Origin: Rubripirellula reticaptiva
GTDB taxonomy: Bacteria; Planctomycetota; Planctomycetia; Pirellulales; Pirellulaceae
Length of the DNA stretch: 64,000 bases
NCBI RefSeq assembly: GCF_007860175.1
Contig: NZ_SJPX01000001.1
Coordinates: 1,054,001 to 1,118,000 of the forward strand
Direction of reading: 5' to 3'
The notes under the pieces were generated by a model, which did not search any database, was not told the origin of the DNA, and was given only the letters and a program-made list of their open reading frames with translations. Positions 1-64,000 of the stretch are shown in pieces. The translations under genes were made by a program, and so were the position numbers. Within the stretch, counting starts at the first letter, position 1; each line of letters starts with the position of its first letter.

Positions 1-225
1 ACCGACATAAACAATGTCGACGCTGTCGCTGTGGATCACTTCGTCATAAGTTCCAAAGCTCGTTTCGATCGAATGAGACTTTGCGAAGTTGCTCGCACGC
101 TCGGATGATTCCGAACCGACGGCCGTGACGGTCGCGTTTTCAAGCGATTGCAACCCAGACGTGAATTCACGAGCAGCATAGCCCGTTCCCAAAACGCCCC
201 AGCGATAATTCTTGGATGACGACAC
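1..225 (-). CDS. Gfo/Idh/MocA-family oxidoreductase, N-terminal part (cut by window edge)
   Basis: Reading the minus strand from a GTG at 225 gives an uninterrupted frame to base 1. It begins with about eight polar residues and then a Rossmann beta-alpha-beta with the fingerprint GVLGTGYAARE, followed by VTAVGS and later DIVYVG, the typical first half of the NAD(P)-binding domain of Gfo/Idh/MocA dehydrogenases. These enzymes usually act on sugars or nucleotide sugars. The start lies 6 bases after the rmlA stop, so it is very probably the third gene of an rmlBC-rmlA-oxidoreductase operon and may modify a sugar for the same polysaccharide. The rest of the protein is outside the window, so substrate and catalytic residues cannot be judged. 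An overlapping open frame at 36-251 in another phase has no recognisable protein and is a shadow. Confidence 0.85.
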   Translation of the reverse strand, partial: MSSSKNYRWGVLGTGYAAREFTSGLQSLENATVTAVGSESSERASNFAKSHSIETSFGTYDEVIHSDSVDIVYVG

Positions 226-231
226 TTCGGA

Positions 232-1161
232 TCAAGCCACTTCGACGGCATCGACGCGAGCCGGGTCTTCGATCAATTGCTTGGCGACACCTTGCAGATA
301 CTTCCCGTAGTCGCTCTTCATCGGGTCAGCGAGTTCAGCAAGTTGTTCGGGAGTGATGAAGCCCATGCGAGCGGCAATTTCTTCTGGGCAACAGATTCGC
401 AGCCCTTGTCGTTGTTCGATTGCGGCTATGAAGTTAGACGCTTGCAGTAACGCCATAGGCGTACCTGTGTCCAACCACGCGATGCCTCGACCGAACTTTT
501 GAACGCTCAGCGAACCGTCGTCCATGTATTGCTGGATCACGTCGGTGATTTCATATTCACCACGCGGCGACGGCTTCACAGCTTCGGCAAACGCGACGAC
601 GCGATTGTCAAAAAAGTAGATGCCAGGAACCGCATACTTTGACTTCGGCTGTTTCGGCTTCTCAACAATCGCCGTTGGACGCCCATCGGCATCCATTTCG
701 ATCACACCGTAACGCTCGGGATCGCTGACTTCATAGGCGAACACGGTGCCGCCTGAATCGGATTGCGCGACCGCTTGCAGCGTCTTGGACAAACCGTGTC
801 CGTAAAACACATTGTCGCCTAAAATCAGCGCGACGCTGTCTTTGCCGATGAACTCTTTCCCCAATACGAATGCCTGGGCCAGTCCGTTAGGTTCTTGTTG
901 AACCTTGTATTGGATCGAGATACCAAATTGCGAGCCATCGCCAAACAATTGCTCGAACTTATTGATTTCGCCTGGCGACGAAATCAATAGCACATCATTC
1001 ACACCCGCCAACATCAACGTCGACAAAGGATAGTAAACCAGCGGCTTGTCGTAGATCGGAAGAAGCTGCTTGTTGCATCCGAGCGTCATCGGAGCCATTC
1101 GAGTCCCGGATCCGCCGGCTAGAATGATTCCCTTGGTGCACGCAGGTTTAGTCGAAGTCAT
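232..1161 (-). CDS. rmlA: Glucose-1-phosphate thymidylyltransferase (RmlA)
   Basis: 309 residues, close to the usual 290-300 of the family. It makes dTDP-glucose from dTTP and glucose-1-phosphate in the cytoplasm, the first step of dTDP-L-rhamnose synthesis. The nucleotide-binding signature is near the start (ILAGGSGTRMAPMT, then KQLLPIYDKPLVYYPL), with the metal-binding LGDNVFYGHG near residue 115, VEKP near 165 and GEYEITDVI near 200, all characteristic of RmlA. A short N-terminal extension of about ten residues precedes the fold. It is the second gene of an operon: the rmlB-rmlC fusion ends 82 bases upstream, across a stem-loop, and an oxidoreductase starts 6 bases downstream. Identification is firm. 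Confidence 0.96.
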   Translation of the reverse strand: MTSTKPACTKGIILAGGSGTRMAPMTLGCNKQLLPIYDKPLVYYPLSTLMLAGVNDVLLISSPGEINKFEQLFGDGSQFGISIQYKVQQEPNGLAQAFVLGKEFIGKDSVALILGDNVFYGHGLSKTLQAVAQSDSGGTVFAYEVSDPERYGVIEMDADGRPTAIVEKPKQPKSKYAVPGIYFFDNRVVAFAEAVKPSPRGEYEITDVIQQYMDDGSLSVQKFGRGIAWLDTGTPMALLQASNFIAAIEQRQGLRICCPEEIAARMGFITPEQLAELADPMKSDYGKYLQGVAKQLIEDPARVDAVEVA

Positions 1162-1205
1162 GAAGAGAATAGTCGTTTCTAGGATGTGATATCTTAAGGT
1201 TCGTT

Positions 1206-1231
1206 ACCCTTCTCGGAATGAGCGAGAGGGT
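1206..1231 (-). other. Stem-loop between rmlBC and rmlA
   Basis: Bases 1206-1215 (ACCCTTCTCG) pair with 1223-1231 (CGAGAGGGT), with one bulged T and a 7-base loop. It lies in the 82-base gap between the rmlBC stop and the rmlA start. There is no T-run behind it on the minus strand, so a full intrinsic terminator is unlikely. An mRNA-processing or stabilising hairpin that tunes the ratio of the two products is a plausible inference. Confidence 0.45.
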
Positions 1232-1243
1232 TGCAAAAGGTAA

Positions 1244-2833
1244 CTAGGCGTCGATCAGTTGGTATTCGCTACCATCGGCTTCTTCATGACGAATTTCGTC
1301 GACCGGTTCTTGCTTGCCGTGTCCGGCATACAGGCGGTTCGGAGCGTTGAAGACGATGCCTGGGTGCAAGCTGATGTTTTTGTAAGCGTGAACAACGCCG
1401 GGCGGAACAATCACCGACTGCGGATTGGTAGCTCCGACGATGCGAGTGAATCGCTGACCGAACGTCGGCGAGTCCTTCCGCGAATCCCACAAGTACAAAC
1501 GGAAGTCACCAGGTCCAAAGAATCCAAACAAGTCCGATTGATCGACGTGTTCGTGTGGTCCTCGTGAAACGCCCGGCAGCGTTTGACTCATGTAAGCCAT
1601 GACTGGTTCGTTCCCAGCGGGGACTTCGTCGTTACGGAACAGTTCGATCAACCAACCGCGGCTGTCTTCGTACTTGCCAAGCTTGTTGAAGACGACGCCT
1701 TCGAAGGTACAATCTTCGTTTTGGTTGGGGGCCGCGTCGGTCATGTCTGACGAAGTGATGACGGCTGCGTCGTCGCCATCGTTCCTGTCGATACCTAGAC
1801 GTTGGCCTTCGTATCCGTGTTTGCGAGTGCTTTCGATCCAGTCTTGGTTCGACAAGTACCATTTTACGGTCGCTTCGATGCCTTCGGCGAAGCTGACCGA
1901 CGGGTGCCAGCCCAGTTCTTTCGACAGTTTCGACGAATCGATCGCATAGCGGAAATCATGTCCTGGGCGATCGCGAACGAATTCGATTTGATCACTTGAC
2001 TTCTTGCCCGACGATGTCAGTCGATCAACCGTGTCGCAAATGCTATGAACGACATCTAGGTTTGACTTTTCCGTTCCGCCGCCAATGTTGTAAGTCGTGC
2101 CAACGCGGCCCGATTCAAAGATCAATCGCAGCGCCGTGCAGTGATCTTCAACATGCAACCAGTCGCGAACGTTCAAACCGGTTCCGTACACTGGCAACGG
2201 CTTGCCGTCTGCGGCTTTTGAAATGATCAGCGGGATCAATTTTTCCGGGAACTGGTAAGGGCCATAGTTGTTGCTGCAATGTGTGGTGATCGTAGGCAAC
2301 GCGAAAGTTTCGTGGTATGCCCGTACCAAGTGATCGCTCGATGCCTTCGAAGCCGAGTAAGGCGAGTTGGGCGAGTACGGAGTCGATTCGGTGAACGCAC
2401 CTTCGTCGCCCAGCGATCCGAACACTTCGTCGGTCGAAATGTGGATGAAGCGAAAGCTCGCGCTCTTGTCTTCGGGAAGGGACTGCCAATACTCGCGAGT
2501 CGCTTCTAACAATTCGTAAGTACCGACCACATTGGTTTGAACAAAGTCGCCGGGCGAACCGATGCTGCGATCCACGTGTGATTCGGCCGCCAAGTTCATC
2601 ACCCCATCGACTTCGTAACGATGCAACAGATCCAGCATCAACATGCCATCGCCAATATCACCTTGGACGAAGGTGTAGTTCGGCGACGATTCGAGATCAC
2701 GCAACGAGAACAAGTTGCCTGCATAGGTGAGCTTGTCGACGTTGATGACTCGGTACTGCTCGGTACGGATCAACTGCCGAACTAAGTTGCTGCCAATGAA
2801 GCCGGCGCCGCCGGTGATAAGAATCGTCCGCAT
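1244..2833 (-). CDS. rmlB: dTDP-glucose 4,6-dehydratase fused to an RmlC-like cupin (RmlB-RmlC fusion)
   Basis: 529 residues from the ATG at 2833. Residues 1-346 are a complete RmlB: GGAGFIGSN NAD-binding motif, NLAAESHVDRS, the active-site TDEVFG, and the YSASK catalytic Tyr/Lys, then NNYGPYQFPEKLIPL. A polar linker of roughly 25 residues follows. Residues 374-529 form a cupin resembling dTDP-4-dehydrorhamnose 3,5-epimerase (SRGPHEH, then VPPGVVHAYKNIS), but the canonical RGLHYQ catalytic block is changed, so epimerase activity is likely rather than certain. No separate rmlC is seen in the window, which suits a bifunctional enzyme. The frame stays open to 2935, but the sigma-54-type promoter at 2887-2902 would start transcription near 2876, which supports 2833 as the start. 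Confidence 0.9.
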   Translation of the reverse strand: MRTILITGGAGFIGSNLVRQLIRTEQYRVINVDKLTYAGNLFSLRDLESSPNYTFVQGDIGDGMLMLDLLHRYEVDGVMNLAAESHVDRSIGSPGDFVQTNVVGTYELLEATREYWQSLPEDKSASFRFIHISTDEVFGSLGDEGAFTESTPYSPNSPYSASKASSDHLVRAYHETFALPTITTHCSNNYGPYQFPEKLIPLIISKAADGKPLPVYGTGLNVRDWLHVEDHCTALRLIFESGRVGTTYNIGGGTEKSNLDVVHSICDTVDRLTSSGKKSSDQIEFVRDRPGHDFRYAIDSSKLSKELGWHPSVSFAEGIEATVKWYLSNQDWIESTRKHGYEGQRLGIDRNDGDDAAVITSSDMTDAAPNQNEDCTFEGVVFNKLGKYEDSRGWLIELFRNDEVPAGNEPVMAYMSQTLPGVSRGPHEHVDQSDLFGFFGPGDFRLYLWDSRKDSPTFGQRFTRIVGATNPQSVIVPPGVVHAYKNISLHPGIVFNAPNRLYAGHGKQEPVDEIRHEEADGSEYQLIDA

Positions 2834-2886
2834 GTGAGTTTCCAGAAGAAAATTGAGTTTGTTCGCGCTGCGAGCTCTCTCCATTT

Positions 2887-2902
2887 TGCAAGTGTCGTTC
2901 CG
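2887..2902 (-). promoter_or_regulatory. Sigma-54-type (-24/-12) promoter of the rmlBC-rmlA unit
   Basis: On the minus strand the sequence reads CGGAACGACACTTGCA: GG (2901-2900) and GC (2889-2888) are spaced exactly as in the consensus TGGCACG-N4-TTGCA, with ACG and TTGCA also matching; only the first T and the C after GG differ. The predicted RNA start near 2876 leaves a leader of about 43 bases to the rmlB ATG. Function is inferred from pattern, spacing and the three similar sites nearby. Confidence 0.6.
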
Positions 2903-3156
2903 TATTGAAACCCAAAAACACGGAAAACTCTTCAAGCTTCCTTAACGTAAGCTAAGGTAGCCGAGCTCGCCATTAGCCGGGGAACAGCTAAGGAATCGCC
3001 TGATTTGATGATTCGGTTGAACGTGTTTTTCGTTAGCTTGCCCGAGAGTCAGATCAAATCGAGAAAAATGCTTCATCAGGATGAGTAAAGCGAGTTGTCC
3101 GAGTGGAATTCGTAGTCGCCTTGTTTGCCGGACCCTCACAGCTTCTCAATGTTTGT
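2903..3156. other. Divergent intergenic region between rmlB and the oxidoreductase gene
   Basis: The divergent gap 2834-3253 holds no convincing gene. It carries a sigma-54-type promoter facing each way (2887-2902 minus, 3156-3172 plus) and between them an A/T-rich stretch in which activator sites would be expected. One copy of GAGAAAAA lies at 3061-3068; the same octamer or its complement occurs three times upstream of the sigma-54-type site at 18123. A 65-codon frame at 2942-3139 on the minus strand has no recognisable features. Confidence 0.4.
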
Positions 3157-3172
3157 TGGGCTAGTAATTGCG
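3156..3172 (+). promoter_or_regulatory. Sigma-54-type promoter upstream of the oxidoreductase at 3254
   Basis: TTGGGCTAGTAATTGCG: TGG at 3157-3159 and TTGC at 3168-3171 have exact -24/-12 spacing, although the bases after TGG deviate from the consensus CAC. Transcription would start near 3183, giving a leader of about 71 bases to the ATG at 3254. Confidence 0.5.
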
Positions 3173-3253
3173 TTTTCGTTGCTTCCGAATCAAATTGGTG
3201 GCTGTTTCTAGGCGGCGGGTTGCCGTTCCAATGTTGTTGAGGGCGAAGGTTTC

Positions 3254-4402
3254 ATGCGTGTTGTGTTTGTCGGATGCGGTTTTGTCTCGTCCTTTTACGC
3301 TCGTACGATTCTGAACTACCCCCAACTGGTTCTGGCCGGCGCTACGGACATCGTTCCACAGCATGCTGACGAGTTTTGCAAACTCTACTCGACTAGGCAT
3401 TACAAGGACTTGGACGAAGTCCTCGCTGACGGTTCGGTCGACGCGATCGCGAATCTGACCAACCCGAAATACCATTATGAAGTTTCTAAAGCGGCACTTC
3501 AGGCGGGCAAGCACGTCTACAGTGAAAAACCGCTGGCGACCAATTTAGATCACGCCACCGAGCTGGTGAACTTGGCTAAAACGAAAGGGCTGCAGTTGTC
3601 CTCGGCGCCCTGCAACGTGCTTGGCGAGGCCGCCCAGACGATGTGGAAAGAAATTCGGAAAGGTTCGGTCGGAAAGGTTCGGTTGATTTATGCCGAAATG
3701 GACGACGGTTTGATCCACCAAATGGGCTGCGAGAATTGGGTCAACGAGATCGGTCGTCATTGGCCGGTCAAAGACGAATTCGAAGTCGGTTGCACGCTCG
3801 AACATGCCGGTTACTACGTGTCATGGTTGGTTGCGTTCTTTGGGTCGGTAAAGAGCATGACGACATTCCCTGCCGTTTTGATTGCCGACAAGGGAACGCC
3901 GGTCGATATCCAAACCCCCGACTTCACGGTCGTTTGCCTTCGGTTCGCTGACGGCGTTGTGGCACGCCTAACCTGCAGCATCGTCGCCCCTCACGATCAT
4001 CAAATGCGAGTCATTGGTGACGCTGGTACGTTGTCCGTCGAAGACTGTTGGTACTACGATTCGCCAGTCCATCTGGAGCCGTTTTCAAACCTCTCGATGC
4101 GACGACGCAAGATTCCGTTTATGACTCGGATCAAAGGGGTGCACCCGAGAAAAATTTCATTCGTGCGTAATCCCAAAATGCCTCACCGATATCGCACCGG
4201 TGGTCACAAAATGGATTTTGCACGCGGCATTGCCGAGATGGCGGATGCGGTGACCGAAGGACGCGACAGCCGTCTTTCCGCCGATTTTTCCCTACATATC
4301 AACGAGATCGTGCTGAAGATTCAGACGCCACCGGGCGGCAACACGACTCAGGAATTGACGACCTCAGCGGGTGAATTCAAGCCGATGTCTTGGGCGACTT
4401 AA
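3254..4402 (+). CDS. Gfo/Idh/MocA-family oxidoreductase
   Basis: 382 residues, a normal length for the family. The Rossmann fold opens with VVFVGCGFVSSFYAR, the family signature SEKPLATN is near residue 95, and a C-terminal Gfo/Idh alpha-beta domain starts around residue 130 (IYAEMDDG). Members oxidise or epimerise sugars or nucleotide sugars with NAD(P); the substrate here is unknown. GAAGG four bases before the ATG can serve as ribosome-binding site. It stands alone on the plus strand, divergent from rmlBC and convergent with the acyltransferase that ends at 4409, and has its own sigma-54-type promoter. That links it to the polysaccharide locus, perhaps to make an unusual sugar donor. Confidence 0.88.
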   Translation: MRVVFVGCGFVSSFYARTILNYPQLVLAGATDIVPQHADEFCKLYSTRHYKDLDEVLADGSVDAIANLTNPKYHYEVSKAALQAGKHVYSEKPLATNLDHATELVNLAKTKGLQLSSAPCNVLGEAAQTMWKEIRKGSVGKVRLIYAEMDDGLIHQMGCENWVNEIGRHWPVKDEFEVGCTLEHAGYYVSWLVAFFGSVKSMTTFPAVLIADKGTPVDIQTPDFTVVCLRFADGVVARLTCSIVAPHDHQMRVIGDAGTLSVEDCWYYDSPVHLEPFSNLSMRRRKIPFMTRIKGVHPRKISFVRNPKMPHRYRTGGHKMDFARGIAEMADAVTEGRDSRLSADFSLHINEIVLKIQTPPGGNTTQELTTSAGEFKPMSWAT

Positions 4403-4408
4403 GCCGCG

Positions 4409-4957
4409 TCACGATCGCATGATCACTCGCGCGGGAACTCCAACGGCAGTCGCGTTTGCGGGTACGTCTTTGATCACGACTGCATTAGCACCTATCTGCG
4501 AATGACAGCCGACGGTGACGCCGCCTAGAACGCAACCGCCGGCATGAACGTCGACATGTCCTTCCAATACCGGTAACCCTGGTACCTTTCCTACACCGAT
4601 CACAGTGTGAGCGCCGAGCAGACAATTTGGGCCGATCTTTGCATCCGGGTGAACCACCACGCCGGAAGGATGTGGCAGGATCAACCCGCCTGCGATGTGG
4701 CAAGTCAGTGGGATGTCGGCCGCAGAAACGATCGACCAAAAACGATGGGAAAACACCCAGCGTTTCTTGGCCACGATAGCCGCCAAACGCATCACTCCAG
4801 TTTGTGATGACCACCACTGATATCGCCGAATCGAGCGCAGCAATTTTCTTGATGGATCAAAGAACATTCGCGGTTCTTCGCGTGACCAATCCGGAGTCGT
4901 CGCCGATGGCATGGATGGCGCTGGGAACGAAGTTTTCGATGCCTGATGCGAGTTCAT
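4409..4957 (-). CDS. Serine-acetyltransferase-like hexapeptide acyltransferase (1 of 3)
   Basis: 182 residues. The C-terminal two thirds is a left-handed parallel beta-helix of CysE type, with hexapeptide turns (GLILPHPSGVVVHPDAKIG, LLGAHTVIG, VTVGCHSQIGANAVVIKDVP) and the closing GVPARVI typical of this family. The N-terminal third lacks the CysE helical domain, so a sugar O-acetyltransferase that decorates the glycan is more likely than cysteine synthesis. It begins 10 bases after the stop of the glycosyltransferase upstream and is probably co-transcribed with it. A second in-frame ATG at 4867 (31st residue) is a possible alternative start. Two paralogues are at 14514 and 17406. Confidence 0.8.
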   Translation of the reverse strand: MNSHQASKTSFPAPSMPSATTPDWSREEPRMFFDPSRKLLRSIRRYQWWSSQTGVMRLAAIVAKKRWVFSHRFWSIVSAADIPLTCHIAGGLILPHPSGVVVHPDAKIGPNCLLGAHTVIGVGKVPGLPVLEGHVDVHAGGCVLGGVTVGCHSQIGANAVVIKDVPANATAVGVPARVIMRS

Positions 4958-4967
4958 GGTGATGGAT

Positions 4968-6254
4968 TTAACTCGACGTCACAGCCAGCGGCATCGTCAT
5001 GGGCGTGCCGTTTTTTTCGGCGGCTTCGAAGGTCCACTGAGCGCGACGTCGATACCAATTTTCCGCGGCGTGATAGATCGCCGCTTCATGCGCTGCTTCT
5101 GAAAGCTGGGTCAGTTTTTCGGGTTGCATTGCCAGTTCGGCCAATCGTTTTGCCGAGTTTTCGATGTCGCCGCGAGGCATCAAAAAGGTGGCTGACTCAG
5201 CCGACTGGCGCTCGACACAATAGTCGATGTCATAAGCGATTAACGGTAGCCCCGTTGCATAACCATCAAAGATCATTCTTGGTGTGTCTTCGGCCAATGG
5301 CGTGAACAATAAACCGTCATACGATCGCAGCTTTTCGAACAACTCGGGACCGTATGCCATTCGGCCCAACATTCGAATTGCGGATCGCATTTTCAATTCG
5401 TCAATACGTTTCTCGATTTGATCAAGTTGCTCGCCGTGACCGATGATGTCGAATTCAATGGGGACGCCAAGTTCGTGACACTTCGCAACGATATCGATCG
5501 AGTCGACGATCCCTTTGCGTGGTGTCAATCGTCCGCAATAAACAAAGCGAGGCGCACGACCACTTGCGACACGGTTGGACAACGCATGACATCGATCTAC
5601 GATGAAATCGAGACTGACGATGTCATCAATGGAATAGGACGTGTCGTGGAACAGTTTGGCATTCTTGGCGTAACCGCCATATCGGTCGATGAGTTGTTGA
5701 CCTTTCAAAAGGCTTAGGCTTGCCTGGCCAACCGACTTTCGAGTCCACCGTTCAAACATCTTGCTGTAGCCAACGCTTAGACCACGGTGCAAAATATCGC
5801 GGTCTGCATGCAATTGGCGACACTGAACCGAGATGTCGGTGTCCTGCACGAACACAGTTGTGCGGCCTTGCCGAACGCCTTCAAGAAACCCTTCGTATGA
5901 AATTGGCCGATAAACGTCGTCTAATCCAGAGTGAACAACCTTGGCTTTCGAAACCGCGTCACGAAGTTGCTGTTTCCAACCCGACCGATGTTTCAACCAA
6001 TAATCGCGAATGGAACAATCAATATTGAACGAAGGGATCATTTGAAAGCCTTCGCCCGCCGCGTCGACCCTTTCGAGCGTCTGGGAAGATCCCTCGGGAT
6101 CATACGCGCACGACGGAGCGATAACAGCGATAGGGCCAAACCGGCCTTCTAACGAATCACGTAGTAACCTAAGAGATTCGATCCAATCGGTTGCCAGATA
6201 ATTGCCGCCGGCACCATCAACGTGGATGGGAACGTGAATGGCAATCAAGTACAT
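4968..6254 (-). CDS. Glycosyltransferase, GT4 (GT-B fold) type
   Basis: 428 residues. The N-terminal acceptor half opens with YLIAIHVPIHVDGAGG. The C-terminal half has the GT4 donor-binding pattern: FVYCGRLTPRKGI near residue 225, FDIIGHGEQ, then FTPLAEDTPRMIFDGYATGLPLIA, where the E of the usual EGLP/EGFG motif is replaced by the EDTPRMIFDG version. It should add one sugar to the lipid-linked repeat on the cytoplasmic face of the membrane; donor and linkage cannot be told. It starts 32 bases after the sigma-54 activator stop and is followed after 10 bases by an acyltransferase, so activator, glycosyltransferase and acyltransferase probably share a transcript. Confidence 0.82.
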   Translation of the reverse strand: MYLIAIHVPIHVDGAGGNYLATDWIESLRLLRDSLEGRFGPIAVIAPSCAYDPEGSSQTLERVDAAGEGFQMIPSFNIDCSIRDYWLKHRSGWKQQLRDAVSKAKVVHSGLDDVYRPISYEGFLEGVRQGRTTVFVQDTDISVQCRQLHADRDILHRGLSVGYSKMFERWTRKSVGQASLSLLKGQQLIDRYGGYAKNAKLFHDTSYSIDDIVSLDFIVDRCHALSNRVASGRAPRFVYCGRLTPRKGIVDSIDIVAKCHELGVPIEFDIIGHGEQLDQIEKRIDELKMRSAIRMLGRMAYGPELFEKLRSYDGLLFTPLAEDTPRMIFDGYATGLPLIAYDIDYCVERQSAESATFLMPRGDIENSAKRLAELAMQPEKLTQLSEAAHEAAIYHAAENWYRRRAQWTFEAAEKNGTPMTMPLAVTSS

Positions 6255-6286
6255 AGCGCACTCTTAACAGGAATGTCGATGAGAAA

Positions 6287-7708
6287 TCAGTAAGCTGATT
6301 TTGTTGCCGACTTGATTTGTTTTAGTTCGATGTCGAACCGTTTGATTTTTCGATAAATGGTGGCTTGACCAAGGCCAAGCAACTTTGCCGCTGCAACCGC
6401 GTTGCCGTTGGTGTCACGGAGCGCCGAAAGTATAGTTTTCTTTTCAACAGACTCCATTTGACTCAGGCCCGTTTCAGTCTCAGCTACGGCGCTTGCGGCA
6501 GATCGTGTTTCTGACTTGATTTCAATCGGAACGTTTTTGATTCCGATGTACGGCTCGCGAGCTAACAAAACCATTCGCGTGACTAAGTTTTCAAGTTGAC
6601 GAACGTTGCCTGGCCAATCATAAGCGACCAAACAATCCATTGCGTCTTTGGAAAAACCAACAACAGGACGGCGATGTGTCTCGACCGATTTTTCTAAGAA
6701 CGCTTCGGCCAAAATCGGGATGTCACTGCGGCGCTCACGCAAAGGTGGCATTCGAATGGGAAAGACATTTAATCGGTAGTAAAGGTCTTCGCGCATCAAG
6801 CCTTCGCTGACCATGTCTTGCGGTTCACGATTGGTGGCGGCGACGATACGAACGTTCGCGCTTCTGGCTTGATTGGAACCAACTCGCATGTAGGTGCCGT
6901 CCTGCAAAAACCGCAGCAGTTTGGCTTGCAGTTGGATGTCCATCTCGCCGATTTCATCCAGCATCAATGTGCCTTGATCAGCCGTCTCGCACCACCCTTC
7001 GCTCGTCGTATCAGCACCGGTGTACGAACCTTTCTCGTGACCGAAAAGAATGCTCTCCGAAAGCGTCGCGGGCAATGCTGCGACGTTAACCGGAACGAAC
7101 GGCATGTGACTGCGAGACGAGCAATGATGGATCGCGCGGGCAAGCAATTCCTTGCCGGTTCCACTTTCACCCAAAATCAAAACGGTGGCATCGGTTTCGG
7201 CAACATCGTGAACCAACTCCAGGACGTCTTGAACAGCTTGGCTCTCGCCTAAAATTCCAAAGTTACGAGAATCTGGCTCCAATTGACGGGAAGCCTCGTT
7301 CCGGCGTGATCGGTTTCGTGAATCGTTGTCTCGCACGGCGCCGTCAACTAGTACTCGCAACTGAAAGAGGTCAGGTGGATTTGCCACCACGTCAACAGCG
7401 CCCAATTTTGTTGCTCGAACCGCCAACCCGATGGTAGCATCTGCCGCCATCGCAATCACGGGAATTGACCGCCACGATTGTCCAAGCGTGCTCAACATCT
7501 CAAACCCGCATCCCTCGATACCCAGATCCAGCAGAATCAGGTCTGGCGGGCTAGTTGCCAATCGCTTTAGCAAGTCGTCCATGCACGACGTCGCAGTAAC
7601 TTCGTAGCCCCACTTCGTAAAATGCGAATGCACCGAACCGACGACGCTATTACCCTCGCAAGCAACGAGGATTTTAGGCTTTGACGATAGGCCGTGTGGG
7701 TGGACCAT
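6287..7708 (-). CDS. NtrC-type sigma-54 activator with atypical receiver domain
   Basis: 473 residues from the ATG at 7708 (a TTG at 7726 is an alternative). Residues 10-125 are receiver-like, with the phospho-acceptor context LILLDLG kept. The acidic pair is reduced to ACEG, the Thr/Ser position reads MAAD and the invariant Lys position reads VANPP, so normal phospho-switching is doubtful. The AAA+ domain (about 150-385) has Walker A GESGTGKE, Walker B LMLDEIGEM and WPGNVRQLEN; the sigma-54 contact loop is GSYTGA instead of GAFTGA. A Fis-type helix-turn-helix (GNAVAAAKLLGLGQATIYRKI) ends the protein. No partner histidine kinase is visible. Because it lies among four sigma-54-type promoters of polysaccharide genes, it is the obvious candidate regulator of the locus. 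Confidence 0.93.
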   Translation of the reverse strand: MVHPHGLSSKPKILVACEGNSVVGSVHSHFTKWGYEVTATSCMDDLLKRLATSPPDLILLDLGIEGCGFEMLSTLGQSWRSIPVIAMAADATIGLAVRATKLGAVDVVANPPDLFQLRVLVDGAVRDNDSRNRSRRNEASRQLEPDSRNFGILGESQAVQDVLELVHDVAETDATVLILGESGTGKELLARAIHHCSSRSHMPFVPVNVAALPATLSESILFGHEKGSYTGADTTSEGWCETADQGTLMLDEIGEMDIQLQAKLLRFLQDGTYMRVGSNQARSANVRIVAATNREPQDMVSEGLMREDLYYRLNVFPIRMPPLRERRSDIPILAEAFLEKSVETHRRPVVGFSKDAMDCLVAYDWPGNVRQLENLVTRMVLLAREPYIGIKNVPIEIKSETRSAASAVAETETGLSQMESVEKKTILSALRDTNGNAVAAAKLLGLGQATIYRKIKRFDIELKQIKSATKSAY

Positions 7709-7726
7709 GGCAACTAAGGTGGGCAA

Positions 7727-8600
7727 GTCGGGGCATGAACTTGTTTATGTGATCAAAGTGATCGCATGGAAATTTCAAAGATGTCAGCTTCCCAGACGCG
7801 GGAGTATTTGCTAACGCACAATCTTAGTGCGTCAGTCTGTTTCCGAGAAATCAGATGTCAATGCAGTTAACAGAAGACGGCATCTTTTTTGCCCTTAGCG
7901 TTAACGCAGCGTGAATCAGGACCGGGGCGATTCTGATTGTGAGGAATATTATACGCGGCAATCGCTCGCTGGGAGTGTTGAATCAAGGGGAAAGCGGTCC
8001 GAACGGTTGGAAACAGAACGGATTTTGCGTAGTCACTTGGTTTTGCTGTTCGACACCAAATGCTCGTAAAATCAAAGCTTTTGAGATCGAATGATGCCAC
8101 GTTCTTGTCTTGACTTCGCTTTTGGCATCAGCCGACCCGCGGGGGCGTATCTTCCCATCACAAGCTGATGAAACCAGGCTCAGTTTAACTGTGACATGTT
8201 TCGGCTTGCGCGATGGATGAATGCGGTTATGGAAGCGCATTATCGCTTAACACTGTGGATGATGAACGGTTGGTGATTGAATGAGTTTCAATTCATTGGC
8301 ATGCCGTTCTCTATCCGTCGCGACCTCGATTTGACGCTTTATCGAAATGATCGGCTTGCTTCGGGTGTTTTTATCATTCTCGCGTGCTGGCTTCTGCCAA
8401 TTGAAAATTGAAGTGAAGCGCGATCAAAAAATTTAATTTTCAGAACCTCGAGTTAATTTAGGTAAAGGGGGATAAGGTCGCCTTAGGCATCGGTTGTAAC
8501 ATTTCATAGCCCCCCAAGATTGACCGTCGCTTGGATGGTTGCGGCCGAACGCTACAAAGAACCTGCGAAACCGCGCTTCTTGGGTTGTTTGCGTGGCGGG
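7727..8600. other. Long non-coding region upstream of the main polysaccharide operon
   Basis: Close to 900 bases between the activator gene and the Wzy-like gene. Minus-strand open frames at 7867-8100, 7983-8240 and 8433-8777 show no domain, signal peptide or ribosome-binding site, and they overlap one another or the next gene. I see no tRNA or other structured RNA. The region is A/T-rich around 8400-8470 and probably holds the activator promoter and upstream activator sites for the sigma-54-type promoter at 8601. Confidence 0.4.
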
Positions 8601-8616
8601 TGGTACACGTTTTGCC
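8601..8616 (+). promoter_or_regulatory. Sigma-54-type promoter of the Wzy-Wzz-glycosyltransferase operon
   Basis: TGGTACACGTTTTGCC: TGG (8601-8603) and TTGC (8612-8615) have exact -24/-12 spacing, and A and C after TGG also fit TGGCAC. The predicted start near 8627 gives a leader of about 79 bases. The site overlaps an imperfect inverted repeat (GTACACGT against ACGTGTATAC, 8603-8624), which might bind a regulator. Confidence 0.6.
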
Positions 8617-8705
8617 ACGTGTATACGACGTCCACCCGGCTGACGTTTGAGGCAGTCCAGGCTCTGGTTCGTCTTCAAGTGTTTCTTTTTTAGCTCTGTT
8701 GTTTC

Positions 8706-10097
8706 ATGTTCTTCATCTTCGCTATCGTCATCGCCGCCGTGCTGGCGCTTGCTGCCGTCACCGGCGGGCCGTCTCATGCTATGCGCGTGGCTTGGTTGAG
8801 CATGTTGTTTGTTCCTTCGTGGTTGGCGCGAGGCGTTGGATCAATGACCGTCGATCTGCGGATGGTTACCGTGGTGATGGTCGTGCCGATTGCAATTTTC
8901 GGTGGCCGACTTGTCCGGCGGCTTAACTTGATCGACGCGATGGTGTTCTTGTTTCTTGGGATTGGTATCACTTCGCTCTTCCAGTCCGACTCGGCGTCGC
9001 CGACGGAGGTTGCTGCGGTCCTTGGCACCTTGTTGCTGCCCTACTTCTTCGGACGAATCCTGATTGGATCTCTGGCTGATCTTCGCGCGTTGGTGCCTTG
9101 GGCCTGTGCTGCTTGCATCGGGCTGTCGGTGTGGTCGGTATTTGAATCGACCACCAAAATCAATCCGATCAATGTATTGGCCCAGCGAACTGGATCGTTC
9201 AACTCCGAATCCGGTAACCGTATGAACTTGCGCCGCGCCGAAGGGCCACTAGGACACCCGATTTATTTCGGGATGACGCTGGCGATGTTGTTTCCTTGGG
9301 CTGCCGAGGGTGCTCGTTTGGCTCGCAAGCGTCGCTTGTCGCCAGTTTTCTTGTTGACGCCTGTACTCTGCGTGCTAGGTGTTTTCGGAACGATGTCGCG
9401 TGGCCCGATGCTCGCACTCGCCGCTTCTGCAGTTGCGGCTTTGTTTTTCTACCTTCCCTTGCTGAGGTTGCCCTTGATTGGATCGGCCCTCTTGGGCGGT
9501 CTTCTGATGTTTTCGATTTGGCCGACCGTGGTCGAGCAACTTGAATCATTCTCGGGTGAGAAAGCAGAGTATGTCGTTAATATTCAAGGCAAAGATCACG
9601 CCTACACGGGGACCAAGCACCGCGAACTTTTGTATTACGTCTATGCGGATGCCATGGAACAGGCGGCATGGCTTGGTCATGGAAAATGGGGTTCAAAAAT
9701 CACTCACGAGATCATGCTCGAACCGCACCTTCGCGCTCAATTTCGTTCGATCGACAACCACTACATCTTGTTGCAGTTGAGTTGGGGGCTGCTGGGTCTG
9801 GGAGCGTTCCTCATGCTCGGTGTAATGGTCGTTGGCGGCGGCAGTTTGCTTGCCATCTACATTGATCCCGAAGATCGTCTGCTGATTGGTGGGATCACTG
9901 GTTCAATCGCAGCGATCATGTTGTTGTTGCTAACGGTATGGTTGGCATCCGACTTTGGATTCGTATGGTTGATGCTCGTCGGCATGTTAAGCAGTGCAAT
10001 TACTGCCTGGATGAATCGAAGCTCGTCGCAACCTGCCGTCTCGCCTGTTCCAATTCCAGCAGCAGTTCCTTTGACCGTCTCATTTGGGCCGTCATAG
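8706..10097 (+). CDS. O-antigen ligase/polymerase-like membrane protein (Wzy type)
   Basis: 463 residues, strongly hydrophobic, with about ten predicted membrane segments and one large periplasmic loop between roughly residues 290 and 350. The motif RRAEGPLGHPIYFG before the loop is typical of the Wzy_C/O-antigen ligase group, which joins lipid-linked oligosaccharide repeats, or transfers them, at the periplasmic face. With a co-polymerase directly downstream (72-base gap) and a flippase further on, polymerisation of the exopolysaccharide is the likeliest role; ligase activity cannot be excluded. It is the first gene after the sigma-54-type promoter at 8601. No clear Shine-Dalgarno precedes the ATG. 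Confidence 0.82.
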   Translation: MFFIFAIVIAAVLALAAVTGGPSHAMRVAWLSMLFVPSWLARGVGSMTVDLRMVTVVMVVPIAIFGGRLVRRLNLIDAMVFLFLGIGITSLFQSDSASPTEVAAVLGTLLLPYFFGRILIGSLADLRALVPWACAACIGLSVWSVFESTTKINPINVLAQRTGSFNSESGNRMNLRRAEGPLGHPIYFGMTLAMLFPWAAEGARLARKRRLSPVFLLTPVLCVLGVFGTMSRGPMLALAASAVAALFFYLPLLRLPLIGSALLGGLLMFSIWPTVVEQLESFSGEKAEYVVNIQGKDHAYTGTKHRELLYYVYADAMEQAAWLGHGKWGSKITHEIMLEPHLRAQFRSIDNHYILLQLSWGLLGLGAFLMLGVMVVGGGSLLAIYIDPEDRLLIGGITGSIAAIMLLLLTVWLASDFGFVWLMLVGMLSSAITAWMNRSSSQPAVSPVPIPAAVPLTVSFGPS

Positions 10098-10169
10098 CCA
10101 AAACAAAATCAATCGTATTCCGTTCAAATCTCATCAACCGGTTCAATCGCCAAGTTAAAAGAATCTGAA

Positions 10170-12263
10170 ATGACCCAAACTCAACTCCATGCATCTTCCT
10201 CGTATTCACAATCGCCAAATTCGGCGCAGGAAGGTGGAACGGCTGGTGCAAGTGCATCGTCACATAGTTCAGCCGAAACTCGCCTGATCGAACTGGCAAA
10301 GAGGACCTGGAAATGGTTGGTCGTTGCTGCGGTTATCAGTGCTGGTGCTGGTTATTACTGGGCCAAGGAACATAACTCAACGACGTATCAAGTTGAGTCG
10401 CGTTTGGTTTACAACAAAACGTTTTTCGGTGCACCACTGTATCAAGGATTGGATATTCGGACATTGTTGAAGGAGTTCAACTCAAAAGAAGCCATCGCAG
10501 AACTGGTTGAGAAACGGGAACTATTGGCGCCAATCGACTTCATGAGCCGCCAAGTCGAAGCCAATGTTGACGGTGGTGAGGGTTCGGTCACGATCACGAT
10601 GGAATGGGCTGATCAAAAAGACGGCATCGAAATGCTTGACGATTTGGTCGAGATAGGTCTTCGCAGAACTCGCAATATGCGCGATGAAGGCTTGGACCAG
10701 CATCTTTTAGGATTGCACAATGCGATTGAAAAAGAAGCGAAGCCCGAAATTGCAGCTTTGAAGGCGCAGTACGCCGCAATCAGCAAAAAGAACGGTGTTG
10801 ATGACATCACCGTGGCAAGCGAGGAATGGAAATCAAAGCTTGAAGTGATGGAATCCGAGTTGCGAACGCAACAAGCAATCTTTCAAGCCACGCAAGAGCA
10901 GTCCGCTCGTTTGGAATCTGGAGTCGCCTTGGTCGCGACGTCGATCAAAGAAAGCGACTTTGTGCCGAAGCAAAAACCGGTCTCGGCCACGGCACTGCTA
11001 AGCCGCATTACCGACTTGGAATCGGACATCGTCGAGCAACGAAATCAAGCGATCGTGGAAGCGAAGCTGCGAAGTAAGGAAGCCGAATTGTCACGGATCG
11101 AGCCACTTGTTCAACGTGGATTGATGCCTCAGTCTCGCTACAACGAGCTATCAGCAGAGGTAGAACAATTGCGTTTGGAAGCTCGTGGTGATGGTGCAGT
11201 CGCAGACATGGAAGAAGAACTCGATCGTCTGAACCGTCAGATGGAATCATTTGGCGACGACCCATCCACGGCGGTCGAAGCGATGCGAGAATCCTCGCGG
11301 ATCAAATCGGTGCTCGACATGCAGTTGGCAACCTCGCGAGTACATATCGAACACCTTGAAAGCGCGATCGGATATCTCGAGCCAAAAATTAACGAAATGA
11401 ACAAGTCGATGATCCTTGCTCGAACACTTGAAAAAGCGATCGCTATCGAAGAATCAAAGCTTGAAGTTAAAGAAACGTTCGTCGAACAGCTTGAAACTCT
11501 TAAGCATGGTGACGCACACGGTTTTCGTGTGATCGAATCGGCAGCTCCCAGTATGATGCCAGAAAAGAACGACTTTCGTAAACAATTTGCAACTGCGTTT
11601 ATGTTGTGCTTGATGGGTTTGTCGATTCCTGTTCTGGGAATTGGGCTGCGAAGTGTGATGCCTACGCCCGGGACGTCGTTGGCCGAGCGTATGAACATCG
11701 CTGAAATTGGCACCATTTCGAAATCGGAACTGCGAGCCGCATCGTCTACCGGAAAGAAGGCGACGTTGATTCCCGACTCAATTCGCATCGCAGCGGTGCG
11801 ATTGCAACACGTTTCATCGGGTCTGGCCAATCGTTTGGTCCATGTCGTTGGGCTCAACGGGCGTAATGCGTCGATTGCAACGACAAAGCAGTTGGCTGCG
11901 TCGATGGCAAAGCTAGGTGAAGAAGTGATGGTCGTTTTGGTTGGTGAAACGACGCTTGACGAAGGTGAGACCTTCCGAGAAATCACCGAAGACGATCAAT
12001 CGAGCCGATTGCGGATTGTAGCGATGGGCGATTTGCCTGCTGATGAGATTCTCTCACTGTTGCATACCGACTTCCAAACTGATGGACTGGTGCTGTTGAC
12101 CGGATTGTCTTGCAAGAATCGCGCTGATGTGGAACTGGTCAGCCTGAAGTCGGGTGCCGTTTTGTTGTCGGCACCTGGTGGAGCGAAGTTCACCGACGCA
12201 GCTAATGAAGTGGTGGGAAGTTTGACCAAATTCAACGTCCCTATGATCGGAGTGATCTCTTGA
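10170..12263 (+). CDS. Wzz/GumC-like chain-length protein with degenerate BY-kinase tail
   Basis: 697 residues. A first membrane segment near residues 48-66 is followed by a Wzz-type periplasmic domain with long coiled coils (about 180-460), a second membrane segment near 470-492, and a C-terminal cytoplasmic domain. The architecture is that of GumC/Wzc co-polymerases, which set chain length and link Wzy to export. In the C-terminal domain, where a BY-kinase has the P-loop GxGKS/T, this protein reads GLNGRNASIATTK (about residue 559). The Walker A' aspartates are absent and there is no tyrosine cluster at the C-terminus. It therefore looks like a fused but catalytically dead kinase domain. 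The gene ends in a 4-base overlap with the next glycosyltransferase. Confidence 0.85.
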   Translation: MTQTQLHASSSYSQSPNSAQEGGTAGASASSHSSAETRLIELAKRTWKWLVVAAVISAGAGYYWAKEHNSTTYQVESRLVYNKTFFGAPLYQGLDIRTLLKEFNSKEAIAELVEKRELLAPIDFMSRQVEANVDGGEGSVTITMEWADQKDGIEMLDDLVEIGLRRTRNMRDEGLDQHLLGLHNAIEKEAKPEIAALKAQYAAISKKNGVDDITVASEEWKSKLEVMESELRTQQAIFQATQEQSARLESGVALVATSIKESDFVPKQKPVSATALLSRITDLESDIVEQRNQAIVEAKLRSKEAELSRIEPLVQRGLMPQSRYNELSAEVEQLRLEARGDGAVADMEEELDRLNRQMESFGDDPSTAVEAMRESSRIKSVLDMQLATSRVHIEHLESAIGYLEPKINEMNKSMILARTLEKAIAIEESKLEVKETFVEQLETLKHGDAHGFRVIESAAPSMMPEKNDFRKQFATAFMLCLMGLSIPVLGIGLRSVMPTPGTSLAERMNIAEIGTISKSELRAASSTGKKATLIPDSIRIAAVRLQHVSSGLANRLVHVVGLNGRNASIATTKQLAASMAKLGEEVMVVLVGETTLDEGETFREITEDDQSSRLRIVAMGDLPADEILSLLHTDFQTDGLVLLTGLSCKNRADVELVSLKSGAVLLSAPGGAKFTDAANEVVGSLTKFNVPMIGVIS

Positions 12264-13534
12264 TCCTTGGACTAGCTAATGCTGAATTTGAAATCGTCCA
12301 ACCTGTTTTGGCATCGGGGTGGATCACGGCGTTTGAGTGGACGATTGGGATGGTGGCGGTGACCTTCTTGATCCCCACCTTCATGTTGATGGCACAGTGT
12401 GTCGTGGGTTCCTTCCCTCGTCGTCGGTCGATTGATATGCCAACGCAATCAATCGGACGGCCGAGCGTCGATGTGCTGGTGCCAGCCCATAACGAAGAAT
12501 CCGTTATCGGAGCCACGATCGATTCGATTCGTCGTCAGTTGATGCCGGGCGATCGCTTGCTGGTGGTTGCTGACAACTGTAATGACGGAACGGCCGACGT
12601 GGCACGCGCGTTCGGTGCGGTGGTGACGGAGCGTTTTGACGATACCAAGCGGGCCAAAGGTTTCGCCGTTGACCACGGATTGAAGATCCTGCAACAAGAA
12701 CCTCGCGACGTCGTCTTGATGGTTGATGCGGATTGCGATGTCGTCGATGGCTCAATCGATCGATTGGCACGTTTAGCTATTTCGACGGACGGTCCGGTTC
12801 AAGCAAACTATCAGATGCCAGCCGCACAGAGCGGCGGAGCGTGGGGAGCGGTTTCAGGGTTTGCAACCACCGTGAAGAACCAAGTCCGTCCACTTGGTTT
12901 GCACCGGCTTGGATATGGTTGTGTGTTGTATGGATCGGGAATGGCCTTTCCATCGGCGCTGGCAAGTCGCCCCAATTGGGCCAGTGATAACATTGTCGAA
13001 GACATGAAGGTCAGCTACGACTTGATGATTGACGGACACTCGCCCCACTACTGTCCCGAAGCGATTGTTCGCGCTTCGTTGCCCGCTGAGCGTGGCAATG
13101 CGTTGGAGCAACGTAAAAGGTGGGAGCACGGTCACCTGCATACGATTGCGACCCAAACGCCGCGTTTAGTTGGATCCGCAGTCACGTCGGCACGGCCAGC
13201 ATTATTGGTCGCGGCGATCGATTTGTTGATTCCGCCCTTGGCATTGTTGGTTCAGTGTTGGGTCGTCTCGATGCTAAGCATTTTGGTTGTCACTTGGACA
13301 ATGCCGGTAAGTCATTTGCCATTGATCTTGATGACACTTGCCGGTGGATTTTTAGGGTTTGGTGTCATGACGGCTTGGTACGCTCACGGGCGAGATCAAC
13401 TGACAATCAAGCAGTTGTGCATTGTGCCGTTCTACGTGTTGAGCAAGTTCCCGTTGTATGTTGCCGCAATTTTCCGACGGCAAAAAACATGGCGCCGAAC
13501 AGACCGAGATTCTGCAAATGAGGTATGTGCTTAG
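12260..13534 (+). CDS. Membrane-bound family 2 glycosyltransferase (processive-like)
   Basis: 424 residues starting at TTG 12260, inside the TTGA overlap with the upstream stop; GGAG at 12249-12252, seven bases before it, supports this start. An N-terminal membrane segment (about 20-45) precedes a GT2 catalytic domain: VDVLVPAHNEES, the metal-binding VDADCD, a D-rich VEDMK acceptor motif and QRKRWEHGH, the Q/RxxRW-type motif of processive enzymes. Two or three membrane segments follow near 305-400. It resembles inverting GT2 enzymes that add a backbone sugar at the cytoplasmic face. It overlaps or nearly abuts the next gene, so expression is coupled. Confidence 0.85.
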   Translation: MILGLANAEFEIVQPVLASGWITAFEWTIGMVAVTFLIPTFMLMAQCVVGSFPRRRSIDMPTQSIGRPSVDVLVPAHNEESVIGATIDSIRRQLMPGDRLLVVADNCNDGTADVARAFGAVVTERFDDTKRAKGFAVDHGLKILQQEPRDVVLMVDADCDVVDGSIDRLARLAISTDGPVQANYQMPAAQSGGAWGAVSGFATTVKNQVRPLGLHRLGYGCVLYGSGMAFPSALASRPNWASDNIVEDMKVSYDLMIDGHSPHYCPEAIVRASLPAERGNALEQRKRWEHGHLHTIATQTPRLVGSAVTSARPALLVAAIDLLIPPLALLVQCWVVSMLSILVVTWTMPVSHLPLILMTLAGGFLGFGVMTAWYAHGRDQLTIKQLCIVPFYVLSKFPLYVAAIFRRQKTWRRTDRDSANEVCA

Positions 13535-13545
13535 CACTGTTCGTC

Positions 13546-14514
13546 ATGCATACATCTGTTGTTATCGTTAATTACCGAACTGCCTCGTTAACATATGATT
13601 GTCTTGAATCACTTGCAAAGCATGTGGTGGGACGTTCCGACGTACACGTTACGTTGGTCGATAATTTGTCGGGCGATGATTCTGTGTCCCAGCTTCAGTC
13701 GGCGATCGATGATCGTGGTTGGAAATCGTGGGTCACACTGATGCCGCTTGATCGAAACGGCGGGTTTGCGTTCGGAAACAACGCAGCGATTCGAGAAGTC
13801 TTGGCGGCGGATGCCGAGCGAAAGCCCGACTACGTTTGGCTGTTGAACCCGGACACTTTGGTTCGGGAAGGATCGCTCGAGAAATTGATCGCGTATTTGG
13901 AAGCAAATCCGCAGTGTGGTTTAGTGGGCAGTCGACTTGAGGATCCTGATGGCACGCCTCAGCGGTCGGCATTTCGGTTTCCTAGTTTGGCCAGTGAGTT
14001 TGATGACGGACTGCGACTTGGTCTGGTATCGAAGGTGTTATCAAGCAAAACTGTTGCACCACCGATTTCTAATACGGCCGTCAAGACTGGCTGGGTGGCC
14101 GGTGCCAGCATGTTGGTTCGTCGCGAAGTATTTGAAGATGTTGGTTTGCTTGACGACGAGTACTTCATGTACTACGAAGAGACCGATTTTTGCCGACAGG
14201 CCTCGCTGGTTGGTTGGTACTGTGCGTATGAACCGGCCAGTCGTGTGGTCCATTTAGTTGGCCAAGCCTCGGGGGTCACGATTCGCAATGCCGTTCCGAA
14301 ACGCCGACCGCAATACTGGTTCGACTCACGTCGCCGGTACTTTGTAAAGAACCATGGCGCTGTCTATTCCGGATTAGTCGATGTGGCTTGGGCAGTTAGT
14401 TACGCGTCCTGGTGTGTGCGATCAAAATTGCAAGGCAAACCCAGCTACGACCCACCGAAGTTGTTGGTTGACTTCGTTCGAAACAGCGTTTGGATGCGTG
14501 GGGTGACAACTTGA
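13546..14514 (+). CDS. Family 2 glycosyltransferase, WbbL/rhamnosyltransferase-like
   Basis: 322 residues from the ATG at 13546; an in-frame ATG at 13525 would overlap the previous gene by 10 bases and is the alternative. The fold starts at once with SVVIVNYRT, then NGGFAFGNNAAIR, LLNPDT (the DXD-equivalent), GWVAGASMLVRREVF and EETDFCRQA. This set is typical of WbbL-like GT2 enzymes, many of which transfer rhamnose from dTDP-rhamnose, the nucleotide sugar made by the rml genes here. The sugar assignment is inference. The stop TGA shares one base with the ATG of the next gene (TGATG). Confidence 0.85.
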   Translation: MHTSVVIVNYRTASLTYDCLESLAKHVVGRSDVHVTLVDNLSGDDSVSQLQSAIDDRGWKSWVTLMPLDRNGGFAFGNNAAIREVLAADAERKPDYVWLLNPDTLVREGSLEKLIAYLEANPQCGLVGSRLEDPDGTPQRSAFRFPSLASEFDDGLRLGLVSKVLSSKTVAPPISNTAVKTGWVAGASMLVRREVFEDVGLLDDEYFMYYEETDFCRQASLVGWYCAYEPASRVVHLVGQASGVTIRNAVPKRRPQYWFDSRRRYFVKNHGAVYSGLVDVAWAVSYASWCVRSKLQGKPSYDPPKLLVDFVRNSVWMRGVTT

Positions 14515-15119
14515 TGGATTCGGTGAACCCCTCTGTATTCACGCTGATTCGCGAGGATTATCGAGCCAATGGCAGCGATTGGCACCGGCCCGGATTCCGT
14601 GCCTTGGCCACGTATCGCTATGGCGTTTGGCGAATGAGTTTTAAGTATCGAATCGTTCGAATATTGCTGGGGGTTTTTTACAAGGTTTGTCAGCGCCGGT
14701 GCATGCATGTGTATGGGATTGAACTTCCCTATTCAGCAAGCATCGGCCGCAACGTTACGATTGAACATCAGCATGGGATTGTGGTTCATGGTGCTAGTGT
14801 CATTGGCGATGGTTGCATCATCCGCCAAGGGGTGACGCTGGGGATCCGAGACGAAAAGTGCTTGGACCAGGCACCCCGGTTGGGTAAACGGGTCAGCGTT
14901 GGCGCCGGTGCCAAAATTCTTGGCGATGTTACCATTGGTGACGATGCAAAGATTGGTGCAAATGCGGTGGTGTTGTGTGATGTTCCGGCCGGTCAAACCG
15001 CTGTTGGCATTCCTGCGCGTGTGATTTGCAAGAAAACACATTCCGATCGCGACGGCTTTGATAACGGTGAATCTGAGTCGCAGCATGCAAGTTCTTCGAT
15101 CAACGAGGCACTCGCATGA
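14514..15119 (+). CDS. Serine-acetyltransferase-like hexapeptide acyltransferase (2 of 3)
   Basis: 201 residues from the ATG at 14514, which overlaps the upstream stop by one base (TGATG). After a helical N-terminus (FTLIREDYRANG), the hexapeptide helix runs from SIGRNVTIEHQHGIVVHGA through IRQGVTLG and VTIGDDAKIGANAVVLCDVPAG to GIPARVI. Unlike true CysE it is short and ends in a polar Ser/Asp-rich tail. Sandwiched between two GT2 genes, it is best read as an O-acyltransferase acting on the nascent glycan. The downstream gene overlaps by ATGA. Confidence 0.82.
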   Translation: MDSVNPSVFTLIREDYRANGSDWHRPGFRALATYRYGVWRMSFKYRIVRILLGVFYKVCQRRCMHVYGIELPYSASIGRNVTIEHQHGIVVHGASVIGDGCIIRQGVTLGIRDEKCLDQAPRLGKRVSVGAGAKILGDVTIGDDAKIGANAVVLCDVPAGQTAVGIPARVICKKTHSDRDGFDNGESESQHASSSINEALA

Positions 15120-16129
15120 ACTTAAGTGAAAACGTACGAAACGAAGTCGGTGTGGTCGCGATTGGACGCAACGAAGGCGAACGTCTCAAGCGTTGTCTGC
15201 AATCGGTCCAGGGTTACCGCGCGGTCGTGTATGTGGACTCGAATTCTTCTGACGCCAGCGTCGACATGGCCAAACAGATGGGCGTGTCGGTGGTCGAGCT
15301 TGATATGTCGAAGCCGTTTTCAGCGGCTCGGGCACGCAACGAAGGGTTCGACCGGTTGATGGAGTTGTTTCCTGAAACGAAGTACGTGCAGTTCGCTGAT
15401 GGCGACTGTGAGATCGTGAAAGGATGGATCGATCGAGCGGTATCGGAAATGGACCAAGATTCGGCTCTAGCCGCAGTCGCGGGGCGTCGACGCGAACGCT
15501 ATCCAAGCTTTTCGATTTACAACCAACTGTGTGATATGGAATGGAACACACCGGTTGGTGATGCCAAAGCATGCGGTGGCGATGCGTTGTTGCGGACTGC
15601 AGCGCTTTCGCAGGCGGGTGGATACAACCCGGTTGTGATTGCCGGCGAAGAACCCGAGTTGTGTGTTCGGATGCGATCAATGGGTTGGAAGATTCGTCGC
15701 GTTGATTGCGAGATGACACTGCATGACGCCGCAATGACTCGGTTTAAACAGTGGTGGCGGCGGATGCAAAGAAGCGGCCACGCGTATGCTCAGGGTGCGA
15801 ACATGCACGGTGGCGCTCCTGAACGTCACTGGGTACGAGAGTTACGAAGTATATGTTTCTGGGCATTCGTTGTGCCACTGATCAGCCTTTTGTTGGCGTG
15901 GCCAACATCCGGGCTAAGCCTTTTGCTATTGATAGGGTATCCCGTTTTGATGAGGCGAGTCTATCGCTACTACCAAGGACGTGGGTTCACAAATTCGGAC
16001 GCAAGATTGGCCGCTATTTTTGATGTACTTGCTAAGTTCCCCCAATTCGTCGGCGTTGCGGTTTTTTACGTGAATCATTTACAGTCCAAACACACAAAAC
16101 TAATTGAATATAAGGGAGCCACCCAATGA
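15116..16129 (+). CDS. Family 2 glycosyltransferase
   Basis: 337 residues. GT2 motifs: VVAIGRNEGERL at the start, VVYVDSNSSDAS, the metal-binding FADGDCE, CGGDALLRT and the acceptor-side GEEPELCVRMR near residue 180. Two membrane segments (about 240-285) and a basic C-terminus anchor it to the inner face of the membrane. The ATG is embedded in the ATGA overlap with the previous stop and is preceded by GAGG at seven bases. The substrate is unknown. The gene runs by another ATGA overlap into the next glycosyltransferase. Confidence 0.86.
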   Translation: MNLSENVRNEVGVVAIGRNEGERLKRCLQSVQGYRAVVYVDSNSSDASVDMAKQMGVSVVELDMSKPFSAARARNEGFDRLMELFPETKYVQFADGDCEIVKGWIDRAVSEMDQDSALAAVAGRRRERYPSFSIYNQLCDMEWNTPVGDAKACGGDALLRTAALSQAGGYNPVVIAGEEPELCVRMRSMGWKIRRVDCEMTLHDAAMTRFKQWWRRMQRSGHAYAQGANMHGGAPERHWVRELRSICFWAFVVPLISLLLAWPTSGLSLLLLIGYPVLMRRVYRYYQGRGFTNSDARLAAIFDVLAKFPQFVGVAVFYVNHLQSKHTKLIEYKGATQ

Positions 16130-17409
16130 GTGTCTTCGTAGAAACACGCCGGCAAATCAGTGAGCTTCCAGTTTCATCACCGACACCGGAATTTACAGGG
16201 AAGATAGCCTACTTGGTAAATCAGTATCCCTTTCCTAGCGGAACATTCATTCGTCGTGAAATTGAAGCAATGGAGAATTTTGGAGTCCAAGTTGTTCGGT
16301 TTGCAATTCGTCAAACAGATGTTCGCCTTTCTGAGCCGAAGGATTTAGTCGAGGCGTCGCGAACTCGAATCGTTCTAAATCTCGGTGTGATCGGTTTGTT
16401 TTCAGCGGCATTTGTCACGGCGCTGACAAGTCCCGGGAAATTTCTGAAGACGCTTGCCCTGACCATCAAGCTTGGCTGGCATTCCGATCGCGGTTTGTTC
16501 TGTAACTTGATTTACTTTCTAGAATCCTGCCAGCTAACACGTTGGTTGATTCAGGAAAAGGTCGAACACTTGCATGCCCACTACGGAACGAATCCGGCAG
16601 CGGTTGCGATGTTTTGCCGATCGCTTGGCGGTCCAACTTATAGTTTCACCATTCACGGCCCGCATGAATTTGACAAGCCACATTTCTTAAGACTCGGCGA
16701 AAAGGTGGCTCGTTCGAAGTTCGCAGTAACGATTAGCGAATACGGTCGTAGCCAGCTTTATCGGTGGACTGAACGAGAGCATTGGGGAAAGATTGCGGTT
16801 GTTCACTGTGGTCTCGATAAGAATTACTTCAGTCGAGAGCTCACACCGCCGCCTGCTGCCCGACGACTAGTTTTTATCGGTCGATTGGACGAGCAGAAGG
16901 GAACACACCTGTTGGTCGAAGCTGCCAAATTATTGCATGAAGACGGGGTCGATTTCCAATTGACCATGGTAGGTGATGGACCGATGCGTGGCGAACTCGA
17001 GACCATGATTCAGAGCTATGGACTCGATGAATGTGTTCGCTTAGCAGGTTGGCAGAACGATGACGAAGTCCGTGAGTCGCTGCTAGATTCTCGAGCACTT
17101 GTATTATCAAGTTTTGCCGAAGGCTTGCCCGTTGTGATCATGGAATCTTTGGCGATGGGACGGCCTGTTATTTCAACCAACATTGCAGGCGTTGGCGAAT
17201 TGGTTCAGCCGGGTGTTTGTGGATGGCTGGTTCCCGCCGGTGCGGTTAGACCACTTGCCGATAAAATGCTCGAAGCGATTGAAATGCCTGTTGATCAATT
17301 GGCACAGTACGGCAAGGCTGGTGCCAGATTGGTGATGGCACATCACAATGCGATAACTGAAGCCGAGAAGCTTGCTCGATTGATTGGTTTGACCGAAATC
17401 CACTCATGA
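16126..17409 (+). CDS. Glycosyltransferase, GT4 type (colanic-acid WcaL-like)
   Basis: 427 residues. The N-terminal half has the WcaL-like start IAYLVNQYPFPSGTFIRREI and HAHYGTNPAAVA, then FTIHGPHEFD. The donor-binding half has RRLVFIGRLDEQKGTHLLVEA, MVGDGPMR and the E-x7-E signature SSFAEGLPVVIMESLAMGRPVI. This is a retaining GT4 acting on lipid-linked repeats. AAGGGAG seven bases before the ATG is the strongest ribosome-binding site in the operon, possibly reinforcing translation midway. It overlaps both neighbours by ATGA. Confidence 0.9.
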   Translation: MSVFVETRRQISELPVSSPTPEFTGKIAYLVNQYPFPSGTFIRREIEAMENFGVQVVRFAIRQTDVRLSEPKDLVEASRTRIVLNLGVIGLFSAAFVTALTSPGKFLKTLALTIKLGWHSDRGLFCNLIYFLESCQLTRWLIQEKVEHLHAHYGTNPAAVAMFCRSLGGPTYSFTIHGPHEFDKPHFLRLGEKVARSKFAVTISEYGRSQLYRWTEREHWGKIAVVHCGLDKNYFSRELTPPPAARRLVFIGRLDEQKGTHLLVEAAKLLHEDGVDFQLTMVGDGPMRGELETMIQSYGLDECVRLAGWQNDDEVRESLLDSRALVLSSFAEGLPVVIMESLAMGRPVISTNIAGVGELVQPGVCGWLVPAGAVRPLADKMLEAIEMPVDQLAQYGKAGARLVMAHHNAITEAEKLARLIGLTEIHS

Positions 17410-17957
17410 AATACGACGGAGATACGGTAAAGGCTTGGGCGGGCGATAGCCAATGGCGAGCCTGGCGTGCAGACCTTGCGAGGTTCAAGAAGCAAGGTCA
17501 TTCAGGTTGGGGATCCGAGGGTTTTTGGGCTTTGACCTTGTATCGCATGCAACGTGCGATCGTGTTAAGCAAGTATCGACAGGCTTTGTTACCACTGAAA
17601 ATGTTGCTGACACTCGTCAACAAGGTTTTCACGGTGGTTACTCTGATCAACTTGAACAAGAACGCCCCCATCGGTCCGGGCCTCTTCATTCCTCACGGTG
17701 GCCCCATCATCGTGCATCCCGATGCCAGCCTAGGGGCTGATTGTGCAATTCATCAAGTTTGCACCATCGGCGCGGGATCCAAGCCTGGCGCGCCACAGAT
17801 CGGTGACCACGTGATGTTGGGTTGTCACAGTTGTGTGCTTGGGCCCGTTGTGATTGGCAATGGGGCTAAAGTCGGTGCCGGGGCGGTCGTGACATCGGAC
17901 GTACCCGCGGGTGCAACCGCCGTCGGTGTCCCAGCGAAACCACTTGGAAAGGGTTGA
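17406..17957 (+). CDS. Serine-acetyltransferase-like hexapeptide acyltransferase (3 of 3)
   Basis: 183 residues. An N-terminal helical part (WRAWRADLARFKKQGHSG, then FWALTLYRMQRAI) is followed by a CysE-like hexapeptide helix: GPGLFIPHGGPIIVHPDASLG, HQVCTIG, PQIGDHVMLGCHSCVLG, GAKVGAGAVVTSDVPAG and GVPAKPL. It is the last gene of the coupled string that runs from 12260 without any intergenic gap larger than 11 bases. It belongs to the same group as the proteins at 4409 and 14514 and probably adds acyl groups to a different sugar or position. Confidence 0.83.
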   Translation: MKYDGDTVKAWAGDSQWRAWRADLARFKKQGHSGWGSEGFWALTLYRMQRAIVLSKYRQALLPLKMLLTLVNKVFTVVTLINLNKNAPIGPGLFIPHGGPIIVHPDASLGADCAIHQVCTIGAGSKPGAPQIGDHVMLGCHSCVLGPVVIGNGAKVGAGAVVTSDVPAGATAVGVPAKPLGKG

Positions 17958-17969
17958 AAAATCAGATTA

Positions 17970-17993
17970 TTTTTCTCATGTTGACGAGAAAAA
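17970..17993. other. A/T-rich inverted repeat after the acyltransferase gene
   Basis: TTTTTCTC (17970-17977) and GAGAAAAA (17986-17993) are perfect 8-base arms with an 8-base spacer, just after the stop at 17957. A third copy, TTTTTCTC, is at 18022-18029. Low G+C makes it a poor terminator. A regulator binding site for the downstream sigma-54-type promoter, about 130 bases away, is at least as likely. Confidence 0.35.
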
Positions 17994-18056
17994 ATTACCA
18001 ATCCGATCAACTGAAGCGACGTTTTTCTCTCATCGAACTGATGACAATACCGCTAA

Positions 18057-18072
18057 CGGGGATCAAACCCCG
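18057..18072. other. Small G/C hairpin in the promoter region of the sugar transferase gene
   Basis: CGGGG (18057-18061) pairs with CCCCG (18068-18072) across a 6-base loop, with GCTAA/CTAACC-like flanks. No T-run follows. It may end the upstream transcript weakly or be an operator. Confidence 0.3.
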
Positions 18073-18122
18073 CTAACCGACTTCAACGGGGTGCATTTCA
18101 ACGCCCCAAATTACCCTTTTTG

Positions 18123-18139
18123 TTGGCATACCGGTTGCA
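18123..18139 (+). promoter_or_regulatory. Sigma-54-type promoter of the sugar-transferase unit
   Basis: TTGGCATACCGGTTGCA: TTGGCA and TTGCA sit at exact -24/-12 spacing, the best match of the four sites to the consensus TTGGCACG-N4-TTGCA. The predicted start near 18150 leaves a 98-base leader before the ATG at 18248. Confidence 0.68.
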
Positions 18140-18247
18140 ATCTTTGGTGGTCGAAGGGCGGTTCCGTGCGGGGCTTGATCGCAGCGACAAAGTCGTGATC
18201 ATTGCCGCTACTTAGACTTCTGACTCGATATTCTCCTGTGATACACC

Positions 18248-18937
18248 ATGTCCACTGTTTCAGCTAATGATTTTGCTACGATCCGCTACGACCGATTTGC
18301 TCGTCGTTTTGCGAATCTCGTCCGTAGTGCTTTCAGTTACGATCGTCTGAAGCGTTTGACTGATGTGGTGATTGCATCGACGGTGATTGTGATTCTGTCG
18401 CCCATGTTCGTGATTGTGGCGTTGCTGATCAAATTCACGGACTTCGGGCCGATACTGTTTGTACAGACTCGAATCGGCCAAGACGGCGTGCCGTTCTCGT
18501 GTTTGAAGTTTCGCTCGATGCGAGTCAACGCGGACGAGTTGAAGGCAAAGTTGCTTTCAGAAAGCCATCATAAAGATGGTCGTACGTTCAAGATGCGTAA
18601 AGATCCGCGTATCACTTCGATCGGCCGGATCATTCGTAAATTCAGCATTGACGAAATGCCACAGCTTTGGAACGTCGTGCGTGGCGAGATGAGCTTGGTT
18701 GGCCCTCGTCCATCATGCCCGCAAGAGGTGGCGATCTATCATCGCGAAGATTGGCAACGGCTTCAGGTCAAGCCAGGTTTGACTTGCATTTGGCAGGTTC
18801 GTGGTCGCGGTGACATCCCCTTCGAACAACAAGTTCAAATGGATCTCGAGTACGTCGAAGAGCGTAGTCTATGGCTCGACTTTAAGTTACTTGTCTTGAC
18901 TGTCCCCGCGGTTGTGCTTGCCAAGGGTGCCTACTAG
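18248..18937 (+). CDS. Undecaprenyl-phosphate sugar phosphotransferase (bacterial sugar transferase)
   Basis: 229 residues, the compact monotopic form of the family (PglC/WcaJ catalytic domain). One hydrophobic re-entrant segment (about 38-62, VVIASTVIVILSPMFVIVALL) is followed by the conserved block: RIGQDGVPFSCLKFRSM, DPRITSIGRIIRKFSIDEMPQLWNV, GEMSLVGPRP and KPGLTCIWQVRGR. It transfers a sugar-1-phosphate to undecaprenyl phosphate and so starts each polysaccharide repeat unit. It is the first gene of a short unit with a glycosyltransferase and the flippase downstream, behind its own sigma-54-type promoter, so the committing step of synthesis would be controlled separately from the main operon. 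Confidence 0.95.
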   Translation: MSTVSANDFATIRYDRFARRFANLVRSAFSYDRLKRLTDVVIASTVIVILSPMFVIVALLIKFTDFGPILFVQTRIGQDGVPFSCLKFRSMRVNADELKAKLLSESHHKDGRTFKMRKDPRITSIGRIIRKFSIDEMPQLWNVVRGEMSLVGPRPSCPQEVAIYHREDWQRLQVKPGLTCIWQVRGRGDIPFEQQVQMDLEYVEERSLWLDFKLLVLTVPAVVLAKGAY

Positions 18938-18971
18938 TCCCCTTTGAAGCTACTTTCGAATCATTCGACGA

Positions 18972-20246
18972 GTGGCATTTTCGATACATTTGTTGATTGG
19001 TCTTCGAGCCTTGTCTTTTGTAATGCTTTCACGTTCTCAAACCCTCATAGATTCCAGCCAGGATCGATTGGCAAACCAATCACCTATGTTGGCAAGAAAA
19101 CGGGTTGGCATTGTGGAAGGGCCAAATGTCAGCCGCATGGGGTGTCTATCACGGATGGACATTGACGGTTTCGAATTGCAACCGCTGCGAACGATACCGG
19201 TGCATCGTTTGGGCAATGAAGATCGATTTTGGTCGTTCTCGCAATTGTCCGCCGATTCAAACTATGACTTGGTCCACGCGACGAACACTATTCCGCTGAA
19301 TGCAAAGCGTTTTGTCGTGTCATTTCATGACGATCCGGCTCGGCGGCATGTGACGGGCAAACCGTGGCAAGAAAGATTGGGAACGCGAATACTCTCTTCG
19401 CCATCGTGCCGGGCAATCACGACACAGAGTGAAATCGCCAAGCGTCAACTTGTCGATCGGTACTTGTCAATTGGAATGACCGAAGCAGCAAAGAAGGTCA
19501 TTGTCTATCGAGGTGAGGTTGGCGACAGCTATAGCGTACCGCGTGCCGCGTTCGCGGCAGTCGACGCGCGAGCGAGTCAATCGGAATTCGAAGGGCCATT
19601 ACGATTGATTTTTATTGCTGAGGACGCGTTGGGCATGGGATTGTTACCGACCCTTGACGCTTGTGAATCGCTGCGTGCAGTTGGCACAGATATCCGGTTG
19701 ACGATCGTTTCGACTTTGGCTTGTGGTGTTGACACCGTGCTGGGGCGATTTGCTCCATCGCGAGAAAGTCTTCACAACCGGATTCGGTCAGCGAATTGGG
19801 TAAAACATTGGGCGCCGCCATCGCGACGACGCGTGCGTCAACTAATCGCGAGGAATGATTTAATTGTGATGCCAGCGCTCGACAATGTATTTGGTTGGCA
19901 ATTGGTTGATGCAGGGATGGAAGGTTGTCCGGCAATCACAACAAACGTTTTTTCGCTACCCGAGATTGTTGAGAATGAACAAACGGGATTGGTCATTTCA
20001 TTACCAAAGAACAAATCTGAATGTTGGGTTGGATCGACACTGTCTGACAGTGTCAAACGCGATGCCATTATTGACGCCAATCACATTTTGCGTGATCAAC
20101 TGACGATTCTGATTGCTCGTCTAAATTTCGATCGTGGCCGACTGCGAGAGTTGGGTATGGCGGCGCAAGCGAAGATGCAGCTCATGTTCGGACAGGCTGC
20201 TGCAGCAGAACAATTGCGACAGGTTTACTGCAATGCATGTTGCTGA
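18972..20246 (+). CDS. Glycosyltransferase, divergent GT4 type
   Basis: 424 residues from a GTG at 18972; the fold proper begins with RVGIVEGPNVSRMG, so an ATG at 19086 is a serious alternative start. The N-terminal half has DLVHATNT and RFVVSFHDDPARR; the C-terminal half has PLRLIFIAEDALGMGLLPTLDAC and MPALDNVFGWQLVDAGMEGCPAITT, which occupies the place of the GT4 E-x7-E segment. The GRL-K donor loop is altered (FIAEDALGMG), so this is a divergent member. It starts 34 bases after the sugar transferase and overlaps the flippase start by 14 bases. Confidence 0.72.
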   Translation: MAFSIHLLIGLRALSFVMLSRSQTLIDSSQDRLANQSPMLARKRVGIVEGPNVSRMGCLSRMDIDGFELQPLRTIPVHRLGNEDRFWSFSQLSADSNYDLVHATNTIPLNAKRFVVSFHDDPARRHVTGKPWQERLGTRILSSPSCRAITTQSEIAKRQLVDRYLSIGMTEAAKKVIVYRGEVGDSYSVPRAAFAAVDARASQSEFEGPLRLIFIAEDALGMGLLPTLDACESLRAVGTDIRLTIVSTLACGVDTVLGRFAPSRESLHNRIRSANWVKHWAPPSRRRVRQLIARNDLIVMPALDNVFGWQLVDAGMEGCPAITTNVFSLPEIVENEQTGLVISLPKNKSECWVGSTLSDSVKRDAIIDANHILRDQLTILIARLNFDRGRLRELGMAAQAKMQLMFGQAAAAEQLRQVYCNACC

Positions 20247-21777
20247 ATTGACCGTCAAATCAGAATCGACCAATGCAAGCGAATCGTCGTTCGACTCGGT
20301 CGACGAATTTTCGAAGCCTGAAGATCGCCAAGGTGTCTACGTCGCAGGGCCTTCGCGGACGGTTCTAGGCGCGTCCGCTTGGTCGATGGCTGGGTATGGA
20401 TTTAGCCAGTGTTTTCGATTAGTCAACAACATGGTGTTGAGCTATTTGTTGATGCCGGAAGCATTCGGAACAATGGCAATTGTTAATTTGGTCGTCGTAG
20501 GCATAAGCATGTTTTCCGATGTGGGTGCCGGACCTTGCATCATCCAAAACGATCGCGGTGATCACTTCGAATTCTTGAACACCGCCTGGGTGATTGGAAT
20601 CTTTCGTGGTGCGGTCATTACGTTAATCGCAGCTTTGTTAGCGATGCCTGTAGCAAGTTTTTATCAATTGCCAGAATTGGTTTGGTTGATACCGCTCGCA
20701 TCGTTAACGGCGCTGATCAACGGTACCGCATCGACGGCGATTTACACGTCGCAGCGACATCTTGACCTTAAGTCACTTGCTTGGTTAGACATCCGATCGC
20801 AGGTGATCGGCAGCATCGCAATGTGCATTTTGGCGTTTTATTGGCCGACCGTGACGTCGTTGGTGCTTGGAACGATCGCAACGGCCGTCGCGCACACGAT
20901 ATTCAGCCATCGAATGATTTCGGGTTATCGCAATCAGTTCGCGTTCAGTCAAACCGATGCCAAGAAACTGTTCCATTTTGGACGCTGGATCTTTGTCAGC
21001 ACTCTGATGATGTTCGCAGCGATGCAGGTTGACCGTATGATGATGGGCAAGCTGTTCGACATAGGAACGCTTGGCGTCTATAGCTTTGGTTTGGCGATCG
21101 CAATGTTGCCACGGATGGTAGTCGAAAAACTTTCGTCCGGGATTCTGTATCCCGTGTTGTCGCGATTCGCTCGCGGTTCTAGCGACGGATTGATGCCACA
21201 GTTGCGATCAGCCCGCGGTTCGATCCTGGCAGTGGGAGCCGCAATGGTTATTAGTGTGTTTGTGACGTGTCAGGACTTTTTTGAGTTCTTGTATCACGAG
21301 GACTACCATGCGGCCGGCTCGATCTGTCAGTGGTTATGTCTTTCGGCTTGGATCGCGATGCTGACAATGACATTGTCGCCTGCCTTAGTCGCGATGGGAA
21401 AGACGAAAGAAGTTGCAAACTCAAACTTTGTGAAGTTGCCTGCAACGATCATTGCATCATTAGCTGGCTTTCACACAGCCGGTCTAAGCGGATTTATTTT
21501 GGGATTGGCGATTGGTTCACTTATTGCGCACTTGGTCGTTGTCGATGCGTTGGCCAAGACTGGAATGTTGCTGGTCAAACAGGATTTAGTGACCACCTCC
21601 GTCGTGGTGTTGGCGATGGTTTTCGTCGTCTTTGTGCAGAACGCAGAGACGATCACTAAAACAGAAATGCGGGTAGCGTTCGCGCTTGTCGCCATCTCGT
21701 TTTGGATGTTGGCGATAGTACAGGTTCGCCAGTATCGGAAGGCCGAGCGAGCCAAACCGTCAACATCGATGGGCTGA
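20233..21777 (+). CDS. Polysaccharide flippase (Wzx/oligosaccharide transporter family)
   Basis: 514 residues from the ATG at 20233, overlapping the previous gene by 14 bases. A 45-residue polar N-terminus precedes about 14 membrane segments. The start of the transmembrane part (ASAWSMAGYGFSQCFRLVNNMVLSYLL) and MPEAFGTMAIVNLVVVGISMFSDVGAGPCIIQ are characteristic of the Wzx/MurJ-like MOP superfamily members that move undecaprenyl-linked repeats across the inner membrane. With the initiating transferase and Wzy/Wzz this completes a Wzx/Wzy pathway. An upstream open extension to 20134 is in the tail of the preceding gene and is unlikely to be translated. Confidence 0.92.
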   Translation: MHVAELTVKSESTNASESSFDSVDEFSKPEDRQGVYVAGPSRTVLGASAWSMAGYGFSQCFRLVNNMVLSYLLMPEAFGTMAIVNLVVVGISMFSDVGAGPCIIQNDRGDHFEFLNTAWVIGIFRGAVITLIAALLAMPVASFYQLPELVWLIPLASLTALINGTASTAIYTSQRHLDLKSLAWLDIRSQVIGSIAMCILAFYWPTVTSLVLGTIATAVAHTIFSHRMISGYRNQFAFSQTDAKKLFHFGRWIFVSTLMMFAAMQVDRMMMGKLFDIGTLGVYSFGLAIAMLPRMVVEKLSSGILYPVLSRFARGSSDGLMPQLRSARGSILAVGAAMVISVFVTCQDFFEFLYHEDYHAAGSICQWLCLSAWIAMLTMTLSPALVAMGKTKEVANSNFVKLPATIIASLAGFHTAGLSGFILGLAIGSLIAHLVVVDALAKTGMLLVKQDLVTTSVVVLAMVFVVFVQNAETITKTEMRVAFALVAISFWMLAIVQVRQYRKAERAKPSTSMG

Positions 21778-22003
21778 GAAAATGGCTGCATCCGCCAAGT
21801 CCACCGTTGTCGTAGATACGCGGTTTGCTTCTTCCATGTTGTCGGGAACGCAACGCCGTTTCAGATTGGCTGTTTTCGTCGGTATCGCATCAGAGTCTTT
21901 TGCATCCGCTGGGGCGTATAGAAACCACCCAGAACCGTCTGTTCTTGGTCCCTGAGCTTGGAATGATGCACCCGTTTCTCGAGTGCTTCAAAATTTCGAC
22001 TCA

Positions 22004-22026
22004 GGCACTCTGGTTACCAGAGTGCC
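22004..22026. repeat. Perfect 10-base inverted repeat, 3-base centre
   Basis: GGCACTCTGG (22004-22013), TTA, CCAGAGTGCC (22017-22026). The arms match perfectly. No T-run follows on either side, so it is either a rho-assisted 3' end of the flippase transcript or a protein-binding site. Confidence 0.6.
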
Positions 22027-22235
22027 CGCAGTGGAGTGGATTTGCACCACGTTGTTTCGAAAACGCGGTATGCCGCGTGTTTATCGAATTCAGGTTTGTG
22101 CGATTTGAGTCGTCTACAATTGAAGTGGTGTTTGTGTGGCAATAGGAGGTGATGTAAATCGCATATTGGAGCGTGAAAAACCTTGAATATGGATTGATTG
22201 CGGTGTTAAATGGTGGCAAAGCACATTGAGGTTAA

Positions 22236-22247
22236 GGTCACGTGACC
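22236..22247. promoter_or_regulatory. 12-base palindrome GGTCACGTGACC
   Basis: A perfect uninterrupted palindrome 118 bases before the sulfotransferase ATG, in non-coding DNA. The form is that of a dimeric regulator half-site pair (GGTCAC). The regulator is unknown. Confidence 0.35.
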
Positions 22248-22364
22248 ACTTCATTCGAAAGGTGATCGCTGGCGAAGTGCACTGATTTTTGACGTTGTGA
22301 CTCACTGTGTTTGATTGGTTTCATATCGTCATCAAATATCTTTCGCGATGCATCGGTAAATACA

Positions 22365-23339
22365 ATGATTGAGTTTGAGCTTAACAACGACGTGGGGCCG
22401 AGCTTGGATCCATGTGTGTTCTTGTTCGGATGTGACCGTTCGGGCACCACGTTGCTGCGAAGCATGATGAACAGTCATCCCGAATTGTTGATGACTTACG
22501 AAGCACCGGCATCGATCATGTTAGAGGGTGCGTTTTCCGATGGCGGATATCGCGCTGTGATTGATGCGATGCGTTGTTTCCCCCAGTTTGATTCAGTGAA
22601 CTGGGTGGGTGTGATTGACGAATTGTCAGAGTTGGAGAACGTCTCGTTAGCCGACACCGTGGGAGCCGCCTATCGAAATCTTTTGGTTCATGTTGGCAAG
22701 AGTCGCTGGGGTGACAAGACACCGGCTTACACCCGATTCATTGACACGCTCGCCGAGATGTACCCAAATGGAACGTTCATTCATATCGTTCGTGATCCTC
22801 GCGCGGTCGCGTTGTCTTGGATCGCAGCAGACTGGGGGCCAAATACCGCATTTCACGCTGGCCGTGAATGGTTGCAGCGCGTATCCGAAGCCAATGTTTC
22901 CATGGAGTTACTTCCCGAGTCACGGAAGTTGACCGTCCGTTATGAGGACTTGATGGCTTCCCCAGAACAAGTCCTAAAGACGATATGCGAAAAGGTAGAC
23001 ATCGATTACTCGAGTGAGATGGTGGTGTCTCGCGGAAAAGAGAGCAATGCGATGCCTGACCAATATCTCCAAAAATTGCATGCTCGTAGCCAGGAACAAT
23101 TGGATCCATCGCGAAGCGAACGGTGGCGTTCGATGAATCGCCGTCAGATCGGGATGATCGAGGCGAATTCTTGGGAATTGATGCAAGAGTTTGATTACGA
23201 ACCTTGCAACAGTTCGGCTCCACAGGTTTCATCGGTTCAAGTCACCGCATGCAAACTTGAAAACCGATGTCGTCAGTTCCTCAATCGATTTCGACAACAC
23301 GGCACGGCACCGCCCTTCCCGTTACCACAGAATGATTGA
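22365..23339 (+). CDS. Sulfotransferase
   Basis: 324 residues from the ATG at 22365; a TTG at 22311 gives an 18-residue extension of poor quality. The 5'-phosphosulfate loop for PAPS is FLFGCDRSGTTLLRSMM (about residues 18-34), and the 3'-phosphate motif VRDPRAVALSW is near residue 140; YPNGTFIHIVRDPR is typical of the bacterial Sulfotransfer_3 group. It moves sulfate from PAPS to an acceptor in the cytoplasm. Lying between the flippase and the TolC-like gene, it most likely sulfates the exopolysaccharide, as is common in marine bacteria; another acceptor is possible. It converges on the TolC-like gene across a 73-base gap. Confidence 0.86.
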   Translation: MIEFELNNDVGPSLDPCVFLFGCDRSGTTLLRSMMNSHPELLMTYEAPASIMLEGAFSDGGYRAVIDAMRCFPQFDSVNWVGVIDELSELENVSLADTVGAAYRNLLVHVGKSRWGDKTPAYTRFIDTLAEMYPNGTFIHIVRDPRAVALSWIAADWGPNTAFHAGREWLQRVSEANVSMELLPESRKLTVRYEDLMASPEQVLKTICEKVDIDYSSEMVVSRGKESNAMPDQYLQKLHARSQEQLDPSRSERWRSMNRRQIGMIEANSWELMQEFDYEPCNSSAPQVSSVQVTACKLENRCRQFLNRFRQHGTAPPFPLPQND

Positions 23340-23412
23340 CGGGTTGGGGATTGAAGAGGCGCGTCGTTAAAAATTTGCGACCCACTTGTATTCTCGCCTG
23401 AAGTCGGCAGCC

Positions 23413-25563
23413 CTATTCAGTGAATTGGACGAACTGTTGTTGGCCGGTGACGTATCGCCACTGAACGATTTGCTGTTGAACAGCAATTTCGGCAGCTTGC
23501 TTCTTTAATAAAGAATCGATCAAGCTTGCTTCGGCGCGAATTTTCAAGTCAAGTGAGCCTTCGCCTTCACTGAACAGTTCGTTGCGTCCTTTGACTTGGG
23601 CGCGAGCGGTTTCAACTCGCTCAGTCTGAATGCGCAGTTGTTCGATACTCGTTATCACATCTTCCCAAGTTCGGGCGACTTCTGCGGCGATTTCTTGTTC
23701 GACCCGATCTTGCTCGGCAATGGCTCGTGCAAGTTGCAATTGAGCACGGCGAAGCGCCGCACAAGCGGCACGCTGGCCAACCGCACGAGTGAATTCAAGC
23801 TGGACAACCCAGTCATTGAAGCGATGCTCGGATACGGTTTCGATTGCTTCATCGAGTGCACTTTCGAGGCCCGTGACAGCGTAGTCGACTCGTAGATTCA
23901 GATCGGGGCGTAGGGTATCCGCGGCCAGTATGACAGCAAGTTGTGTTGCTCGGATGTTGGCCTGGGCTGCCAATACTTCGGGGCGGGACATTGCCGACAT
24001 GTCGCCAATTTCTCGCTGGATATCAGCGCTGACGTTTGGCTCGTCGATCGCGAAATCATATTCGATTTGGCTAAGAGGTAAGCCCATCAATTGAATCAAC
24101 GTGATTCGAGTCTTCTTAACCGCATTTAGCGCGAGTGCGTCATCGATTCGAAATCTCTGCCATTGGTCGTTGGCTTGTTCAAAATCGGGCAAGGTGCCTT
24201 CGCCTAGTTTGAGGGCTTCTTTTTCGAGCTCAAGAGTCTTGAGTGCTGTTTGAACAGCATCCTGAGTCACTTTGTGCGCGCGTTGAGCAAGTTTCCAATC
24301 CCAGTAGGCGTTCTGGACATCTCGTAGCGTTTTGTTGACTTCGGCCTGAAACTCGTGTGCGGCCAATGACTGATTCGTTCGCGCGATTCGCAATGGTGCT
24401 GTGGTCACGTTGCGACCCCTACCTTTACCAAGCGGTTGAATCAAGCTCAGGTTGATGTCAGTACCCCAAGCTGGATTCAGGAACGTGAAGTTACCGACTG
24501 GGGTGTCGTACAAATAGTCCATTCCCAAACCTGCGCTGATCGTACCACCCGTTTCAAGCAACTTGGTGATCGACAAGACGTTTTGGTTTGGTGCACCCAA
24601 GAAGTCATTTCGCTGCTCGTTCGCACCGGGCGTAAAACCGCCAGGCAAGACACCACCGGTGTTGATAAAGTTTCGGTATTGGCGATTGAGCTGTCCGCCG
24701 CGAATGCCTGCGTTGAACACAGGGTCAAAGACTGCACGCTCACTTGAAACAAAGGTGTTGACCTCTTGCGGCAGATAGCCCAACACCGTGATGGATTTGT
24801 TTTGAGACAGAGCAACTCGCACCGCTTCGGAAAGCGATAGCGGCTGAGTTCCGACGTAAGACGGTGTTTCTGCCGAATCGAATAGTGAGCTGTCGTTCGG
24901 ATTGGGTAGCGACTCTTCCTCGGCGTCCTTCTCCTCAGCTTCGGCCTTTTCCTTAGCTTTCTCTTTCGCCCTCTTTTCAGCTTTCACTGATTCGGCCGCC
25001 TTGGCAGACTTTTCTTCTTCGGCGCGCTGCAGGGCTGCGGCAGCCTTGGCTACTTCATCATCGTTGATCGCCATCGGCTCGGCAACCTTCGGAGTGACCG
25101 TTGTCTTTACTGCTGCGGGATTCGATGATTCGAGTTTTGTCGCGGGCGGAATTTGCTTAACAACTTCAACTTCGTCGACTTCCTTGACCTGAAAGTTAGC
25201 GAATGGGTCGTTAGACGCAACCACGACAACGGGTTCACCGGCAACGATTGGCCGACCACCGGTCAAGGCAACCTGTCCGGGGGCACCGTGTTGGTCGCGA
25301 GCGTTGATCAGCTCTTCGGAAGAAATACGGTTGGGAATGCCGGTGGTTGGGATCGCTGGTAAGACTGCGGATGAAACTTGAGCGGCTGGTGCGACAGCAA
25401 AGTTTGCCGGTTGAGCTTCTGTGACGATCGCACCTTTGTCGGCTGGATTAAACAATTTTGCCGTCGAAACAACACCGTTGGACATTGGGCTTGCACATCC
25501 ACTTACCGAAGTCAGCAGGGCACTCAACAATGCTGCTCTTTTGGTGTGTTTAGATCGCAACAT
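23413..25563 (-). CDS. TolC-family outer-membrane lipoprotein
   Basis: 716 residues from the ATG at 25563. A type II signal peptide (basic LRSKHTKR, hydrophobic stretch, lipobox VSGC with Cys23) indicates a lipid-anchored protein. Residues 169-221 are an Ala/Lys/Glu-rich, probably helical linker. From about 250 to 700 come two outer-membrane efflux repeats with the TolC-type long helices (LSLSEAVRVALSQN, then LRIARTNQSLAAHEF, QAEVNKTLRDVQNAYWDWKLAQ). TolC trimers form outer-membrane/periplasmic channels. As no Wza-type exporter is seen, this protein may provide the outer-membrane exit for the polysaccharide or serve an unlinked efflux system. It is divergent from rmlD. Confidence 0.87.
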   Translation of the reverse strand: MLRSKHTKRAALLSALLTSVSGCASPMSNGVVSTAKLFNPADKGAIVTEAQPANFAVAPAAQVSSAVLPAIPTTGIPNRISSEELINARDQHGAPGQVALTGGRPIVAGEPVVVVASNDPFANFQVKEVDEVEVVKQIPPATKLESSNPAAVKTTVTPKVAEPMAINDDEVAKAAAALQRAEEEKSAKAAESVKAEKRAKEKAKEKAEAEEKDAEEESLPNPNDSSLFDSAETPSYVGTQPLSLSEAVRVALSQNKSITVLGYLPQEVNTFVSSERAVFDPVFNAGIRGGQLNRQYRNFINTGGVLPGGFTPGANEQRNDFLGAPNQNVLSITKLLETGGTISAGLGMDYLYDTPVGNFTFLNPAWGTDINLSLIQPLGKGRGRNVTTAPLRIARTNQSLAAHEFQAEVNKTLRDVQNAYWDWKLAQRAHKVTQDAVQTALKTLELEKEALKLGEGTLPDFEQANDQWQRFRIDDALALNAVKKTRITLIQLMGLPLSQIEYDFAIDEPNVSADIQREIGDMSAMSRPEVLAAQANIRATQLAVILAADTLRPDLNLRVDYAVTGLESALDEAIETVSEHRFNDWVVQLEFTRAVGQRAACAALRRAQLQLARAIAEQDRVEQEIAAEVARTWEDVITSIEQLRIQTERVETARAQVKGRNELFSEGEGSLDLKIRAEASLIDSLLKKQAAEIAVQQQIVQWRYVTGQQQFVQFTE

Positions 25564-25805
25564 GGCAACGAATACTCCGACGTGCCCGAAGGCGGTTGTT
25601 TTCCATAACAAAGGGGGCATCGATTGATTCGGATCAATCGTCCCTACGGAGGTATCGTCGCGCAAACCATCGGGATCGAAAGATCCTTCTGAAATGTCGC
25701 CTCGTACCGATCTGGAAGACTTTGTCGGCTGTCCGGTTTGTGGCGAATTTGGGCTACAATCCGGCTTTAGTTCGGTAAGATTCTCTCGATTTGGAAGGTT
25801 TCATT

Positions 25806-26645
25806 GTGATTTTTGTGACCGGCGCGGCCGGACAGCTCGGTAGCGCTCTGTGTCATACGCTGGGAGACGACTGTTTGGCACTGACGCGAGATCAACTTGA
25901 CATTGCCGATTCGGCATCTATCGAGGCGTTGGTTCTGGCCAAGCGGCCAGACGTGATCGTTAACTGTGCGGCTTATACCGCGGTCGATCTAGCGGAGGAC
26001 GAAGTTGAAAAATGTCGCAACATCAATGCGACAGCTGTAAAGTCGTTTGCTGACGCAGCAAATAAGGTAGGCGCGTTGTTGGTCCAGATCAGCACGGACT
26101 ATGTATATGGCGGTGCGACAGTGTCGGACGGTGCCAATCGAGAGGACTCGCCATTGCGTGCACAAGGCGTCTACGCAAAAACGAAGCTCGCGGGTGAGGA
26201 GTTCGCCCAGACTTGCGCCAATCATTTGATCATCCGCACTTGCGGTATCTATGGTCACCTGCCAAAGCCAAAGAACTTCGTCGAGACGATGTTACGAGTT
26301 GGCGCCGACCGCGACGAACTGCGTGTCGTCGATGATCAATACTGCAACCCGACCTCCGCTGCGACCATCACCGGAGCGATCCTTGCACTGATCGATTCTA
26401 AGGCTCGTGGAGTCTTCAATGTCGCCGCATCACCAGCGATGACATGGTGTGATTTCGCTCGCGAGATTTTCAAGCAAGCGGACATGCCGACAAAGGTCGT
26501 TCCGATCACGACCGAAGAGTTTGGTGCCAAAGCTGAACGTCCTCGATACAGCGTCGTGGATACGTCGAAGTACACCCGCGTGACAGGGAAAACGTTACCC
26601 ACGATCAATGATGACTTGGCAAAGTATTTGGCGACCCGGTCGTAA
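25806..26645 (+). CDS. rmlD: dTDP-4-dehydrorhamnose reductase (RmlD)
   Basis: 279 residues from GTG 25806, chosen because GGAAGG lies seven bases upstream; the frame is open to a TTG at 25791. The NAD(P) motif FVTGAAGQLGSAL opens the protein, followed by VNCAAYTAVDLAEDE, the catalytic STDYVY, the YAKTK Tyr/Lys pair and RTCGIYG, all RmlD hallmarks. It performs the final NADPH reduction to dTDP-L-rhamnose. The gene is about 23 kb from rmlBC and rmlA and divergent from the TolC-like gene, so the pathway brackets the whole polysaccharide locus. Confidence 0.94.
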   Translation: MIFVTGAAGQLGSALCHTLGDDCLALTRDQLDIADSASIEALVLAKRPDVIVNCAAYTAVDLAEDEVEKCRNINATAVKSFADAANKVGALLVQISTDYVYGGATVSDGANREDSPLRAQGVYAKTKLAGEEFAQTCANHLIIRTCGIYGHLPKPKNFVETMLRVGADRDELRVVDDQYCNPTSAATITGAILALIDSKARGVFNVAASPAMTWCDFAREIFKQADMPTKVVPITTEEFGAKAERPRYSVVDTSKYTRVTGKTLPTINDDLAKYLATRS

Positions 26646-26702
26646 GCTGGATCGTCGACCGTTGAATTTTAAAACCTAATTTCACCGAGGTTGTTTACTG
26701 TG

Positions 26703-28841
26703 ATGAAGCGTCTTGGATTGGCTGCCATTGGCTGTGCCTGTTCCCTAGTTCCGTCTTTCTCTTTCGCCCAAACGGGTTCCGCGACTGCCATGAAGTATCC
26801 CGATACCGTGACTGTGGATGTGACCGATGATTATTTCGGACGAAAAGTCAATGATCCGTATCGTTGGTTGGAAGACACCGAAAGCGAAGCGACAGCAGCT
26901 TGGATTGAAGCTGAGAATAAAGTGACGCAGAACTATTTGCAGTCGTTGCCGCAACGCGAGCCGATACGAGCGAGGCTGGAAGAGCTTTGGAACTATGAAC
27001 GCTATAATTTGCCGGCGAAAAAAGGCGACTTCTATCTGTATTCGCACAATGACGGACTTCAAGATCAAAGTATTTTGTACAAGGCCTCGGGGTTGGACAC
27101 AGATCGAGAGATTTTGATCGATCCCATGACGTTTTCCAAAGACGGCACGGTCGCATTGGCGGGAACGGCAACGTCGGATGACGGAAAACTAATCGCTTAT
27201 GGACTTGCCGACGGCGGCAGTGATTGGCGTACTTGGAAAGTTCGCGATGTTACCAGCGGTAAGGATCTAACAGATGTCGTTGAGTGGGTGAAATTTAGCA
27301 GCATCGCATGGAAACCCGATAGCAGTGGTTTTTTCTATTGCCGTTACGATGCACCGGTCGAGGGTGCCGAACTGACCGGCACGAACGAAAACCAACGGAT
27401 GTATTTTCACAAGCTAGGTGACAAGCAGAGCCAAGACACTTTGGTGCTCGAGCGACCTGATCAGCCAAAGTGGGGTTTCTCGCCCGTTGTGACAGATGAC
27501 GGTCACTACTTGGTGATCCAAAACTGGCGAGGCACCGAGCCGCAATCGCAAGTCTTCATCAAGGATCTTCGTGATGACGATGCGTCTGTGGTCCCGATGA
27601 TTACCGGATTTGACGCTGACTTCGTTTGGGTGGCGTCCGTTGACGATACTCACTACTTTGTCACCGACCACGAATCACCGAAGCGTCGCTTGATCGCGGT
27701 ACCCGCCGGTGCCGAAAATCGTGATGCGTGGAAAGAAGTGATTGCCGAAACAACCGACGTGTTGGAATCAGCCAGTCTGTTCGGTACGACGTTCTATGTT
27801 TCGTATTTGAAAGACGCGCGGGGACGTGTGACACGGCATCACATCGACGGAACAGTGATCAACGAACTTTCACTACCCGGTGTAGGAACAGTCGGCGGAT
27901 TCAGCGGCAAGCAAGATGCGAATGAAACGTTCTTTAGCTTCACCAACTATGTCACACCAACGTCGATCTACCGCGTTGATTTACAGACCGGAAAAGTGAG
28001 CCTGTGGCGACAACCCGAAGTTGCCTTCAACGTTGATGACTTTGTGACCGAGCAACTGTTTTGCAAAAGCAAAGACGGTACGAAGATTCCGATCATCGTG
28101 ACTCGCAAAAAGGACACCATTCTTGACGGCAGCAATCCGACGATGCTGTATGGATATGGCGGGTTCAACATTTCGATCACGCCGGGTTTCTCGCCGGCAA
28201 CGGTTGGCTGGATCGATGCGGGCGGTGTTTATGCGGTCGTCAATCTGCGCGGTGGCGGTGAGTATGGGCGCGAGTGGCATGAGGCCGGCATGAAGCTGAA
28301 AAAGCAGAATGTGTTTGACGACTGTATCGCGGCCGCCGAGCTTTTGATTGCGAAGAAGTACACGACTGCAACGCGTTTATCACTGTCGGGTCGCAGTAAT
28401 GGTGGGTTGCTCGTGGGCGCTGTCGTGACACAGCGACCAGATCTGTTCGGCGCATGTTTACCGCAAGTCGGTGTGATGGATATGCTCCGCTATCACAAGT
28501 TCACAATCGGCTGGGCATGGGCATCTGAATTTGGCAGCAGCGACGAAGAAGATCAAGTCGATAACCTGCTGTCCTACTCGCCGCTTCACAATATCAAACC
28601 GGGCGTCTGTTATCCGGCGACATTGGTGACCACGGCCGATCGAGATGACCGCGTCGTGCCGGGGCACAGTTTTAAGTTTGCGGCGGCACTGCAGGCAGCT
28701 CAGTCGGTTGCACCCAACTGTGACCGCCCGACGCTGATTCGCATTGAAACACGCGCGGGACATGGGGCAGGAACGCCGGTCAGCAAGCAGATCGAAGAGT
28801 ACGCCGATAAGTGGGCGTTCTTGCTGGAAAACTTGAAGTGA
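26703..28841 (+). CDS. Secreted prolyl oligopeptidase (family S9A)
   Basis: 712 residues from the ATG at 26703, giving a clean signal peptide (MKRLGLAAIGCACSLVPSFSFA). The N-terminal beta-propeller starts with DPYRWLED and the hydrolase fold is C-terminal: GGFNISITPGFS, the LRGGGEYGREWHEAG block, nucleophile GRSNGG, DDRVVPGHSFK for the Asp and RAGHGAG for the His. The usual GGSNGG is GRSNGG here. It cleaves peptides after proline, here probably in the periplasm. A 57-base gap separates it from rmlD; functional linkage to the polysaccharide is not indicated. Confidence 0.95.
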   Translation: MKRLGLAAIGCACSLVPSFSFAQTGSATAMKYPDTVTVDVTDDYFGRKVNDPYRWLEDTESEATAAWIEAENKVTQNYLQSLPQREPIRARLEELWNYERYNLPAKKGDFYLYSHNDGLQDQSILYKASGLDTDREILIDPMTFSKDGTVALAGTATSDDGKLIAYGLADGGSDWRTWKVRDVTSGKDLTDVVEWVKFSSIAWKPDSSGFFYCRYDAPVEGAELTGTNENQRMYFHKLGDKQSQDTLVLERPDQPKWGFSPVVTDDGHYLVIQNWRGTEPQSQVFIKDLRDDDASVVPMITGFDADFVWVASVDDTHYFVTDHESPKRRLIAVPAGAENRDAWKEVIAETTDVLESASLFGTTFYVSYLKDARGRVTRHHIDGTVINELSLPGVGTVGGFSGKQDANETFFSFTNYVTPTSIYRVDLQTGKVSLWRQPEVAFNVDDFVTEQLFCKSKDGTKIPIIVTRKKDTILDGSNPTMLYGYGGFNISITPGFSPATVGWIDAGGVYAVVNLRGGGEYGREWHEAGMKLKKQNVFDDCIAAAELLIAKKYTTATRLSLSGRSNGGLLVGAVVTQRPDLFGACLPQVGVMDMLRYHKFTIGWAWASEFGSSDEEDQVDNLLSYSPLHNIKPGVCYPATLVTTADRDDRVVPGHSFKFAAALQAAQSVAPNCDRPTLIRIETRAGHGAGTPVSKQIEEYADKWAFLLENLK

Positions 28842-28856
28842 TTTAAGACCGAACAA

Positions 28857-28890
28857 CGCCCCGCTCGGACTCAGATGTCAGTGCGGGGCG
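28857..28890. terminator. Hairpin between two convergent genes
   Basis: CGCCCCGC (28857-28864) pairs perfectly with GCGGGGCG (28883-28890) across an 18-base loop in the 70-base gap between two convergent genes. There is no strong T-run on either strand, but position and stability suggest a bidirectional transcription end. Confidence 0.6.
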
Positions 28891-28911
28891 AAGTGTGTCG
28901 GTATCTTGAAA

Positions 28912-29652
28912 CTACTTCAACGACTTGTAGCGGATGTTCTTAAATTCTGCCCACATGGGTTTACCCGCATGCAGTTGCACGCCAAACAAGCCTTTGCTGA
29001 ATGACTTGTCGGTCGCATTGTCGGTGAAGTCCAGCAACAGTTTGCCGTTGAGGTAGTGCTGGATGTGATTGCCTTTGGCAATGATGACCACGTCGTTCCA
29101 GTCGTCTACTTTCATGAGCTCTTTGAATGCGGCTTGATCCATCAAGTCATTTCGTAACACCTTTTTGCCGTCTTCGTTCCATTCGGCGACTTCGCCAACG
29201 ATGCAGATACGTCCACGGGTGCCGCGTTCGTCATAGATGAATCCGGGGACGTTGGGGAAGTCTTCTTCGTTGCGTCCTTCGTACTGATAACCTTTTAATA
29301 CCCAGTCATTCTTGACGCCTTTGGTGACGTGTTGCGATCGGTACATGATGCCCGAGTTGTTGGTCGCATTGCAGCGGAAGGACAAGCGAACTTCCAAATC
29401 ATCCATCTCGTCATCAAAAATCAAGAACGTGTTTCCGGCGGCTACGTTCTCAGCGGTCGTTTCGCCGCGGATGACACCATCTTTGACGGACCACAGGCGG
29501 GGATCACCGCTCCATCCTTCGAGGTCGGTACCGTTGAAGATTGTGATCATGTCGGCCGATTCGGCTGGCGCGGTCAAGGCCAAGTCTTCGGCAGAAAGCA
29601 GCGAGCACGCCGAAAAGGTGGCAAGCACGGTTAGAGCGAGAGCGCGATACAT
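28912..29652 (-). CDS. Secreted DUF1080 (3-keto-disaccharide hydrolase-like) protein
   Basis: 246 residues from the ATG at 29652, with signal peptide MYRALALTVLATFSACSLLSA. The DUF1080 pattern follows: FNGTDLEGW, LWSVKDGVIRGE, FLIFDDEMDDLEVRLSF, NSGIMYRS, WNDVVIIAKGNHIQHYLNGKLL and the closing GLFGVQLHAG. It is a concanavalin-like beta-sandwich found in large numbers in planctomycetes; some members hydrolyse 3-keto-glycosides. Substrate not known. It is probably periplasmic or surface-exposed and involved in glycan use. Confidence 0.9.
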   Translation of the reverse strand: MYRALALTVLATFSACSLLSAEDLALTAPAESADMITIFNGTDLEGWSGDPRLWSVKDGVIRGETTAENVAAGNTFLIFDDEMDDLEVRLSFRCNATNNSGIMYRSQHVTKGVKNDWVLKGYQYEGRNEEDFPNVPGFIYDERGTRGRICIVGEVAEWNEDGKKVLRNDLMDQAAFKELMKVDDWNDVVIIAKGNHIQHYLNGKLLLDFTDNATDKSFSKGLFGVQLHAGKPMWAEFKNIRYKSLK

Positions 29653-29897
29653 AGGGGAGGTCTCCGGAGGGATTTTCAATTCGAGGAAGATGGAAGTTTA
29701 GAGTGGGCAACATAGCCAAGTCAGCCGCCGAGTATGACTGCTGATCCCCAGCGACTCAAATGGCCAGTCAAGAAAACGGACTCTCGACCGGCAATCCTTA
29801 AAATCCTGTGACTGGGATGATCGGCGGCGGTAACGGCAATCGTAATGACCAGCAAAAGCGTGGATTTCAACTGTATCGCGTTGGGGCGGTATTTCAA

Positions 29898-31535
29898 CTA
29901 TTTCAGGCTATTGGAAATGCCGAGAACGTCTTTTCCTTGGCGGAAGACGACGTCGACGGGGATACCTTTTTGGCTTAGCAAGTCTAATTCGGATTGCAAT
30001 TGTTCGCCGATCACGCCTTTCGTGGTGATCAGATCGACAACCGCATCGTAGTCACCATCGCCTTGCAGTTTTAGCAAAAGTGACGAAAGATCCCGTGTTG
30101 CGTCGCGAAATTTGTCAACATTGACGCGGTATTTACCATCGTCTTGACGCTCGAAAGCATTTGCGTCACGAAAAAAGTTGAACCGAATCATGTTGGCCTT
30201 TCCGTGCGCGCTCGATGCGCCAAACCGGACGCTGCGGAAAATGCCGGCCATGAAGGTGACGTAGAAGTCCGTCAGATCTTCTTTAATCTCGCCCTTCTGG
30301 TGCAGTTGGTTGATCATGTGCAGACCCAAGATGTCAGCTTTGCCTTCTTCGATTGCGCCCGCATGTTCTTTGAGTGCTGTTCGAACGGGCCCGCGATCGT
30401 TGATCGTATTCTTGATGCCTAAGCCGTGCGCGACTTCGTGAAACATCGTATTACTGAAGAACGCGTCGAACGTGATGTGCTTACGTTGGTCATCAGCGAT
30501 CAAGACGTCGGCGATCGGCAGCAAGATTTTGTCGAACTTGGCTCGCATGGCGTTCTTCAACTGCAACCGGCGAGTGCCCTTTTCAAGTTGGACTGTTTCA
30601 TCGTTAGGCAGATTGATCGCAATGGTCTTGGATCCGGAATTGCAATCGCCGGCATAGTAGATCACGTCGTAGGCGTTCAATTCGGTGTCGGTTCCCGGTT
30701 TTTCTTGTTTGTAGGCATCGGCGACAGGCAACGTTTTCTGCAGTTCGGGTAAGAAGGTCGCGTACTTGGCCAGTCGCTCGCTCCAGTCTTTGTCTTTGAC
30801 TAGCACATAAGCCTCGTGCGCCGTCTTGTAGCCAAATAACTGATCTTCGTAGTTTTCGATCGGACCAATCACCGTATCGATCGTATTGTCGTGCATTTCC
30901 AACCATGCCATATCGCTGGGGCGGTAGTCGTCGGTCAATAAAGCGTCAGCGCGGAGCAGCAGGTAGTGCCGAAGTCCTGCGTCGTCGGCGAGCCCAGCGG
31001 CATCGATTAACAACTGCGATGCTCGGGTCATTTCCTGTTTGAACTGGTCGCGGTAGGGGACCGATTTGAGCGATCCGTTTTCGTCGCGGCGGATGAAGTT
31101 GTAGAGCCCATCTTTGCCGGACAGGTCCGCTTTTTCGAACTCTTCCTTTGTCATATCAACGGGATAGAAGTTGGCACCAAGAGGCTTGGCACCTACGCCG
31201 TCAATAAATGGTTCGTTGCCGGCTAAGCGATCCCACGGCCCATAGTTGATCACGGTAAAGCGATTGTCCGTCGGATCCGAGATGCCGGCCAGCAGTTTCG
31301 ATTTGTCGCCGTAAGCTTCGTACCAAAAACAATCGTCCATGATTTTTGCGGCATCGATCAACAGCCCAATCATCTGGCGTTGTTTCGATGTTAATGCGTC
31401 AATATCAGTGGTCAGTTCGACTTCGACGTATTGATCAACACGATCTTTGACGCTTATCGGACTCTCGGTCGTTGTTTGGGCCAAAGCTGGAAAAGAACTC
31501 AAGCCGATGGCGATCGAAGCAAGCAAGATTCGCAT
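29898..31535 (-). CDS. Zinc peptidase, dipeptidyl-peptidase III (M49)-like
   Basis: 545 residues with signal peptide MRILLASIAIGLSSFPALA, so exported. The zinc-binding region is FHEVAHGLG near residue 366 and EEGKADILGL near 395, matching in order and spacing the two metal motifs of M49 enzymes. The first motif is the five-residue HExxH form rather than the six-residue HExxxH of classical DPP III, and EExxxE/D is EEGKAD. The preceding text (FSNTMFHE, then KNTINDRGPVRTALKEHAG) supports the family. Probable action: removal of short peptides in the periplasm. The assignment to M49-like proteins is from motif logic only. Confidence 0.72.
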   Translation of the reverse strand: MRILLASIAIGLSSFPALAQTTTESPISVKDRVDQYVEVELTTDIDALTSKQRQMIGLLIDAAKIMDDCFWYEAYGDKSKLLAGISDPTDNRFTVINYGPWDRLAGNEPFIDGVGAKPLGANFYPVDMTKEEFEKADLSGKDGLYNFIRRDENGSLKSVPYRDQFKQEMTRASQLLIDAAGLADDAGLRHYLLLRADALLTDDYRPSDMAWLEMHDNTIDTVIGPIENYEDQLFGYKTAHEAYVLVKDKDWSERLAKYATFLPELQKTLPVADAYKQEKPGTDTELNAYDVIYYAGDCNSGSKTIAINLPNDETVQLEKGTRRLQLKNAMRAKFDKILLPIADVLIADDQRKHITFDAFFSNTMFHEVAHGLGIKNTINDRGPVRTALKEHAGAIEEGKADILGLHMINQLHQKGEIKEDLTDFYVTFMAGIFRSVRFGASSAHGKANMIRFNFFRDANAFERQDDGKYRVNVDKFRDATRDLSSLLLKLQGDGDYDAVVDLITTKGVIGEQLQSELDLLSQKGIPVDVVFRQGKDVLGISNSLK

Positions 31536-31755
31536 GGTATTGGGGGGTAAGTGGTCAGAAGCAAGCGATCAGATTCGACTAGTTTAGCGAATCATCCCAG
31601 CGAGTACTGTTGCGGAACGCCGCGGTTGTTCAATTCTGAAACGTGTGGTTTCAAGTTTGCATCAATGATTTACGGAAAAAGCCGTTGGCACAGTATCTGC
31701 GATGCGTCTGGGACGCGGTGTTTGTCTCAATCCATGTATTGCTGGAAACCTATTC

Positions 31756-32553
31756 ATGCGAATTCAAAAGTTGTGTGCGTTCTTAGTGTTGGTCGCTTTT
31801 TCGTATGGGGCGGGACTGAACGATGTTGACTCGGCCGATGCCGCAGAATCGGATACCGCGCAAGATTTCTTTGCAGCAATCGATGCCCGACAATTGGAAG
31901 CGACATTCATACCTGCCGACGCGGCCGTGGCACGCGTGATCTTGCGGAACCTGACGAATCACAATTTGGATTTGAAACTGCCCGCCGCGATTGCGGGCGT
32001 GCCAGTATTGGCCCAGTTCGGAAACCAACAAGGCCAGGGAGCCGGACAGGGGCAGGCTCAAGCAGGCGGCGGTGGACAATCGGTTGGTGCGGGGATGCAG
32101 GGCCAAGGCCAAGGTCAGGGAATCGGCCAAGGAATTGGTCAAGGCTTTGGGCCGCAAGGAGGACAAGTTGGTGGATTCATGCGGATTCCACCTGGCAAGA
32201 CGATGCGCATGAAGCTTGCCACGGTTTGTTTGCAACACGGCAAGCCTGAACCGAACCCACGGATGCAGTACCGAATAGTTCCAATTGCCGACTTCACCAA
32301 CAACGCAATCATTGAACGTCTATGCACGATGCTGGGTCCCGACGACTTGAATCAGTCGGTTGCGCAAGCGGCGGCATGGCACGTGATCGATGGCATGAGC
32401 TGGGAATCGCTGGCACAGAAAAACCAGTTTGAATCCAAGTACGTTGGTCAGATCAAATTCTTCACCAGCGGCGAGATCGAGCAGGCTAAAAAGCTAGTGA
32501 CTCGGTTGAACGATTCTTTGACGCTTGTATCGAGCGGCTACGAAACCCGGTAA
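31756..32553 (+). CDS. Secreted Gln/Gly-rich protein of unknown function
   Basis: 265 residues from the ATG at 31756 with a signal peptide (MRIQKLCAFLVLVAFSYGAGL); an earlier in-frame ATG at 31702 lacks this advantage. The mature protein has an N-terminal part with IDARQLEATFIPADAAVARVILRNLTN, a low-complexity stretch (about residues 90-137) of repeated GQGQ and GIGQ units, and a C-terminal part with MRMKLATVCLQHGKPEPNPRMQY and two Cys. I do not recognise a domain. The first and last thirds look folded and the middle unstructured. No operon partner is apparent. Confidence 0.75.
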   Translation: MRIQKLCAFLVLVAFSYGAGLNDVDSADAAESDTAQDFFAAIDARQLEATFIPADAAVARVILRNLTNHNLDLKLPAAIAGVPVLAQFGNQQGQGAGQGQAQAGGGGQSVGAGMQGQGQGQGIGQGIGQGFGPQGGQVGGFMRIPPGKTMRMKLATVCLQHGKPEPNPRMQYRIVPIADFTNNAIIERLCTMLGPDDLNQSVAQAAAWHVIDGMSWESLAQKNQFESKYVGQIKFFTSGEIEQAKKLVTRLNDSLTLVSSGYETR

Positions 32554-32868
32554 TTTCTTGTTTGCTCATCACCGCATGAAGACGTGCGCTCGTACGGGAA
32601 ATCGGAGCAGACCGCGCGCGTCTGCTTGCAACACGAACGGGCAAGGAGCAGGCAGACGGCAAGTTACAAACGGCATCGGGTAAGTGTTAAGCTCGGTGGA
32701 CTCTTGTCACTTGCGCTGTGTTCCAGTTCGAGTTTTGGATTCACCGTGTTGACGTTACCCATGGTTGCTTTGCACAACGGTTCGAAAACTGTGGGTAGCG
32801 GAAGAACAGCCGACGAAGATCCGAGTAAGCGAGATAGGTATTCACCCCTTACTACCCAAGTGAACTCA
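32554..32868 (+). other. Leader region of the glp operon
   Basis: 315 bases upstream of glpK. The glpK frame stays open to 32584, but that extension has no resemblance to glycerol kinase and would make it about 95 residues too long. A 7-base-arm inverted repeat AGCAGAC/GTCTGCT lies at 32606-32626 and may end transcription of the upstream gene. The rest presumably carries the glp promoter; I could not pick one confidently. Confidence 0.4.
32606..32626 (+). terminator. Hairpin after the Gln/Gly-rich protein gene
   Basis: AGCAGAC (32606-32612) pairs with GTCTGCT (32620-32626) around a CGCGCGC loop, 53 bases after the stop codon. Only two T follow, so it is a weak candidate terminator. Confidence 0.35.
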
Positions 32869-34362
32869 ATGAGCGTTGTACTGGCATTCGATCAAGGCAC
32901 CACCAGCTCTCGAGCGATCGTCTTCGATCACTCGGGGGCGATTCTCGGTGTTGCCCAGCAGGAATTTACCCAGCACTATCCTCAACCGGGCTGGGTGGAG
33001 CATGACGCGAATGAAATTTGGCAATCCCAGTTGGACGTCGCACGGCGAGTGCTTGCCCAGTGTGATTTGTCCGCCACCGACGTGGCCTCGATCGGCATCG
33101 CCAATCAACGTGAGACGACGCTGCTGTGGGATCGAGCGACTGGCGAACCGATCCATCATGCGATTGTTTGGCAGGATCGACGGACTGCACCATACTGCGA
33201 TTCGCTGCACGCGGCGGGACACACTGAAATCGTTCAGCAGAAGTCGGGCCTGTTAATCGATTCGTATTTTTGCGCTACCAAGCTTCACTGGTTGCTCGAA
33301 AACGTACCCGGTGCGAGACAGCGGGCCGAGCGTGGTGAACTAGCGTTTGGGACGATCGACAGTTGGCTGTTTTGGAAGTTGACCGGTGGCCGTGTTCATG
33401 CCACCGACGTGACCAACGCTTCGCGGACGATGTTGTTGAATATCGAATCCTGCCAGTGGGACGACGACCTGTTGTCACTGTTCAACGTTCCGCGGTCCGT
33501 CTTGCCAGAGGTTCTGCCGTCAAGCCATCTGTATGGCGAAACGGACGCAGAACTCTTTGGTTCACCGATCAAGATTGGTGGCGCTGCCGGTGATCAGCAG
33601 TCCGCACTGTTCGGCCAAAATTGTACTCGCCACGGAATGGCCAAGAACACGTTTGGCACCGGTTGTTTCATGCTGATGAACATTGGCGACAAGCCAAAAG
33701 TATCGACGTGTAAACTGCTAACGACGGTTGCATGCAATGTCGGGGGCAGACGTGAATATGCACTCGAGGGCAGCGTTTTCATTGCCGGGGCCGTTGTCCA
33801 ATGGCTGCGCGATGGACTTGGCATCATTGATGATTCAGCCGAGATTGAATCGCTTGCGGCAAGTGTTCCTGATAGCGATGGAGTTTACATGGTCCCTGCT
33901 TTCGCCGGACTCGGCGCACCGCATTGGGATTCTTTTGCGCGTGGAACGATTGTTGGAATCACTCGCGGTACGAAGCGAGCGCACTTGGCCCGTGCCGCGT
34001 TGGAAGGCATCGCCTATCAAGTCGCCGATGTACTTGATGCGATGCGACAAGACTCCGGGATTCCGATCGCAGAGTTGCGGGTCGACGGCGGCGCGTCGGC
34101 GAACGATTTGCTGATGCAGTTCCAGGCCGACATATTGCAAGTCCCTGTCGTGCGACCGAAAGTTATCGAGACGACAGCGCTTGGTGCTGCGTATTTAGCT
34201 GGGCTTGCGGTTGGCTTTTGGAACGACGTCAGCGAAATTGCCGACGTCTGGCAGACGGATAGGGTATTCCAGCCGAGCATGCCGGCAGACGAAGTCGCGC
34301 GGCGGCGGGCGCGATGGGCCGAGGCTCTGCAACGCTCGCTTGCATGGGAGCCAAATTTATGA
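32869..34362 (+). CDS. glpK: Glycerol kinase (GlpK)
   Basis: 497 residues from the ATG at 32869, the normal family length. ATP-dependent phosphorylation of glycerol to sn-glycerol-3-phosphate. FGGY-family landmarks: [16 protein letters not shown] at the start, [48 protein letters not shown], the signature [18 protein letters not shown], and [16 protein letters not shown]. It is the first gene of a coupled glpK-glpD-glpF operon; its TGA overlaps the glpD ATG (ATGA, 34359-34362). Confidence 0.97.
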
Positions 34363-35948
34363 CTGTGATTGGGATGAGTCGAGACGAATCGATTGATCGT
34401 TTGCGACAACGGACCACACCATGGGACATCGTTGTGATCGGAGGCGGGGCAACGGGCGTCGGCGTCGCGATGGACGCGGCCAGTCGCGGTCTGGATGTTT
34501 TGTTGGTTGAACAATCGGATCTCGGCAAAGGTACGTCTAGCCGCAGCACGAAACTGGTCCACGGTGGTGTCCGTTATTTGCGTCAAGGCAACATCACGCT
34601 TGTCCGTGACGCACTTCGTGAGCGGACGCTATTGCGCAATAACGCCCCGCACCTTGTTCATGACCTGAAATTCTTGATCCCATGTCACAATCTTTGGCAG
34701 CGTTTGTTTTACGGCATCGGATTGAAGGTCTACGATTTTCTCGCCGGCGGAAACAACTTTGGCCGATCACATGGCGTTTCAACTAAGCATGCGATGGTTG
34801 CGGTCCCCGGGCTTCGCCGTGATGGATTTCGCGGCGGTGTCATCTATCACGATGGACAGTTTGATGATGCGAGATTGCTTCTGAATATGGCGCGGACCGC
34901 CCACGATCATGGTGCCTGTGTACTGAACTACATGACGGTCACGGATCTGACGAAGAATGACAAAGGTGCGATCACCGGCGTGACGGCAATCGACCAGGAA
35001 AAGGGCGAAGAGTTCCTTATCAATTCGCGCTGTGTCGTCAATGCAGCGGGCCCGTTTTGCGACAGTGTTCGAAAGCTAGATGACGGCAATTGCGAAGCGA
35101 TGCTCGCACATAGCCAAGGTGTGCATCTGGTTTTGCCGAGAGCGTTCTTTCCTGGGGATACTGCAATGATTGTTCCCAAGACGCCTGACGGTCGTGTGAT
35201 TTTCATCATTCCTTGGCACGGACACGCAGTCGTGGGAACGACCGATACTCCGATTTCCGATCCGACGCTTGAACCCGTGCCCCAAGTGGATGAAATTCAA
35301 TTCTTGCTCGATATGTCAGCGGCCTATTTGTCAAAGGCTCCCAAGATCGAGGACGTGCTGAGTATATTCACAGGCATTCGCCCATTGGTCAAAGGAGATA
35401 AGTCGGCACGAACCGCGTCGTTATCGCGTGACCATGTGATTCGCGTTTCTAGTTCAGGGTTGTTAACGATCACTGGCGGAAAATGGACAACAGTGCGAAA
35501 AATGGCAGAGGACTGTGTCGACCGCGTCATTAAAGAAACTAAGCTGGCTTCGGCAAACTGCAAAACGCAATCGCTGAAACTGCATGGCTACACAGAGTCA
35601 TCACTCGTGAACGATCCGCGTGGATTCTATGGTGCTGATTTAGAAGCAATCACAGCCTTGGAATCCGAGATTAATGAGCTTGCGAAGCCGATATGTGATT
35701 CACTGCCGATTCGAGAATCGGATATCATCTGGGCGGTTCGCAACGAGATGGCTCGGACGGTCGAGGACGCCTTGGCCAGACGAACTCGCGCCCTATTCCT
35801 TAACGCCGAGGCTGCTTTGAAAATCGCACCCGCCGTTGCTCAGTTGATGGCGGCGGAACTCGGAAAAGACGACGCGTGGTGTCGAGAACAAATAGAGAGT
35901 TTCGAATCCGTTGCTGCAAATTACATCCCTCAACAAGGTTCGAAATGA
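34359..35948 (+). CDS. glpD: FAD-dependent glycerol-3-phosphate dehydrogenase (GlpD)
   Basis: 529 residues from the ATG at 34359, in a 4-base overlap with glpK. It oxidises glycerol-3-phosphate to dihydroxyacetone phosphate at the inner membrane and passes electrons to quinone. The FAD motif is [21 protein letters not shown], followed by [30 protein letters not shown] and [16 protein letters not shown], then [19 protein letters not shown], as in GlpD. The stop overlaps the aquaglyceroporin start by ATGA. Confidence 0.97.
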
Positions 35949-36700
35949 TGTCTCCCTACACTGCCGAAATCATCGGAACCATGATGCTGATTCTATTCGG
36001 CAATGGGGTGGTGGCAAACGTCGTTCTCGCTCGCACGAAGGGCAACGACGGCGGCTGGATTGTGATTGCGGCAGGTTGGGGAATCGCTGTTTTTGTCGGA
36101 GCTTTTTGCGCCAACGAATTCAGTGGCGCGCACCTGAATCCTGCTGTCAGTGTTGCGATGGTGGTTGCCGGAAAGATGAGCGTTTTGGATGCGGGCGGGT
36201 ACATCATGGCCCAATTCGTAGGCGCCATGATCGGTGCAATGTTGGTCTACCTTTTCTATCGTGAACACTTCAACGTCACTGACGACGCGGACGCAAAACT
36301 TGCGTGCTTCTGCACGGACCCCAGCATACGCAATTCAAAGCAAGCGTTTTTCTGTGAGGCGGTTGGCACGTTCGCGTTGATCTTGCCAATCTTCTTGATG
36401 GCGACCCCCAGTCTGACTCATGGCGATGCTGGCTCCGCTGGCGAATCAATTTTAGGACTTGGCTCCCTTGGCTTGTTGCCTGTTGGCTTGCTGGTCTTTG
36501 GAATCGGTCTGTCACTCGGTGGTACCACGGGATACGCAATCAACCCAGCCCGCGATCTTGGCCCTCGCTTGGTCCATGCCTTGCTGCCTATCAAGGGCAA
36601 ACGCGATAGCGATTGGAGTTACGCGTGGGTGCCAATCATGGGACCACTGCTAGGCGCTGCTCTGGCCGCACTCCTGTACCGTTTTGTGTTAGTGAGTTAA
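35945..36700 (+). CDS. glpF: Glycerol facilitator / aquaglyceroporin (GlpF)
   Basis: 251 residues from ATG 35945 (a second ATG follows at once), coupled to glpD by ATGA. Six membrane segments and the two half-helix motifs of the MIP family: HLNPAVS near residue 65 and INPARDLGPRL near 200. The Asp after the second NPA-R and the G/F/L-rich ALNPAR-like context mark the glycerol-conducting subgroup rather than water-selective aquaporins. Together with glpK and glpD it gives a self-sufficient glycerol uptake and catabolism operon. No glpR-type regulator is visible. Confidence 0.95.
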   Translation: MMSPYTAEIIGTMMLILFGNGVVANVVLARTKGNDGGWIVIAAGWGIAVFVGAFCANEFSGAHLNPAVSVAMVVAGKMSVLDAGGYIMAQFVGAMIGAMLVYLFYREHFNVTDDADAKLACFCTDPSIRNSKQAFFCEAVGTFALILPIFLMATPSLTHGDAGSAGESILGLGSLGLLPVGLLVFGIGLSLGGTTGYAINPARDLGPRLVHALLPIKGKRDSDWSYAWVPIMGPLLGAALAALLYRFVLVS

Positions 36701-37025
36701 CTGGACAGCGTCGCCTTGATCGATGAACACGGTGTCTTGGAAATGACAATCTGTTTTGGCGTTAGCTACGGTCTGTCTGAGAACGAACAAGAAAACTCAC
36801 CAGAGATCGCTGTTCCGTGGGGTTGTGACCGTTAGATTGCTTAGATGCCCAGAGTGACGTTTTGTGATTCCCAAAAAGTTTGGTTAGCTTTTTATAATCC
36901 GGAAATGGTCAGTTCGCTGTAGAGTCGGCTGGATCGATATCGACGCTTATTCTTCCGCGATAATTTTCTACCGTCTTCCCATTTATCCAGCCGTGGGCGT
37001 TTAGGAGGCTAACTTGGGTTGGTAG
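36701..37025. other. Non-coding region after glpF
   Basis: 325 bases between glpF and a transposase remnant. No gene, stable hairpin with T-run, or recognisable end of an insertion sequence was seen. It may contain further decayed mobile-element sequence. Confidence 0.35.
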
Positions 37026-37498
37026 GGACTGCGACGTCAAGTGACGGTAGAGAAGTCTCGGGGCCGCGAAGAACGGCGTGAGTACTTCTGCATTGCGATC
37101 GACGATGATGAGATTTTCGTCGATTGGGCGGGAGCCAAAACGATGGCATGATTTACCGTCATCGCGAAGGTGAAGGTAATGTCGCCGAGCACGATGAAAG
37201 CATGTTCTTCATCAGCAGCTTGCCAACGAAAGTGAAACGCCTGAGCAAGTTCATTCGTGACCACTGGCAGATTGAAGACAGTGAGCACTATGTCTTGGAT
37301 GTAACTTTTGCCGAAGATGCCAGCCGAATTCGCCGTGGAACATCGCCGGAAGTTTCAGCCGCAATTCGACGCATGGCACTAGATGTTTTGCAACGCGACA
37401 CTACTGTGAAAGACAACATTCGCGGCAAACGTATGCGAGCGGGATGGGATGACGCCGTCCTGGATGGCATTTGCGCCGGATTTAGCGGCACTTGAACG
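37026..37498 (+). pseudogene. ISAs1-type transposase remnant, frameshifted and 5'-truncated
   Basis: Two adjoining frames give consecutive parts of one transposase. The first (to the stop at 37151) reads VEKSRGREERR and DWAGAKTM. After a frameshift near 37145 the second (to 37495) continues with MIYRHREG, FISSLPTKVKRL, RDHWQIEDSEHYVLDVTF, EDASRIRRGTSPE and GKRMRAGWDD. This order is that of the C-terminal half of ISAs1/H-repeat transposases, including the HWxIExSxHxxLD segment with the last acidic residue of the DDE triad. The N-terminal half and both element ends are missing. It is a dead relic, with no sign that it affects neighbours. Confidence 0.82.
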
Positions 37499-37767
37499 TG
37501 CGATTTCCCCGCGACGGGACCGCTATTAACTGCGCGTCCTCAAACGGAGGTTGAACAAGTACAAGTTCATGTAGAAGCCAAGACGCGACTATAAACGAGG
37601 GCAGGAGTAGGACTTACGCGGATTAGGTGTCATTCGGGTTAGGAGCGGTTCTTGTCTCTTTTTCGTTCTCCGATTTCCGGTTCAGCCAGCGATCTTGGTG
37701 GATCAGTCTTCGCGTCAATCCAATGACGGGCACCACGATTGCTTTCGATCACATTCAGAGCGTTGGT

Positions 37768-39246
37768 CTACATCACTTGGGGCCGTGGTTTCTCATCTTC
37801 TGGCAATTTGCCGATTGGCCGCTGCCCGGTTCCCTTGACACCCGTATCACCGAGTTCACGGCGGCCACGCTCGGCCAGCTCTCTCAGTCTCCCAACGATT
37901 TCTGGGTGCTGGTCGGCGACGTCATGTTCGCAGGCAATGTCATCTACCACGTTGAACAGCATTTCCCTTGGTGGTTGATTTTTATTGAAGTGTGGATGCC
38001 GGCTGAATTGCTCAACTGGTAGGAACAGTTTCCACGGACCGCTACGCACCGCCTGAAGCTGGGATTGATCGTAGTAGTAAAAGGCTTCATAAGGCGTTTT
38101 GGCGTCCGCATCGTCGAACAACAACGATGAAATGTCGTGCCCGTCGATTGGGTGAGGCATGGGGGCAACTCGTCCAGCTAGCTTGGCGAACGTGGGTAAC
38201 AAGTCCATCGTGGTCGCTAGTTCGTCACAAACGGTTCCGGCAGGAACTTTTCCTGGTTGCCAAACGATCGTTGGTACTCGAAACGCGCCTTCGGCTGTGG
38301 TGTAACCGCGACCGTTCAGTGGCAGATTCGATCCCCGACTCAGGTCACTTTTGTCGGGACTGAGGGGTGCCCCGTTGTCGGACGTCCAGATCACGAACGT
38401 GTTCTCGGCAATCCCTAGTTCTTGTAATTGGTCCAGCATCACGCCCATCGACCAATCGAGTTCTTCGATGGAATCGCCCCATGGACCGTTCTTGCTCTTT
38501 CCCTTGAACTCAGGACTCGAAAACGGCGTTTTCGTGCTGCCCGGCATCGCCTGCGGAAAGTACAAAAAGAACGGGGCGTCCTTGTGTTCAGCGATCCATT
38601 CCATTGCCTTTTCGGTATAGCGCTTCGTTAAGCCATCCCGATTGCACGGCGCTTCGATAACCGTCTCGTTTTCCATCAAGGGGAGAGGTGGCCAGCGGTC
38701 GCCGTTCTTCCAAACTCGTTGCGTCATGTCGTCGGAGTAGGGAACACCATAGAACCAATCGAAACCTTGTCGCGTGGGCAAGAACCGTGGCTGATCACCA
38801 AGGTGCCATTTGCCAACGATCGCGGTCGCATACCCTTGTTCTTTCAAGACTTCTGCAACGGTTGTTTCATCTGGGTTCAATCCATACGGCGAAAGCGGTC
38901 GGAGCACCAAGCCATCGTGTTCGTTGTAGTGCATCCCGACACGCTGTGAATAGCAACCAGTCATGATGCTGGAACGAGACGGAGTGCAGACACCAGCGGA
39001 CACACAAAAGTGCGTGAACTTGCGGCCCTCTCGCGCCATCCGATTCAAACTAGGTGTGCGATGGAGTTTTGATCCGAAGGGTTCGATGTCACCGTAGCCG
39101 AGATTGTCACAGAACACGACAATGAAGTTAGGCTTGGCGTTTGGAGAAGCTGCCAGAGATGGAATCCCTTTGATTGCGAATACGAGGACAGCCGCGATCA
39201 CAGCAACGCGGAAGATAGCCGTCCTTTGAATCAAGTCCTTGAGCAT
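37768..39246 (-). CDS. Secreted sulfatase (formylglycine type)
   Basis: 492 residues from the ATG at 39246 (a GTG at 39258 is the alternative). An N-terminal hydrophobic segment (IFRVAVIAAVLVFAIKGIPSLA) indicates export. The mature part starts with NFIVVFCDNLGYGDIEPFG; the activation motif CTPSRSSIMTG carries the Cys (about residue 87) that is converted to formylglycine, and GKWHLG and TSDNGAP complete the catalytic site. It hydrolyses sulfate esters, probably of marine polysaccharides or of the cell's own sulfated glycan. No operon partners: a transposase relic lies downstream and a 790-base gap upstream. Confidence 0.95.
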   Translation of the reverse strand: MLKDLIQRTAIFRVAVIAAVLVFAIKGIPSLAASPNAKPNFIVVFCDNLGYGDIEPFGSKLHRTPSLNRMAREGRKFTHFCVSAGVCTPSRSSIMTGCYSQRVGMHYNEHDGLVLRPLSPYGLNPDETTVAEVLKEQGYATAIVGKWHLGDQPRFLPTRQGFDWFYGVPYSDDMTQRVWKNGDRWPPLPLMENETVIEAPCNRDGLTKRYTEKAMEWIAEHKDAPFFLYFPQAMPGSTKTPFSSPEFKGKSKNGPWGDSIEELDWSMGVMLDQLQELGIAENTFVIWTSDNGAPLSPDKSDLSRGSNLPLNGRGYTTAEGAFRVPTIVWQPGKVPAGTVCDELATTMDLLPTFAKLAGRVAPMPHPIDGHDISSLLFDDADAKTPYEAFYYYDQSQLQAVRSGPWKLFLPVEQFSRHPHFNKNQPPREMLFNVVDDIACEHDVADQHPEIVGRLRELAERGRRELGDTGVKGTGQRPIGKLPEDEKPRPQVM

Positions 39247-39258
39247 GTCTGTTCGCAC

Positions 39259-40034
39259 TCGTATTGGAGGGGATGTTTGTTGGTCCGGATCGTTTGAATT
39301 AGGCTGCGTCCAAGCAGGCTTCGATTCTAGTCGGGGCAGCGAACTGCTAGTGTACTAGTGTCAAACATTCCGAGGTCGCCAAGGAATCGATCGGACATCT
39401 AGGATCATCGCGAGCGGCGAGTAGCATGCGAGGAGGCAGGTTAGAACAACCACTCCATCGAAGTTTGTGTCGCCTCCTTCCCCGCTGCGCAGGACAAATC
39501 AGGTTTTTAGGCTGGGCAATTTCTTTGTGAGCAGCTGGCCGTGAAGACTCGGGCATTTCCGTAGTCCTCACTTTCCAATTTGAATAACTGATTGGCCCCG
39601 ACGATCCCTATGAATTCGTGTTGTCGATTGCGTGGGAGACGGGAAAAGGATCAGAGATAACGTCTTGCGTAGCTTTATTCTCCCTCGCAGCGGGAGGGTA
39701 AAATTCAGTCAATGGTCCTGGTTGCTCACAAAGCCGGATGTCCTCGTAGAGCGGACGGGATGGCGCGCGATCTCCGGTGCCTTACGGCCCGCGGTTCACA
39801 TTTTTGTTGAGTGTTTGATTAACTTGCCGAAACTCTTGACGAGTGACGTTGTGACGTGCGTTGCAACATTCAATCGTTGATTTGTAGAAACGATGATCGT
39901 ATACGCGTGAGCGATCACGGCAATTGCCAATGCGTGCAATCAGATCCATGGTGAGAAAAGCTTATCTCCAATCTCTTTGCGCGCTCGCAAGGTCTCTCTT
40001 GTGCAGCGAGAACGAGTAGTCTGCCAGAACGAGG
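39259..40034. other. Non-coding region between sulfatase and giant surface-protein gene
   Basis: 776 bases. Frames at 39347-39571 (minus) and 39632-39880 (plus) lack any recognisable domain or start signal. A small hairpin CTCCC/GGGAG lies at about 39681-39696, and a related G/C motif (CCCCGCTGCG) at about 39480 could be its inverted copy. CTAGT-GT-ACTAG at about 39349-39360 is another small inverted repeat. The region contains the sulfatase promoter and the 3' end of the giant gene; nothing more can be supported. Confidence 0.35.
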
Positions 40035-43000
40035 TTAGAAGAGTTGGATGATCGCGGCATCGTATACGAAGGATTCGTCGTCTTTGTCTAGGTTGGTGGT
40101 AAGTCCTAGACGTCGAGCCAGTTGCTCGGATTCACTCGAGCGAACTCCGAGGCGATTGATGATTTGCAGTGCGTCGAGGGCGGTGACTTCGTTGTCTCCG
40201 TTGGCATCGATGAATCGTATCGGACGCAGGCCTCTCGGTAGCGTTCCGAGTCCGCGACGACTGATTTCGTTGATGATTTGCAAGGCATCCAAAGCGGTGA
40301 CTTCGCCGTCGTCGTTGACATCGAAACGGTTGCGTTTGTTCTGATACGGAGTCGGGTCGACGTGGTAGTCTTGCAAGTCGGTTCGCAGGAAGATTTGCGG
40401 TTGACCGGACCGAAGTTCGGTCCAGGCGACGACAACATTGCCTTCGTCTTTGCCGATCGTTAGGTCTTTGATCGCGCCACCAGTTTCGCTGATGCCCGCA
40501 CCGGTCGGTGTTCCTTCTTCGACAGTTGAAATCACGTCACCGAGCTGATCCGTGACGTAATAGATTCGTCCCAGACTGCTGCCGTCTTGGTGAACACTGT
40601 CATCGAAGTATGCCGCATAGATGGATTCGTCGTCTTGCACCATCGTCGGCAGCGACGTGTAGCCAACCGTGTCGCTGAGGCTAGTCGCGTTGCCGGTGGA
40701 GCTTTGCAAGATTTCTTGCCATAGCGGTACCGCCGAGTCGCCGACGGTGTAGACATGGGCTTCGATTTGATCTTCGCGATCGCTGGTACGCGCCCACATT
40801 CCTTGAACACCCAGTCGAACCTCTCGTTCCAGCGGTCCGGTGCCTTGCGAATCGTCGATGCGAACGGCTACCGAAACGTCGTGGCTATCGTCTTCGTCAA
40901 AGTAGCCTGCATCGGTCATCAATCCGAAATGGGGCGATGGCACGAGCATCGCCGGACCGCCACCACACAGGGTTGTTTGATTGAAGACACGAAGCTTATC
41001 AGCGAAGGAGATCTTGATTGCTCGTTCTTCACCCTGGTCCAGCGTCACTCCGATCGCTAAGTAGTCTTCGATGATTGCTAAGTCAAACTGAATGACCGAT
41101 TCTTCTTGGTCAATCAATGTGCTCGGTACTGCGGGCAGCGACGGTGTAACGGTGGAAATGTAGTCGTCAAAACAATCGACTCGCGAGTATTGGTCGATCT
41201 GCACTCGCGATGGTTCATCGATAGGAGTATTGATCCAACCCAACAACACACTGAACTCGCCGTAACGCATCAGTTCGGCATGATCGCCGACCGCACGTGT
41301 TGCCGTGGACTTTCGATAGAACGTCCTCTCAGCGACAAAGGCCGTTTCAATGTTGCGGAAGTCGTTGCCGTCGATCTTGGTCCATGCGACCATGATGTCG
41401 TCGCCCAGTTTCGTGATCGTCGGCCGACGCGACTGTTCGGAATCGTTGCTGATTCCTCCGCCCGATGCGCTACCGCCAATCTCTTGCCAGACTCCGGTGC
41501 CGTACAGATGGCGAGCGACGTAGATTTCGGAATTGCCATTTCGGAAATCGACCCATGCGACGTAGACACCGTCTTCATCGGTATAGATCGCTTGTTCGAT
41601 TCCGCCAACTCGCGTTAAGCCGCCTTCGAGTTTTGCTGGGCCGGTGATCGTGGCAGAACCGGAGAGCTGTTCCCAATCGCCAGCCACTTCGTCTCCGACA
41701 TTCATTGCGAACGAGGGAACCGGATCCGGGTCGAGCGGGTTATAGGCGACTAAGTTTCCATCGATCAGGTTAATGCCTTCGCCGCCTCGCAAATCATCAG
41801 TACCACTGCCGCCGGTGATCGTGTCGTCGCCGAGTCCACCGAGCACTTGATCGTCATCGTCGATGTCTTTCAAGTCCTCGGGGCCGCCGGTGATGATATC
41901 CGCGTGGTTGCCTCCGTTGATGGTATCGTTGCCTTCGCCGCCGTCAATCACATCGGATCCACCCAAGCCACTGATGTTGTCGTTGCCGAGACCGCCAAAG
42001 ATTACATCGCCGAAGTACCGGGTGTCGCTTGGATCGGGATCGTCGCGGCCTTCGTCGGAACCGATAATTGTGTCGTCGCCTGGGCCTCCGTCGAGCAGGT
42101 TGCCAACGCCTTGGCCAGCCCACAAGTAATCGTCATCGTTTCCGCCGAATAGTTCGTCGCGTCCATCGTCGCCGTGCAATTGATCGTTGCCGTCGTCACC
42201 TTCGAGTCGATCGTCGGCAGGGCCACCTTCGATGATGTCATCGCCATCGCCGCCGCGTAGCGTGTCAGAATCTTGCTGGCCGTCGATACGGTCGTTGCCT
42301 GGGCCGCCTTCGATCGTATCGCGGCCGAAGTACCCTTTCAGTACATCGTTGCCTTCGTCGCCTCGAATCGTGTCGTCGCCATAGTGCCCTAGAATCAAAT
42401 CGTCGCCAGGTCCACCGTTGAGGTCGTCATTGTCGTTGCCGCCACGGATCGTATCGTTGCCATCGCCTCCCTCAACATAGTCTTTGCCGTTGTCGCCATA
42501 AATCAGGTCATCACCGCGATTGCCGGAAACTTCATCGTCGCCGTCGTTGCCTTCGATACGATCAAATCCACTGTTTCCGAACAGAGCGTCGTTGCCTTCG
42601 TTTCCCGAGATCGAATCTCGGCCCGTACCGCCATCTGCAAAATCATTGCCCAGACCTCCACGAATCACGTCGTCGTCGGCATCGCCGTAGATCGTGTCGT
42701 CACCATCGTTACCCTCGATGGTGTCGTCTCCATCTCCGCCACGAACCAGATCGTCGCCTTCGTTACCTTGGATCGTATCGTTGCCATTGCCACCGTCGAT
42801 TGTGTCGTCGCCCAGCTCACCGAAGATTTCATCGGCGTCTTCGCCACCATCGAGGTCATCATCGCCCGCGCCGCCATGAATGTCATCGAAGCCATTTCCA
42901 CCGAGCATCAGATCGTCGTCTGCTCCGCCAAACAACTTGTCATTGCCGGCTCCGCCGTCGATGAAATCCTTGTCGGTTTGACCGTCTGTCAAAGTGAAGT

Positions 43001-46000
43001 CGAGCAGACTGTAACCGTAGATTGAGTCGTCGTCGGCTTCCCCGTACAGTTCGTCGTCACCGAGGTAACCAACGATGGTGTCATCTCCGGTCCCGCCACG
43101 AATAATGTCCTTTTCTGACCCGCCGGCTAGCGAGTCATCGCCGGCGCGTCCCCAGATCGTGTTCAGTCCGCTACCGCCGCTGATCGTATCGTCACCGTCT
43201 CCGCCGTCGAGCAAGTCGTTACCGGCGTTGCCGTTGATCGTGTCGTCATCCGGGCCGCCAAAGATTGTGTCGATACCGTCATTACCATGGATTGTATCGA
43301 GTCCATTGCCACCTTCGATGTAGTCGTCTCCGTCGTCGCCATCGATCGTATCGTCACCGTTGTCGCCGAACAGTTCGTCGTCGTCGGCTCCACCGCTGAT
43401 CGTGTCGAAGCCGTTGCCACCCGAGATATAGTCGAAGCCCGCTTCGCCGCTCAGCACGTCTGTCCCGTTGCCGCCGTGGATCACGTCATCGCCCTTGCCG
43501 CCGTGGATCGTGTCGTTTCCGTCTTCGCCCTCGATCACGTCGATGTCGTCGCCACCCGTGATCGTGTCACGACCAGGACCGCCGTAAACGTAGTTGAGTC
43601 CATTGCCGGTGGTGATCGTGTCTGCTCCGCCACCGCCGTGAATAACATCGTTTTCGTTGCCGCCAATGATCGTGTCATCACCTCCACCGCCGGTCAAATG
43701 GTTCGTTCCCGAGCCACCTATGATTCTCGCAGGAATGGTCACGCTTTCGTCGATCGTGATCACATCGAAGTCATCACCCGCGTCAACGTAGATCGACGTG
43801 ACCGGAGTGATGTCGGTATCAATCACCTGCGTGACCCCGAAGGCTTCGACCACGACTAGATTCTCTGTCGCGCCTTGCCTGACTGTGAACGCTTCGTTCG
43901 TCGCAGTGGGCATCACAGAGCGTTCGATAGCCAGATCGCCTGCAAGCAAGAACAGGGTTTCATTGGTGACTCGGGCCAGCAAGCTTGCACCGATTACGCT
44001 GCCGCCACAAGTAATTTCATGGTTCAGCGGTTCGACCAATGGTTCACTGGCAATCGGGAACACCTTTTTCGCAAAGCCAACCTTCACATCGGCTTCGGCG
44101 AACGCTTCGATGCCACCGGAAATGACCATGCAGGATTGAGGCGACGAGAAGTCATCGCCGCGAATTTTGCCGTCGTTGTCATTGTCAATGAAGTCGAAAT
44201 TGATGTCTGCGCGCAGACCGCCATTGACGCCCGTTCCCACGCCAACGGAAATCTCGTCACCAAGATCAAACGTCAGTCCGACTCCGCCCCGCAGTGCGGC
44301 GGTTCCCGTGACGGTAAACTGAGGAATGTCTTCACCAGTTCCGTCAGAGTTCTCGCGGTCGCTGATGTAGAAACCTTTGGCGATGTCCGCGACACGACCA
44401 GACTTCGCGAATTCGGCGAGTCCGAGCGTATCGACACCGACGCGAAAGTCCGACGTGACATTGATTGAACCAACGAGCCCCACTTCGATACCGGGAATCG
44501 GGATCAGCAGCGCCAGCGGAATCGTCACGTCCACACTTGGCATTTCATAGGTAATCAATTCGGTTTGATTGAAACCCAGCAGCCAACCAAGGATGGAAGT
44601 CGGATGTTCCAAGACCGGAAAACGAACACCCTCGGATTCGGCTTTCGCCGCGTTCTCATCTGTCGCGGAAATCGCTTTCGTTACGGCTTCATACAGCGAA
44701 TTGACTTCTAGGAAATCGAGGATGCCGTTCGCTTCAGCTACTTCGTTGGCAATGTCGTAGATTTCTTGGCTGGCCCCCTCGGCGGTTCTCACCAAACTGA
44801 CATCGCCAACGTACAGAATTTCTCCATTGAGCCCATTGGTGGACTCTCGCAAATCGATCAACACATCCAGAGCGTCAATGAACGTGATCAGCTTTTGCAG
44901 ATGGTCCTTAAAACCATTGTCGACCGGGATACTCCTTGCATAGAGGTCGGCGAGATCCAAAATGCTAAGTTCAAGCATCGCACTACCGGATGGATCGATC
45001 GCATCGACCATGTCTTGGAAGATTTTGATAGGCTCGGTCAATGCGTCGACGACGGGCTTGGCGGGATCCAGGAAAAAACCAAAATGGTCGAGGAAGTTTC
45101 CGACCACGCCGCCGAAGAACTCATTCAAATCGATGCCGACATCTTCGTACTTGATGGTGGGCGCTTGGCCGGTGATGTTGCTGCCATCGAAGTGCCAGCC
45201 CATCGAGAACTTCCCAACGACCGACGGCATCCACTGGGTACCCGGCAAGCTTGATTCGGTGGTGAGTGCGAAGGTCACTACGTCGCCCGCCTTGGCTCCT
45301 GTGCCGCCAGTCAGACGTGTGCCCTGATTGGGAATGCTGGTGTCAAAGTTGATCACGTTGTTTGGTGAACCAAACGCCGCGAGTGCTTCGCCCATCGTCA
45401 ACCGATCGTCGCCACTTGGTTCGATCAAATCGACATCAAAATCAACGCGAAAGATCTTGGCGGCTTGTCCGACCTTCACTTCTTTGTCGGCCAAGTCAAC
45501 GTCCGGTCCACCGACGCCGACCAAATCGAGGCCCACGTTAAGCACTCCCAATCGACCCTCGAAATTGTGGTCGTTGGACAGACGTTCCATCGTGACGTCG
45601 ATACCAACGTTGATCACTTCGTTGTCCGTCCGCAGGTACACTTCGTTGCGATTGATTCCGAAGGTCAGATCGAGTTCGTAGTTGCCTTCGATGACAAACT
45701 CCGTATTCAAATCTGCACCGAGCGCATCCCAACCTAAATTCGAATCCAAGTTAATCGTCTGTTGAGCGATCACCTCTTCGACCTTAATTCTGAACGTGAT
45801 GTCGTCTTCGTCGTCCGTAACAAATCGGACAACCGTGTCGGCCAGGTTGCAATTGACACCTAAGGCTTCCGCGATCGCGCATTGCATGGCGTTTAAATCG
45901 AAACTGGTCAAATCGTCAAAGGCCACCTTGAGCTTTTGTTGCAGTTCGCGAACCTTGTTCGCCGGTCCAGTCAACGCGTTGCCGATCAGCGGCAAGTCGA

Positions 46001-48821
46001 GCCCGAACACGCCGATATCGAGTGCGTCAGCTAGGCTGCCGAGCCCACCGACAAGCGGCGAAGGAAGCCCCGCGAGTTCATCGGTCAGATCGAGGCCGTC
46101 GATCATGCCGATGAAGTCTGGCATGTCCGTGATTTGGATACTGCCGGTTTCATCGTCCAGTTCACTAACGCGGAATGTCATCCGCTGCGGCTGAGGCGTT
46201 GTCGATGCTGTTTGGCGAACTTGGTAGTCCACCTTCAACTGGCCTTGGCTGACCACTTCGATGCCCGCGTCGTCAGCCTCTGCGATGAGGTAGCCGTTCG
46301 CATCCGGACTTTCTTGCAGACAGACATGGAACGTAGCTGGCGAGTCGGGGTCTGGCGAGTTCGCGTTATCAGCAATTACGATCGAGCCATCTTCCAAGGT
46401 GATTCCAAGTACCCCCAGACTCCCTTCGACGTCCGGTGCTTCGTCATCAATGAAGATCTCAAACTGAAAACCTGAGGTATCACTGATGTGAGCTTCCGTG
46501 GTTGCGACTTCGTCAAGCACCAAGCGGAGGTCAATGTTCATCGTGTTCGATATGATCGCACTGCTGGGAGATCCACCGGCAATCCATTGCAGCGTGTCGA
46601 CGGCGACTTTTGCAGTGTCGACGATCAGGTCGATCGCAACGTCCTTGGCGGCGTTCTCGATACTTACAGCGATGTCTATGACGCCGTTGGTGGCATCAAC
46701 CGTCAAGTCGATCGCTGCATCGGCAACATCCGAGAAGTCGTCCCAGACATCGTCGATCGCGTTGTCCGTCAACAGTTGAATCTTCGCGGCCTCACCTGCT
46801 AGCTCGTCGATCTTGGCGTAGATTTCGCTGATGCCTTCGCGACCAGCCGCCTGCAAACCGGTGTCAATGATCTGCTCAATCTTTACCGGAACCGTTTCGA
46901 TCACTTTGACCGGACGCAGACCGATGTCGATCACCGCGTCAAAAGCATCGTCGATCGCGTCGTAGACATCCTGCATCGTCAAATCACGCAGTCTGTCGAG
47001 CATGTCGCTGCCTGCGGTGACGACATTGGGATCTCTCGGCAACGAGCTGCTGAACTGTGACACCGACATCGTTGTGATTGTGGGTAACGTGAACAGTTCG
47101 TCTTGAATTGACAAACCACCGATCGCAAAGTCGGTCTGACCAGTAACTCGCAAACCATCGTCGAAGTACGCGTTGTGGTCACCCAGCCCAGCATACAAGT
47201 TCAGGATCGAAACCTGATCGTTGCCGGTCGTGGGATCAAGGATGTCGGCGACGAAACCGCTGGTGGATGAAAATGTTCCCTCAGCGAAGTCGAAGCCGAA
47301 CGCTCCAAACACGCCATCGCCAGCTAAGGTCGTCGGGTTCGCCGAAGTGTCGGTGGTGATTCGCAAGTCTTTGACGGCGTACTTCTGAGCCACCATCGCT
47401 TCCGCATCGGACAGATCGATCACCCAGTCAAAGCTGATCGAGCTGTTGATGTCGGTGGTCACCACACTGTCGGATTTTAGGAAGGACAGAGGCGAATCGG
47501 GCGAAGCGAACTGGATTTTCTTTTCGAGCGTCGTCGGAGCGAAGGTTTGAGCGATGGGGAACGAAAGTTGTGAAGTCGCTGGGTCGAACGTAGCGGTTGC
47601 TCCGAACAACGTCGCGAACGCTTGGATTGAATCGAACGTGACTTCCTGAGTTTCAGCGTCAACAAGCGACTCGGCTCGCTGACTGAGCCGATTGCCAAAG
47701 TCGAATAGATCACTGAGGTTCACGTTCCTCATCAACGGCACTTCGACACTGAGTGCGCCGGAGGCTTGAAAGTCAGATATCCACTGTGCGAACTGAAACA
47801 AACCGGTCACACTCTCGGTCGCATCGGTCGCCAGGAACGGGGCAAGCTGCTCAAGTCCCTGCGTTTCCAAGGTGACTGAATCGCGATCGAAGCTTGTTCC
47901 GGCAAAGGTCAAGAACACTGCATCGTCCGCAGTCCAATCACCCAACGTCGCGGTGACCGTGATATTGGCAGTAAACTGATCCTCGATCGTCCGCACATTC
48001 GCGGCCGCGGCGCCGTATCCGTTGAGTTCACTCAGGGTGACGTTGTTTAGAGGGTCTGGGTCAACATCGACGAACTCGATCAGAACTTTGCTTTGCAGGT
48101 CGATGTCAAGCGACGAATCGTCACTGCCGAGATATCCGACCAGCAAATCAATGGACGCGTCGTTGTCATCGACATCTGCATTAACAGCGATCGAAGCATC
48201 ACGGACAAAGAACGCTTGTTCGTCACTGAGACCCGCGGTCAGATCAATGCCAAACGTGAAGTCATAAATAACTCTGCCGGCTACAAGGATTTCAGCGGGT
48301 GATGAGACGGTGATTTCCAACGCTTCCGCATCGTCACCAAGATTGTTCACTAAGACCGTGGAACCAAACGATTTTTCGTACCGCAGATCAAAACACCACT
48401 CATCGCCAGTCACAAAGAGACCGCCACCAACCAAGCCACCATCCGCGGTCAGTCCGGGAGTTGTTTCCAGTAGTTCGATCAATTTTGTCGATGTACGATC
48501 GCGTGGTTGCAACGATTGCCAGTTCGCCTGCAACGGCGTCAAGACATTTTCGACAAACACGACTTGGGGGTCCGCGATCTGGCCCAGGCTGACGCTGGCA
48601 CCATCGGATTGCAGCATCGAGATTGGTTGGTTGAGCACTCCATCACCTGCGACCAGGCCCGCGAATTGGGCGACATTGTCGAGTCCTTTGAACAGCAAGT
48701 CCGATTCCTGTGAACTCAGTGAACCCGCGCGGAAATCGCCCGCCAACAGTCGCCGATCCTCCAGTCGCTCGAACAAATGACGACGTTTGGAACTTGCTGC
48801 TTGTTTTCTTGGTTTTCGCAT
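40035..48821 (-). CDS. Giant surface protein: planctomycete targeting signal, RTX-type repeats, beta-propeller-like part, dockerin pair
   Basis: 2928 residues. The basic N-terminus with LFERLEDRRLLAGD is the export/anchoring-type signal of large planctomycete surface proteins. Residues up to about 1700 are acidic, beta-rich and not recognised. Residues about 1707-2357 hold dozens of RTX-like nonapeptides (GGXGXDXI, e.g. GGNGNDTI, EGGDGDD), which fold as calcium-binding beta-rolls. Residues about 2380-2820 have spaced VAW-D and VWQEIGGSA-like repeats, suggesting a propeller. Near 2825-2897 two dockerin type I repeats (DVNDDGEVTALDALQIIN and DANGDNEVTALDALQIIN) end the protein, which may bind a cohesin. 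Likely role: a calcium-dependent adhesin or matrix protein. It lies 120 bases downstream of a sigma factor-kinase pair. Confidence 0.9.
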   Translation of the reverse strand: MRKPRKQAASSKRRHLFERLEDRRLLAGDFRAGSLSSQESDLLFKGLDNVAQFAGLVAGDGVLNQPISMLQSDGASVSLGQIADPQVVFVENVLTPLQANWQSLQPRDRTSTKLIELLETTPGLTADGGLVGGGLFVTGDEWCFDLRYEKSFGSTVLVNNLGDDAEALEITVSSPAEILVAGRVIYDFTFGIDLTAGLSDEQAFFVRDASIAVNADVDDNDASIDLLVGYLGSDDSSLDIDLQSKVLIEFVDVDPDPLNNVTLSELNGYGAAAANVRTIEDQFTANITVTATLGDWTADDAVFLTFAGTSFDRDSVTLETQGLEQLAPFLATDATESVTGLFQFAQWISDFQASGALSVEVPLMRNVNLSDLFDFGNRLSQRAESLVDAETQEVTFDSIQAFATLFGATATFDPATSQLSFPIAQTFAPTTLEKKIQFASPDSPLSFLKSDSVVTTDINSSISFDWVIDLSDAEAMVAQKYAVKDLRITTDTSANPTTLAGDGVFGAFGFDFAEGTFSSTSGFVADILDPTTGNDQVSILNLYAGLGDHNAYFDDGLRVTGQTDFAIGGLSIQDELFTLPTITTMSVSQFSSSLPRDPNVVTAGSDMLDRLRDLTMQDVYDAIDDAFDAVIDIGLRPVKVIETVPVKIEQIIDTGLQAAGREGISEIYAKIDELAGEAAKIQLLTDNAIDDVWDDFSDVADAAIDLTVDATNGVIDIAVSIENAAKDVAIDLIVDTAKVAVDTLQWIAGGSPSSAIISNTMNIDLRLVLDEVATTEAHISDTSGFQFEIFIDDEAPDVEGSLGVLGITLEDGSIVIADNANSPDPDSPATFHVCLQESPDANGYLIAEADDAGIEVVSQGQLKVDYQVRQTASTTPQPQRMTFRVSELDDETGSIQITDMPDFIGMIDGLDLTDELAGLPSPLVGGLGSLADALDIGVFGLDLPLIGNALTGPANKVRELQQKLKVAFDDLTSFDLNAMQCAIAEALGVNCNLADTVVRFVTDDEDDITFRIKVEEVIAQQTINLDSNLGWDALGADLNTEFVIEGNYELDLTFGINRNEVYLRTDNEVINVGIDVTMERLSNDHNFEGRLGVLNVGLDLVGVGGPDVDLADKEVKVGQAAKIFRVDFDVDLIEPSGDDRLTMGEALAAFGSPNNVINFDTSIPNQGTRLTGGTGAKAGDVVTFALTTESSLPGTQWMPSVVGKFSMGWHFDGSNITGQAPTIKYEDVGIDLNEFFGGVVGNFLDHFGFFLDPAKPVVDALTEPIKIFQDMVDAIDPSGSAMLELSILDLADLYARSIPVDNGFKDHLQKLITFIDALDVLIDLRESTNGLNGEILYVGDVSLVRTAEGASQEIYDIANEVAEANGILDFLEVNSLYEAVTKAISATDENAAKAESEGVRFPVLEHPTSILGWLLGFNQTELITYEMPSVDVTIPLALLIPIPGIEVGLVGSINVTSDFRVGVDTLGLAEFAKSGRVADIAKGFYISDRENSDGTGEDIPQFTVTGTAALRGGVGLTFDLGDEISVGVGTGVNGGLRADINFDFIDNDNDGKIRGDDFSSPQSCMVISGGIEAFAEADVKVGFAKKVFPIASEPLVEPLNHEITCGGSVIGASLLARVTNETLFLLAGDLAIERSVMPTATNEAFTVRQGATENLVVVEAFGVTQVIDTDITPVTSIYVDAGDDFDVITIDESVTIPARIIGGSGTNHLTGGGGDDTIIGGNENDVIHGGGGADTITTGNGLNYVYGGPGRDTITGGDDIDVIEGEDGNDTIHGGKGDDVIHGGNGTDVLSGEAGFDYISGGNGFDTISGGADDDELFGDNGDDTIDGDDGDDYIEGGNGLDTIHGNDGIDTIFGGPDDDTINGNAGNDLLDGGDGDDTISGGSGLNTIWGRAGDDSLAGGSEKDIIRGGTGDDTIVGYLGDDELYGEADDDSIYGYSLLDFTLTDGQTDKDFIDGGAGNDKLFGGADDDLMLGGNGFDDIHGGAGDDDLDGGEDADEIFGELGDDTIDGGNGNDTIQGNEGDDLVRGGDGDDTIEGNDGDDTIYGDADDDVIRGGLGNDFADGGTGRDSISGNEGNDALFGNSGFDRIEGNDGDDEVSGNRGDDLIYGDNGKDYVEGGDGNDTIRGGNDNDDLNGGPGDDLILGHYGDDTIRGDEGNDVLKGYFGRDTIEGGPGNDRIDGQQDSDTLRGGDGDDIIEGGPADDRLEGDDGNDQLHGDDGRDELFGGNDDDYLWAGQGVGNLLDGGPGDDTIIGSDEGRDDPDPSDTRYFGDVIFGGLGNDNISGLGGSDVIDGGEGNDTINGGNHADIITGGPEDLKDIDDDDQVLGGLGDDTITGGSGTDDLRGGEGINLIDGNLVAYNPLDPDPVPSFAMNVGDEVAGDWEQLSGSATITGPAKLEGGLTRVGGIEQAIYTDEDGVYVAWVDFRNGNSEIYVARHLYGTGVWQEIGGSASGGGISNDSEQSRRPTITKLGDDIMVAWTKIDGNDFRNIETAFVAERTFYRKSTATRAVGDHAELMRYGEFSVLLGWINTPIDEPSRVQIDQYSRVDCFDDYISTVTPSLPAVPSTLIDQEESVIQFDLAIIEDYLAIGVTLDQGEERAIKISFADKLRVFNQTTLCGGGPAMLVPSPHFGLMTDAGYFDEDDSHDVSVAVRIDDSQGTGPLEREVRLGVQGMWARTSDREDQIEAHVYTVGDSAVPLWQEILQSSTGNATSLSDTVGYTSLPTMVQDDESIYAAYFDDSVHQDGSSLGRIYYVTDQLGDVISTVEEGTPTGAGISETGGAIKDLTIGKDEGNVVVAWTELRSGQPQIFLRTDLQDYHVDPTPYQNKRNRFDVNDDGEVTALDALQIINEISRRGLGTLPRGLRPIRFIDANGDNEVTALDALQIINRLGVRSSESEQLARRLGLTTNLDKDDESFVYDAAIIQLF
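41750..43710 (-). repeat. Degenerate 27-base tandem repeats coding for RTX nonapeptides
   Basis: About 2 kb of imperfect 27-base units inside the giant gene, visible on the plus strand as recurring ATCGTGTCGTC and CCGCC blocks. Most units differ at the third codon positions while the G, D and hydrophobic positions are kept, so the protein repeat is under selection. Long open frames on the opposite strand (for example 43287-43859) are a by-product of this periodicity. Confidence 0.9.
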
Positions 48822-48941
48822 GACCGCGGTCCAGTCAGAGACGGGAATATCCCCGAAATCCGAGGAGAGAGCCGCTGTATCGGGCTCTACAGGGTTATGC
48901 GTAACCGACGCGAAAATCAGATCAACGAATTTGAAATATTC

Positions 48942-51893
48942 TCAATCAGCCAGTTCTACCCGCAATTTTTGGGCCGTCCACTGACTCAGTTTGTCGGGCT
49001 GATCCGATAACTCGTAGAGGTGGATATAGTGATCTATGATCAACCACCTGTACGACTGCATCGTACTGTGCCGGTTTCTGGCAACCTTGTTCGCCAATGC
49101 AAGCTTTGCCTCGACCTCGGAAAAATCGCTTCGTTTCAAGGCGATACGAGCGCCAAGCAAAGTGACTTCCATGTGGCTGGAACGCCCACCTGCGGATTCG
49201 GCCAAAAGCCGGATTGCAGTCGACAAATGCTCGGATGCACCTTCGTGGTTGTCTTGCTGCAACTGCCATTCCGATTCGACCATCGACAACAGCAAGTTCG
49301 CATTAGGCGAAGGGATACTTAGCGTTCTTGCGATGATGGATTCTCGTACCACCGACGCCCGATCAAGACTATCAGTAACGATCAGTGCACGAATGAGTTC
49401 GTAGCCGATGCTAACCAAAGTAGTATCAACCTGGTCGGAATCCATTCGCTTTGGCGCATCTTGCAGAATTTCACGAACCGAAGAATTCAACACGATCGTG
49501 AATGCTTCGTCGAGTGTGTCGATCGCCATGGAATAGTGTCCGGATCGAGATTGTAGTTTTCCCAACCTCAACAGGAACCGAGCTAGTTCTGGCCGACTGC
49601 CAACTAAGCCGCGTTTGCAATCGATGGCCTTTGTCCACGCAGTTATGGCTTGGCCGGTATCGACTGACTCTAAAAGTTGAGCCATGTTTTCATAAGCCAT
49701 CGCGCTGGCGGTGCCTCGATTGGCATCCAGCGAGTCGGCAATGTCAACGGCTTGCTGAGCGAATGTGATTGACGCTTCGCGTCCGGCGTTCCGGCGTTCA
49801 ATTTGGCTAAGCAGAACATAGTCGGATACCAACCGATCACTTGGACCAATGACCTCGGTATCTGTTTCCAAGGCTTCAAGAACCAACTGTTTTGCCTCGT
49901 CGTAATTCCCCATTCGTCGAAGCACCGTGCCGCGAACTCTTTTCGCGAATGCTATGTCGGTAGCGGAGGGTTGGTCCATTTGTGAGAACTGCTCCATCGC
50001 GTCAGCCGATAGGTCGTTGGCCTGCCGGATCCTTCCGCCCCCCATTAACGATTGCGACAAATTAAGTTGCATCATCAGCGCTAACGAATCAGATGACGAT
50101 TGAACGGCCGTTTCATGAGCCACTTTCGATTCATGGTACATCTTTTGAAAGTCGCCATACTCATAGGCGACTCGTGAAAGAACGTGGTGCGCCCATACTT
50201 GGTCGTTGATAGGGAGACTCGGTTCTTTTAAAGCGTCGCTTGCCTCGTCGATTGCGCCAGCAAAATCTGCGCGAGCAAATTTGGTCAGTGCCAAGTCGAC
50301 TTTGATGGACGCGATGTTGACAGAGTTCGGTTCGTCTTGGGATTCGAATAACGCCAACGCACGTGATTGGTTTTCGAAGGCAAGGCGAGTTTCGCCACAT
50401 GAATAGAACGAACGGCCCAAAATGCGGCGGACAGAGGCTTCGACATCGGGTTGGGCGTCGAGTTTTCCGTCTATTTCACCGTGAAAATCGAAAAGCCATT
50501 GGCGAAGGGGATAGTCGGCCGGGTGTCCGGTTGCAATATCGGTTGCTCCGATCATGCGAGCGACCAAATCGGAGACGGCGAGGGCTTTGTCACGCTGGGT
50601 GACGGCACGTTCCAACGCATTGGCTTCGGCAGCTAATGCATGCTTTGCTTGGCTGAGTCCGATTGCGGCGGTGATTCCACCGATCGAGACCGCCAACAGA
50701 ATTGCGAGGGTGGATGCGGTAAGCAGCCAGTTTCGTGCAATCCATTTTCTCGCGACATACAAACGCGACGGTGGCCCGGCCTGAACTGCTGCACCGTGAA
50801 GCAGTTTCTGTAGGTCGGAGGCGATTTCTAATACGGATGCGTAACGACGTTCTCGATCTCGCTCCATCGCCTTAGCGATGATCCAATCAATTTCGACTGG
50901 AAACACGGCACCGTGTTTTTCATCGGCACAGGACCGCGGGCGTGGTGGGTCAACTTGCTGGAGTAGACGGTAGGCGTCATGGATTGTGTGAATCGGCTGT
51001 CCCATCGCTTCGATTGGGGATACACCTGCGACCAAGCGAAACATCAAGGCACCGATTCCATACACGTCTGCGCGAGTGTCGATGTCTTTTGGATGGGTTA
51101 GTTGCTCGGGGCTCATATAGCCTGGCGTCCCGAGCATTTGGCCATGATGGGTTTGGGCTAGGTTGGGGATATTGTCGTCAATGATTTTGGCGATCCCAAA
51201 GTCGATTACCTTCACTGTTGGCTGGGACGGAGTGTTGGATTGGTGCGTGCCGCGAGTTACCAGAACATTGGATGGTTTGATGTCGCGATGCACGATTCCT
51301 TTTAGATGGGCATGTGCGACGGCCTCGCAAACCGAAACAATCAGTTCCACAAATCGCTCAACCGTCATCGTGACAGATTGAAAGTGCTGGTCGATGGGAA
51401 TTCCATCCACCAACTCCATGACAAAGTAGGGGCGCCCTTGAACGGTCTCGCCCGCATCGTACATCGCGGCGATGCCAGTGTGACTAAGGTTCGCGAGTGT
51501 TTGGCGTTCGCTATGAAACCGAGTGACTACCTGAGTCCCGCCCAGTTCGGATCGCAAAATCTTGATGGCGACTTCGCGAACATAGGGCTCGGTTTGCATG
51601 CCGCGGACGACGATACCGAATCCACCGCGACCGATGGTTTCGCCGATTTGGTAGGGACCAATTTGATTGGGTAAACTATGGTCGTTTGCAGGTTCCATGA
51701 CGCCAACATCGAATACAGGCGTCTCCATAAAATCGTCGATCGTTGCTTCGGTTCGCAGCAATTCGAGCACGGACGCTTTCAAGGATTCATTGCCACCGCA
51801 CGCAACATCCAAGTACTTGATCCGATCGGCTGCGACCGGAATCTGGCTCGCTTGGAAGAACAGTTCTTCTTCCTCGTCCGGTGAATGCGTCAT
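48942..51893 (-). CDS. Membrane Ser/Thr protein kinase with C-terminal TPR-like sensor
   Basis: 983 residues. Hanks-type kinase domain about 80-345: GRGGFGIVVRG, VAIKIL, HRDIKPSNVLV near 200, DFGIAK and GTPGYMSPEQ, so all catalytic residues are present. One membrane segment lies near 384-408 (LLTASTLAILLAVSIGGITAA), followed by about 560 residues of helical TPR-like repeats (ALALFESQ, AVDIADSLDAN and similar). If the kinase is cytoplasmic, the repeats would be periplasmic. The ATG overlaps the stop of an ECF sigma factor gene (ATGA, 51890-51893), a common planctomycete arrangement in which the kinase is thought to control the sigma factor. The giant surface protein gene follows. Confidence 0.93.
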   Translation of the reverse strand: MTHSPDEEEELFFQASQIPVAADRIKYLDVACGGNESLKASVLELLRTEATIDDFMETPVFDVGVMEPANDHSLPNQIGPYQIGETIGRGGFGIVVRGMQTEPYVREVAIKILRSELGGTQVVTRFHSERQTLANLSHTGIAAMYDAGETVQGRPYFVMELVDGIPIDQHFQSVTMTVERFVELIVSVCEAVAHAHLKGIVHRDIKPSNVLVTRGTHQSNTPSQPTVKVIDFGIAKIIDDNIPNLAQTHHGQMLGTPGYMSPEQLTHPKDIDTRADVYGIGALMFRLVAGVSPIEAMGQPIHTIHDAYRLLQQVDPPRPRSCADEKHGAVFPVEIDWIIAKAMERDRERRYASVLEIASDLQKLLHGAAVQAGPPSRLYVARKWIARNWLLTASTLAILLAVSIGGITAAIGLSQAKHALAAEANALERAVTQRDKALAVSDLVARMIGATDIATGHPADYPLRQWLFDFHGEIDGKLDAQPDVEASVRRILGRSFYSCGETRLAFENQSRALALFESQDEPNSVNIASIKVDLALTKFARADFAGAIDEASDALKEPSLPINDQVWAHHVLSRVAYEYGDFQKMYHESKVAHETAVQSSSDSLALMMQLNLSQSLMGGGRIRQANDLSADAMEQFSQMDQPSATDIAFAKRVRGTVLRRMGNYDEAKQLVLEALETDTEVIGPSDRLVSDYVLLSQIERRNAGREASITFAQQAVDIADSLDANRGTASAMAYENMAQLLESVDTGQAITAWTKAIDCKRGLVGSRPELARFLLRLGKLQSRSGHYSMAIDTLDEAFTIVLNSSVREILQDAPKRMDSDQVDTTLVSIGYELIRALIVTDSLDRASVVRESIIARTLSIPSPNANLLLSMVESEWQLQQDNHEGASEHLSTAIRLLAESAGGRSSHMEVTLLGARIALKRSDFSEVEAKLALANKVARNRHSTMQSYRWLIIDHYIHLYELSDQPDKLSQWTAQKLRVELAD

Positions 51894-52507
51894 GAATCGA
51901 AATCCTCTGTCGGACCAGTGTCACATCCATGATCGGGTGATTCTATTTCCCGTCGCAACCAGACGCGACAGTAAGCCCAATAGCGTTTGACGGTCGGCGG
52001 CGATAACTCCAACACTTCAGCCGTTTCGTCGATGGTTAGTCCGACAAAGTACCGAAGCTTGACGACCATGGCCTTGTCGGGACTTTGCTGCTGAAGTTTG
52101 TCGAGCGCTGCGTTGAGATCTAGAAAGTCCGACGGAGACTCTGACGAAACCCAGTGATCCAGATCAATGTCCTGGCGTCGTCGATCGCCGCCTCGTTTGA
52201 GCGACTGTTTCTTACGGGCTGAGTCGATCAGTATTCGGCGCATCGCATCGGCAGCGGATGCTAAGAAGTGGGCGCGGTTTTCCCAAGTTGGTGTGGCAAT
52301 CGACAAAGAGACGTCGTCGCCTGCCGGCCCTCCTAAACGAAGATACGCTTCGTGCACCAGAGCTGTCGCCTGTAACGTCTGTCCAGGCGACTCTCGAGCA
52401 AGCATTGATTTCGCAAGTCTGCGCAGCTCATGATAAAACTGCAGCAAACCGCGCTCGGTTGGGAAACCGGATTCAATGTTGCTCGTTGGATTTGAAGCGG
52501 GCGGCAT
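51890..52507 (-). CDS. ECF-type RNA polymerase sigma factor
   Basis: 205 residues. Region 2 begins LLQFYHELRRLAKSMLARESPGQTLQATALVHEAYLRL, a pattern of the planctomycete-rich ECF group found with protein kinases. Region 4 near the C-terminus has YFVGLTIDETAEVLELSPPTVKRYWAYCRVWLRREI with a clear helix-turn-helix. There is no anti-sigma gene nearby; the translationally coupled kinase downstream is the likely regulator. Targets are unknown, the giant gene 3 kb downstream being a candidate by position only. Confidence 0.93.
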   Translation of the reverse strand: MPPASNPTSNIESGFPTERGLLQFYHELRRLAKSMLARESPGQTLQATALVHEAYLRLGGPAGDDVSLSIATPTWENRAHFLASAADAMRRILIDSARKKQSLKRGGDRRRQDIDLDHWVSSESPSDFLDLNAALDKLQQQSPDKAMVVKLRYFVGLTIDETAEVLELSPPTVKRYWAYCRVWLRREIESPDHGCDTGPTEDFDS

Positions 52508-52661
52508 GATGGTTTTGTCGGAGAAGTGGGACCCGCTCTATCGTAACTATGGATGCCAAACCAATGCCGATAATCTTGTGACGTGGCAGCGACAGGACTG
52601 ATAGGAACAAGTCTGTGATCGCGTGATGTTCTGGCGTACAGTTGTCCGCGCAATTTCGAGG

Positions 52662-55322
52662 CTATTTTTCGCCGAAGAGAATGCCTGGGATATAAATGAT
52701 TACGCCGATGCCTGCAGCAGTAATCCAGGCGGGGATCAGTTCGCTGATCGCGGGGATTCCTAGTGCCGGGCCAATCAAAATCACGATGGTGGCAATCGAA
52801 GCCGGTAGGCTCATTCGCCACCCCGCGACAAAAGCAGACATCGCCATCAACAATCCGGCAATGCCAACCGACCATGGGCTGATGTTGCTGCCCATGAAGG
52901 TGGACCCTTCGACCGTTTGATTTGCTGTCGCGGCAGCGTCGCGAACAGCGGATCCGAGTTGGTCGAAGTTGGCGCTGCCCGTCCCGATCTTTTTCAACGT
53001 TTCGATGTCCTTGATCGAATCGAACATACCCTGGTGGTTTCCCCAGACTGCGAAGACAGCCAAAAGTCCGCAGCCGATGATCAACCGTGTGGGACCACCG
53101 ATTGCAAATCGAAGCGGTGCAAACTTATCACGCTTGGACTTGTATTTTCCGCTGCGCGCGTCGGCAAGCATTGCCTTCATCTGGTTGCGTTTTGCTTCCG
53201 TGGCCGCTCGAGCATTGACTGCGTCAGCGCCGGCTTGAAGCGGTGCGACTTGTGCACTCTTCATGATCGCTTCGGCCAGTGCCCAACTTCGCTGTTCGGC
53301 TTCCGAAACGCTCATTCCTTCGCTTTGCAATCCGAGGCGTTCGACCTTGGCCAAGCGTTTTTGCAAGTCTGGTTGTCGATTGGCTTTGGCGCGGGCGGCA
53401 AGGTTAGCGCAGACTCTATCTCGAATGCCAAAGCCGGCCGTGGGGCCAGTAAAGGACGGGTCTTGGCGTAGAATCTGTCGCATTTGGATCAGTGAATCGT
53501 ATCCAAACAAGCGTTCGAACAAGTCTTGCCAACGACCGCCTGCATACCTCGCGGCAAATGAACGTAGCCCGTTTTCGTCGGCTCCATCGATTCGTAAATT
53601 TCGAACAAATCGTTGGGCATTCTGCAACGGTTCGTTGCAACGCTTTTCGGTGCTGGCGACCAATCCAAAGTGATACGCTGCGCCCAGAGCCAAGCCAATG
53701 ATCGCGCCGGCCAACCCACCGGTCCACAAGCCGGCGACGACTATCATCAACAGGAATAAAACGCCGCCAATGCCTGCGGCAATCCAGTCGATCAACGACA
53801 GAGTTCCGGTCCACGATCGAATCCGCGCAACGATCGCACTTTGGTGACTGTCGAGAGTCAACACGGTCACGATGGTGACTGCGAACATCACTGTGCCCAT
53901 AATCCACCATGCGAATCCTAGCCCGAACGAAAGTAATGTTAGGACAATGGCACCGCCTGCGGCCGCATAAAAGAGCGGTGCCTGCAAGCGACGTGGCGCG
54001 GCGGCTTGACCATACGTTGCAGCGATCTGTTCCCACTGGTCGGCTTGGTCGGACGACGGTGAGAAATCGCCCTCGGTACTGAGACCTAGAAATTGCTCGA
54101 GATCGGCTATGCATTCGACCAAGGATGGATAGCGATCGGCAGGCTGTTTTGCGATTGATCGATTGACGATTTTTGCCAGCGGTTCTGGAATGCGAGAATT
54201 GATCTTGGTGATGTCGGGCGGAGCTTGTTCAGCGTGTTGCTGCATCACTTCGGTTGCGACCGGACCGTCGAAAGGTGGTCGTCCGGTCAGCAAGTAGAAC
54301 AGCGTGCAACCGAGCGAATAAATGTCGGCGCGTGAATCGACATTGGCCGCATCAATCGTTTGTTCAGGAGCCATGAAGGCGGGCGTACCAACTGCCGTAC
54401 CTTGCATGGTGACTTCGGTGCCGCTGGCAAGTGGACCCGATCTGGATGTGGACGCAGTGATCGATTCGATATCGGCTTGGTCGGGGATTTTGACCAATCC
54501 AAGATCGGCAACTTTCACCACTCCATCATCGCTCAATAGCAAATTGGAAGGTTTAATATCGCGGTGGACCATGCCGTGACGGTGTGCGAATTGCAGTCCT
54601 CTTGCGGCCTGCAAGATATAGCCGGCGGCCAGTCGTGGATCCAGTGAACCCTTTTGCCTTACAACTGCATCAAGTGGGCCGCCGCGAACCCATTCCATGC
54701 TGAAGTAATGTCGTCCGGCATCTTCGCCAAAGTCATAAATCTGGACGACGTTATGGTGCGTCAGTTGAGCAGCGGCATACGCTTCGCGAATGAACCGGGC
54801 TAGTGAAGCAGGGTTGCCCGCCAGCCGATCGCGAATCGTTTTTAGTGCGACTTGACGGTCCAGCGACACCTGTTGTGCTTCGTAAACCGCGCCCATAGCG
54901 CCGCGGCCGAGCAATCGCACGATCCGGTAGCCGCCCAGTTTCGCTGGCATTTCGGAAACTGATGAATCGCTGGTTCCCGATTTGACAACGATGTCTTGAC
55001 TTGAACCTTGGCTGACGGTTCCAGCCTTCGTCGATCCTGCATCGACCGTTGCGTCGGTCCCGTCAAACGTTGCCGCGGTATTACTCGCTCGTTTCACGTC
55101 GGTTGGGGTGTGATCCGGAGTGGTTGTTGTCGCGGGCTTGGTGGATTCTGGTTTTTGGGGTGAGTTTGCCTTCAGACGGCCAAAACCAATTTTGGGCGGA
55201 TCATCGCTCGATACTTTTAGCCAAAACGCTTTTCCGCAATGTTTGCATTTGGGTTGGTAACTGCCCGTCTTGGGAAGCGTGAATGAAAGGACGCTCTCGC
55301 ATTCGGGACATTTGATACGCAT
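52662..55322 (-). CDS. Multi-pass membrane Ser/Thr protein kinase with N-terminal zinc ribbon
   Basis: 886 residues from the ATG at 55322. Residues 1-30 form a CxxC...CxxC zinc ribbon (CPEC, CKHC). A Ser/Thr/Asp-rich linker leads to a kinase domain at about 135-395: GRGAMGAVYEAQ, VALKTI, HRDIKPSNLLL near 250, DLG in place of DFG (VADLGLVK, a known active variant) and GTPAFMAPEQ. After about 445 come several pairs of membrane segments (FYAAAGGAIVLTLLSFGL, GVLFLLMIVVAGLWTGGLAG, and a cluster at the C-terminus), with a soluble helical part in between. It is the third gene of a sigma-pseudokinase-kinase set and starts 34 bases after the pseudokinase stop. Confidence 0.92.
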   Translation of the reverse strand: MRIKCPECESVLSFTLPKTGSYQPKCKHCGKAFWLKVSSDDPPKIGFGRLKANSPQKPESTKPATTTTPDHTPTDVKRASNTAATFDGTDATVDAGSTKAGTVSQGSSQDIVVKSGTSDSSVSEMPAKLGGYRIVRLLGRGAMGAVYEAQQVSLDRQVALKTIRDRLAGNPASLARFIREAYAAAQLTHHNVVQIYDFGEDAGRHYFSMEWVRGGPLDAVVRQKGSLDPRLAAGYILQAARGLQFAHRHGMVHRDIKPSNLLLSDDGVVKVADLGLVKIPDQADIESITASTSRSGPLASGTEVTMQGTAVGTPAFMAPEQTIDAANVDSRADIYSLGCTLFYLLTGRPPFDGPVATEVMQQHAEQAPPDITKINSRIPEPLAKIVNRSIAKQPADRYPSLVECIADLEQFLGLSTEGDFSPSSDQADQWEQIAATYGQAAAPRRLQAPLFYAAAGGAIVLTLLSFGLGFAWWIMGTVMFAVTIVTVLTLDSHQSAIVARIRSWTGTLSLIDWIAAGIGGVLFLLMIVVAGLWTGGLAGAIIGLALGAAYHFGLVASTEKRCNEPLQNAQRFVRNLRIDGADENGLRSFAARYAGGRWQDLFERLFGYDSLIQMRQILRQDPSFTGPTAGFGIRDRVCANLAARAKANRQPDLQKRLAKVERLGLQSEGMSVSEAEQRSWALAEAIMKSAQVAPLQAGADAVNARAATEAKRNQMKAMLADARSGKYKSKRDKFAPLRFAIGGPTRLIIGCGLLAVFAVWGNHQGMFDSIKDIETLKKIGTGSANFDQLGSAVRDAAATANQTVEGSTFMGSNISPWSVGIAGLLMAMSAFVAGWRMSLPASIATIVILIGPALGIPAISELIPAWITAAGIGVIIYIPGILFGEK

Positions 55323-55356
55323 GACGTCAGGCAAAAGGATGAAAGAAGGCGAAGAT

Positions 55357-56694
55357 CTAACGCTGGTCCGATGATGGTCCCGTTCGACCAATCCACCAAC
55401 GTCTGGCTCGTCGACGCCAGGCCCCAACGTCAGGTCTTTCCAACGGTGTCCTGTAGGAACTCGGGCGATCGACCCATCGCATCAGCGTATCGCCCACGGT
55501 CGCGCAGGGATTGTCTGGATCCGACGCGATAGATTTCTGGATCGAACGCACCAGTTCGGTCGAACTTTCGGGTTCAACGTCGACCATTGTAGTCGCGATC
55601 AGTTTCAATAAGTCATCAACGTCGTTGCCTCTTCGCTGTGAAAAGGTCGAAATTCCTTCTTCGCAGTGGGACCACCTAGCGGCGGTTCGTCGCCCAGTGG
55701 CCGCATCGACTAACCGGACTTGGCCTTGCTGGTCGATCAACAGGTTTTGCCCATGCACCGATCCGTGGGTCGCTCCGGTCCGATGCGCCGACGCGAGGCT
55801 GTACGCAACGGTCGCCAAATCATGAAGTGGGTTTCGAGTCATCGGTGAAGGACTAAGTTCGGAAACCGCGTTAAAGAGATCGCTTGTGCGAGCGAAAATC
55901 CATGGCCGGATGACCGCGAGATAGCGATCTTGCACCGTCGCAACGAGCGGCTGAACCCAAGCAGGGTGAGTCACCATCGATGCAGATTCGCAGATGTCCA
56001 AAGTCTGGCTCGTTTGCGAAACGCTCCATAGCGAAGGTAGTTCGACGACCTTCAATGCCAATGCAGTTCCATGAGTCTTGTCACGACCACGAAACAACCA
56101 ATGTGCTGGTTGTCCATCGACGCCGTGTTCACCTGCCACACACCGGCCGCTGGCGAACCAGTTTGGTGCGGGCAGCGACATCACATCATCGGGCGGCTGG
56201 ATCGCATCGGTCAGAAGTCTAGGATTTGACAGCACGCTGTCCGCAACTGGGGCGAACATGTCGACCGAAAAATCGTCTTGCTGTATAACCCCGGATGCCG
56301 AACCCGCGGACAAGTCGGCTGGAATCTCGTTGATTGCGAATAGTGCAGCAATCGGTTTTGCAAGGTTTGGAAACCTCGCAATGTAGGGCTCCGGTGCAAT
56401 CAAATGACCTGTCTCTTTTGCCACACAGACCTCTGCGTCGATCACATCCAACAGGTTCGATTCGGACGCCAGCACCGGAAAATCGTTGACGTATTCTTCG
56501 ACAGTTACCGTTTGACCGATTCGTCGACGATGCATCAAGTCGATGCAAATGAGGTCGACCAATCGGTTGTCATCGATGCGCGGATTCCCGATCAGTTGTG
56601 CCAAGCCAAAATGGGGATTCGCATTTCGCAATTGAGCGACCGCTTTGATCATTCCGTTGATCGACAGTTCGTCCCAGTCGAAATCGTGGGTCAC
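55357..56694 (-). CDS. Pseudokinase of a sigma factor-kinase module
   Basis: 445 residues, starting at GTG 56694 within a GTGA overlap with the sigma factor stop. The N-terminal 200 residues are helical (VTVEEYVNDFPVLASE, APEPYIARFPNLAKP), resembling the region before the kinase domain in planctomycete sigma-linked kinases. The C-terminal half is a kinase-like fold in decay: no glycine-rich loop, ALKVVE for the Lys region, HGSVHGQNLLID where HRDxKxxN is expected (about residue 310), and VDAATG instead of DFG. Catalysis is improbable. A scaffold or regulator for the adjacent real kinase or sigma factor is the reasonable inference. Confidence 0.8.
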   Translation of the reverse strand: MTHDFDWDELSINGMIKAVAQLRNANPHFGLAQLIGNPRIDDNRLVDLICIDLMHRRRIGQTVTVEEYVNDFPVLASESNLLDVIDAEVCVAKETGHLIAPEPYIARFPNLAKPIAALFAINEIPADLSAGSASGVIQQDDFSVDMFAPVADSVLSNPRLLTDAIQPPDDVMSLPAPNWFASGRCVAGEHGVDGQPAHWLFRGRDKTHGTALALKVVELPSLWSVSQTSQTLDICESASMVTHPAWVQPLVATVQDRYLAVIRPWIFARTSDLFNAVSELSPSPMTRNPLHDLATVAYSLASAHRTGATHGSVHGQNLLIDQQGQVRLVDAATGRRTAARWSHCEEGISTFSQRRGNDVDDLLKLIATTMVDVEPESSTELVRSIQKSIASDPDNPCATVGDTLMRWVDRPSSYRTPLERPDVGAWRRRARRWWIGRTGPSSDQR

Positions 56695-57287
56695 GAAGCG
56701 TCTCCATCGGGCAGTCCCATTTCTCGGCGTACTTTGTCGAGTGCTCGGCGGATTCGCATTCGAGCGGTATCGGGTTTGATGCCCAGCGATTGTCCGATTT
56801 CACTCCAATCACGGTTTTCAAGCATCAGGTCGACAGCCGGAGCATCTGCGTCGTCCAAGACTTCGCGAATCCGATCGAACACCTCGCGGCGGATCGCAAT
56901 TTGACTGGGGGTGGTGGCGGCCGAGGCAATTGCCATGTCTTCCGGTGGGACCGTTTCATTGCGTCGAAAGTCGCGGCATTGTCGGGCCAACATCCGGAAC
57001 GTATCGATGACCTGGTTGTCGATCGCACGCATGATGTAAGACAACACTTCCTCGTGCGTTAGGCTCGGTCCATCGCTAGGTTTTGAATTTTGACTTCGAA
57101 TCAAGTCAGCCATGACATCGTTGCAGATGTCCATCGATTCGGCTTGGCCAGTCAGTCCGTATTGTCGCAACCGTGTGCGGGCCCGTCGTCGAAGTTGATC
57201 ACCGAACGACTGCCAGACGCCCTGCAGCGACAACGCGTCCGAGGCGTTGTCTTGTGGTGCCGGGGATGGATTTGCAGCGTCGTTCAT
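56691..57287 (-). CDS. ECF-like sigma factor
   Basis: 198 residues from the ATG at 57287. Region 2-like sequence WQSFGDQLRRRARTRLRQYGLTGQAESMDICNDVMADL and AIDNQVIDTFRMLARQCRDFRRNE; region 4-like helix-turn-helix WSEIGQSLGIKPDTARMRIRRALDKVRREMGL. It differs clearly from the other sigma factor in this window. The frame stays open upstream to 57392 through an 11-base C tract (57296-57306 on the plus strand as G), so the start could be variable. The gene is coupled to the pseudokinase by GTGA. Confidence 0.85.
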   Translation of the reverse strand: MNDAANPSPAPQDNASDALSLQGVWQSFGDQLRRRARTRLRQYGLTGQAESMDICNDVMADLIRSQNSKPSDGPSLTHEEVLSYIMRAIDNQVIDTFRMLARQCRDFRRNETVPPEDMAIASAATTPSQIAIRREVFDRIREVLDDADAPAVDLMLENRDWSEIGQSLGIKPDTARMRIRRALDKVRREMGLPDGDAS

Positions 57288-57295
57288 GGGTGCGC

Positions 57296-57306
57296 GGGGG
57301 GGGGGG
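57296..57306 (-). repeat. Homopolymer of 11 C (minus strand) before a sigma factor start
   Basis: Eleven G on the plus strand end 8 bases upstream of the ATG at 57287. The tract replaces the expected Shine-Dalgarno, and in the longer possible frame it encodes PPP. Such tracts slip readily during replication. Confidence 0.85.
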
Positions 57307-57485
57307 AGGAAGGCCGGAAGCCTCGAGATCGCCTCCAACACAGAAAGCGATATCAGGACCACCAAACGAACGAAGGAAGTGTGAAATTCCATTCGCCCCC
57401 ATTATGCCACATCGGATCCGCTAAGAACGGCGATTGCTCATGCACGAAAGCCGTTACACAGGAACTCCGACGCGGGCATCCACTG

Positions 57486-60400
57486 CTATTCGTCGGTTTC
57501 GTCGTCAGCCGCTTCTGCCTTCGCGTCGGCGTCATCTTGCGCTGAACTTTGGCGCCGTCTGGCTTCGGAAAAGTTGCCCATCGCGTCGCGAACCGAGATG
57601 GCGGCAACAATGATTGCCATCGCCCAAGCGACGTACAACAACATGCCGTCGAGCATGACGCTAGCCAACAAGACTGCGATGACGGCCACGCCAGCGACCG
57701 CCAAATTGCACAGCCCGGCAATTTGAATGTTGCGTGTCTGGATATTCGCGCTATGGCTGATCGCGCCACGAGCACTTTCGTTTGCCAGTTTACGCATCGC
57801 CGACAGGTCGCTGCCGCGTTCAGGTGCCTGGGACCGAGGCACCAAGGGGGCGTTGGGGTCGATTGGACTTTGAGTTTCCGTGGCTTCGACTTCGTCGCCG
57901 TTCAGGCTCTCGCTTTTCTTGGTTAAAGTAGAAGTCGACATCGACAGCGATACGGTTTCTGGCTTGGTAGCTTCCAACGATTCTGGTGAGCCTTGAACCC
58001 GGTTGAGTAGCCGGTTCATGTAGGCTTCGATCGAGTCATCGTCGCCGTCTTCTGACACGGTTGTTTCGATCGATGTATGTTCTGCGGTTACGTCGCTGGT
58101 CGGTTGGTCAGCGTCTTCGGAAAAGGAAGAATCAGTATCACCGATCTCGTTAGCGTCTTCGGATGCTGGATCATCGAAATGGGCCGCGTCCGGTTCGCTA
58201 GTGGATTCGTCATTGAAACGGTCGTAGACCATTTCGGTGCGATCATATTCATCGTCGGGCAATTCGTCTTGCAACGCTGAAATCGGCGCATCATCGACAT
58301 CGGACTCTTCGACATACTCGCGATCCCAGCCTTGTACTGAGTCGTCAGTCATGGAGGAATCAGATTCGTCTGCGTCGTGTCCCCACAGCGAAGAGCTTTC
58401 TGACACTGAGTCGTCGGCATCGACCACTGAATTCGACATCAAGAACGTACCATCAACGTCGGCCGCCGGGTCCCGGTCGTAATGTTCATCGTCTGCGAGT
58501 TGCGATTCGCATTGATTCGAATCGTCGTAGCCTGATTCCGCTTCGTTGAATTCAGCGTCATTCGAATTAACGATGTCGGACTCGGCTTCGATGTCCTTGA
58601 TCAAAAGACTTGCCAGCGATCCACCAAACGGCGATTCGGCAGCCGCATCGTTTCCGTTGTTCGTGTCGGCGATTGCTTCGGGATTTGCGTCATCATGATC
58701 ATCGCTGGCGAGATGGCTTTCGGCTTCGCTTTCCGAATGATCTTGGTCATACAGCGGCGCTTCGGCTTCGCCAGGTTCGTAGTTCCAAACCGAGGCCGAA
58801 AGATTGTCGTGTGCGCTGTCGGCGTTGTCTTGAACGACCGAATTGTCCGCTTCGGGTGTTTCATCCCATTCCGAATCTGGTTGCCATTGCGATGCGGGTT
58901 TCGGCTCTTGATGGTCACTCGAGTGATTATCAATCGACTCGCCCTGCAGTTGTGCAGCGTCGTCAGATTCTTGGTCGTTTGGTGTCGACGCATCGGCCCA
59001 CTGGTACGTCGGCCACACTTCATCCTCGTCGGCTTCGGATACCGGTTCCTCCGTAACGAGTTCTCCGGCAGCAAAAGGTGCTTGTGCTTCCGGTTCGTAT
59101 TCCGGCTGGCAATCCAGAGCGTCTGCTGCGTTGATCGCCCCAAGATCGATTGCGTTGTCGATTGCCAGTTGCGACTCGGAATCATCAGCATCCGACTCGG
59201 TTTCGTCCGTAAATCCGTGACCTAGCAAAGCAGCGCCAATCGCAGCAGATCCGAATGCGGCCGCACCAGCGATCGGTGAATCATCGCTGTCTTCACTGGT
59301 TCGTAACGCGGCTTCGCTTGCGATCCGGGATGCTTCTTCTTGACGTTTTTGCTCGGCATCGTCCAGACGTGCAAGCGTCTGTTCGTAGTCCGACTTCATC
59401 TCTGCCAGTTTCATGTTGGCAGCATCCAGTTCGTCTCGGAGCGAATCGAACGCTTCGTGTGTCGGTCGAGTTTCTGCTTCATCACGTTCGCGCTGGACCA
59501 GATCCAATCGAGAGGTAATGGACTCGTTGGCTTCGCTCAACTGTGCGACTTCGCCGTTGGCACGGGCAAGTTCGAGTGACAGCTGGTCGATTGCCGCTCG
59601 CAACTCGTCGGCTTCGGCGATCCAACTTTCGCGGTCTGTGTCGCCACGCTGGTTGCTTTGGGCGACCAGGGATTCAAGTTGGCGAACGGATTGGCAAGCT
59701 TCTTCATAGTCGTTGCGCAGGCGAGCTGATTCTTCGCTAGCTTCGACCACGGATGCCTGTAGCAGTTCAACCTTTGCACGCAATTCGCCGATCAACTTTT
59801 CGCTTGCCGCAAGTTCGGCTTCGTGATCGTCGTTGGACTCGGATCGCAGTCGTTCCAACTGGGCTTCCATCTCTTCGATGCGAGCTTCTGCACTCAAACG
59901 GAGTGATTCCGAATGGGCATGCGCATCAATTGCTTCGTCCCTCTGGCGAGCCAGTTCTTCGCGCAATTCTTCATGTTCGCTCTGTTGGCGACCCTCGTGA
60001 GCCGACAACTGATGTTGCTGTGACGACAGTTCATCAATTTGCTGATTGAGCGAATCGAATTGTTCACGCATCCGAGCGACGGCTTGCGTGGCTGATTCCG
60101 CTTGCTGGCGTGATTGAGCAAGCTGACGCGACGCCTCTTCAAGTTTGCCGCGGTATTCGATTTCTTGACGACGAAACTCAGATTCACGCTGATCGAGTTC
60201 GTGTTGGTGGTTTTGAGTTTTTTGACGCAGATCGATGAGATCTTGCTGGCGCTGCAGATAATCGTCGTGTAATTGCAGCACCGACGACTCTTGCGTTTGC
60301 AGCCGAGACTCGCGACGGTGCAAATTTTCGGCTCGCGACCACAACTCGGTCTCGCGACCGCGAAGAGTCGATTCGCGTTGATCGATTCGCTGTTCGCGTT

Positions 60401-61166
60401 GATCGCACTCAACCTGGCGTTCACGCCACTGATCAATCTCGCGTCGCAGTCGTTCTCGCCAGATCACGTCGTCGGCCGATGGCAGCGCAGATCGCGACGT
60501 CGAATGATCATGCGGGGATGGTTCCATGCTGGTTGGTGGTTGCGACGGTTGCGGTCCGGAACTGAAAACCGACGTTGATGATCTGAGCGGGGGACGCAAT
60601 GGCGAATCGGCAAAGTGGTTTTCCAGATTCTCAGAAACGCTTGACGAGACCGAAACCAACTCAAATTGATAGGTACCCAAGCGCATCACGTCGCCGACTT
60701 GCAATGATGCTTCGGTTTTTCGAATGCCGTTGACTTCGATTGGTACCGAATAGGCGCGGACAAGCACACGGATGCGGTCGCGAATCAAAACCGCGTGCAT
60801 CGGACGAAGCGCGTGGTCGTTCAAACGGATCGAACAACCTTCGGCGCTGCCGAATGTGTAACGGCTTCCCGTTAATCGCAAGCGTCGAACGGGCGACCCC
60901 GACCGGATGACCCGAAACTCGATACAATCGATTTCGTTTTCGGCATTGCCCGGTGGTTTCCACTGCGGCGAACGTCCGGCCAAGGTGTCTTCGGAAACGG
61001 CAGAAGACTCCTGGTGATTGGTTTGCAAAGCATCTTCCACTAATGGCGCACCAGGGATCGGTGCTCCGATGATTGGCATAGTGAAGGGCGCGTTGTCGTT
61101 GGACTCGAAGCCGGCACCGACATAGCTGGCATTCAAGGGCGATTCGCTGGCGTGTTCCGTACTCAC
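57486..61166 (-). CDS. FHA-like, coiled-coil, acidic membrane protein
   Basis: 1226 residues from GTG 61166, chosen because AAGGGA lies eight bases upstream; the frame is open to 61286. Residues about 82-168 resemble an FHA domain (YTFGSAEGCSIRL, MHAVLI, VNGIRK, LQVGDVMRLGTYQFEL), but the phosphothreonine-binding Arg and Ser positions are not kept (FGS for GR, RPMH for SRxH). Residues about 228-615 are a long coiled coil rich in Q, R and E with periodic QREQRIDQRES-type repeats. About 645-1058 is a very acidic Asp/Glu/Ser region. Two membrane segments near 1148-1192 and a charged tail end the protein. It lies directly upstream of the sigma-pseudokinase-kinase genes (198-base gap), so it may be a scaffold of that system. 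Confidence 0.8.
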   Translation of the reverse strand: MSTEHASESPLNASYVGAGFESNDNAPFTMPIIGAPIPGAPLVEDALQTNHQESSAVSEDTLAGRSPQWKPPGNAENEIDCIEFRVIRSGSPVRRLRLTGSRYTFGSAEGCSIRLNDHALRPMHAVLIRDRIRVLVRAYSVPIEVNGIRKTEASLQVGDVMRLGTYQFELVSVSSSVSENLENHFADSPLRPPLRSSTSVFSSGPQPSQPPTSMEPSPHDHSTSRSALPSADDVIWRERLRREIDQWRERQVECDQREQRIDQRESTLRGRETELWSRAENLHRRESRLQTQESSVLQLHDDYLQRQQDLIDLRQKTQNHQHELDQRESEFRRQEIEYRGKLEEASRQLAQSRQQAESATQAVARMREQFDSLNQQIDELSSQQHQLSAHEGRQQSEHEELREELARQRDEAIDAHAHSESLRLSAEARIEEMEAQLERLRSESNDDHEAELAASEKLIGELRAKVELLQASVVEASEESARLRNDYEEACQSVRQLESLVAQSNQRGDTDRESWIAEADELRAAIDQLSLELARANGEVAQLSEANESITSRLDLVQRERDEAETRPTHEAFDSLRDELDAANMKLAEMKSDYEQTLARLDDAEQKRQEEASRIASEAALRTSEDSDDSPIAGAAAFGSAAIGAALLGHGFTDETESDADDSESQLAIDNAIDLGAINAADALDCQPEYEPEAQAPFAAGELVTEEPVSEADEDEVWPTYQWADASTPNDQESDDAAQLQGESIDNHSSDHQEPKPASQWQPDSEWDETPEADNSVVQDNADSAHDNLSASVWNYEPGEAEAPLYDQDHSESEAESHLASDDHDDANPEAIADTNNGNDAAAESPFGGSLASLLIKDIEAESDIVNSNDAEFNEAESGYDDSNQCESQLADDEHYDRDPAADVDGTFLMSNSVVDADDSVSESSSLWGHDADESDSSMTDDSVQGWDREYVEESDVDDAPISALQDELPDDEYDRTEMVYDRFNDESTSEPDAAHFDDPASEDANEIGDTDSSFSEDADQPTSDVTAEHTSIETTVSEDGDDDSIEAYMNRLLNRVQGSPESLEATKPETVSLSMSTSTLTKKSESLNGDEVEATETQSPIDPNAPLVPRSQAPERGSDLSAMRKLANESARGAISHSANIQTRNIQIAGLCNLAVAGVAVIAVLLASVMLDGMLLYVAWAMAIIVAAISVRDAMGNFSEARRRQSSAQDDADAKAEAADDETDE

Positions 61167-61721
61167 CGTCACTATCCCTTTTCTGGTCGAACAAATCCGT
61201 ATTTGGGTGCGCGCCAACACCCAATAGTGTCGGCGCAACCTTACCCCGTCTCTTTTTCGGACTTCCGAACCGATGGGGTGAGTCAATCTGGACCGACTAG
61301 ACCGCTTTTAGCATCCTGACAGAATTTGGAAACGCCAATCTTGGACTGCTTGTGTGGCTCTGCGGAGGGGTTTTTGGTGTGATTTGTGGGAATGTCCTCC
61401 CTAAGGCAGTAAATATCAGTCGGAAAGTAGTGCTATCAATGGGGTCGCAAATCCTTTGCAAACCCTAAGTTAGGTACCGATGGGTCGACAAAATGGCAGG
61501 TTTCGTCAAGTAGGAAGGTGGAAAGTTTGCCTATGTTCGTATCATTGAGCGAACTAACCTGTGAGTGGCACTTTGCCACTGATTGTGGGAAACCAACTTC
61601 CCCGGCAAGCCGTATAGACCTTCCCGACAGATCACAACGACTTGAAATTGGTGTTCAAAACGGTTTGTACCCCCACCCCGCCCAATCGCGGCGACCTTCT
61701 TTTCCTGATGAGGTAAATGCG
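61167..61721. other. Divergent promoter region between the FHA-like and DksA-like genes
   Basis: 555 bases. A perfect inverted repeat AGTGGCA-CTT-TGCCACT lies at 61564-61580, about 140 bases before the DksA-like start. The open frame of the DksA-like gene extends back to 61518 but shows no protein features before 61722. Nothing else was recognised. Confidence 0.4.
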
Positions 61722-62135
61722 ATGTCCAGAAGTGAATCGATCAAAAAGCTACGAGACCAGTTGGTTCGTCGCCGCGATGCCTTGCATCGAGCGCTCGAAG
61801 GCGACTTAAGTCTGTTGCGAGAATTACACCAAGAGAAAACCGGCGACATTTTGGATGCCGCGGCAGACACAGCCCAAGACGAATTGAATAGCCAGCTGAT
61901 TGAAGCAGAAAGCCGAGAGCTCAACGCGATCAATGATGCCATCGGTCGGTTCGATGCGGGAATGTTTGGAAACTGCGATGGATGCGGTAAGCCGATTCCA
62001 TTGTCCCGTCTTCGCGCTATTCCTTACGCAACTGATTGTATCGATTGTCGACGAAAGGCCGAATCCAAGAACGGTAGCGGAACGACGGTTTTGTGGAATC
62101 GTGTCTTTGATAACGCCGAGGTGGACTCGGTTTAA
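61722..62135 (+). CDS. DksA/TraR-type C4 zinc-finger protein
   Basis: 137 residues from the ATG at 61722, preceded by GAGG at eight bases. An N-terminal helical hairpin (SIKKLRDQLVRRRDALHRALEGD, then LDAAADTAQDELNSQLIEAESRELNAI) is followed by the finger CDGC-x17-CIDC with KPIPLSRLRAIPYATDC, the standard DksA/TraR signature. Such proteins insert into the RNA polymerase secondary channel and alter initiation, often with ppGpp. The acidic tip residues are present in DAAADTAQDE, but whether it acts as a true DksA is unknown. A strong terminator follows. Confidence 0.9.
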   Translation: MSRSESIKKLRDQLVRRRDALHRALEGDLSLLRELHQEKTGDILDAAADTAQDELNSQLIEAESRELNAINDAIGRFDAGMFGNCDGCGKPIPLSRLRAIPYATDCIDCRRKAESKNGSGTTVLWNRVFDNAEVDSV

Positions 62136-62193
62136 CCGAACGATCGTTGTGATCGTTTCTTAAGTCATGTGTCAAACCAAGAACACACCGAAG

Positions 62194-62221
62194 CGGCCGA
62201 ACAATTGTTCGGCCGTTTTTT
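62194..62221 (+). terminator. Intrinsic terminator, perfect palindrome plus T-run
   Basis: A perfect 22-base palindrome centred on AATT, with arms CGGCCGAACAA and TTGTTCGGCCG (62194-62215), is followed by six T. It lies 58 bases after the DksA-like stop and is the clearest terminator in the window. Confidence 0.92.
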
Positions 62222-62365
62222 AATGCGCCGTCGATAGCGGTTCTTACAAATGACCCGCTCAGGGATACCAACGAAAGCTTATGAAAAGCTGGCCCGTGGT
62301 AGTGGACGATGCCTATGATTGCACCAACCTCCCGGTCTTCCTCCGTCTTGCCGATCGATGCATTC

Positions 62366-63583
62366 ATGGTTCCATCTTTTATTCCCAAGCTAGCGCGGCG
62401 CAGCTTGTTGTTGTGCTCCGTTACGGCGCTATTGCCGTGCCAGGCCTTTGCGCAAACAACGCTGCCTCAGGCGCCGACCTATCTGAATCAAGATCAAAAC
62501 CACGACAACCAATCGGTGAGTGTGCGACGTATGTCGTTGGACTCGCCTGGGATGTCATCGGTTTCAGTCGACGCCCAGCGCGAGCGACTGTTTAATGAAT
62601 TAGCCGAAGAGTTCAGCACGTTTGATCGCTTGGGTCACTTGGTTCGCCGTGTGTCACAGTTGGTAAAGCCGAGCGTGATTCATATCGAAGCCCACAAGAC
62701 CGAAGGGAGTGGTGGATCGCGCCAATCCTACGACGAAGCTGGTAGTGGTGTGATCATTACCGCAGGCAAAGGCGAAAGCTGGGTGCTGACGAATCGCCAC
62801 GTGATCAATGGCGCCGCACCGAAAGAGATTCGATTGCGGGCGGCTGATGGTCGCGAGTTCTATCCGGACCGAGTTGTATCCGACGCGAGTACCGATGTTG
62901 CGATCATGCGAATCGATATGCCCGATCTGCCGCCAGCACGCATCGGTAACAGCGAATCGATCGAGATCGGGGATTTCGTGATCGCGATCGGCAGTCCTTT
63001 CGGGCTAAGCCATTCGGTGACCTTCGGCATCCTGTCGGCCAAGGGTCGGCGTGATCTGTCGCTGGGTACGCAAAAGATTGACTTGCAAGACTTTTTCCAA
63101 ACCGACGCAGCGATCAACCCTGGCAACAGCGGCGGGCCGCTGTTGAACTTGCGAGGCGAAGTGGTTGGGCTCAATACTGCGATCGCAAGCAGTAGTGGCG
63201 GCAGCGAAGGGATTGGATTCGCGATACCGATCAACATGGCGTTGAATGTCGCCGAACAACTAGCGACGACCGGTCGTCTGCAACGCGGTTATCTTGGCGT
63301 GACGCTGGACCCGGATTTCACGACCGCCGACTTGATCGCGTCGGGATATGACTTCTTGCAAAGCGGTGCGCTAGTCAAGAACGTTCGCAGCGGTTCACCG
63401 GCCGAGCAAGCGCATCTGCAACGCGGCGATATCATTGTCGAATTTGGCGGTCGCGCGGTTGAAAGCGATGATCACTTAGTGGCACAGGTCGGGTTGACCC
63501 AGGTCGGTAAGAGCACGCCGATGATCATCTATCGCGAAGGCAAACGGTATCGCACCGAAGTCAGTCTTACCGACATGCCGTAA
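62366..63583 (+). CDS. HtrA/DegP-type serine protease with one PDZ domain
   Basis: 405 residues from the ATG at 62366, which gives a signal peptide (KLARRSLLLCSVTALLPCQAFA); ATGs at 62309 and 62315 are in frame but add only polar residues. Trypsin-like domain with the triad in TNRHVI (His), STDVAIM (Asp) and GNSGGPL (Ser); LVKPSVIHIEA and IGSPFGLSHSVTFG are family landmarks. A single PDZ domain follows (RGYLGVTLD, GALVKNV, GSPAEQAHLQRGDIIVEFGG). It should degrade or refold damaged envelope proteins in the periplasm. It follows the DksA-like gene after a terminator, so it has its own promoter, and converges on the transporter gene with only 8 bases between stops. Confidence 0.94.
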   Translation: MVPSFIPKLARRSLLLCSVTALLPCQAFAQTTLPQAPTYLNQDQNHDNQSVSVRRMSLDSPGMSSVSVDAQRERLFNELAEEFSTFDRLGHLVRRVSQLVKPSVIHIEAHKTEGSGGSRQSYDEAGSGVIITAGKGESWVLTNRHVINGAAPKEIRLRAADGREFYPDRVVSDASTDVAIMRIDMPDLPPARIGNSESIEIGDFVIAIGSPFGLSHSVTFGILSAKGRRDLSLGTQKIDLQDFFQTDAAINPGNSGGPLLNLRGEVVGLNTAIASSSGGSEGIGFAIPINMALNVAEQLATTGRLQRGYLGVTLDPDFTTADLIASGYDFLQSGALVKNVRSGSPAEQAHLQRGDIIVEFGGRAVESDDHLVAQVGLTQVGKSTPMIIYREGKRYRTEVSLTDMP

Positions 63584-63591
63584 GACCGCCG

Positions 63592-64000
63592 TTAAACCAT
63601 TCGCATGGTTTTCCATTTGCCATAGGCGAAACGCAGGGTCATCGTGGTGGCCAGCATCCAGATCCACACCGCAATGATGGTCCACCACCAACTAAGACCG
63701 TTTTGATCGGGTTCCCATGTGAACCCGATAGCAATCGCCAACAGGGATGCGCCGACGCCGCCGATCAGCACGAACCAGGTATCACCGGCGCCGCGTAATG
63801 CGCCGGCCAATATCAACTGCACCGAATCAAAGACGACATAAATCGCGACGTACTTCAGTAGTCCCCGACCTAGACGGATCGCTTCGATACTGCTGGAATC
63901 ACCGACGCTCTTTTCGTACAGCGACATCATCACGTCTGGAATCGCAAGGTAGCCCACCATCCAGATTCCGCTGTAAATCAGTCCAATCGTCAAGCTCGCA
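63592..64000 (-). CDS. MATE-family transporter, C-terminal part (cut by window edge)
   Basis: The frame enters from beyond base 64000 and ends at 63592, giving about 135 residues. It is hydrophobic, with some four membrane segments and the motif YVVFDSVQLILAGALRGAGDTWFVLIGG, typical of the last third of NorM/MATE drug or metabolite exporters. The C-terminus is basic (YGKWKTMRMV). Substrate and the N-terminal half are not visible. Confidence 0.82.
   Translation of the reverse strand, partial: ASLTIGLIYSGIWMVGYLAIPDVMMSLYEKSVGDSSSIEAIRLGRGLLKYVAIYVVFDSVQLILAGALRGAGDTWFVLIGGVGASLLAIAIGFTWEPDQNGLSWWWTIIAVWIWMLATTMTLRFAYGKWKTMRMV

Follow-up and report, generated by a model that had tools for sequence, protein, structure and literature searches.

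FleQ and VpsR belong to the NtrC-type regulators; they control polysaccharide genes, their receivers are atypical, and sigma-54 is in part not needed for their action. In the PrsK/PrsR/PEP-CTERM system, genes linked to exopolysaccharide are preceded by an upstream motif and a sigma-54 core, and the regulator is an NtrC-like activator (Haft et al. 2006, PMC1569441). Its motif 1 has TTTACA at its end, about 63 nt ahead of the core; a gene for a kinase lies near the regulator gene, and the motifs were restricted to Proteobacteria among the species discussed (Haft et al. 2006, PMC1569441). BerB of Burkholderia cenocepacia is a sigma-54 activator promoting exopolysaccharide production, with evidence for c-di-GMP input (PMC5552954). 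Sigma-54 has also been described as a general regulator of the cell exterior, with exopolysaccharide genes among its targets (Francke et al. 2011, PMC3162934). The terms planctomycet-, Rhodopirellula and Pirellula are absent from the main text of that article. Computed sigma-54 promoters cover many phyla, Planctomycetia included; the passages on Planctomycetia envelope genes name MscS channels, not exopolysaccharide loci (PMC12316311).

The window analysed here is a 64 kb stretch of the genome of Rubripirellula reticaptiva (G000), to which all coordinates refer. It contains an exopolysaccharide locus, and no report of sigma-54 control of such a locus in planctomycetes was found in the literature searched. 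The presence of a sigma-54 activator gene within the locus, asserted in the initial annotation, was confirmed by Pfam domains.

232-1161, minus strand: nucleotidyltransferase gene (rmlA-like), second in the rml unit (Pfam NTP_transferase)
1244-2833, minus strand: rmlB-rmlC fusion gene, first in the rml unit, start ATG at 2833 (Pfam, NCBIfam)
3254-4402, plus strand: GFO/IDH/MocA oxidoreductase gene (Pfam)
6287-7708, minus strand: sigma-54 activator gene with degenerate receiver, AAA+ domain and Fis-type helix-turn-helix, likely start ATG at 7708 (Pfam)
8706-10097, plus strand: Wzy_C-type polymerase/ligase gene, first of a long operon (Pfam)
10170-17957, plus strand: remaining Wzy operon with glycosyltransferases, hexapeptide acyltransferases and a probable chain-length regulator, the latter called by eye without a Pfam hit
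18248-18937, plus strand: initiating sugar transferase gene (Bac_transf; Pfam, 3.3e-66)
18972-21777, plus strand: glycosyltransferase and Wzx-type flippase genes after the transferase (Pfam)

With FleQ and VpsR, the locus shares an NtrC-type regulator of polysaccharide genes with an atypical receiver, but it differs from them in its strong sigma-54 cores. Like the PrsR system, it has an NtrC-like activator and an upstream motif plus sigma-54 core before exopolysaccharide-linked genes. Unlike in that system, the motif is a wTTTMYC-N5-GATC dyad, located 131-264 bp upstream of the core at three G000 promoters, and a Pfam scan of 30 window ORFs detected no kinase. The local activator reached 343.6 bits with the PrsR model TIGR02915, below the cut-off of 502.6 bits. 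As with BerB, a sigma-54 activator is linked to exopolysaccharide, but BerB acts via the second regulator BerA, whereas the cores here stand directly before biosynthetic units (PMC5552954).

The initial annotation had placed a sigma-54 promoter before each of four transcription units.

2902 to 2887, minus strand: predicted sigma-54 promoter core of rmlBC, CGGAACGACACTTGCA, score 13.9
3157-3172, plus strand: claimed sigma-54 site of the oxidoreductase gene, TGGGCTAGTAATTGCG, score 6.9, not supported
8601-8616, plus strand: predicted sigma-54 promoter core of the Wzy operon, TGGTACACGTTTTGCC, score 13.1
18124-18139, plus strand: predicted sigma-54 promoter core of the initiating sugar transferase gene, TGGCATACCGGTTGCA, score 17.0

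The letters were present as claimed, with GG-N10-GC (12 bases from start to start) and TTGC at all four sites and TGG at three. The claimed distance of 43-98 from the RNA start to the ATG was reproduced, with computed values of 43, 71, 79 and 98 nt. Matrix scores, all of which depend on a hand-written sigma-54 matrix, were strong and above the genome background for three sites (13.1-17.0) and not for 3157. The background was a sample covering about a tenth of the G000 genome in 20-kb stretches (40 at first, 43 later), with upstream regions delimited by our own gene caller. TGG-N8-TTGC occurred 18 times on both strands of the window. In the 40 stretches, 17 of 398 upstream regions carried it in sense orientation; wrong-spacing control patterns were found in 6-16 of the same regions. 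In the locus gaps (3,907 sense bases), the TGG pattern was observed three times with 0.70 expected (P 0.034), the YGG pattern four times with 1.27 expected (P 0.040) and a score of at least 13 three times with 0.53 expected (P 0.017). The estimate of well under one chance hit was roughly right at 0.70, but the sites taken alone were weak evidence, marginally above chance. The density of background sites, a check named beforehand, was measured on this sample of the genome. Bare pattern counts were rejected as sufficient proof (P 0.03-0.04). RpoN was represented by a single Sigma54_DBD match in the genome, with 212.4 bits and outside the locus.

Three genomes with a clear activator ortholog and the locus formed the comparison set, two of them from one genus: G000, its congener G001 (60 kb of the locus region) and G159 from another genus (80 kb). 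The strong cores recurred before the orthologous genes for all three sites in both other genomes. Conservation, named beforehand as a check, was thus found for the rmlBC, Wzy and transferase sites, whereas the 3157 site was without a convincing counterpart. The rmlBC core corresponded to TGGCCCACCAATTGCT in G001 and CGGAACGGGAGTTGCG in G159, with CGGAACG-N4-TTGC common to G000 and G159. Counterparts of the Wzy core were CGGTACAGCGTTTGCA in G001 and CGGTACAGGTTTTGCG in G159, and YGGTACA-N4-TTGC was kept in all three genomes. The same held for TGGCAT-N5-TTGC of the transferase core, represented by TGGCATGTGGCTTGCT in G001 and TGGCATCTCGCTTGCG in G159. Scores of the G159 counterparts were lower (11.05, 10.24 and 11.91), and other cores of that region scored higher, such as one of 15.69 upstream of a different gene and one of 13.05 upstream of the activator. 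Cores of at least 10 were present in 6 of 34 upstream regions of the G159 region.

An upstream dyad with the pattern wTTTMYC-RAWNY-GATC is a new predicted element at the three promoters, unseen in the initial annotation. We read it as a putative enhancer of the activator encoded at 6287-7708.

3049-3067, minus strand: main dyad (UAS) of rmlBC, TTTTCTCGATTTGATCTGA, 165 bp upstream of the core
3071-3089, minus strand: second, weaker rmlBC dyad, TTTACTCATCCTGATGAAG, 22 bp from the main dyad
8337-8355, plus strand: main Wzy dyad, CTTTATCGAAATGATCGGC, 264 bp upstream of the core
8369-8387, plus strand: putative second Wzy enhancer site, TTTTATCATTCTCGCGTGC, 32 bp downstream of the main dyad
17971-17989, plus strand: second, weaker transferase dyad, TTTTCTCATGTTGACGAGA, 22 bp upstream of the main dyad
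17993-18011, plus strand: main dyad of the initiating sugar transferase, AATTACCAATCCGATCAAC, 131 bp upstream of the core

The intergenic gaps of G000 and G001 were mostly diverged apart from conserved elements. With the main dyad as anchor of the alignments, 19, 18 and 18 of 20 positions were identical in the best 20-bp windows, against means of 8-9. The rmlBC main dyad lay within its best window (19/20, mean 9.1), as did that of the transferase (18/20), and the best Wzy window (18/20) fell on the second site. Distances between dyad and core in G000 and G001 were -165 and -165 for rmlBC, -264 and -267 for Wzy and -131 and -131 for the transferase. The rmlBC main dyad had the counterpart GTTTCTCGATTTGATTCAT in G159. 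For Wzy, the counterparts were TTTTATCGAAACGATCACC at -267 in G001 and TTTTATCGTTCTGATCGTC at -192 in G159, and for the transferase AATTATCAATTCGATCAAT at -131 in G001 and TTTTACCAAACCGATCACT at -145 in G159. The second dyad, two or three helical turns from the main one, kept its offset in G001 (checked in G000 and G001). It read TTTGCTCATCCTGAGGAGC for rmlBC, with similar letters and the same 22-bp offset, and TTTTATCACTTGAAGTGAT for the transferase; at the second Wzy site, GTTTTTATCATTCTCG was identical at 16 of 16 positions. Using a dyad matrix trained on G000 and G001 only, each of the three G159 gaps contained a dyad, with scores of 16.0, 15.2 and 13.0. Dyad density in the G000 background was 0.9, 2.0 and 6.0 per 100 kb at scores of at least 16, 15 and 13. 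The main dyads ranked 2, 4 and 6 in the window, rank 1 (5408) being coding. In the 80 kb of G159, the best dyad (19.3 at 12819, with a best core beside it of only 9.1) and two more of at least 13 lay outside the three gaps.

The combination of a core of at least 10 with a dyad of at least 13 was present in none of 422 background upstream regions of G000, compared to 4 of 26 regions in the window, three of which were those of rmlBC, Wzy and the transferase. A dyad-core composite was also detected at 31686/31430, outside the locus and with a coding dyad. Scored with the gene caller, the composite was found at two of the three promoters in G001 and at two in G159; the missed ones, transferase in G001 and rmlBC in G159, were seen in other scans. 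The strict dyad pattern matched 41 times genome-wide. Four matches were in the locus, three of them intergenic and each before a strong core. Among the other 37, 36 were coding and one intergenic, and only one, a coding match, had a core of at least 11 within 350 bp, so that no intergenic strict match with a strong core was found outside the locus. The term self-contained therefore fits within the sensitivity of the strict pattern, as only the locus matches were both intergenic and before a strong core. The prediction of a sigma-54 regulon for exopolysaccharide synthesis had good support at three units and was unsupported at the fourth.

According to the claim for four promoters, the 3157 site would also be used, and the divergent rmlBC/oxidoreductase pair would share one enhancer. 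The 3157 site has the dyad at 3049-3067 within workable reach, 108 bp upstream, and carries TGG, GG-N10-GC and TTGC. Its score of 6.9, however, is near a level of 7 that was reached by 70 of 398 background regions on the sense strand and 50 on the antisense strand, with a mean of 48.5 in Markov copies. The oxidoreductase gene had no blastn match in the 60 kb of G001; its place there is taken by a glycosyltransferase gene. In G159, its ortholog (61%) is located elsewhere in the locus, behind a gap with no dyad and a single core of at least 10 (10.3), whose end is about 8 bp upstream of the start codon. This extension to all four sites is considered unlikely, and 3157 was rejected as an established promoter.

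The activator showed an AAA+ domain (PF00158, 1.4e-66) and a Fis-type helix-turn-helix (PF02954, 9.2e-10). The position of the GAFTGA loop reads GSYTGA, and GAYTGA in G159. Orthologs were 84% identical in G001 and 59% in G159, and the recognition helix QATIYRKIKRF was identical in all three. In the receiver, alignments inspected by eye showed a kept central D, but the acidic pair reads C-E, T is changed to A and K to N; this comparison used rows L007, L011 and L029 and ignored the unusable rows L006, L013 and L015. Since the receiver is without most phosphorylation residues, our guess is that a ligand or protein partner is a more likely input than a cognate kinase. With six candidates scored per genome in a family-wide activator search and four in an order-wide one, close orthologs were rare within the scored set. 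Relatives in genome contigs were 35-47% identical (best 80 of 455 kept), and for three of the loci L004-L111 a second protein of the window's exopolysaccharide locus was matched as well. The fourth activator match, in G245 (46%), had no match to a window exopolysaccharide protein in the first 20 kb of its contig. A plasmid search returned 34 records, all below 60% identity, with ZraR among the five matches listed.

The three promoters are probably all worked by this activator of the same cluster. From the observed cores and dyads, their conservation, their co-occurrence against background and the conserved DNA-binding helix, we infer that the 6287-7708 activator, not a paralogue, binds the dyads and is needed by the genes. 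If the sigma-54 promoters are real, another activator could bind the dyads while the local gene regulates something else, and 20 activator matches at E<=1e-60 were counted in the genome. This is distinctly improbable, as dyads, cores and activator co-occur wherever a clear ortholog and the locus were both found (three genomes), whereas G034, with a related locus and no close activator, had no core of at least 11 within 400 bp of called genes. The identical recognition helix also argues against it, as does a DNA-binding-domain search in eight genomes, five of which matched at E<=1e-6 and G000 by the local gene only. There is very little chance that the conserved islands are another element (housekeeping promoter, terminator or small RNA) with coincidental GG/GC matches: some gaps are long, with about 1 kb before Wzy, and the E. 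coli-type sigma-70 consensus may miss planctomycete promoters, but Rfam at gathering thresholds had no match in positions 1-26000, the sigma-70 consensus had no right-strand match in the three gaps and 9 matches over 1-19000 versus 13.3 in shuffles, and each promoter keeps its core letters across three genomes.

Three sigma-54 promoters, each with a dyad enhancer and driven by the 6287-7708 activator via DNA looping, are thus the strongly favoured reading of the sequence. Sigma-54 RNA polymerase would switch rmlBC-rmlA, the Wzy operon and the initiating transferase with the flippase. The activator would bind the dyad pairs 131-264 bp upstream, on about the same helix face, and remodel the closed sigma-54 complex by looping. 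Supply of dTDP-rhamnose, polymerisation and chain initiation would be turned on together. Attachment and aggregation of planctomycetes are likely shaped by surface polymers, and the locus offers a small, testable circuit, shared by two genera, in which a single activator would act on three promoters through a defined enhancer sequence. The dyad provides a searchable enhancer motif for planctomycete sigma-54 regulons. The findings also point to an activator family with a receiver that now looks unfit for phosphorylation, which opens a direct search for its signal.

At PEP-CTERM genes (30 fetched loci from seven genomes, match strand, part of a larger match set), cores of at least 12 were found at three loci, in two of them downstream of the match start and in one with a dyad of at least 11. 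The combination was ruled out as a general PEP-CTERM element because just one of 30 loci had both. Initiating-transferase loci other than those of the G000 and G001 clusters (28 of 30 fetched) showed cores of at least 13 in 2 of 28 and at least 11 in 8 of 28, counted up to 700 bp from the match, so general control of this gene by sigma-54 was not shown. Possibly, although we hold this only tentatively, the locus is a branch of an old planctomycete surface regulator, in which a kinase-independent activator with a degenerate receiver and one dyad type would serve both polymer synthesis and VPE-type surface proteins. In G042, a distant planctomycete of another family, the rmlBC gap contained dyads and no core of at least 8. 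A similar dyad with a sigma-54 core was located before the initiating transferase of this genome, and dyad and core also preceded six of eight exopolysaccharide-linked surface-protein genes with a VPE-type C-terminal signal.

Candidate sigma-54 sites and gene content of the exopolysaccharide locus
G000:C1:1054001–1118000: window within the Rubripirellula reticaptiva genome G000 (7.85 Mb)
About 0.2–26.6 kb of the window: exopolysaccharide locus
First group: rmlA-like gene, rmlB-rmlC fusion, GFO/IDH/MocA oxidoreductase, hexapeptide transferase, glycosyltransferase, sigma-54 activator
Next group: Wzy, probable chain-length regulator (by eye), several glycosyltransferases, initiating sugar transferase, flippase
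Last genes: sulfotransferase, TolC-like protein, RmlD
2902–2887 (minus): site before rmlBC
3157–3172: site before the oxidoreductase gene
8601–8616: site before Wzy
18124–18139: site before the initiating sugar transferase gene

The initial annotation had proposed these four sites as sigma-54 promoters, and all four strings were found at the positions listed. Scored with a sigma-54 weight matrix, the rmlBC, Wzy and transferase sites reached 13.1–17.0 and stand as promoter matches (cores). The oxidoreductase site is background-like. Its score of 6.9 was close to 7, which was reached by 70 of 398 background regions in sense and 50 in antisense orientation. The background comprised upstream regions out of 40 × 20 kb of G000. 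Cores of at least 13 occurred in 13 of the 398 regions in sense and in 3 in antisense, against an average of 1.6 for first-order Markov copies, indicating that the matrix detects a real signal; 31 regions held cores of at least 10. The pattern TGG-N8-TTGC was present on the sense strand of 17 background regions, and wrong spacings gave 6–16. Across the locus gaps (3,907 sense bases), it was seen three times versus 0.70 expected (P 0.034), and its YGG variant four times versus 1.27 (P 0.040). A positive example for the matrix was the stretch L150 (G000:C3:200001–220000), with six cores of 14.2–16.3 before six genes (3401+, 5073+, 11024−, 11987+, 14639+ and 17397+). The genes behind them include DUF1206, DJ-1/PfpI, BON, DUF892 and a receiver protein; several read as stress genes, and the stretch is perhaps a second, stress-type sigma-54 cluster. 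One rpoN match was present in G000.

The activator was matched at E ≤ 1e-110 only in G000 and its congener G001 among 22 genus genomes. Only G000, G001, G159 of another genus (59%) and G245 (46%) passed 1e-98 among 241 family genomes, and the same four were obtained at 1e-95 among 396 genomes drawn from the order. The exopolysaccharide locus was present in both G001 and G159; in G245, its genes were not found within the 20 kb examined. Conservation bore out the three strong sites, with cores recurring before rmlBC, Wzy and the transferase in G001 (TGGCCCACCAATTGCT, 14.3; CGGTACAGCGTTTGCA, 13.1; TGGCATGTGGCTTGCT, 17.5) and G159 (CGGAACGGGAGTTGCG, 11.05; CGGTACAGGTTTTGCG, 10.24; TGGCATCTCGCTTGCG, 11.91). 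Promoter-specific idiosyncratic letters were kept in all three genomes for Wzy and the transferase and in two for rmlBC. The G001 gaps were mostly diverged, with a mean of 8–9 of 20 letters alike around the dyads described below (ungapped comparison). A close activator was absent from G034, which had related genes for Wzy, transferase and glycosyltransferase; no core of at least 11 was found there within 400 bp of called genes, and one region reached 10.

Gap comparison revealed one shared dyad, a predicted enhancer-like element, before each of the three cores. The nine main copies in three genomes followed the consensus wTTTMYC-RAWNY-GATC; one exception occurred, at two positions. By a matrix that contained the training copies, the main dyads ranked 2, 4 and 6 in the 64 kb window, and the three G001 copies were the top matches in 60 kb. 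When the matrix was trained without one promoter class, the omitted class was recovered each time; chance alone would be expected to give 0.07 (G000) and 0.02 (G001) hits per region for rml, 0.22 and 0.01 for wzy and 0.03 and <0.001 for the transferase. Dyad-core distances in G000/G001 were −165/−165 (rml), −264/−267 (Wzy) and −131/−131 (transferase). A second, weaker site, TTTNMTC, was offset by 22 bp for rml and the transferase and by 32 bp for Wzy, equally in both genomes; these offsets approximate two and three turns of the helix. G159 lay outside the training, and each of its three gaps held a dyad (13.0, 15.2 and 16.0, located at about −178, −192 and −145). However, the best dyad in 80 kb of G159 (19.3) and two more of at least 13 fell outside these gaps. 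The best one (12819–12837 of the joined stretch L229–L232) lies before a glycosyltransferase gene with a weak core of 9.1 downstream, and may mark a fourth unit of the G159 regulon. An intragenic copy in the window, TTCTCGATTTGATC at 5410–5423 (+) inside the glycosyltransferase gene 4968–6254, shared 14 identical bases with the rmlBC dyad.

The combination of a core of at least 10 with a dyad of at least 13 occurred in 0 of 422 background regions versus 4 of 26 in the window. It was found in 2 of 24 regions in G001 and 2 of 34 in G159, in none of 23 in G034 or 27 in G059, and in 3 of 20 in G042, which belongs to another family. A third composite was visible otherwise in G001 (transferase) and G159 (rmlBC), probably missed owing to the called start and the threshold. 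The strict dyad pattern TTMYCRAWNYGATC alone is not diagnostic, because four genus genomes without the activator held 27–34 matches each; G000 had 41 and G001 50. The locus accounted for four of the 41, and three of these were intergenic matches upstream of the strong cores. The other 37, all examined, comprised 36 coding and one intergenic match according to our own gene caller, and one (coding) had a core of at least 11 within 350 bp. Outside the locus, a sigma-54-like core, TGGCACAGTATCTGCG at 31686–31701 (+), lay directly before the leading ORF in a glycerol kinase/dehydrogenase/aquaporin run; the dyad match accompanying this core, at 31430, is in a coding region. The best G001 homologue had a weaker core of 11.6 without a dyad, and none of five others (L316–L320) had a core of at least 9.

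In G042, eight genes for small proteins with VPE-type C-terminal signals lay beside exopolysaccharide genes. A core and a dyad of at least 11 each preceded six of the eight in sense and none in antisense; this looser test selected 3 of 517 genes in G000. The tandem family (G042:C1, about 1.485–1.493 Mb, L186) ended in a VPE-(M/A/L)...W..LAG.G.V.YRR type C-terminus, and the four members tested had no NCBIfam match. The G042 initiating transferase had a core of 12.9 and a dyad of 11.1 at −143. The activator homologue was at another place, adjoining rmlBC, rmlA and rmlD, where the rmlBC gap held dyads and no core of at least 8. The circuit may thus predate the genus and have been partly rewired. 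In G059, a strong core, TGGCACGAGAGTTGCC, preceded the initiating transferase (17342 of L188). The palindrome TTTCTCATCCTGAGAAG lay 174 bp upstream of it, with a matrix score of only 8.6; CTCATCCTGA occurred both in this palindrome and in the second rmlBC dyad of G000 and of G001.

The sigma-54 activator recognised in the initial annotation was borne out by receiver, AAA+ and Fis-type domains. Its recognition helix, QATIYRKIKRF, was identical in G000, G001 and G159. By eye, the receiver kept the central D, the acidic pair was C-E in G000 and G001, where T and K were replaced as well, and no pair was recognisable in G159. Receivers of the G042 and G059 homologues (L312, L189) likewise looked degenerate. 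No histidine kinase was found among 30 window ORFs scanned with Pfam. Because of the degenerate receiver and the lack of a kinase among these ORFs, phosphorylation by a partner kinase appears unlikely from sequence. The GAFTGA loop read GSFTHA in G042 and GSFTSA in G059, which is atypical of an activator that should contact sigma-54.

The 2004 study by Studholme and Dixon, listed among the references of PMC2754498, is reportedly on Pirellula activators and directly relevant; predictions of single promoters may therefore have been published already. Exopolysaccharide genes under sigma-54 are known from other phyla (PMC5552954, PMC3162934, PMC1569441); no paper on a planctomycete exopolysaccharide locus under sigma-54 was found among the titles and abstract openings of the matches listed.

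Two further features of the window were a fusion protein that combines RmlB (dTDP-glucose 4,6-dehydratase) with an RmlC-like epimerase domain (1244–2833, minus) and a single ORF of 2,928 codons at 40035–48821 (minus).
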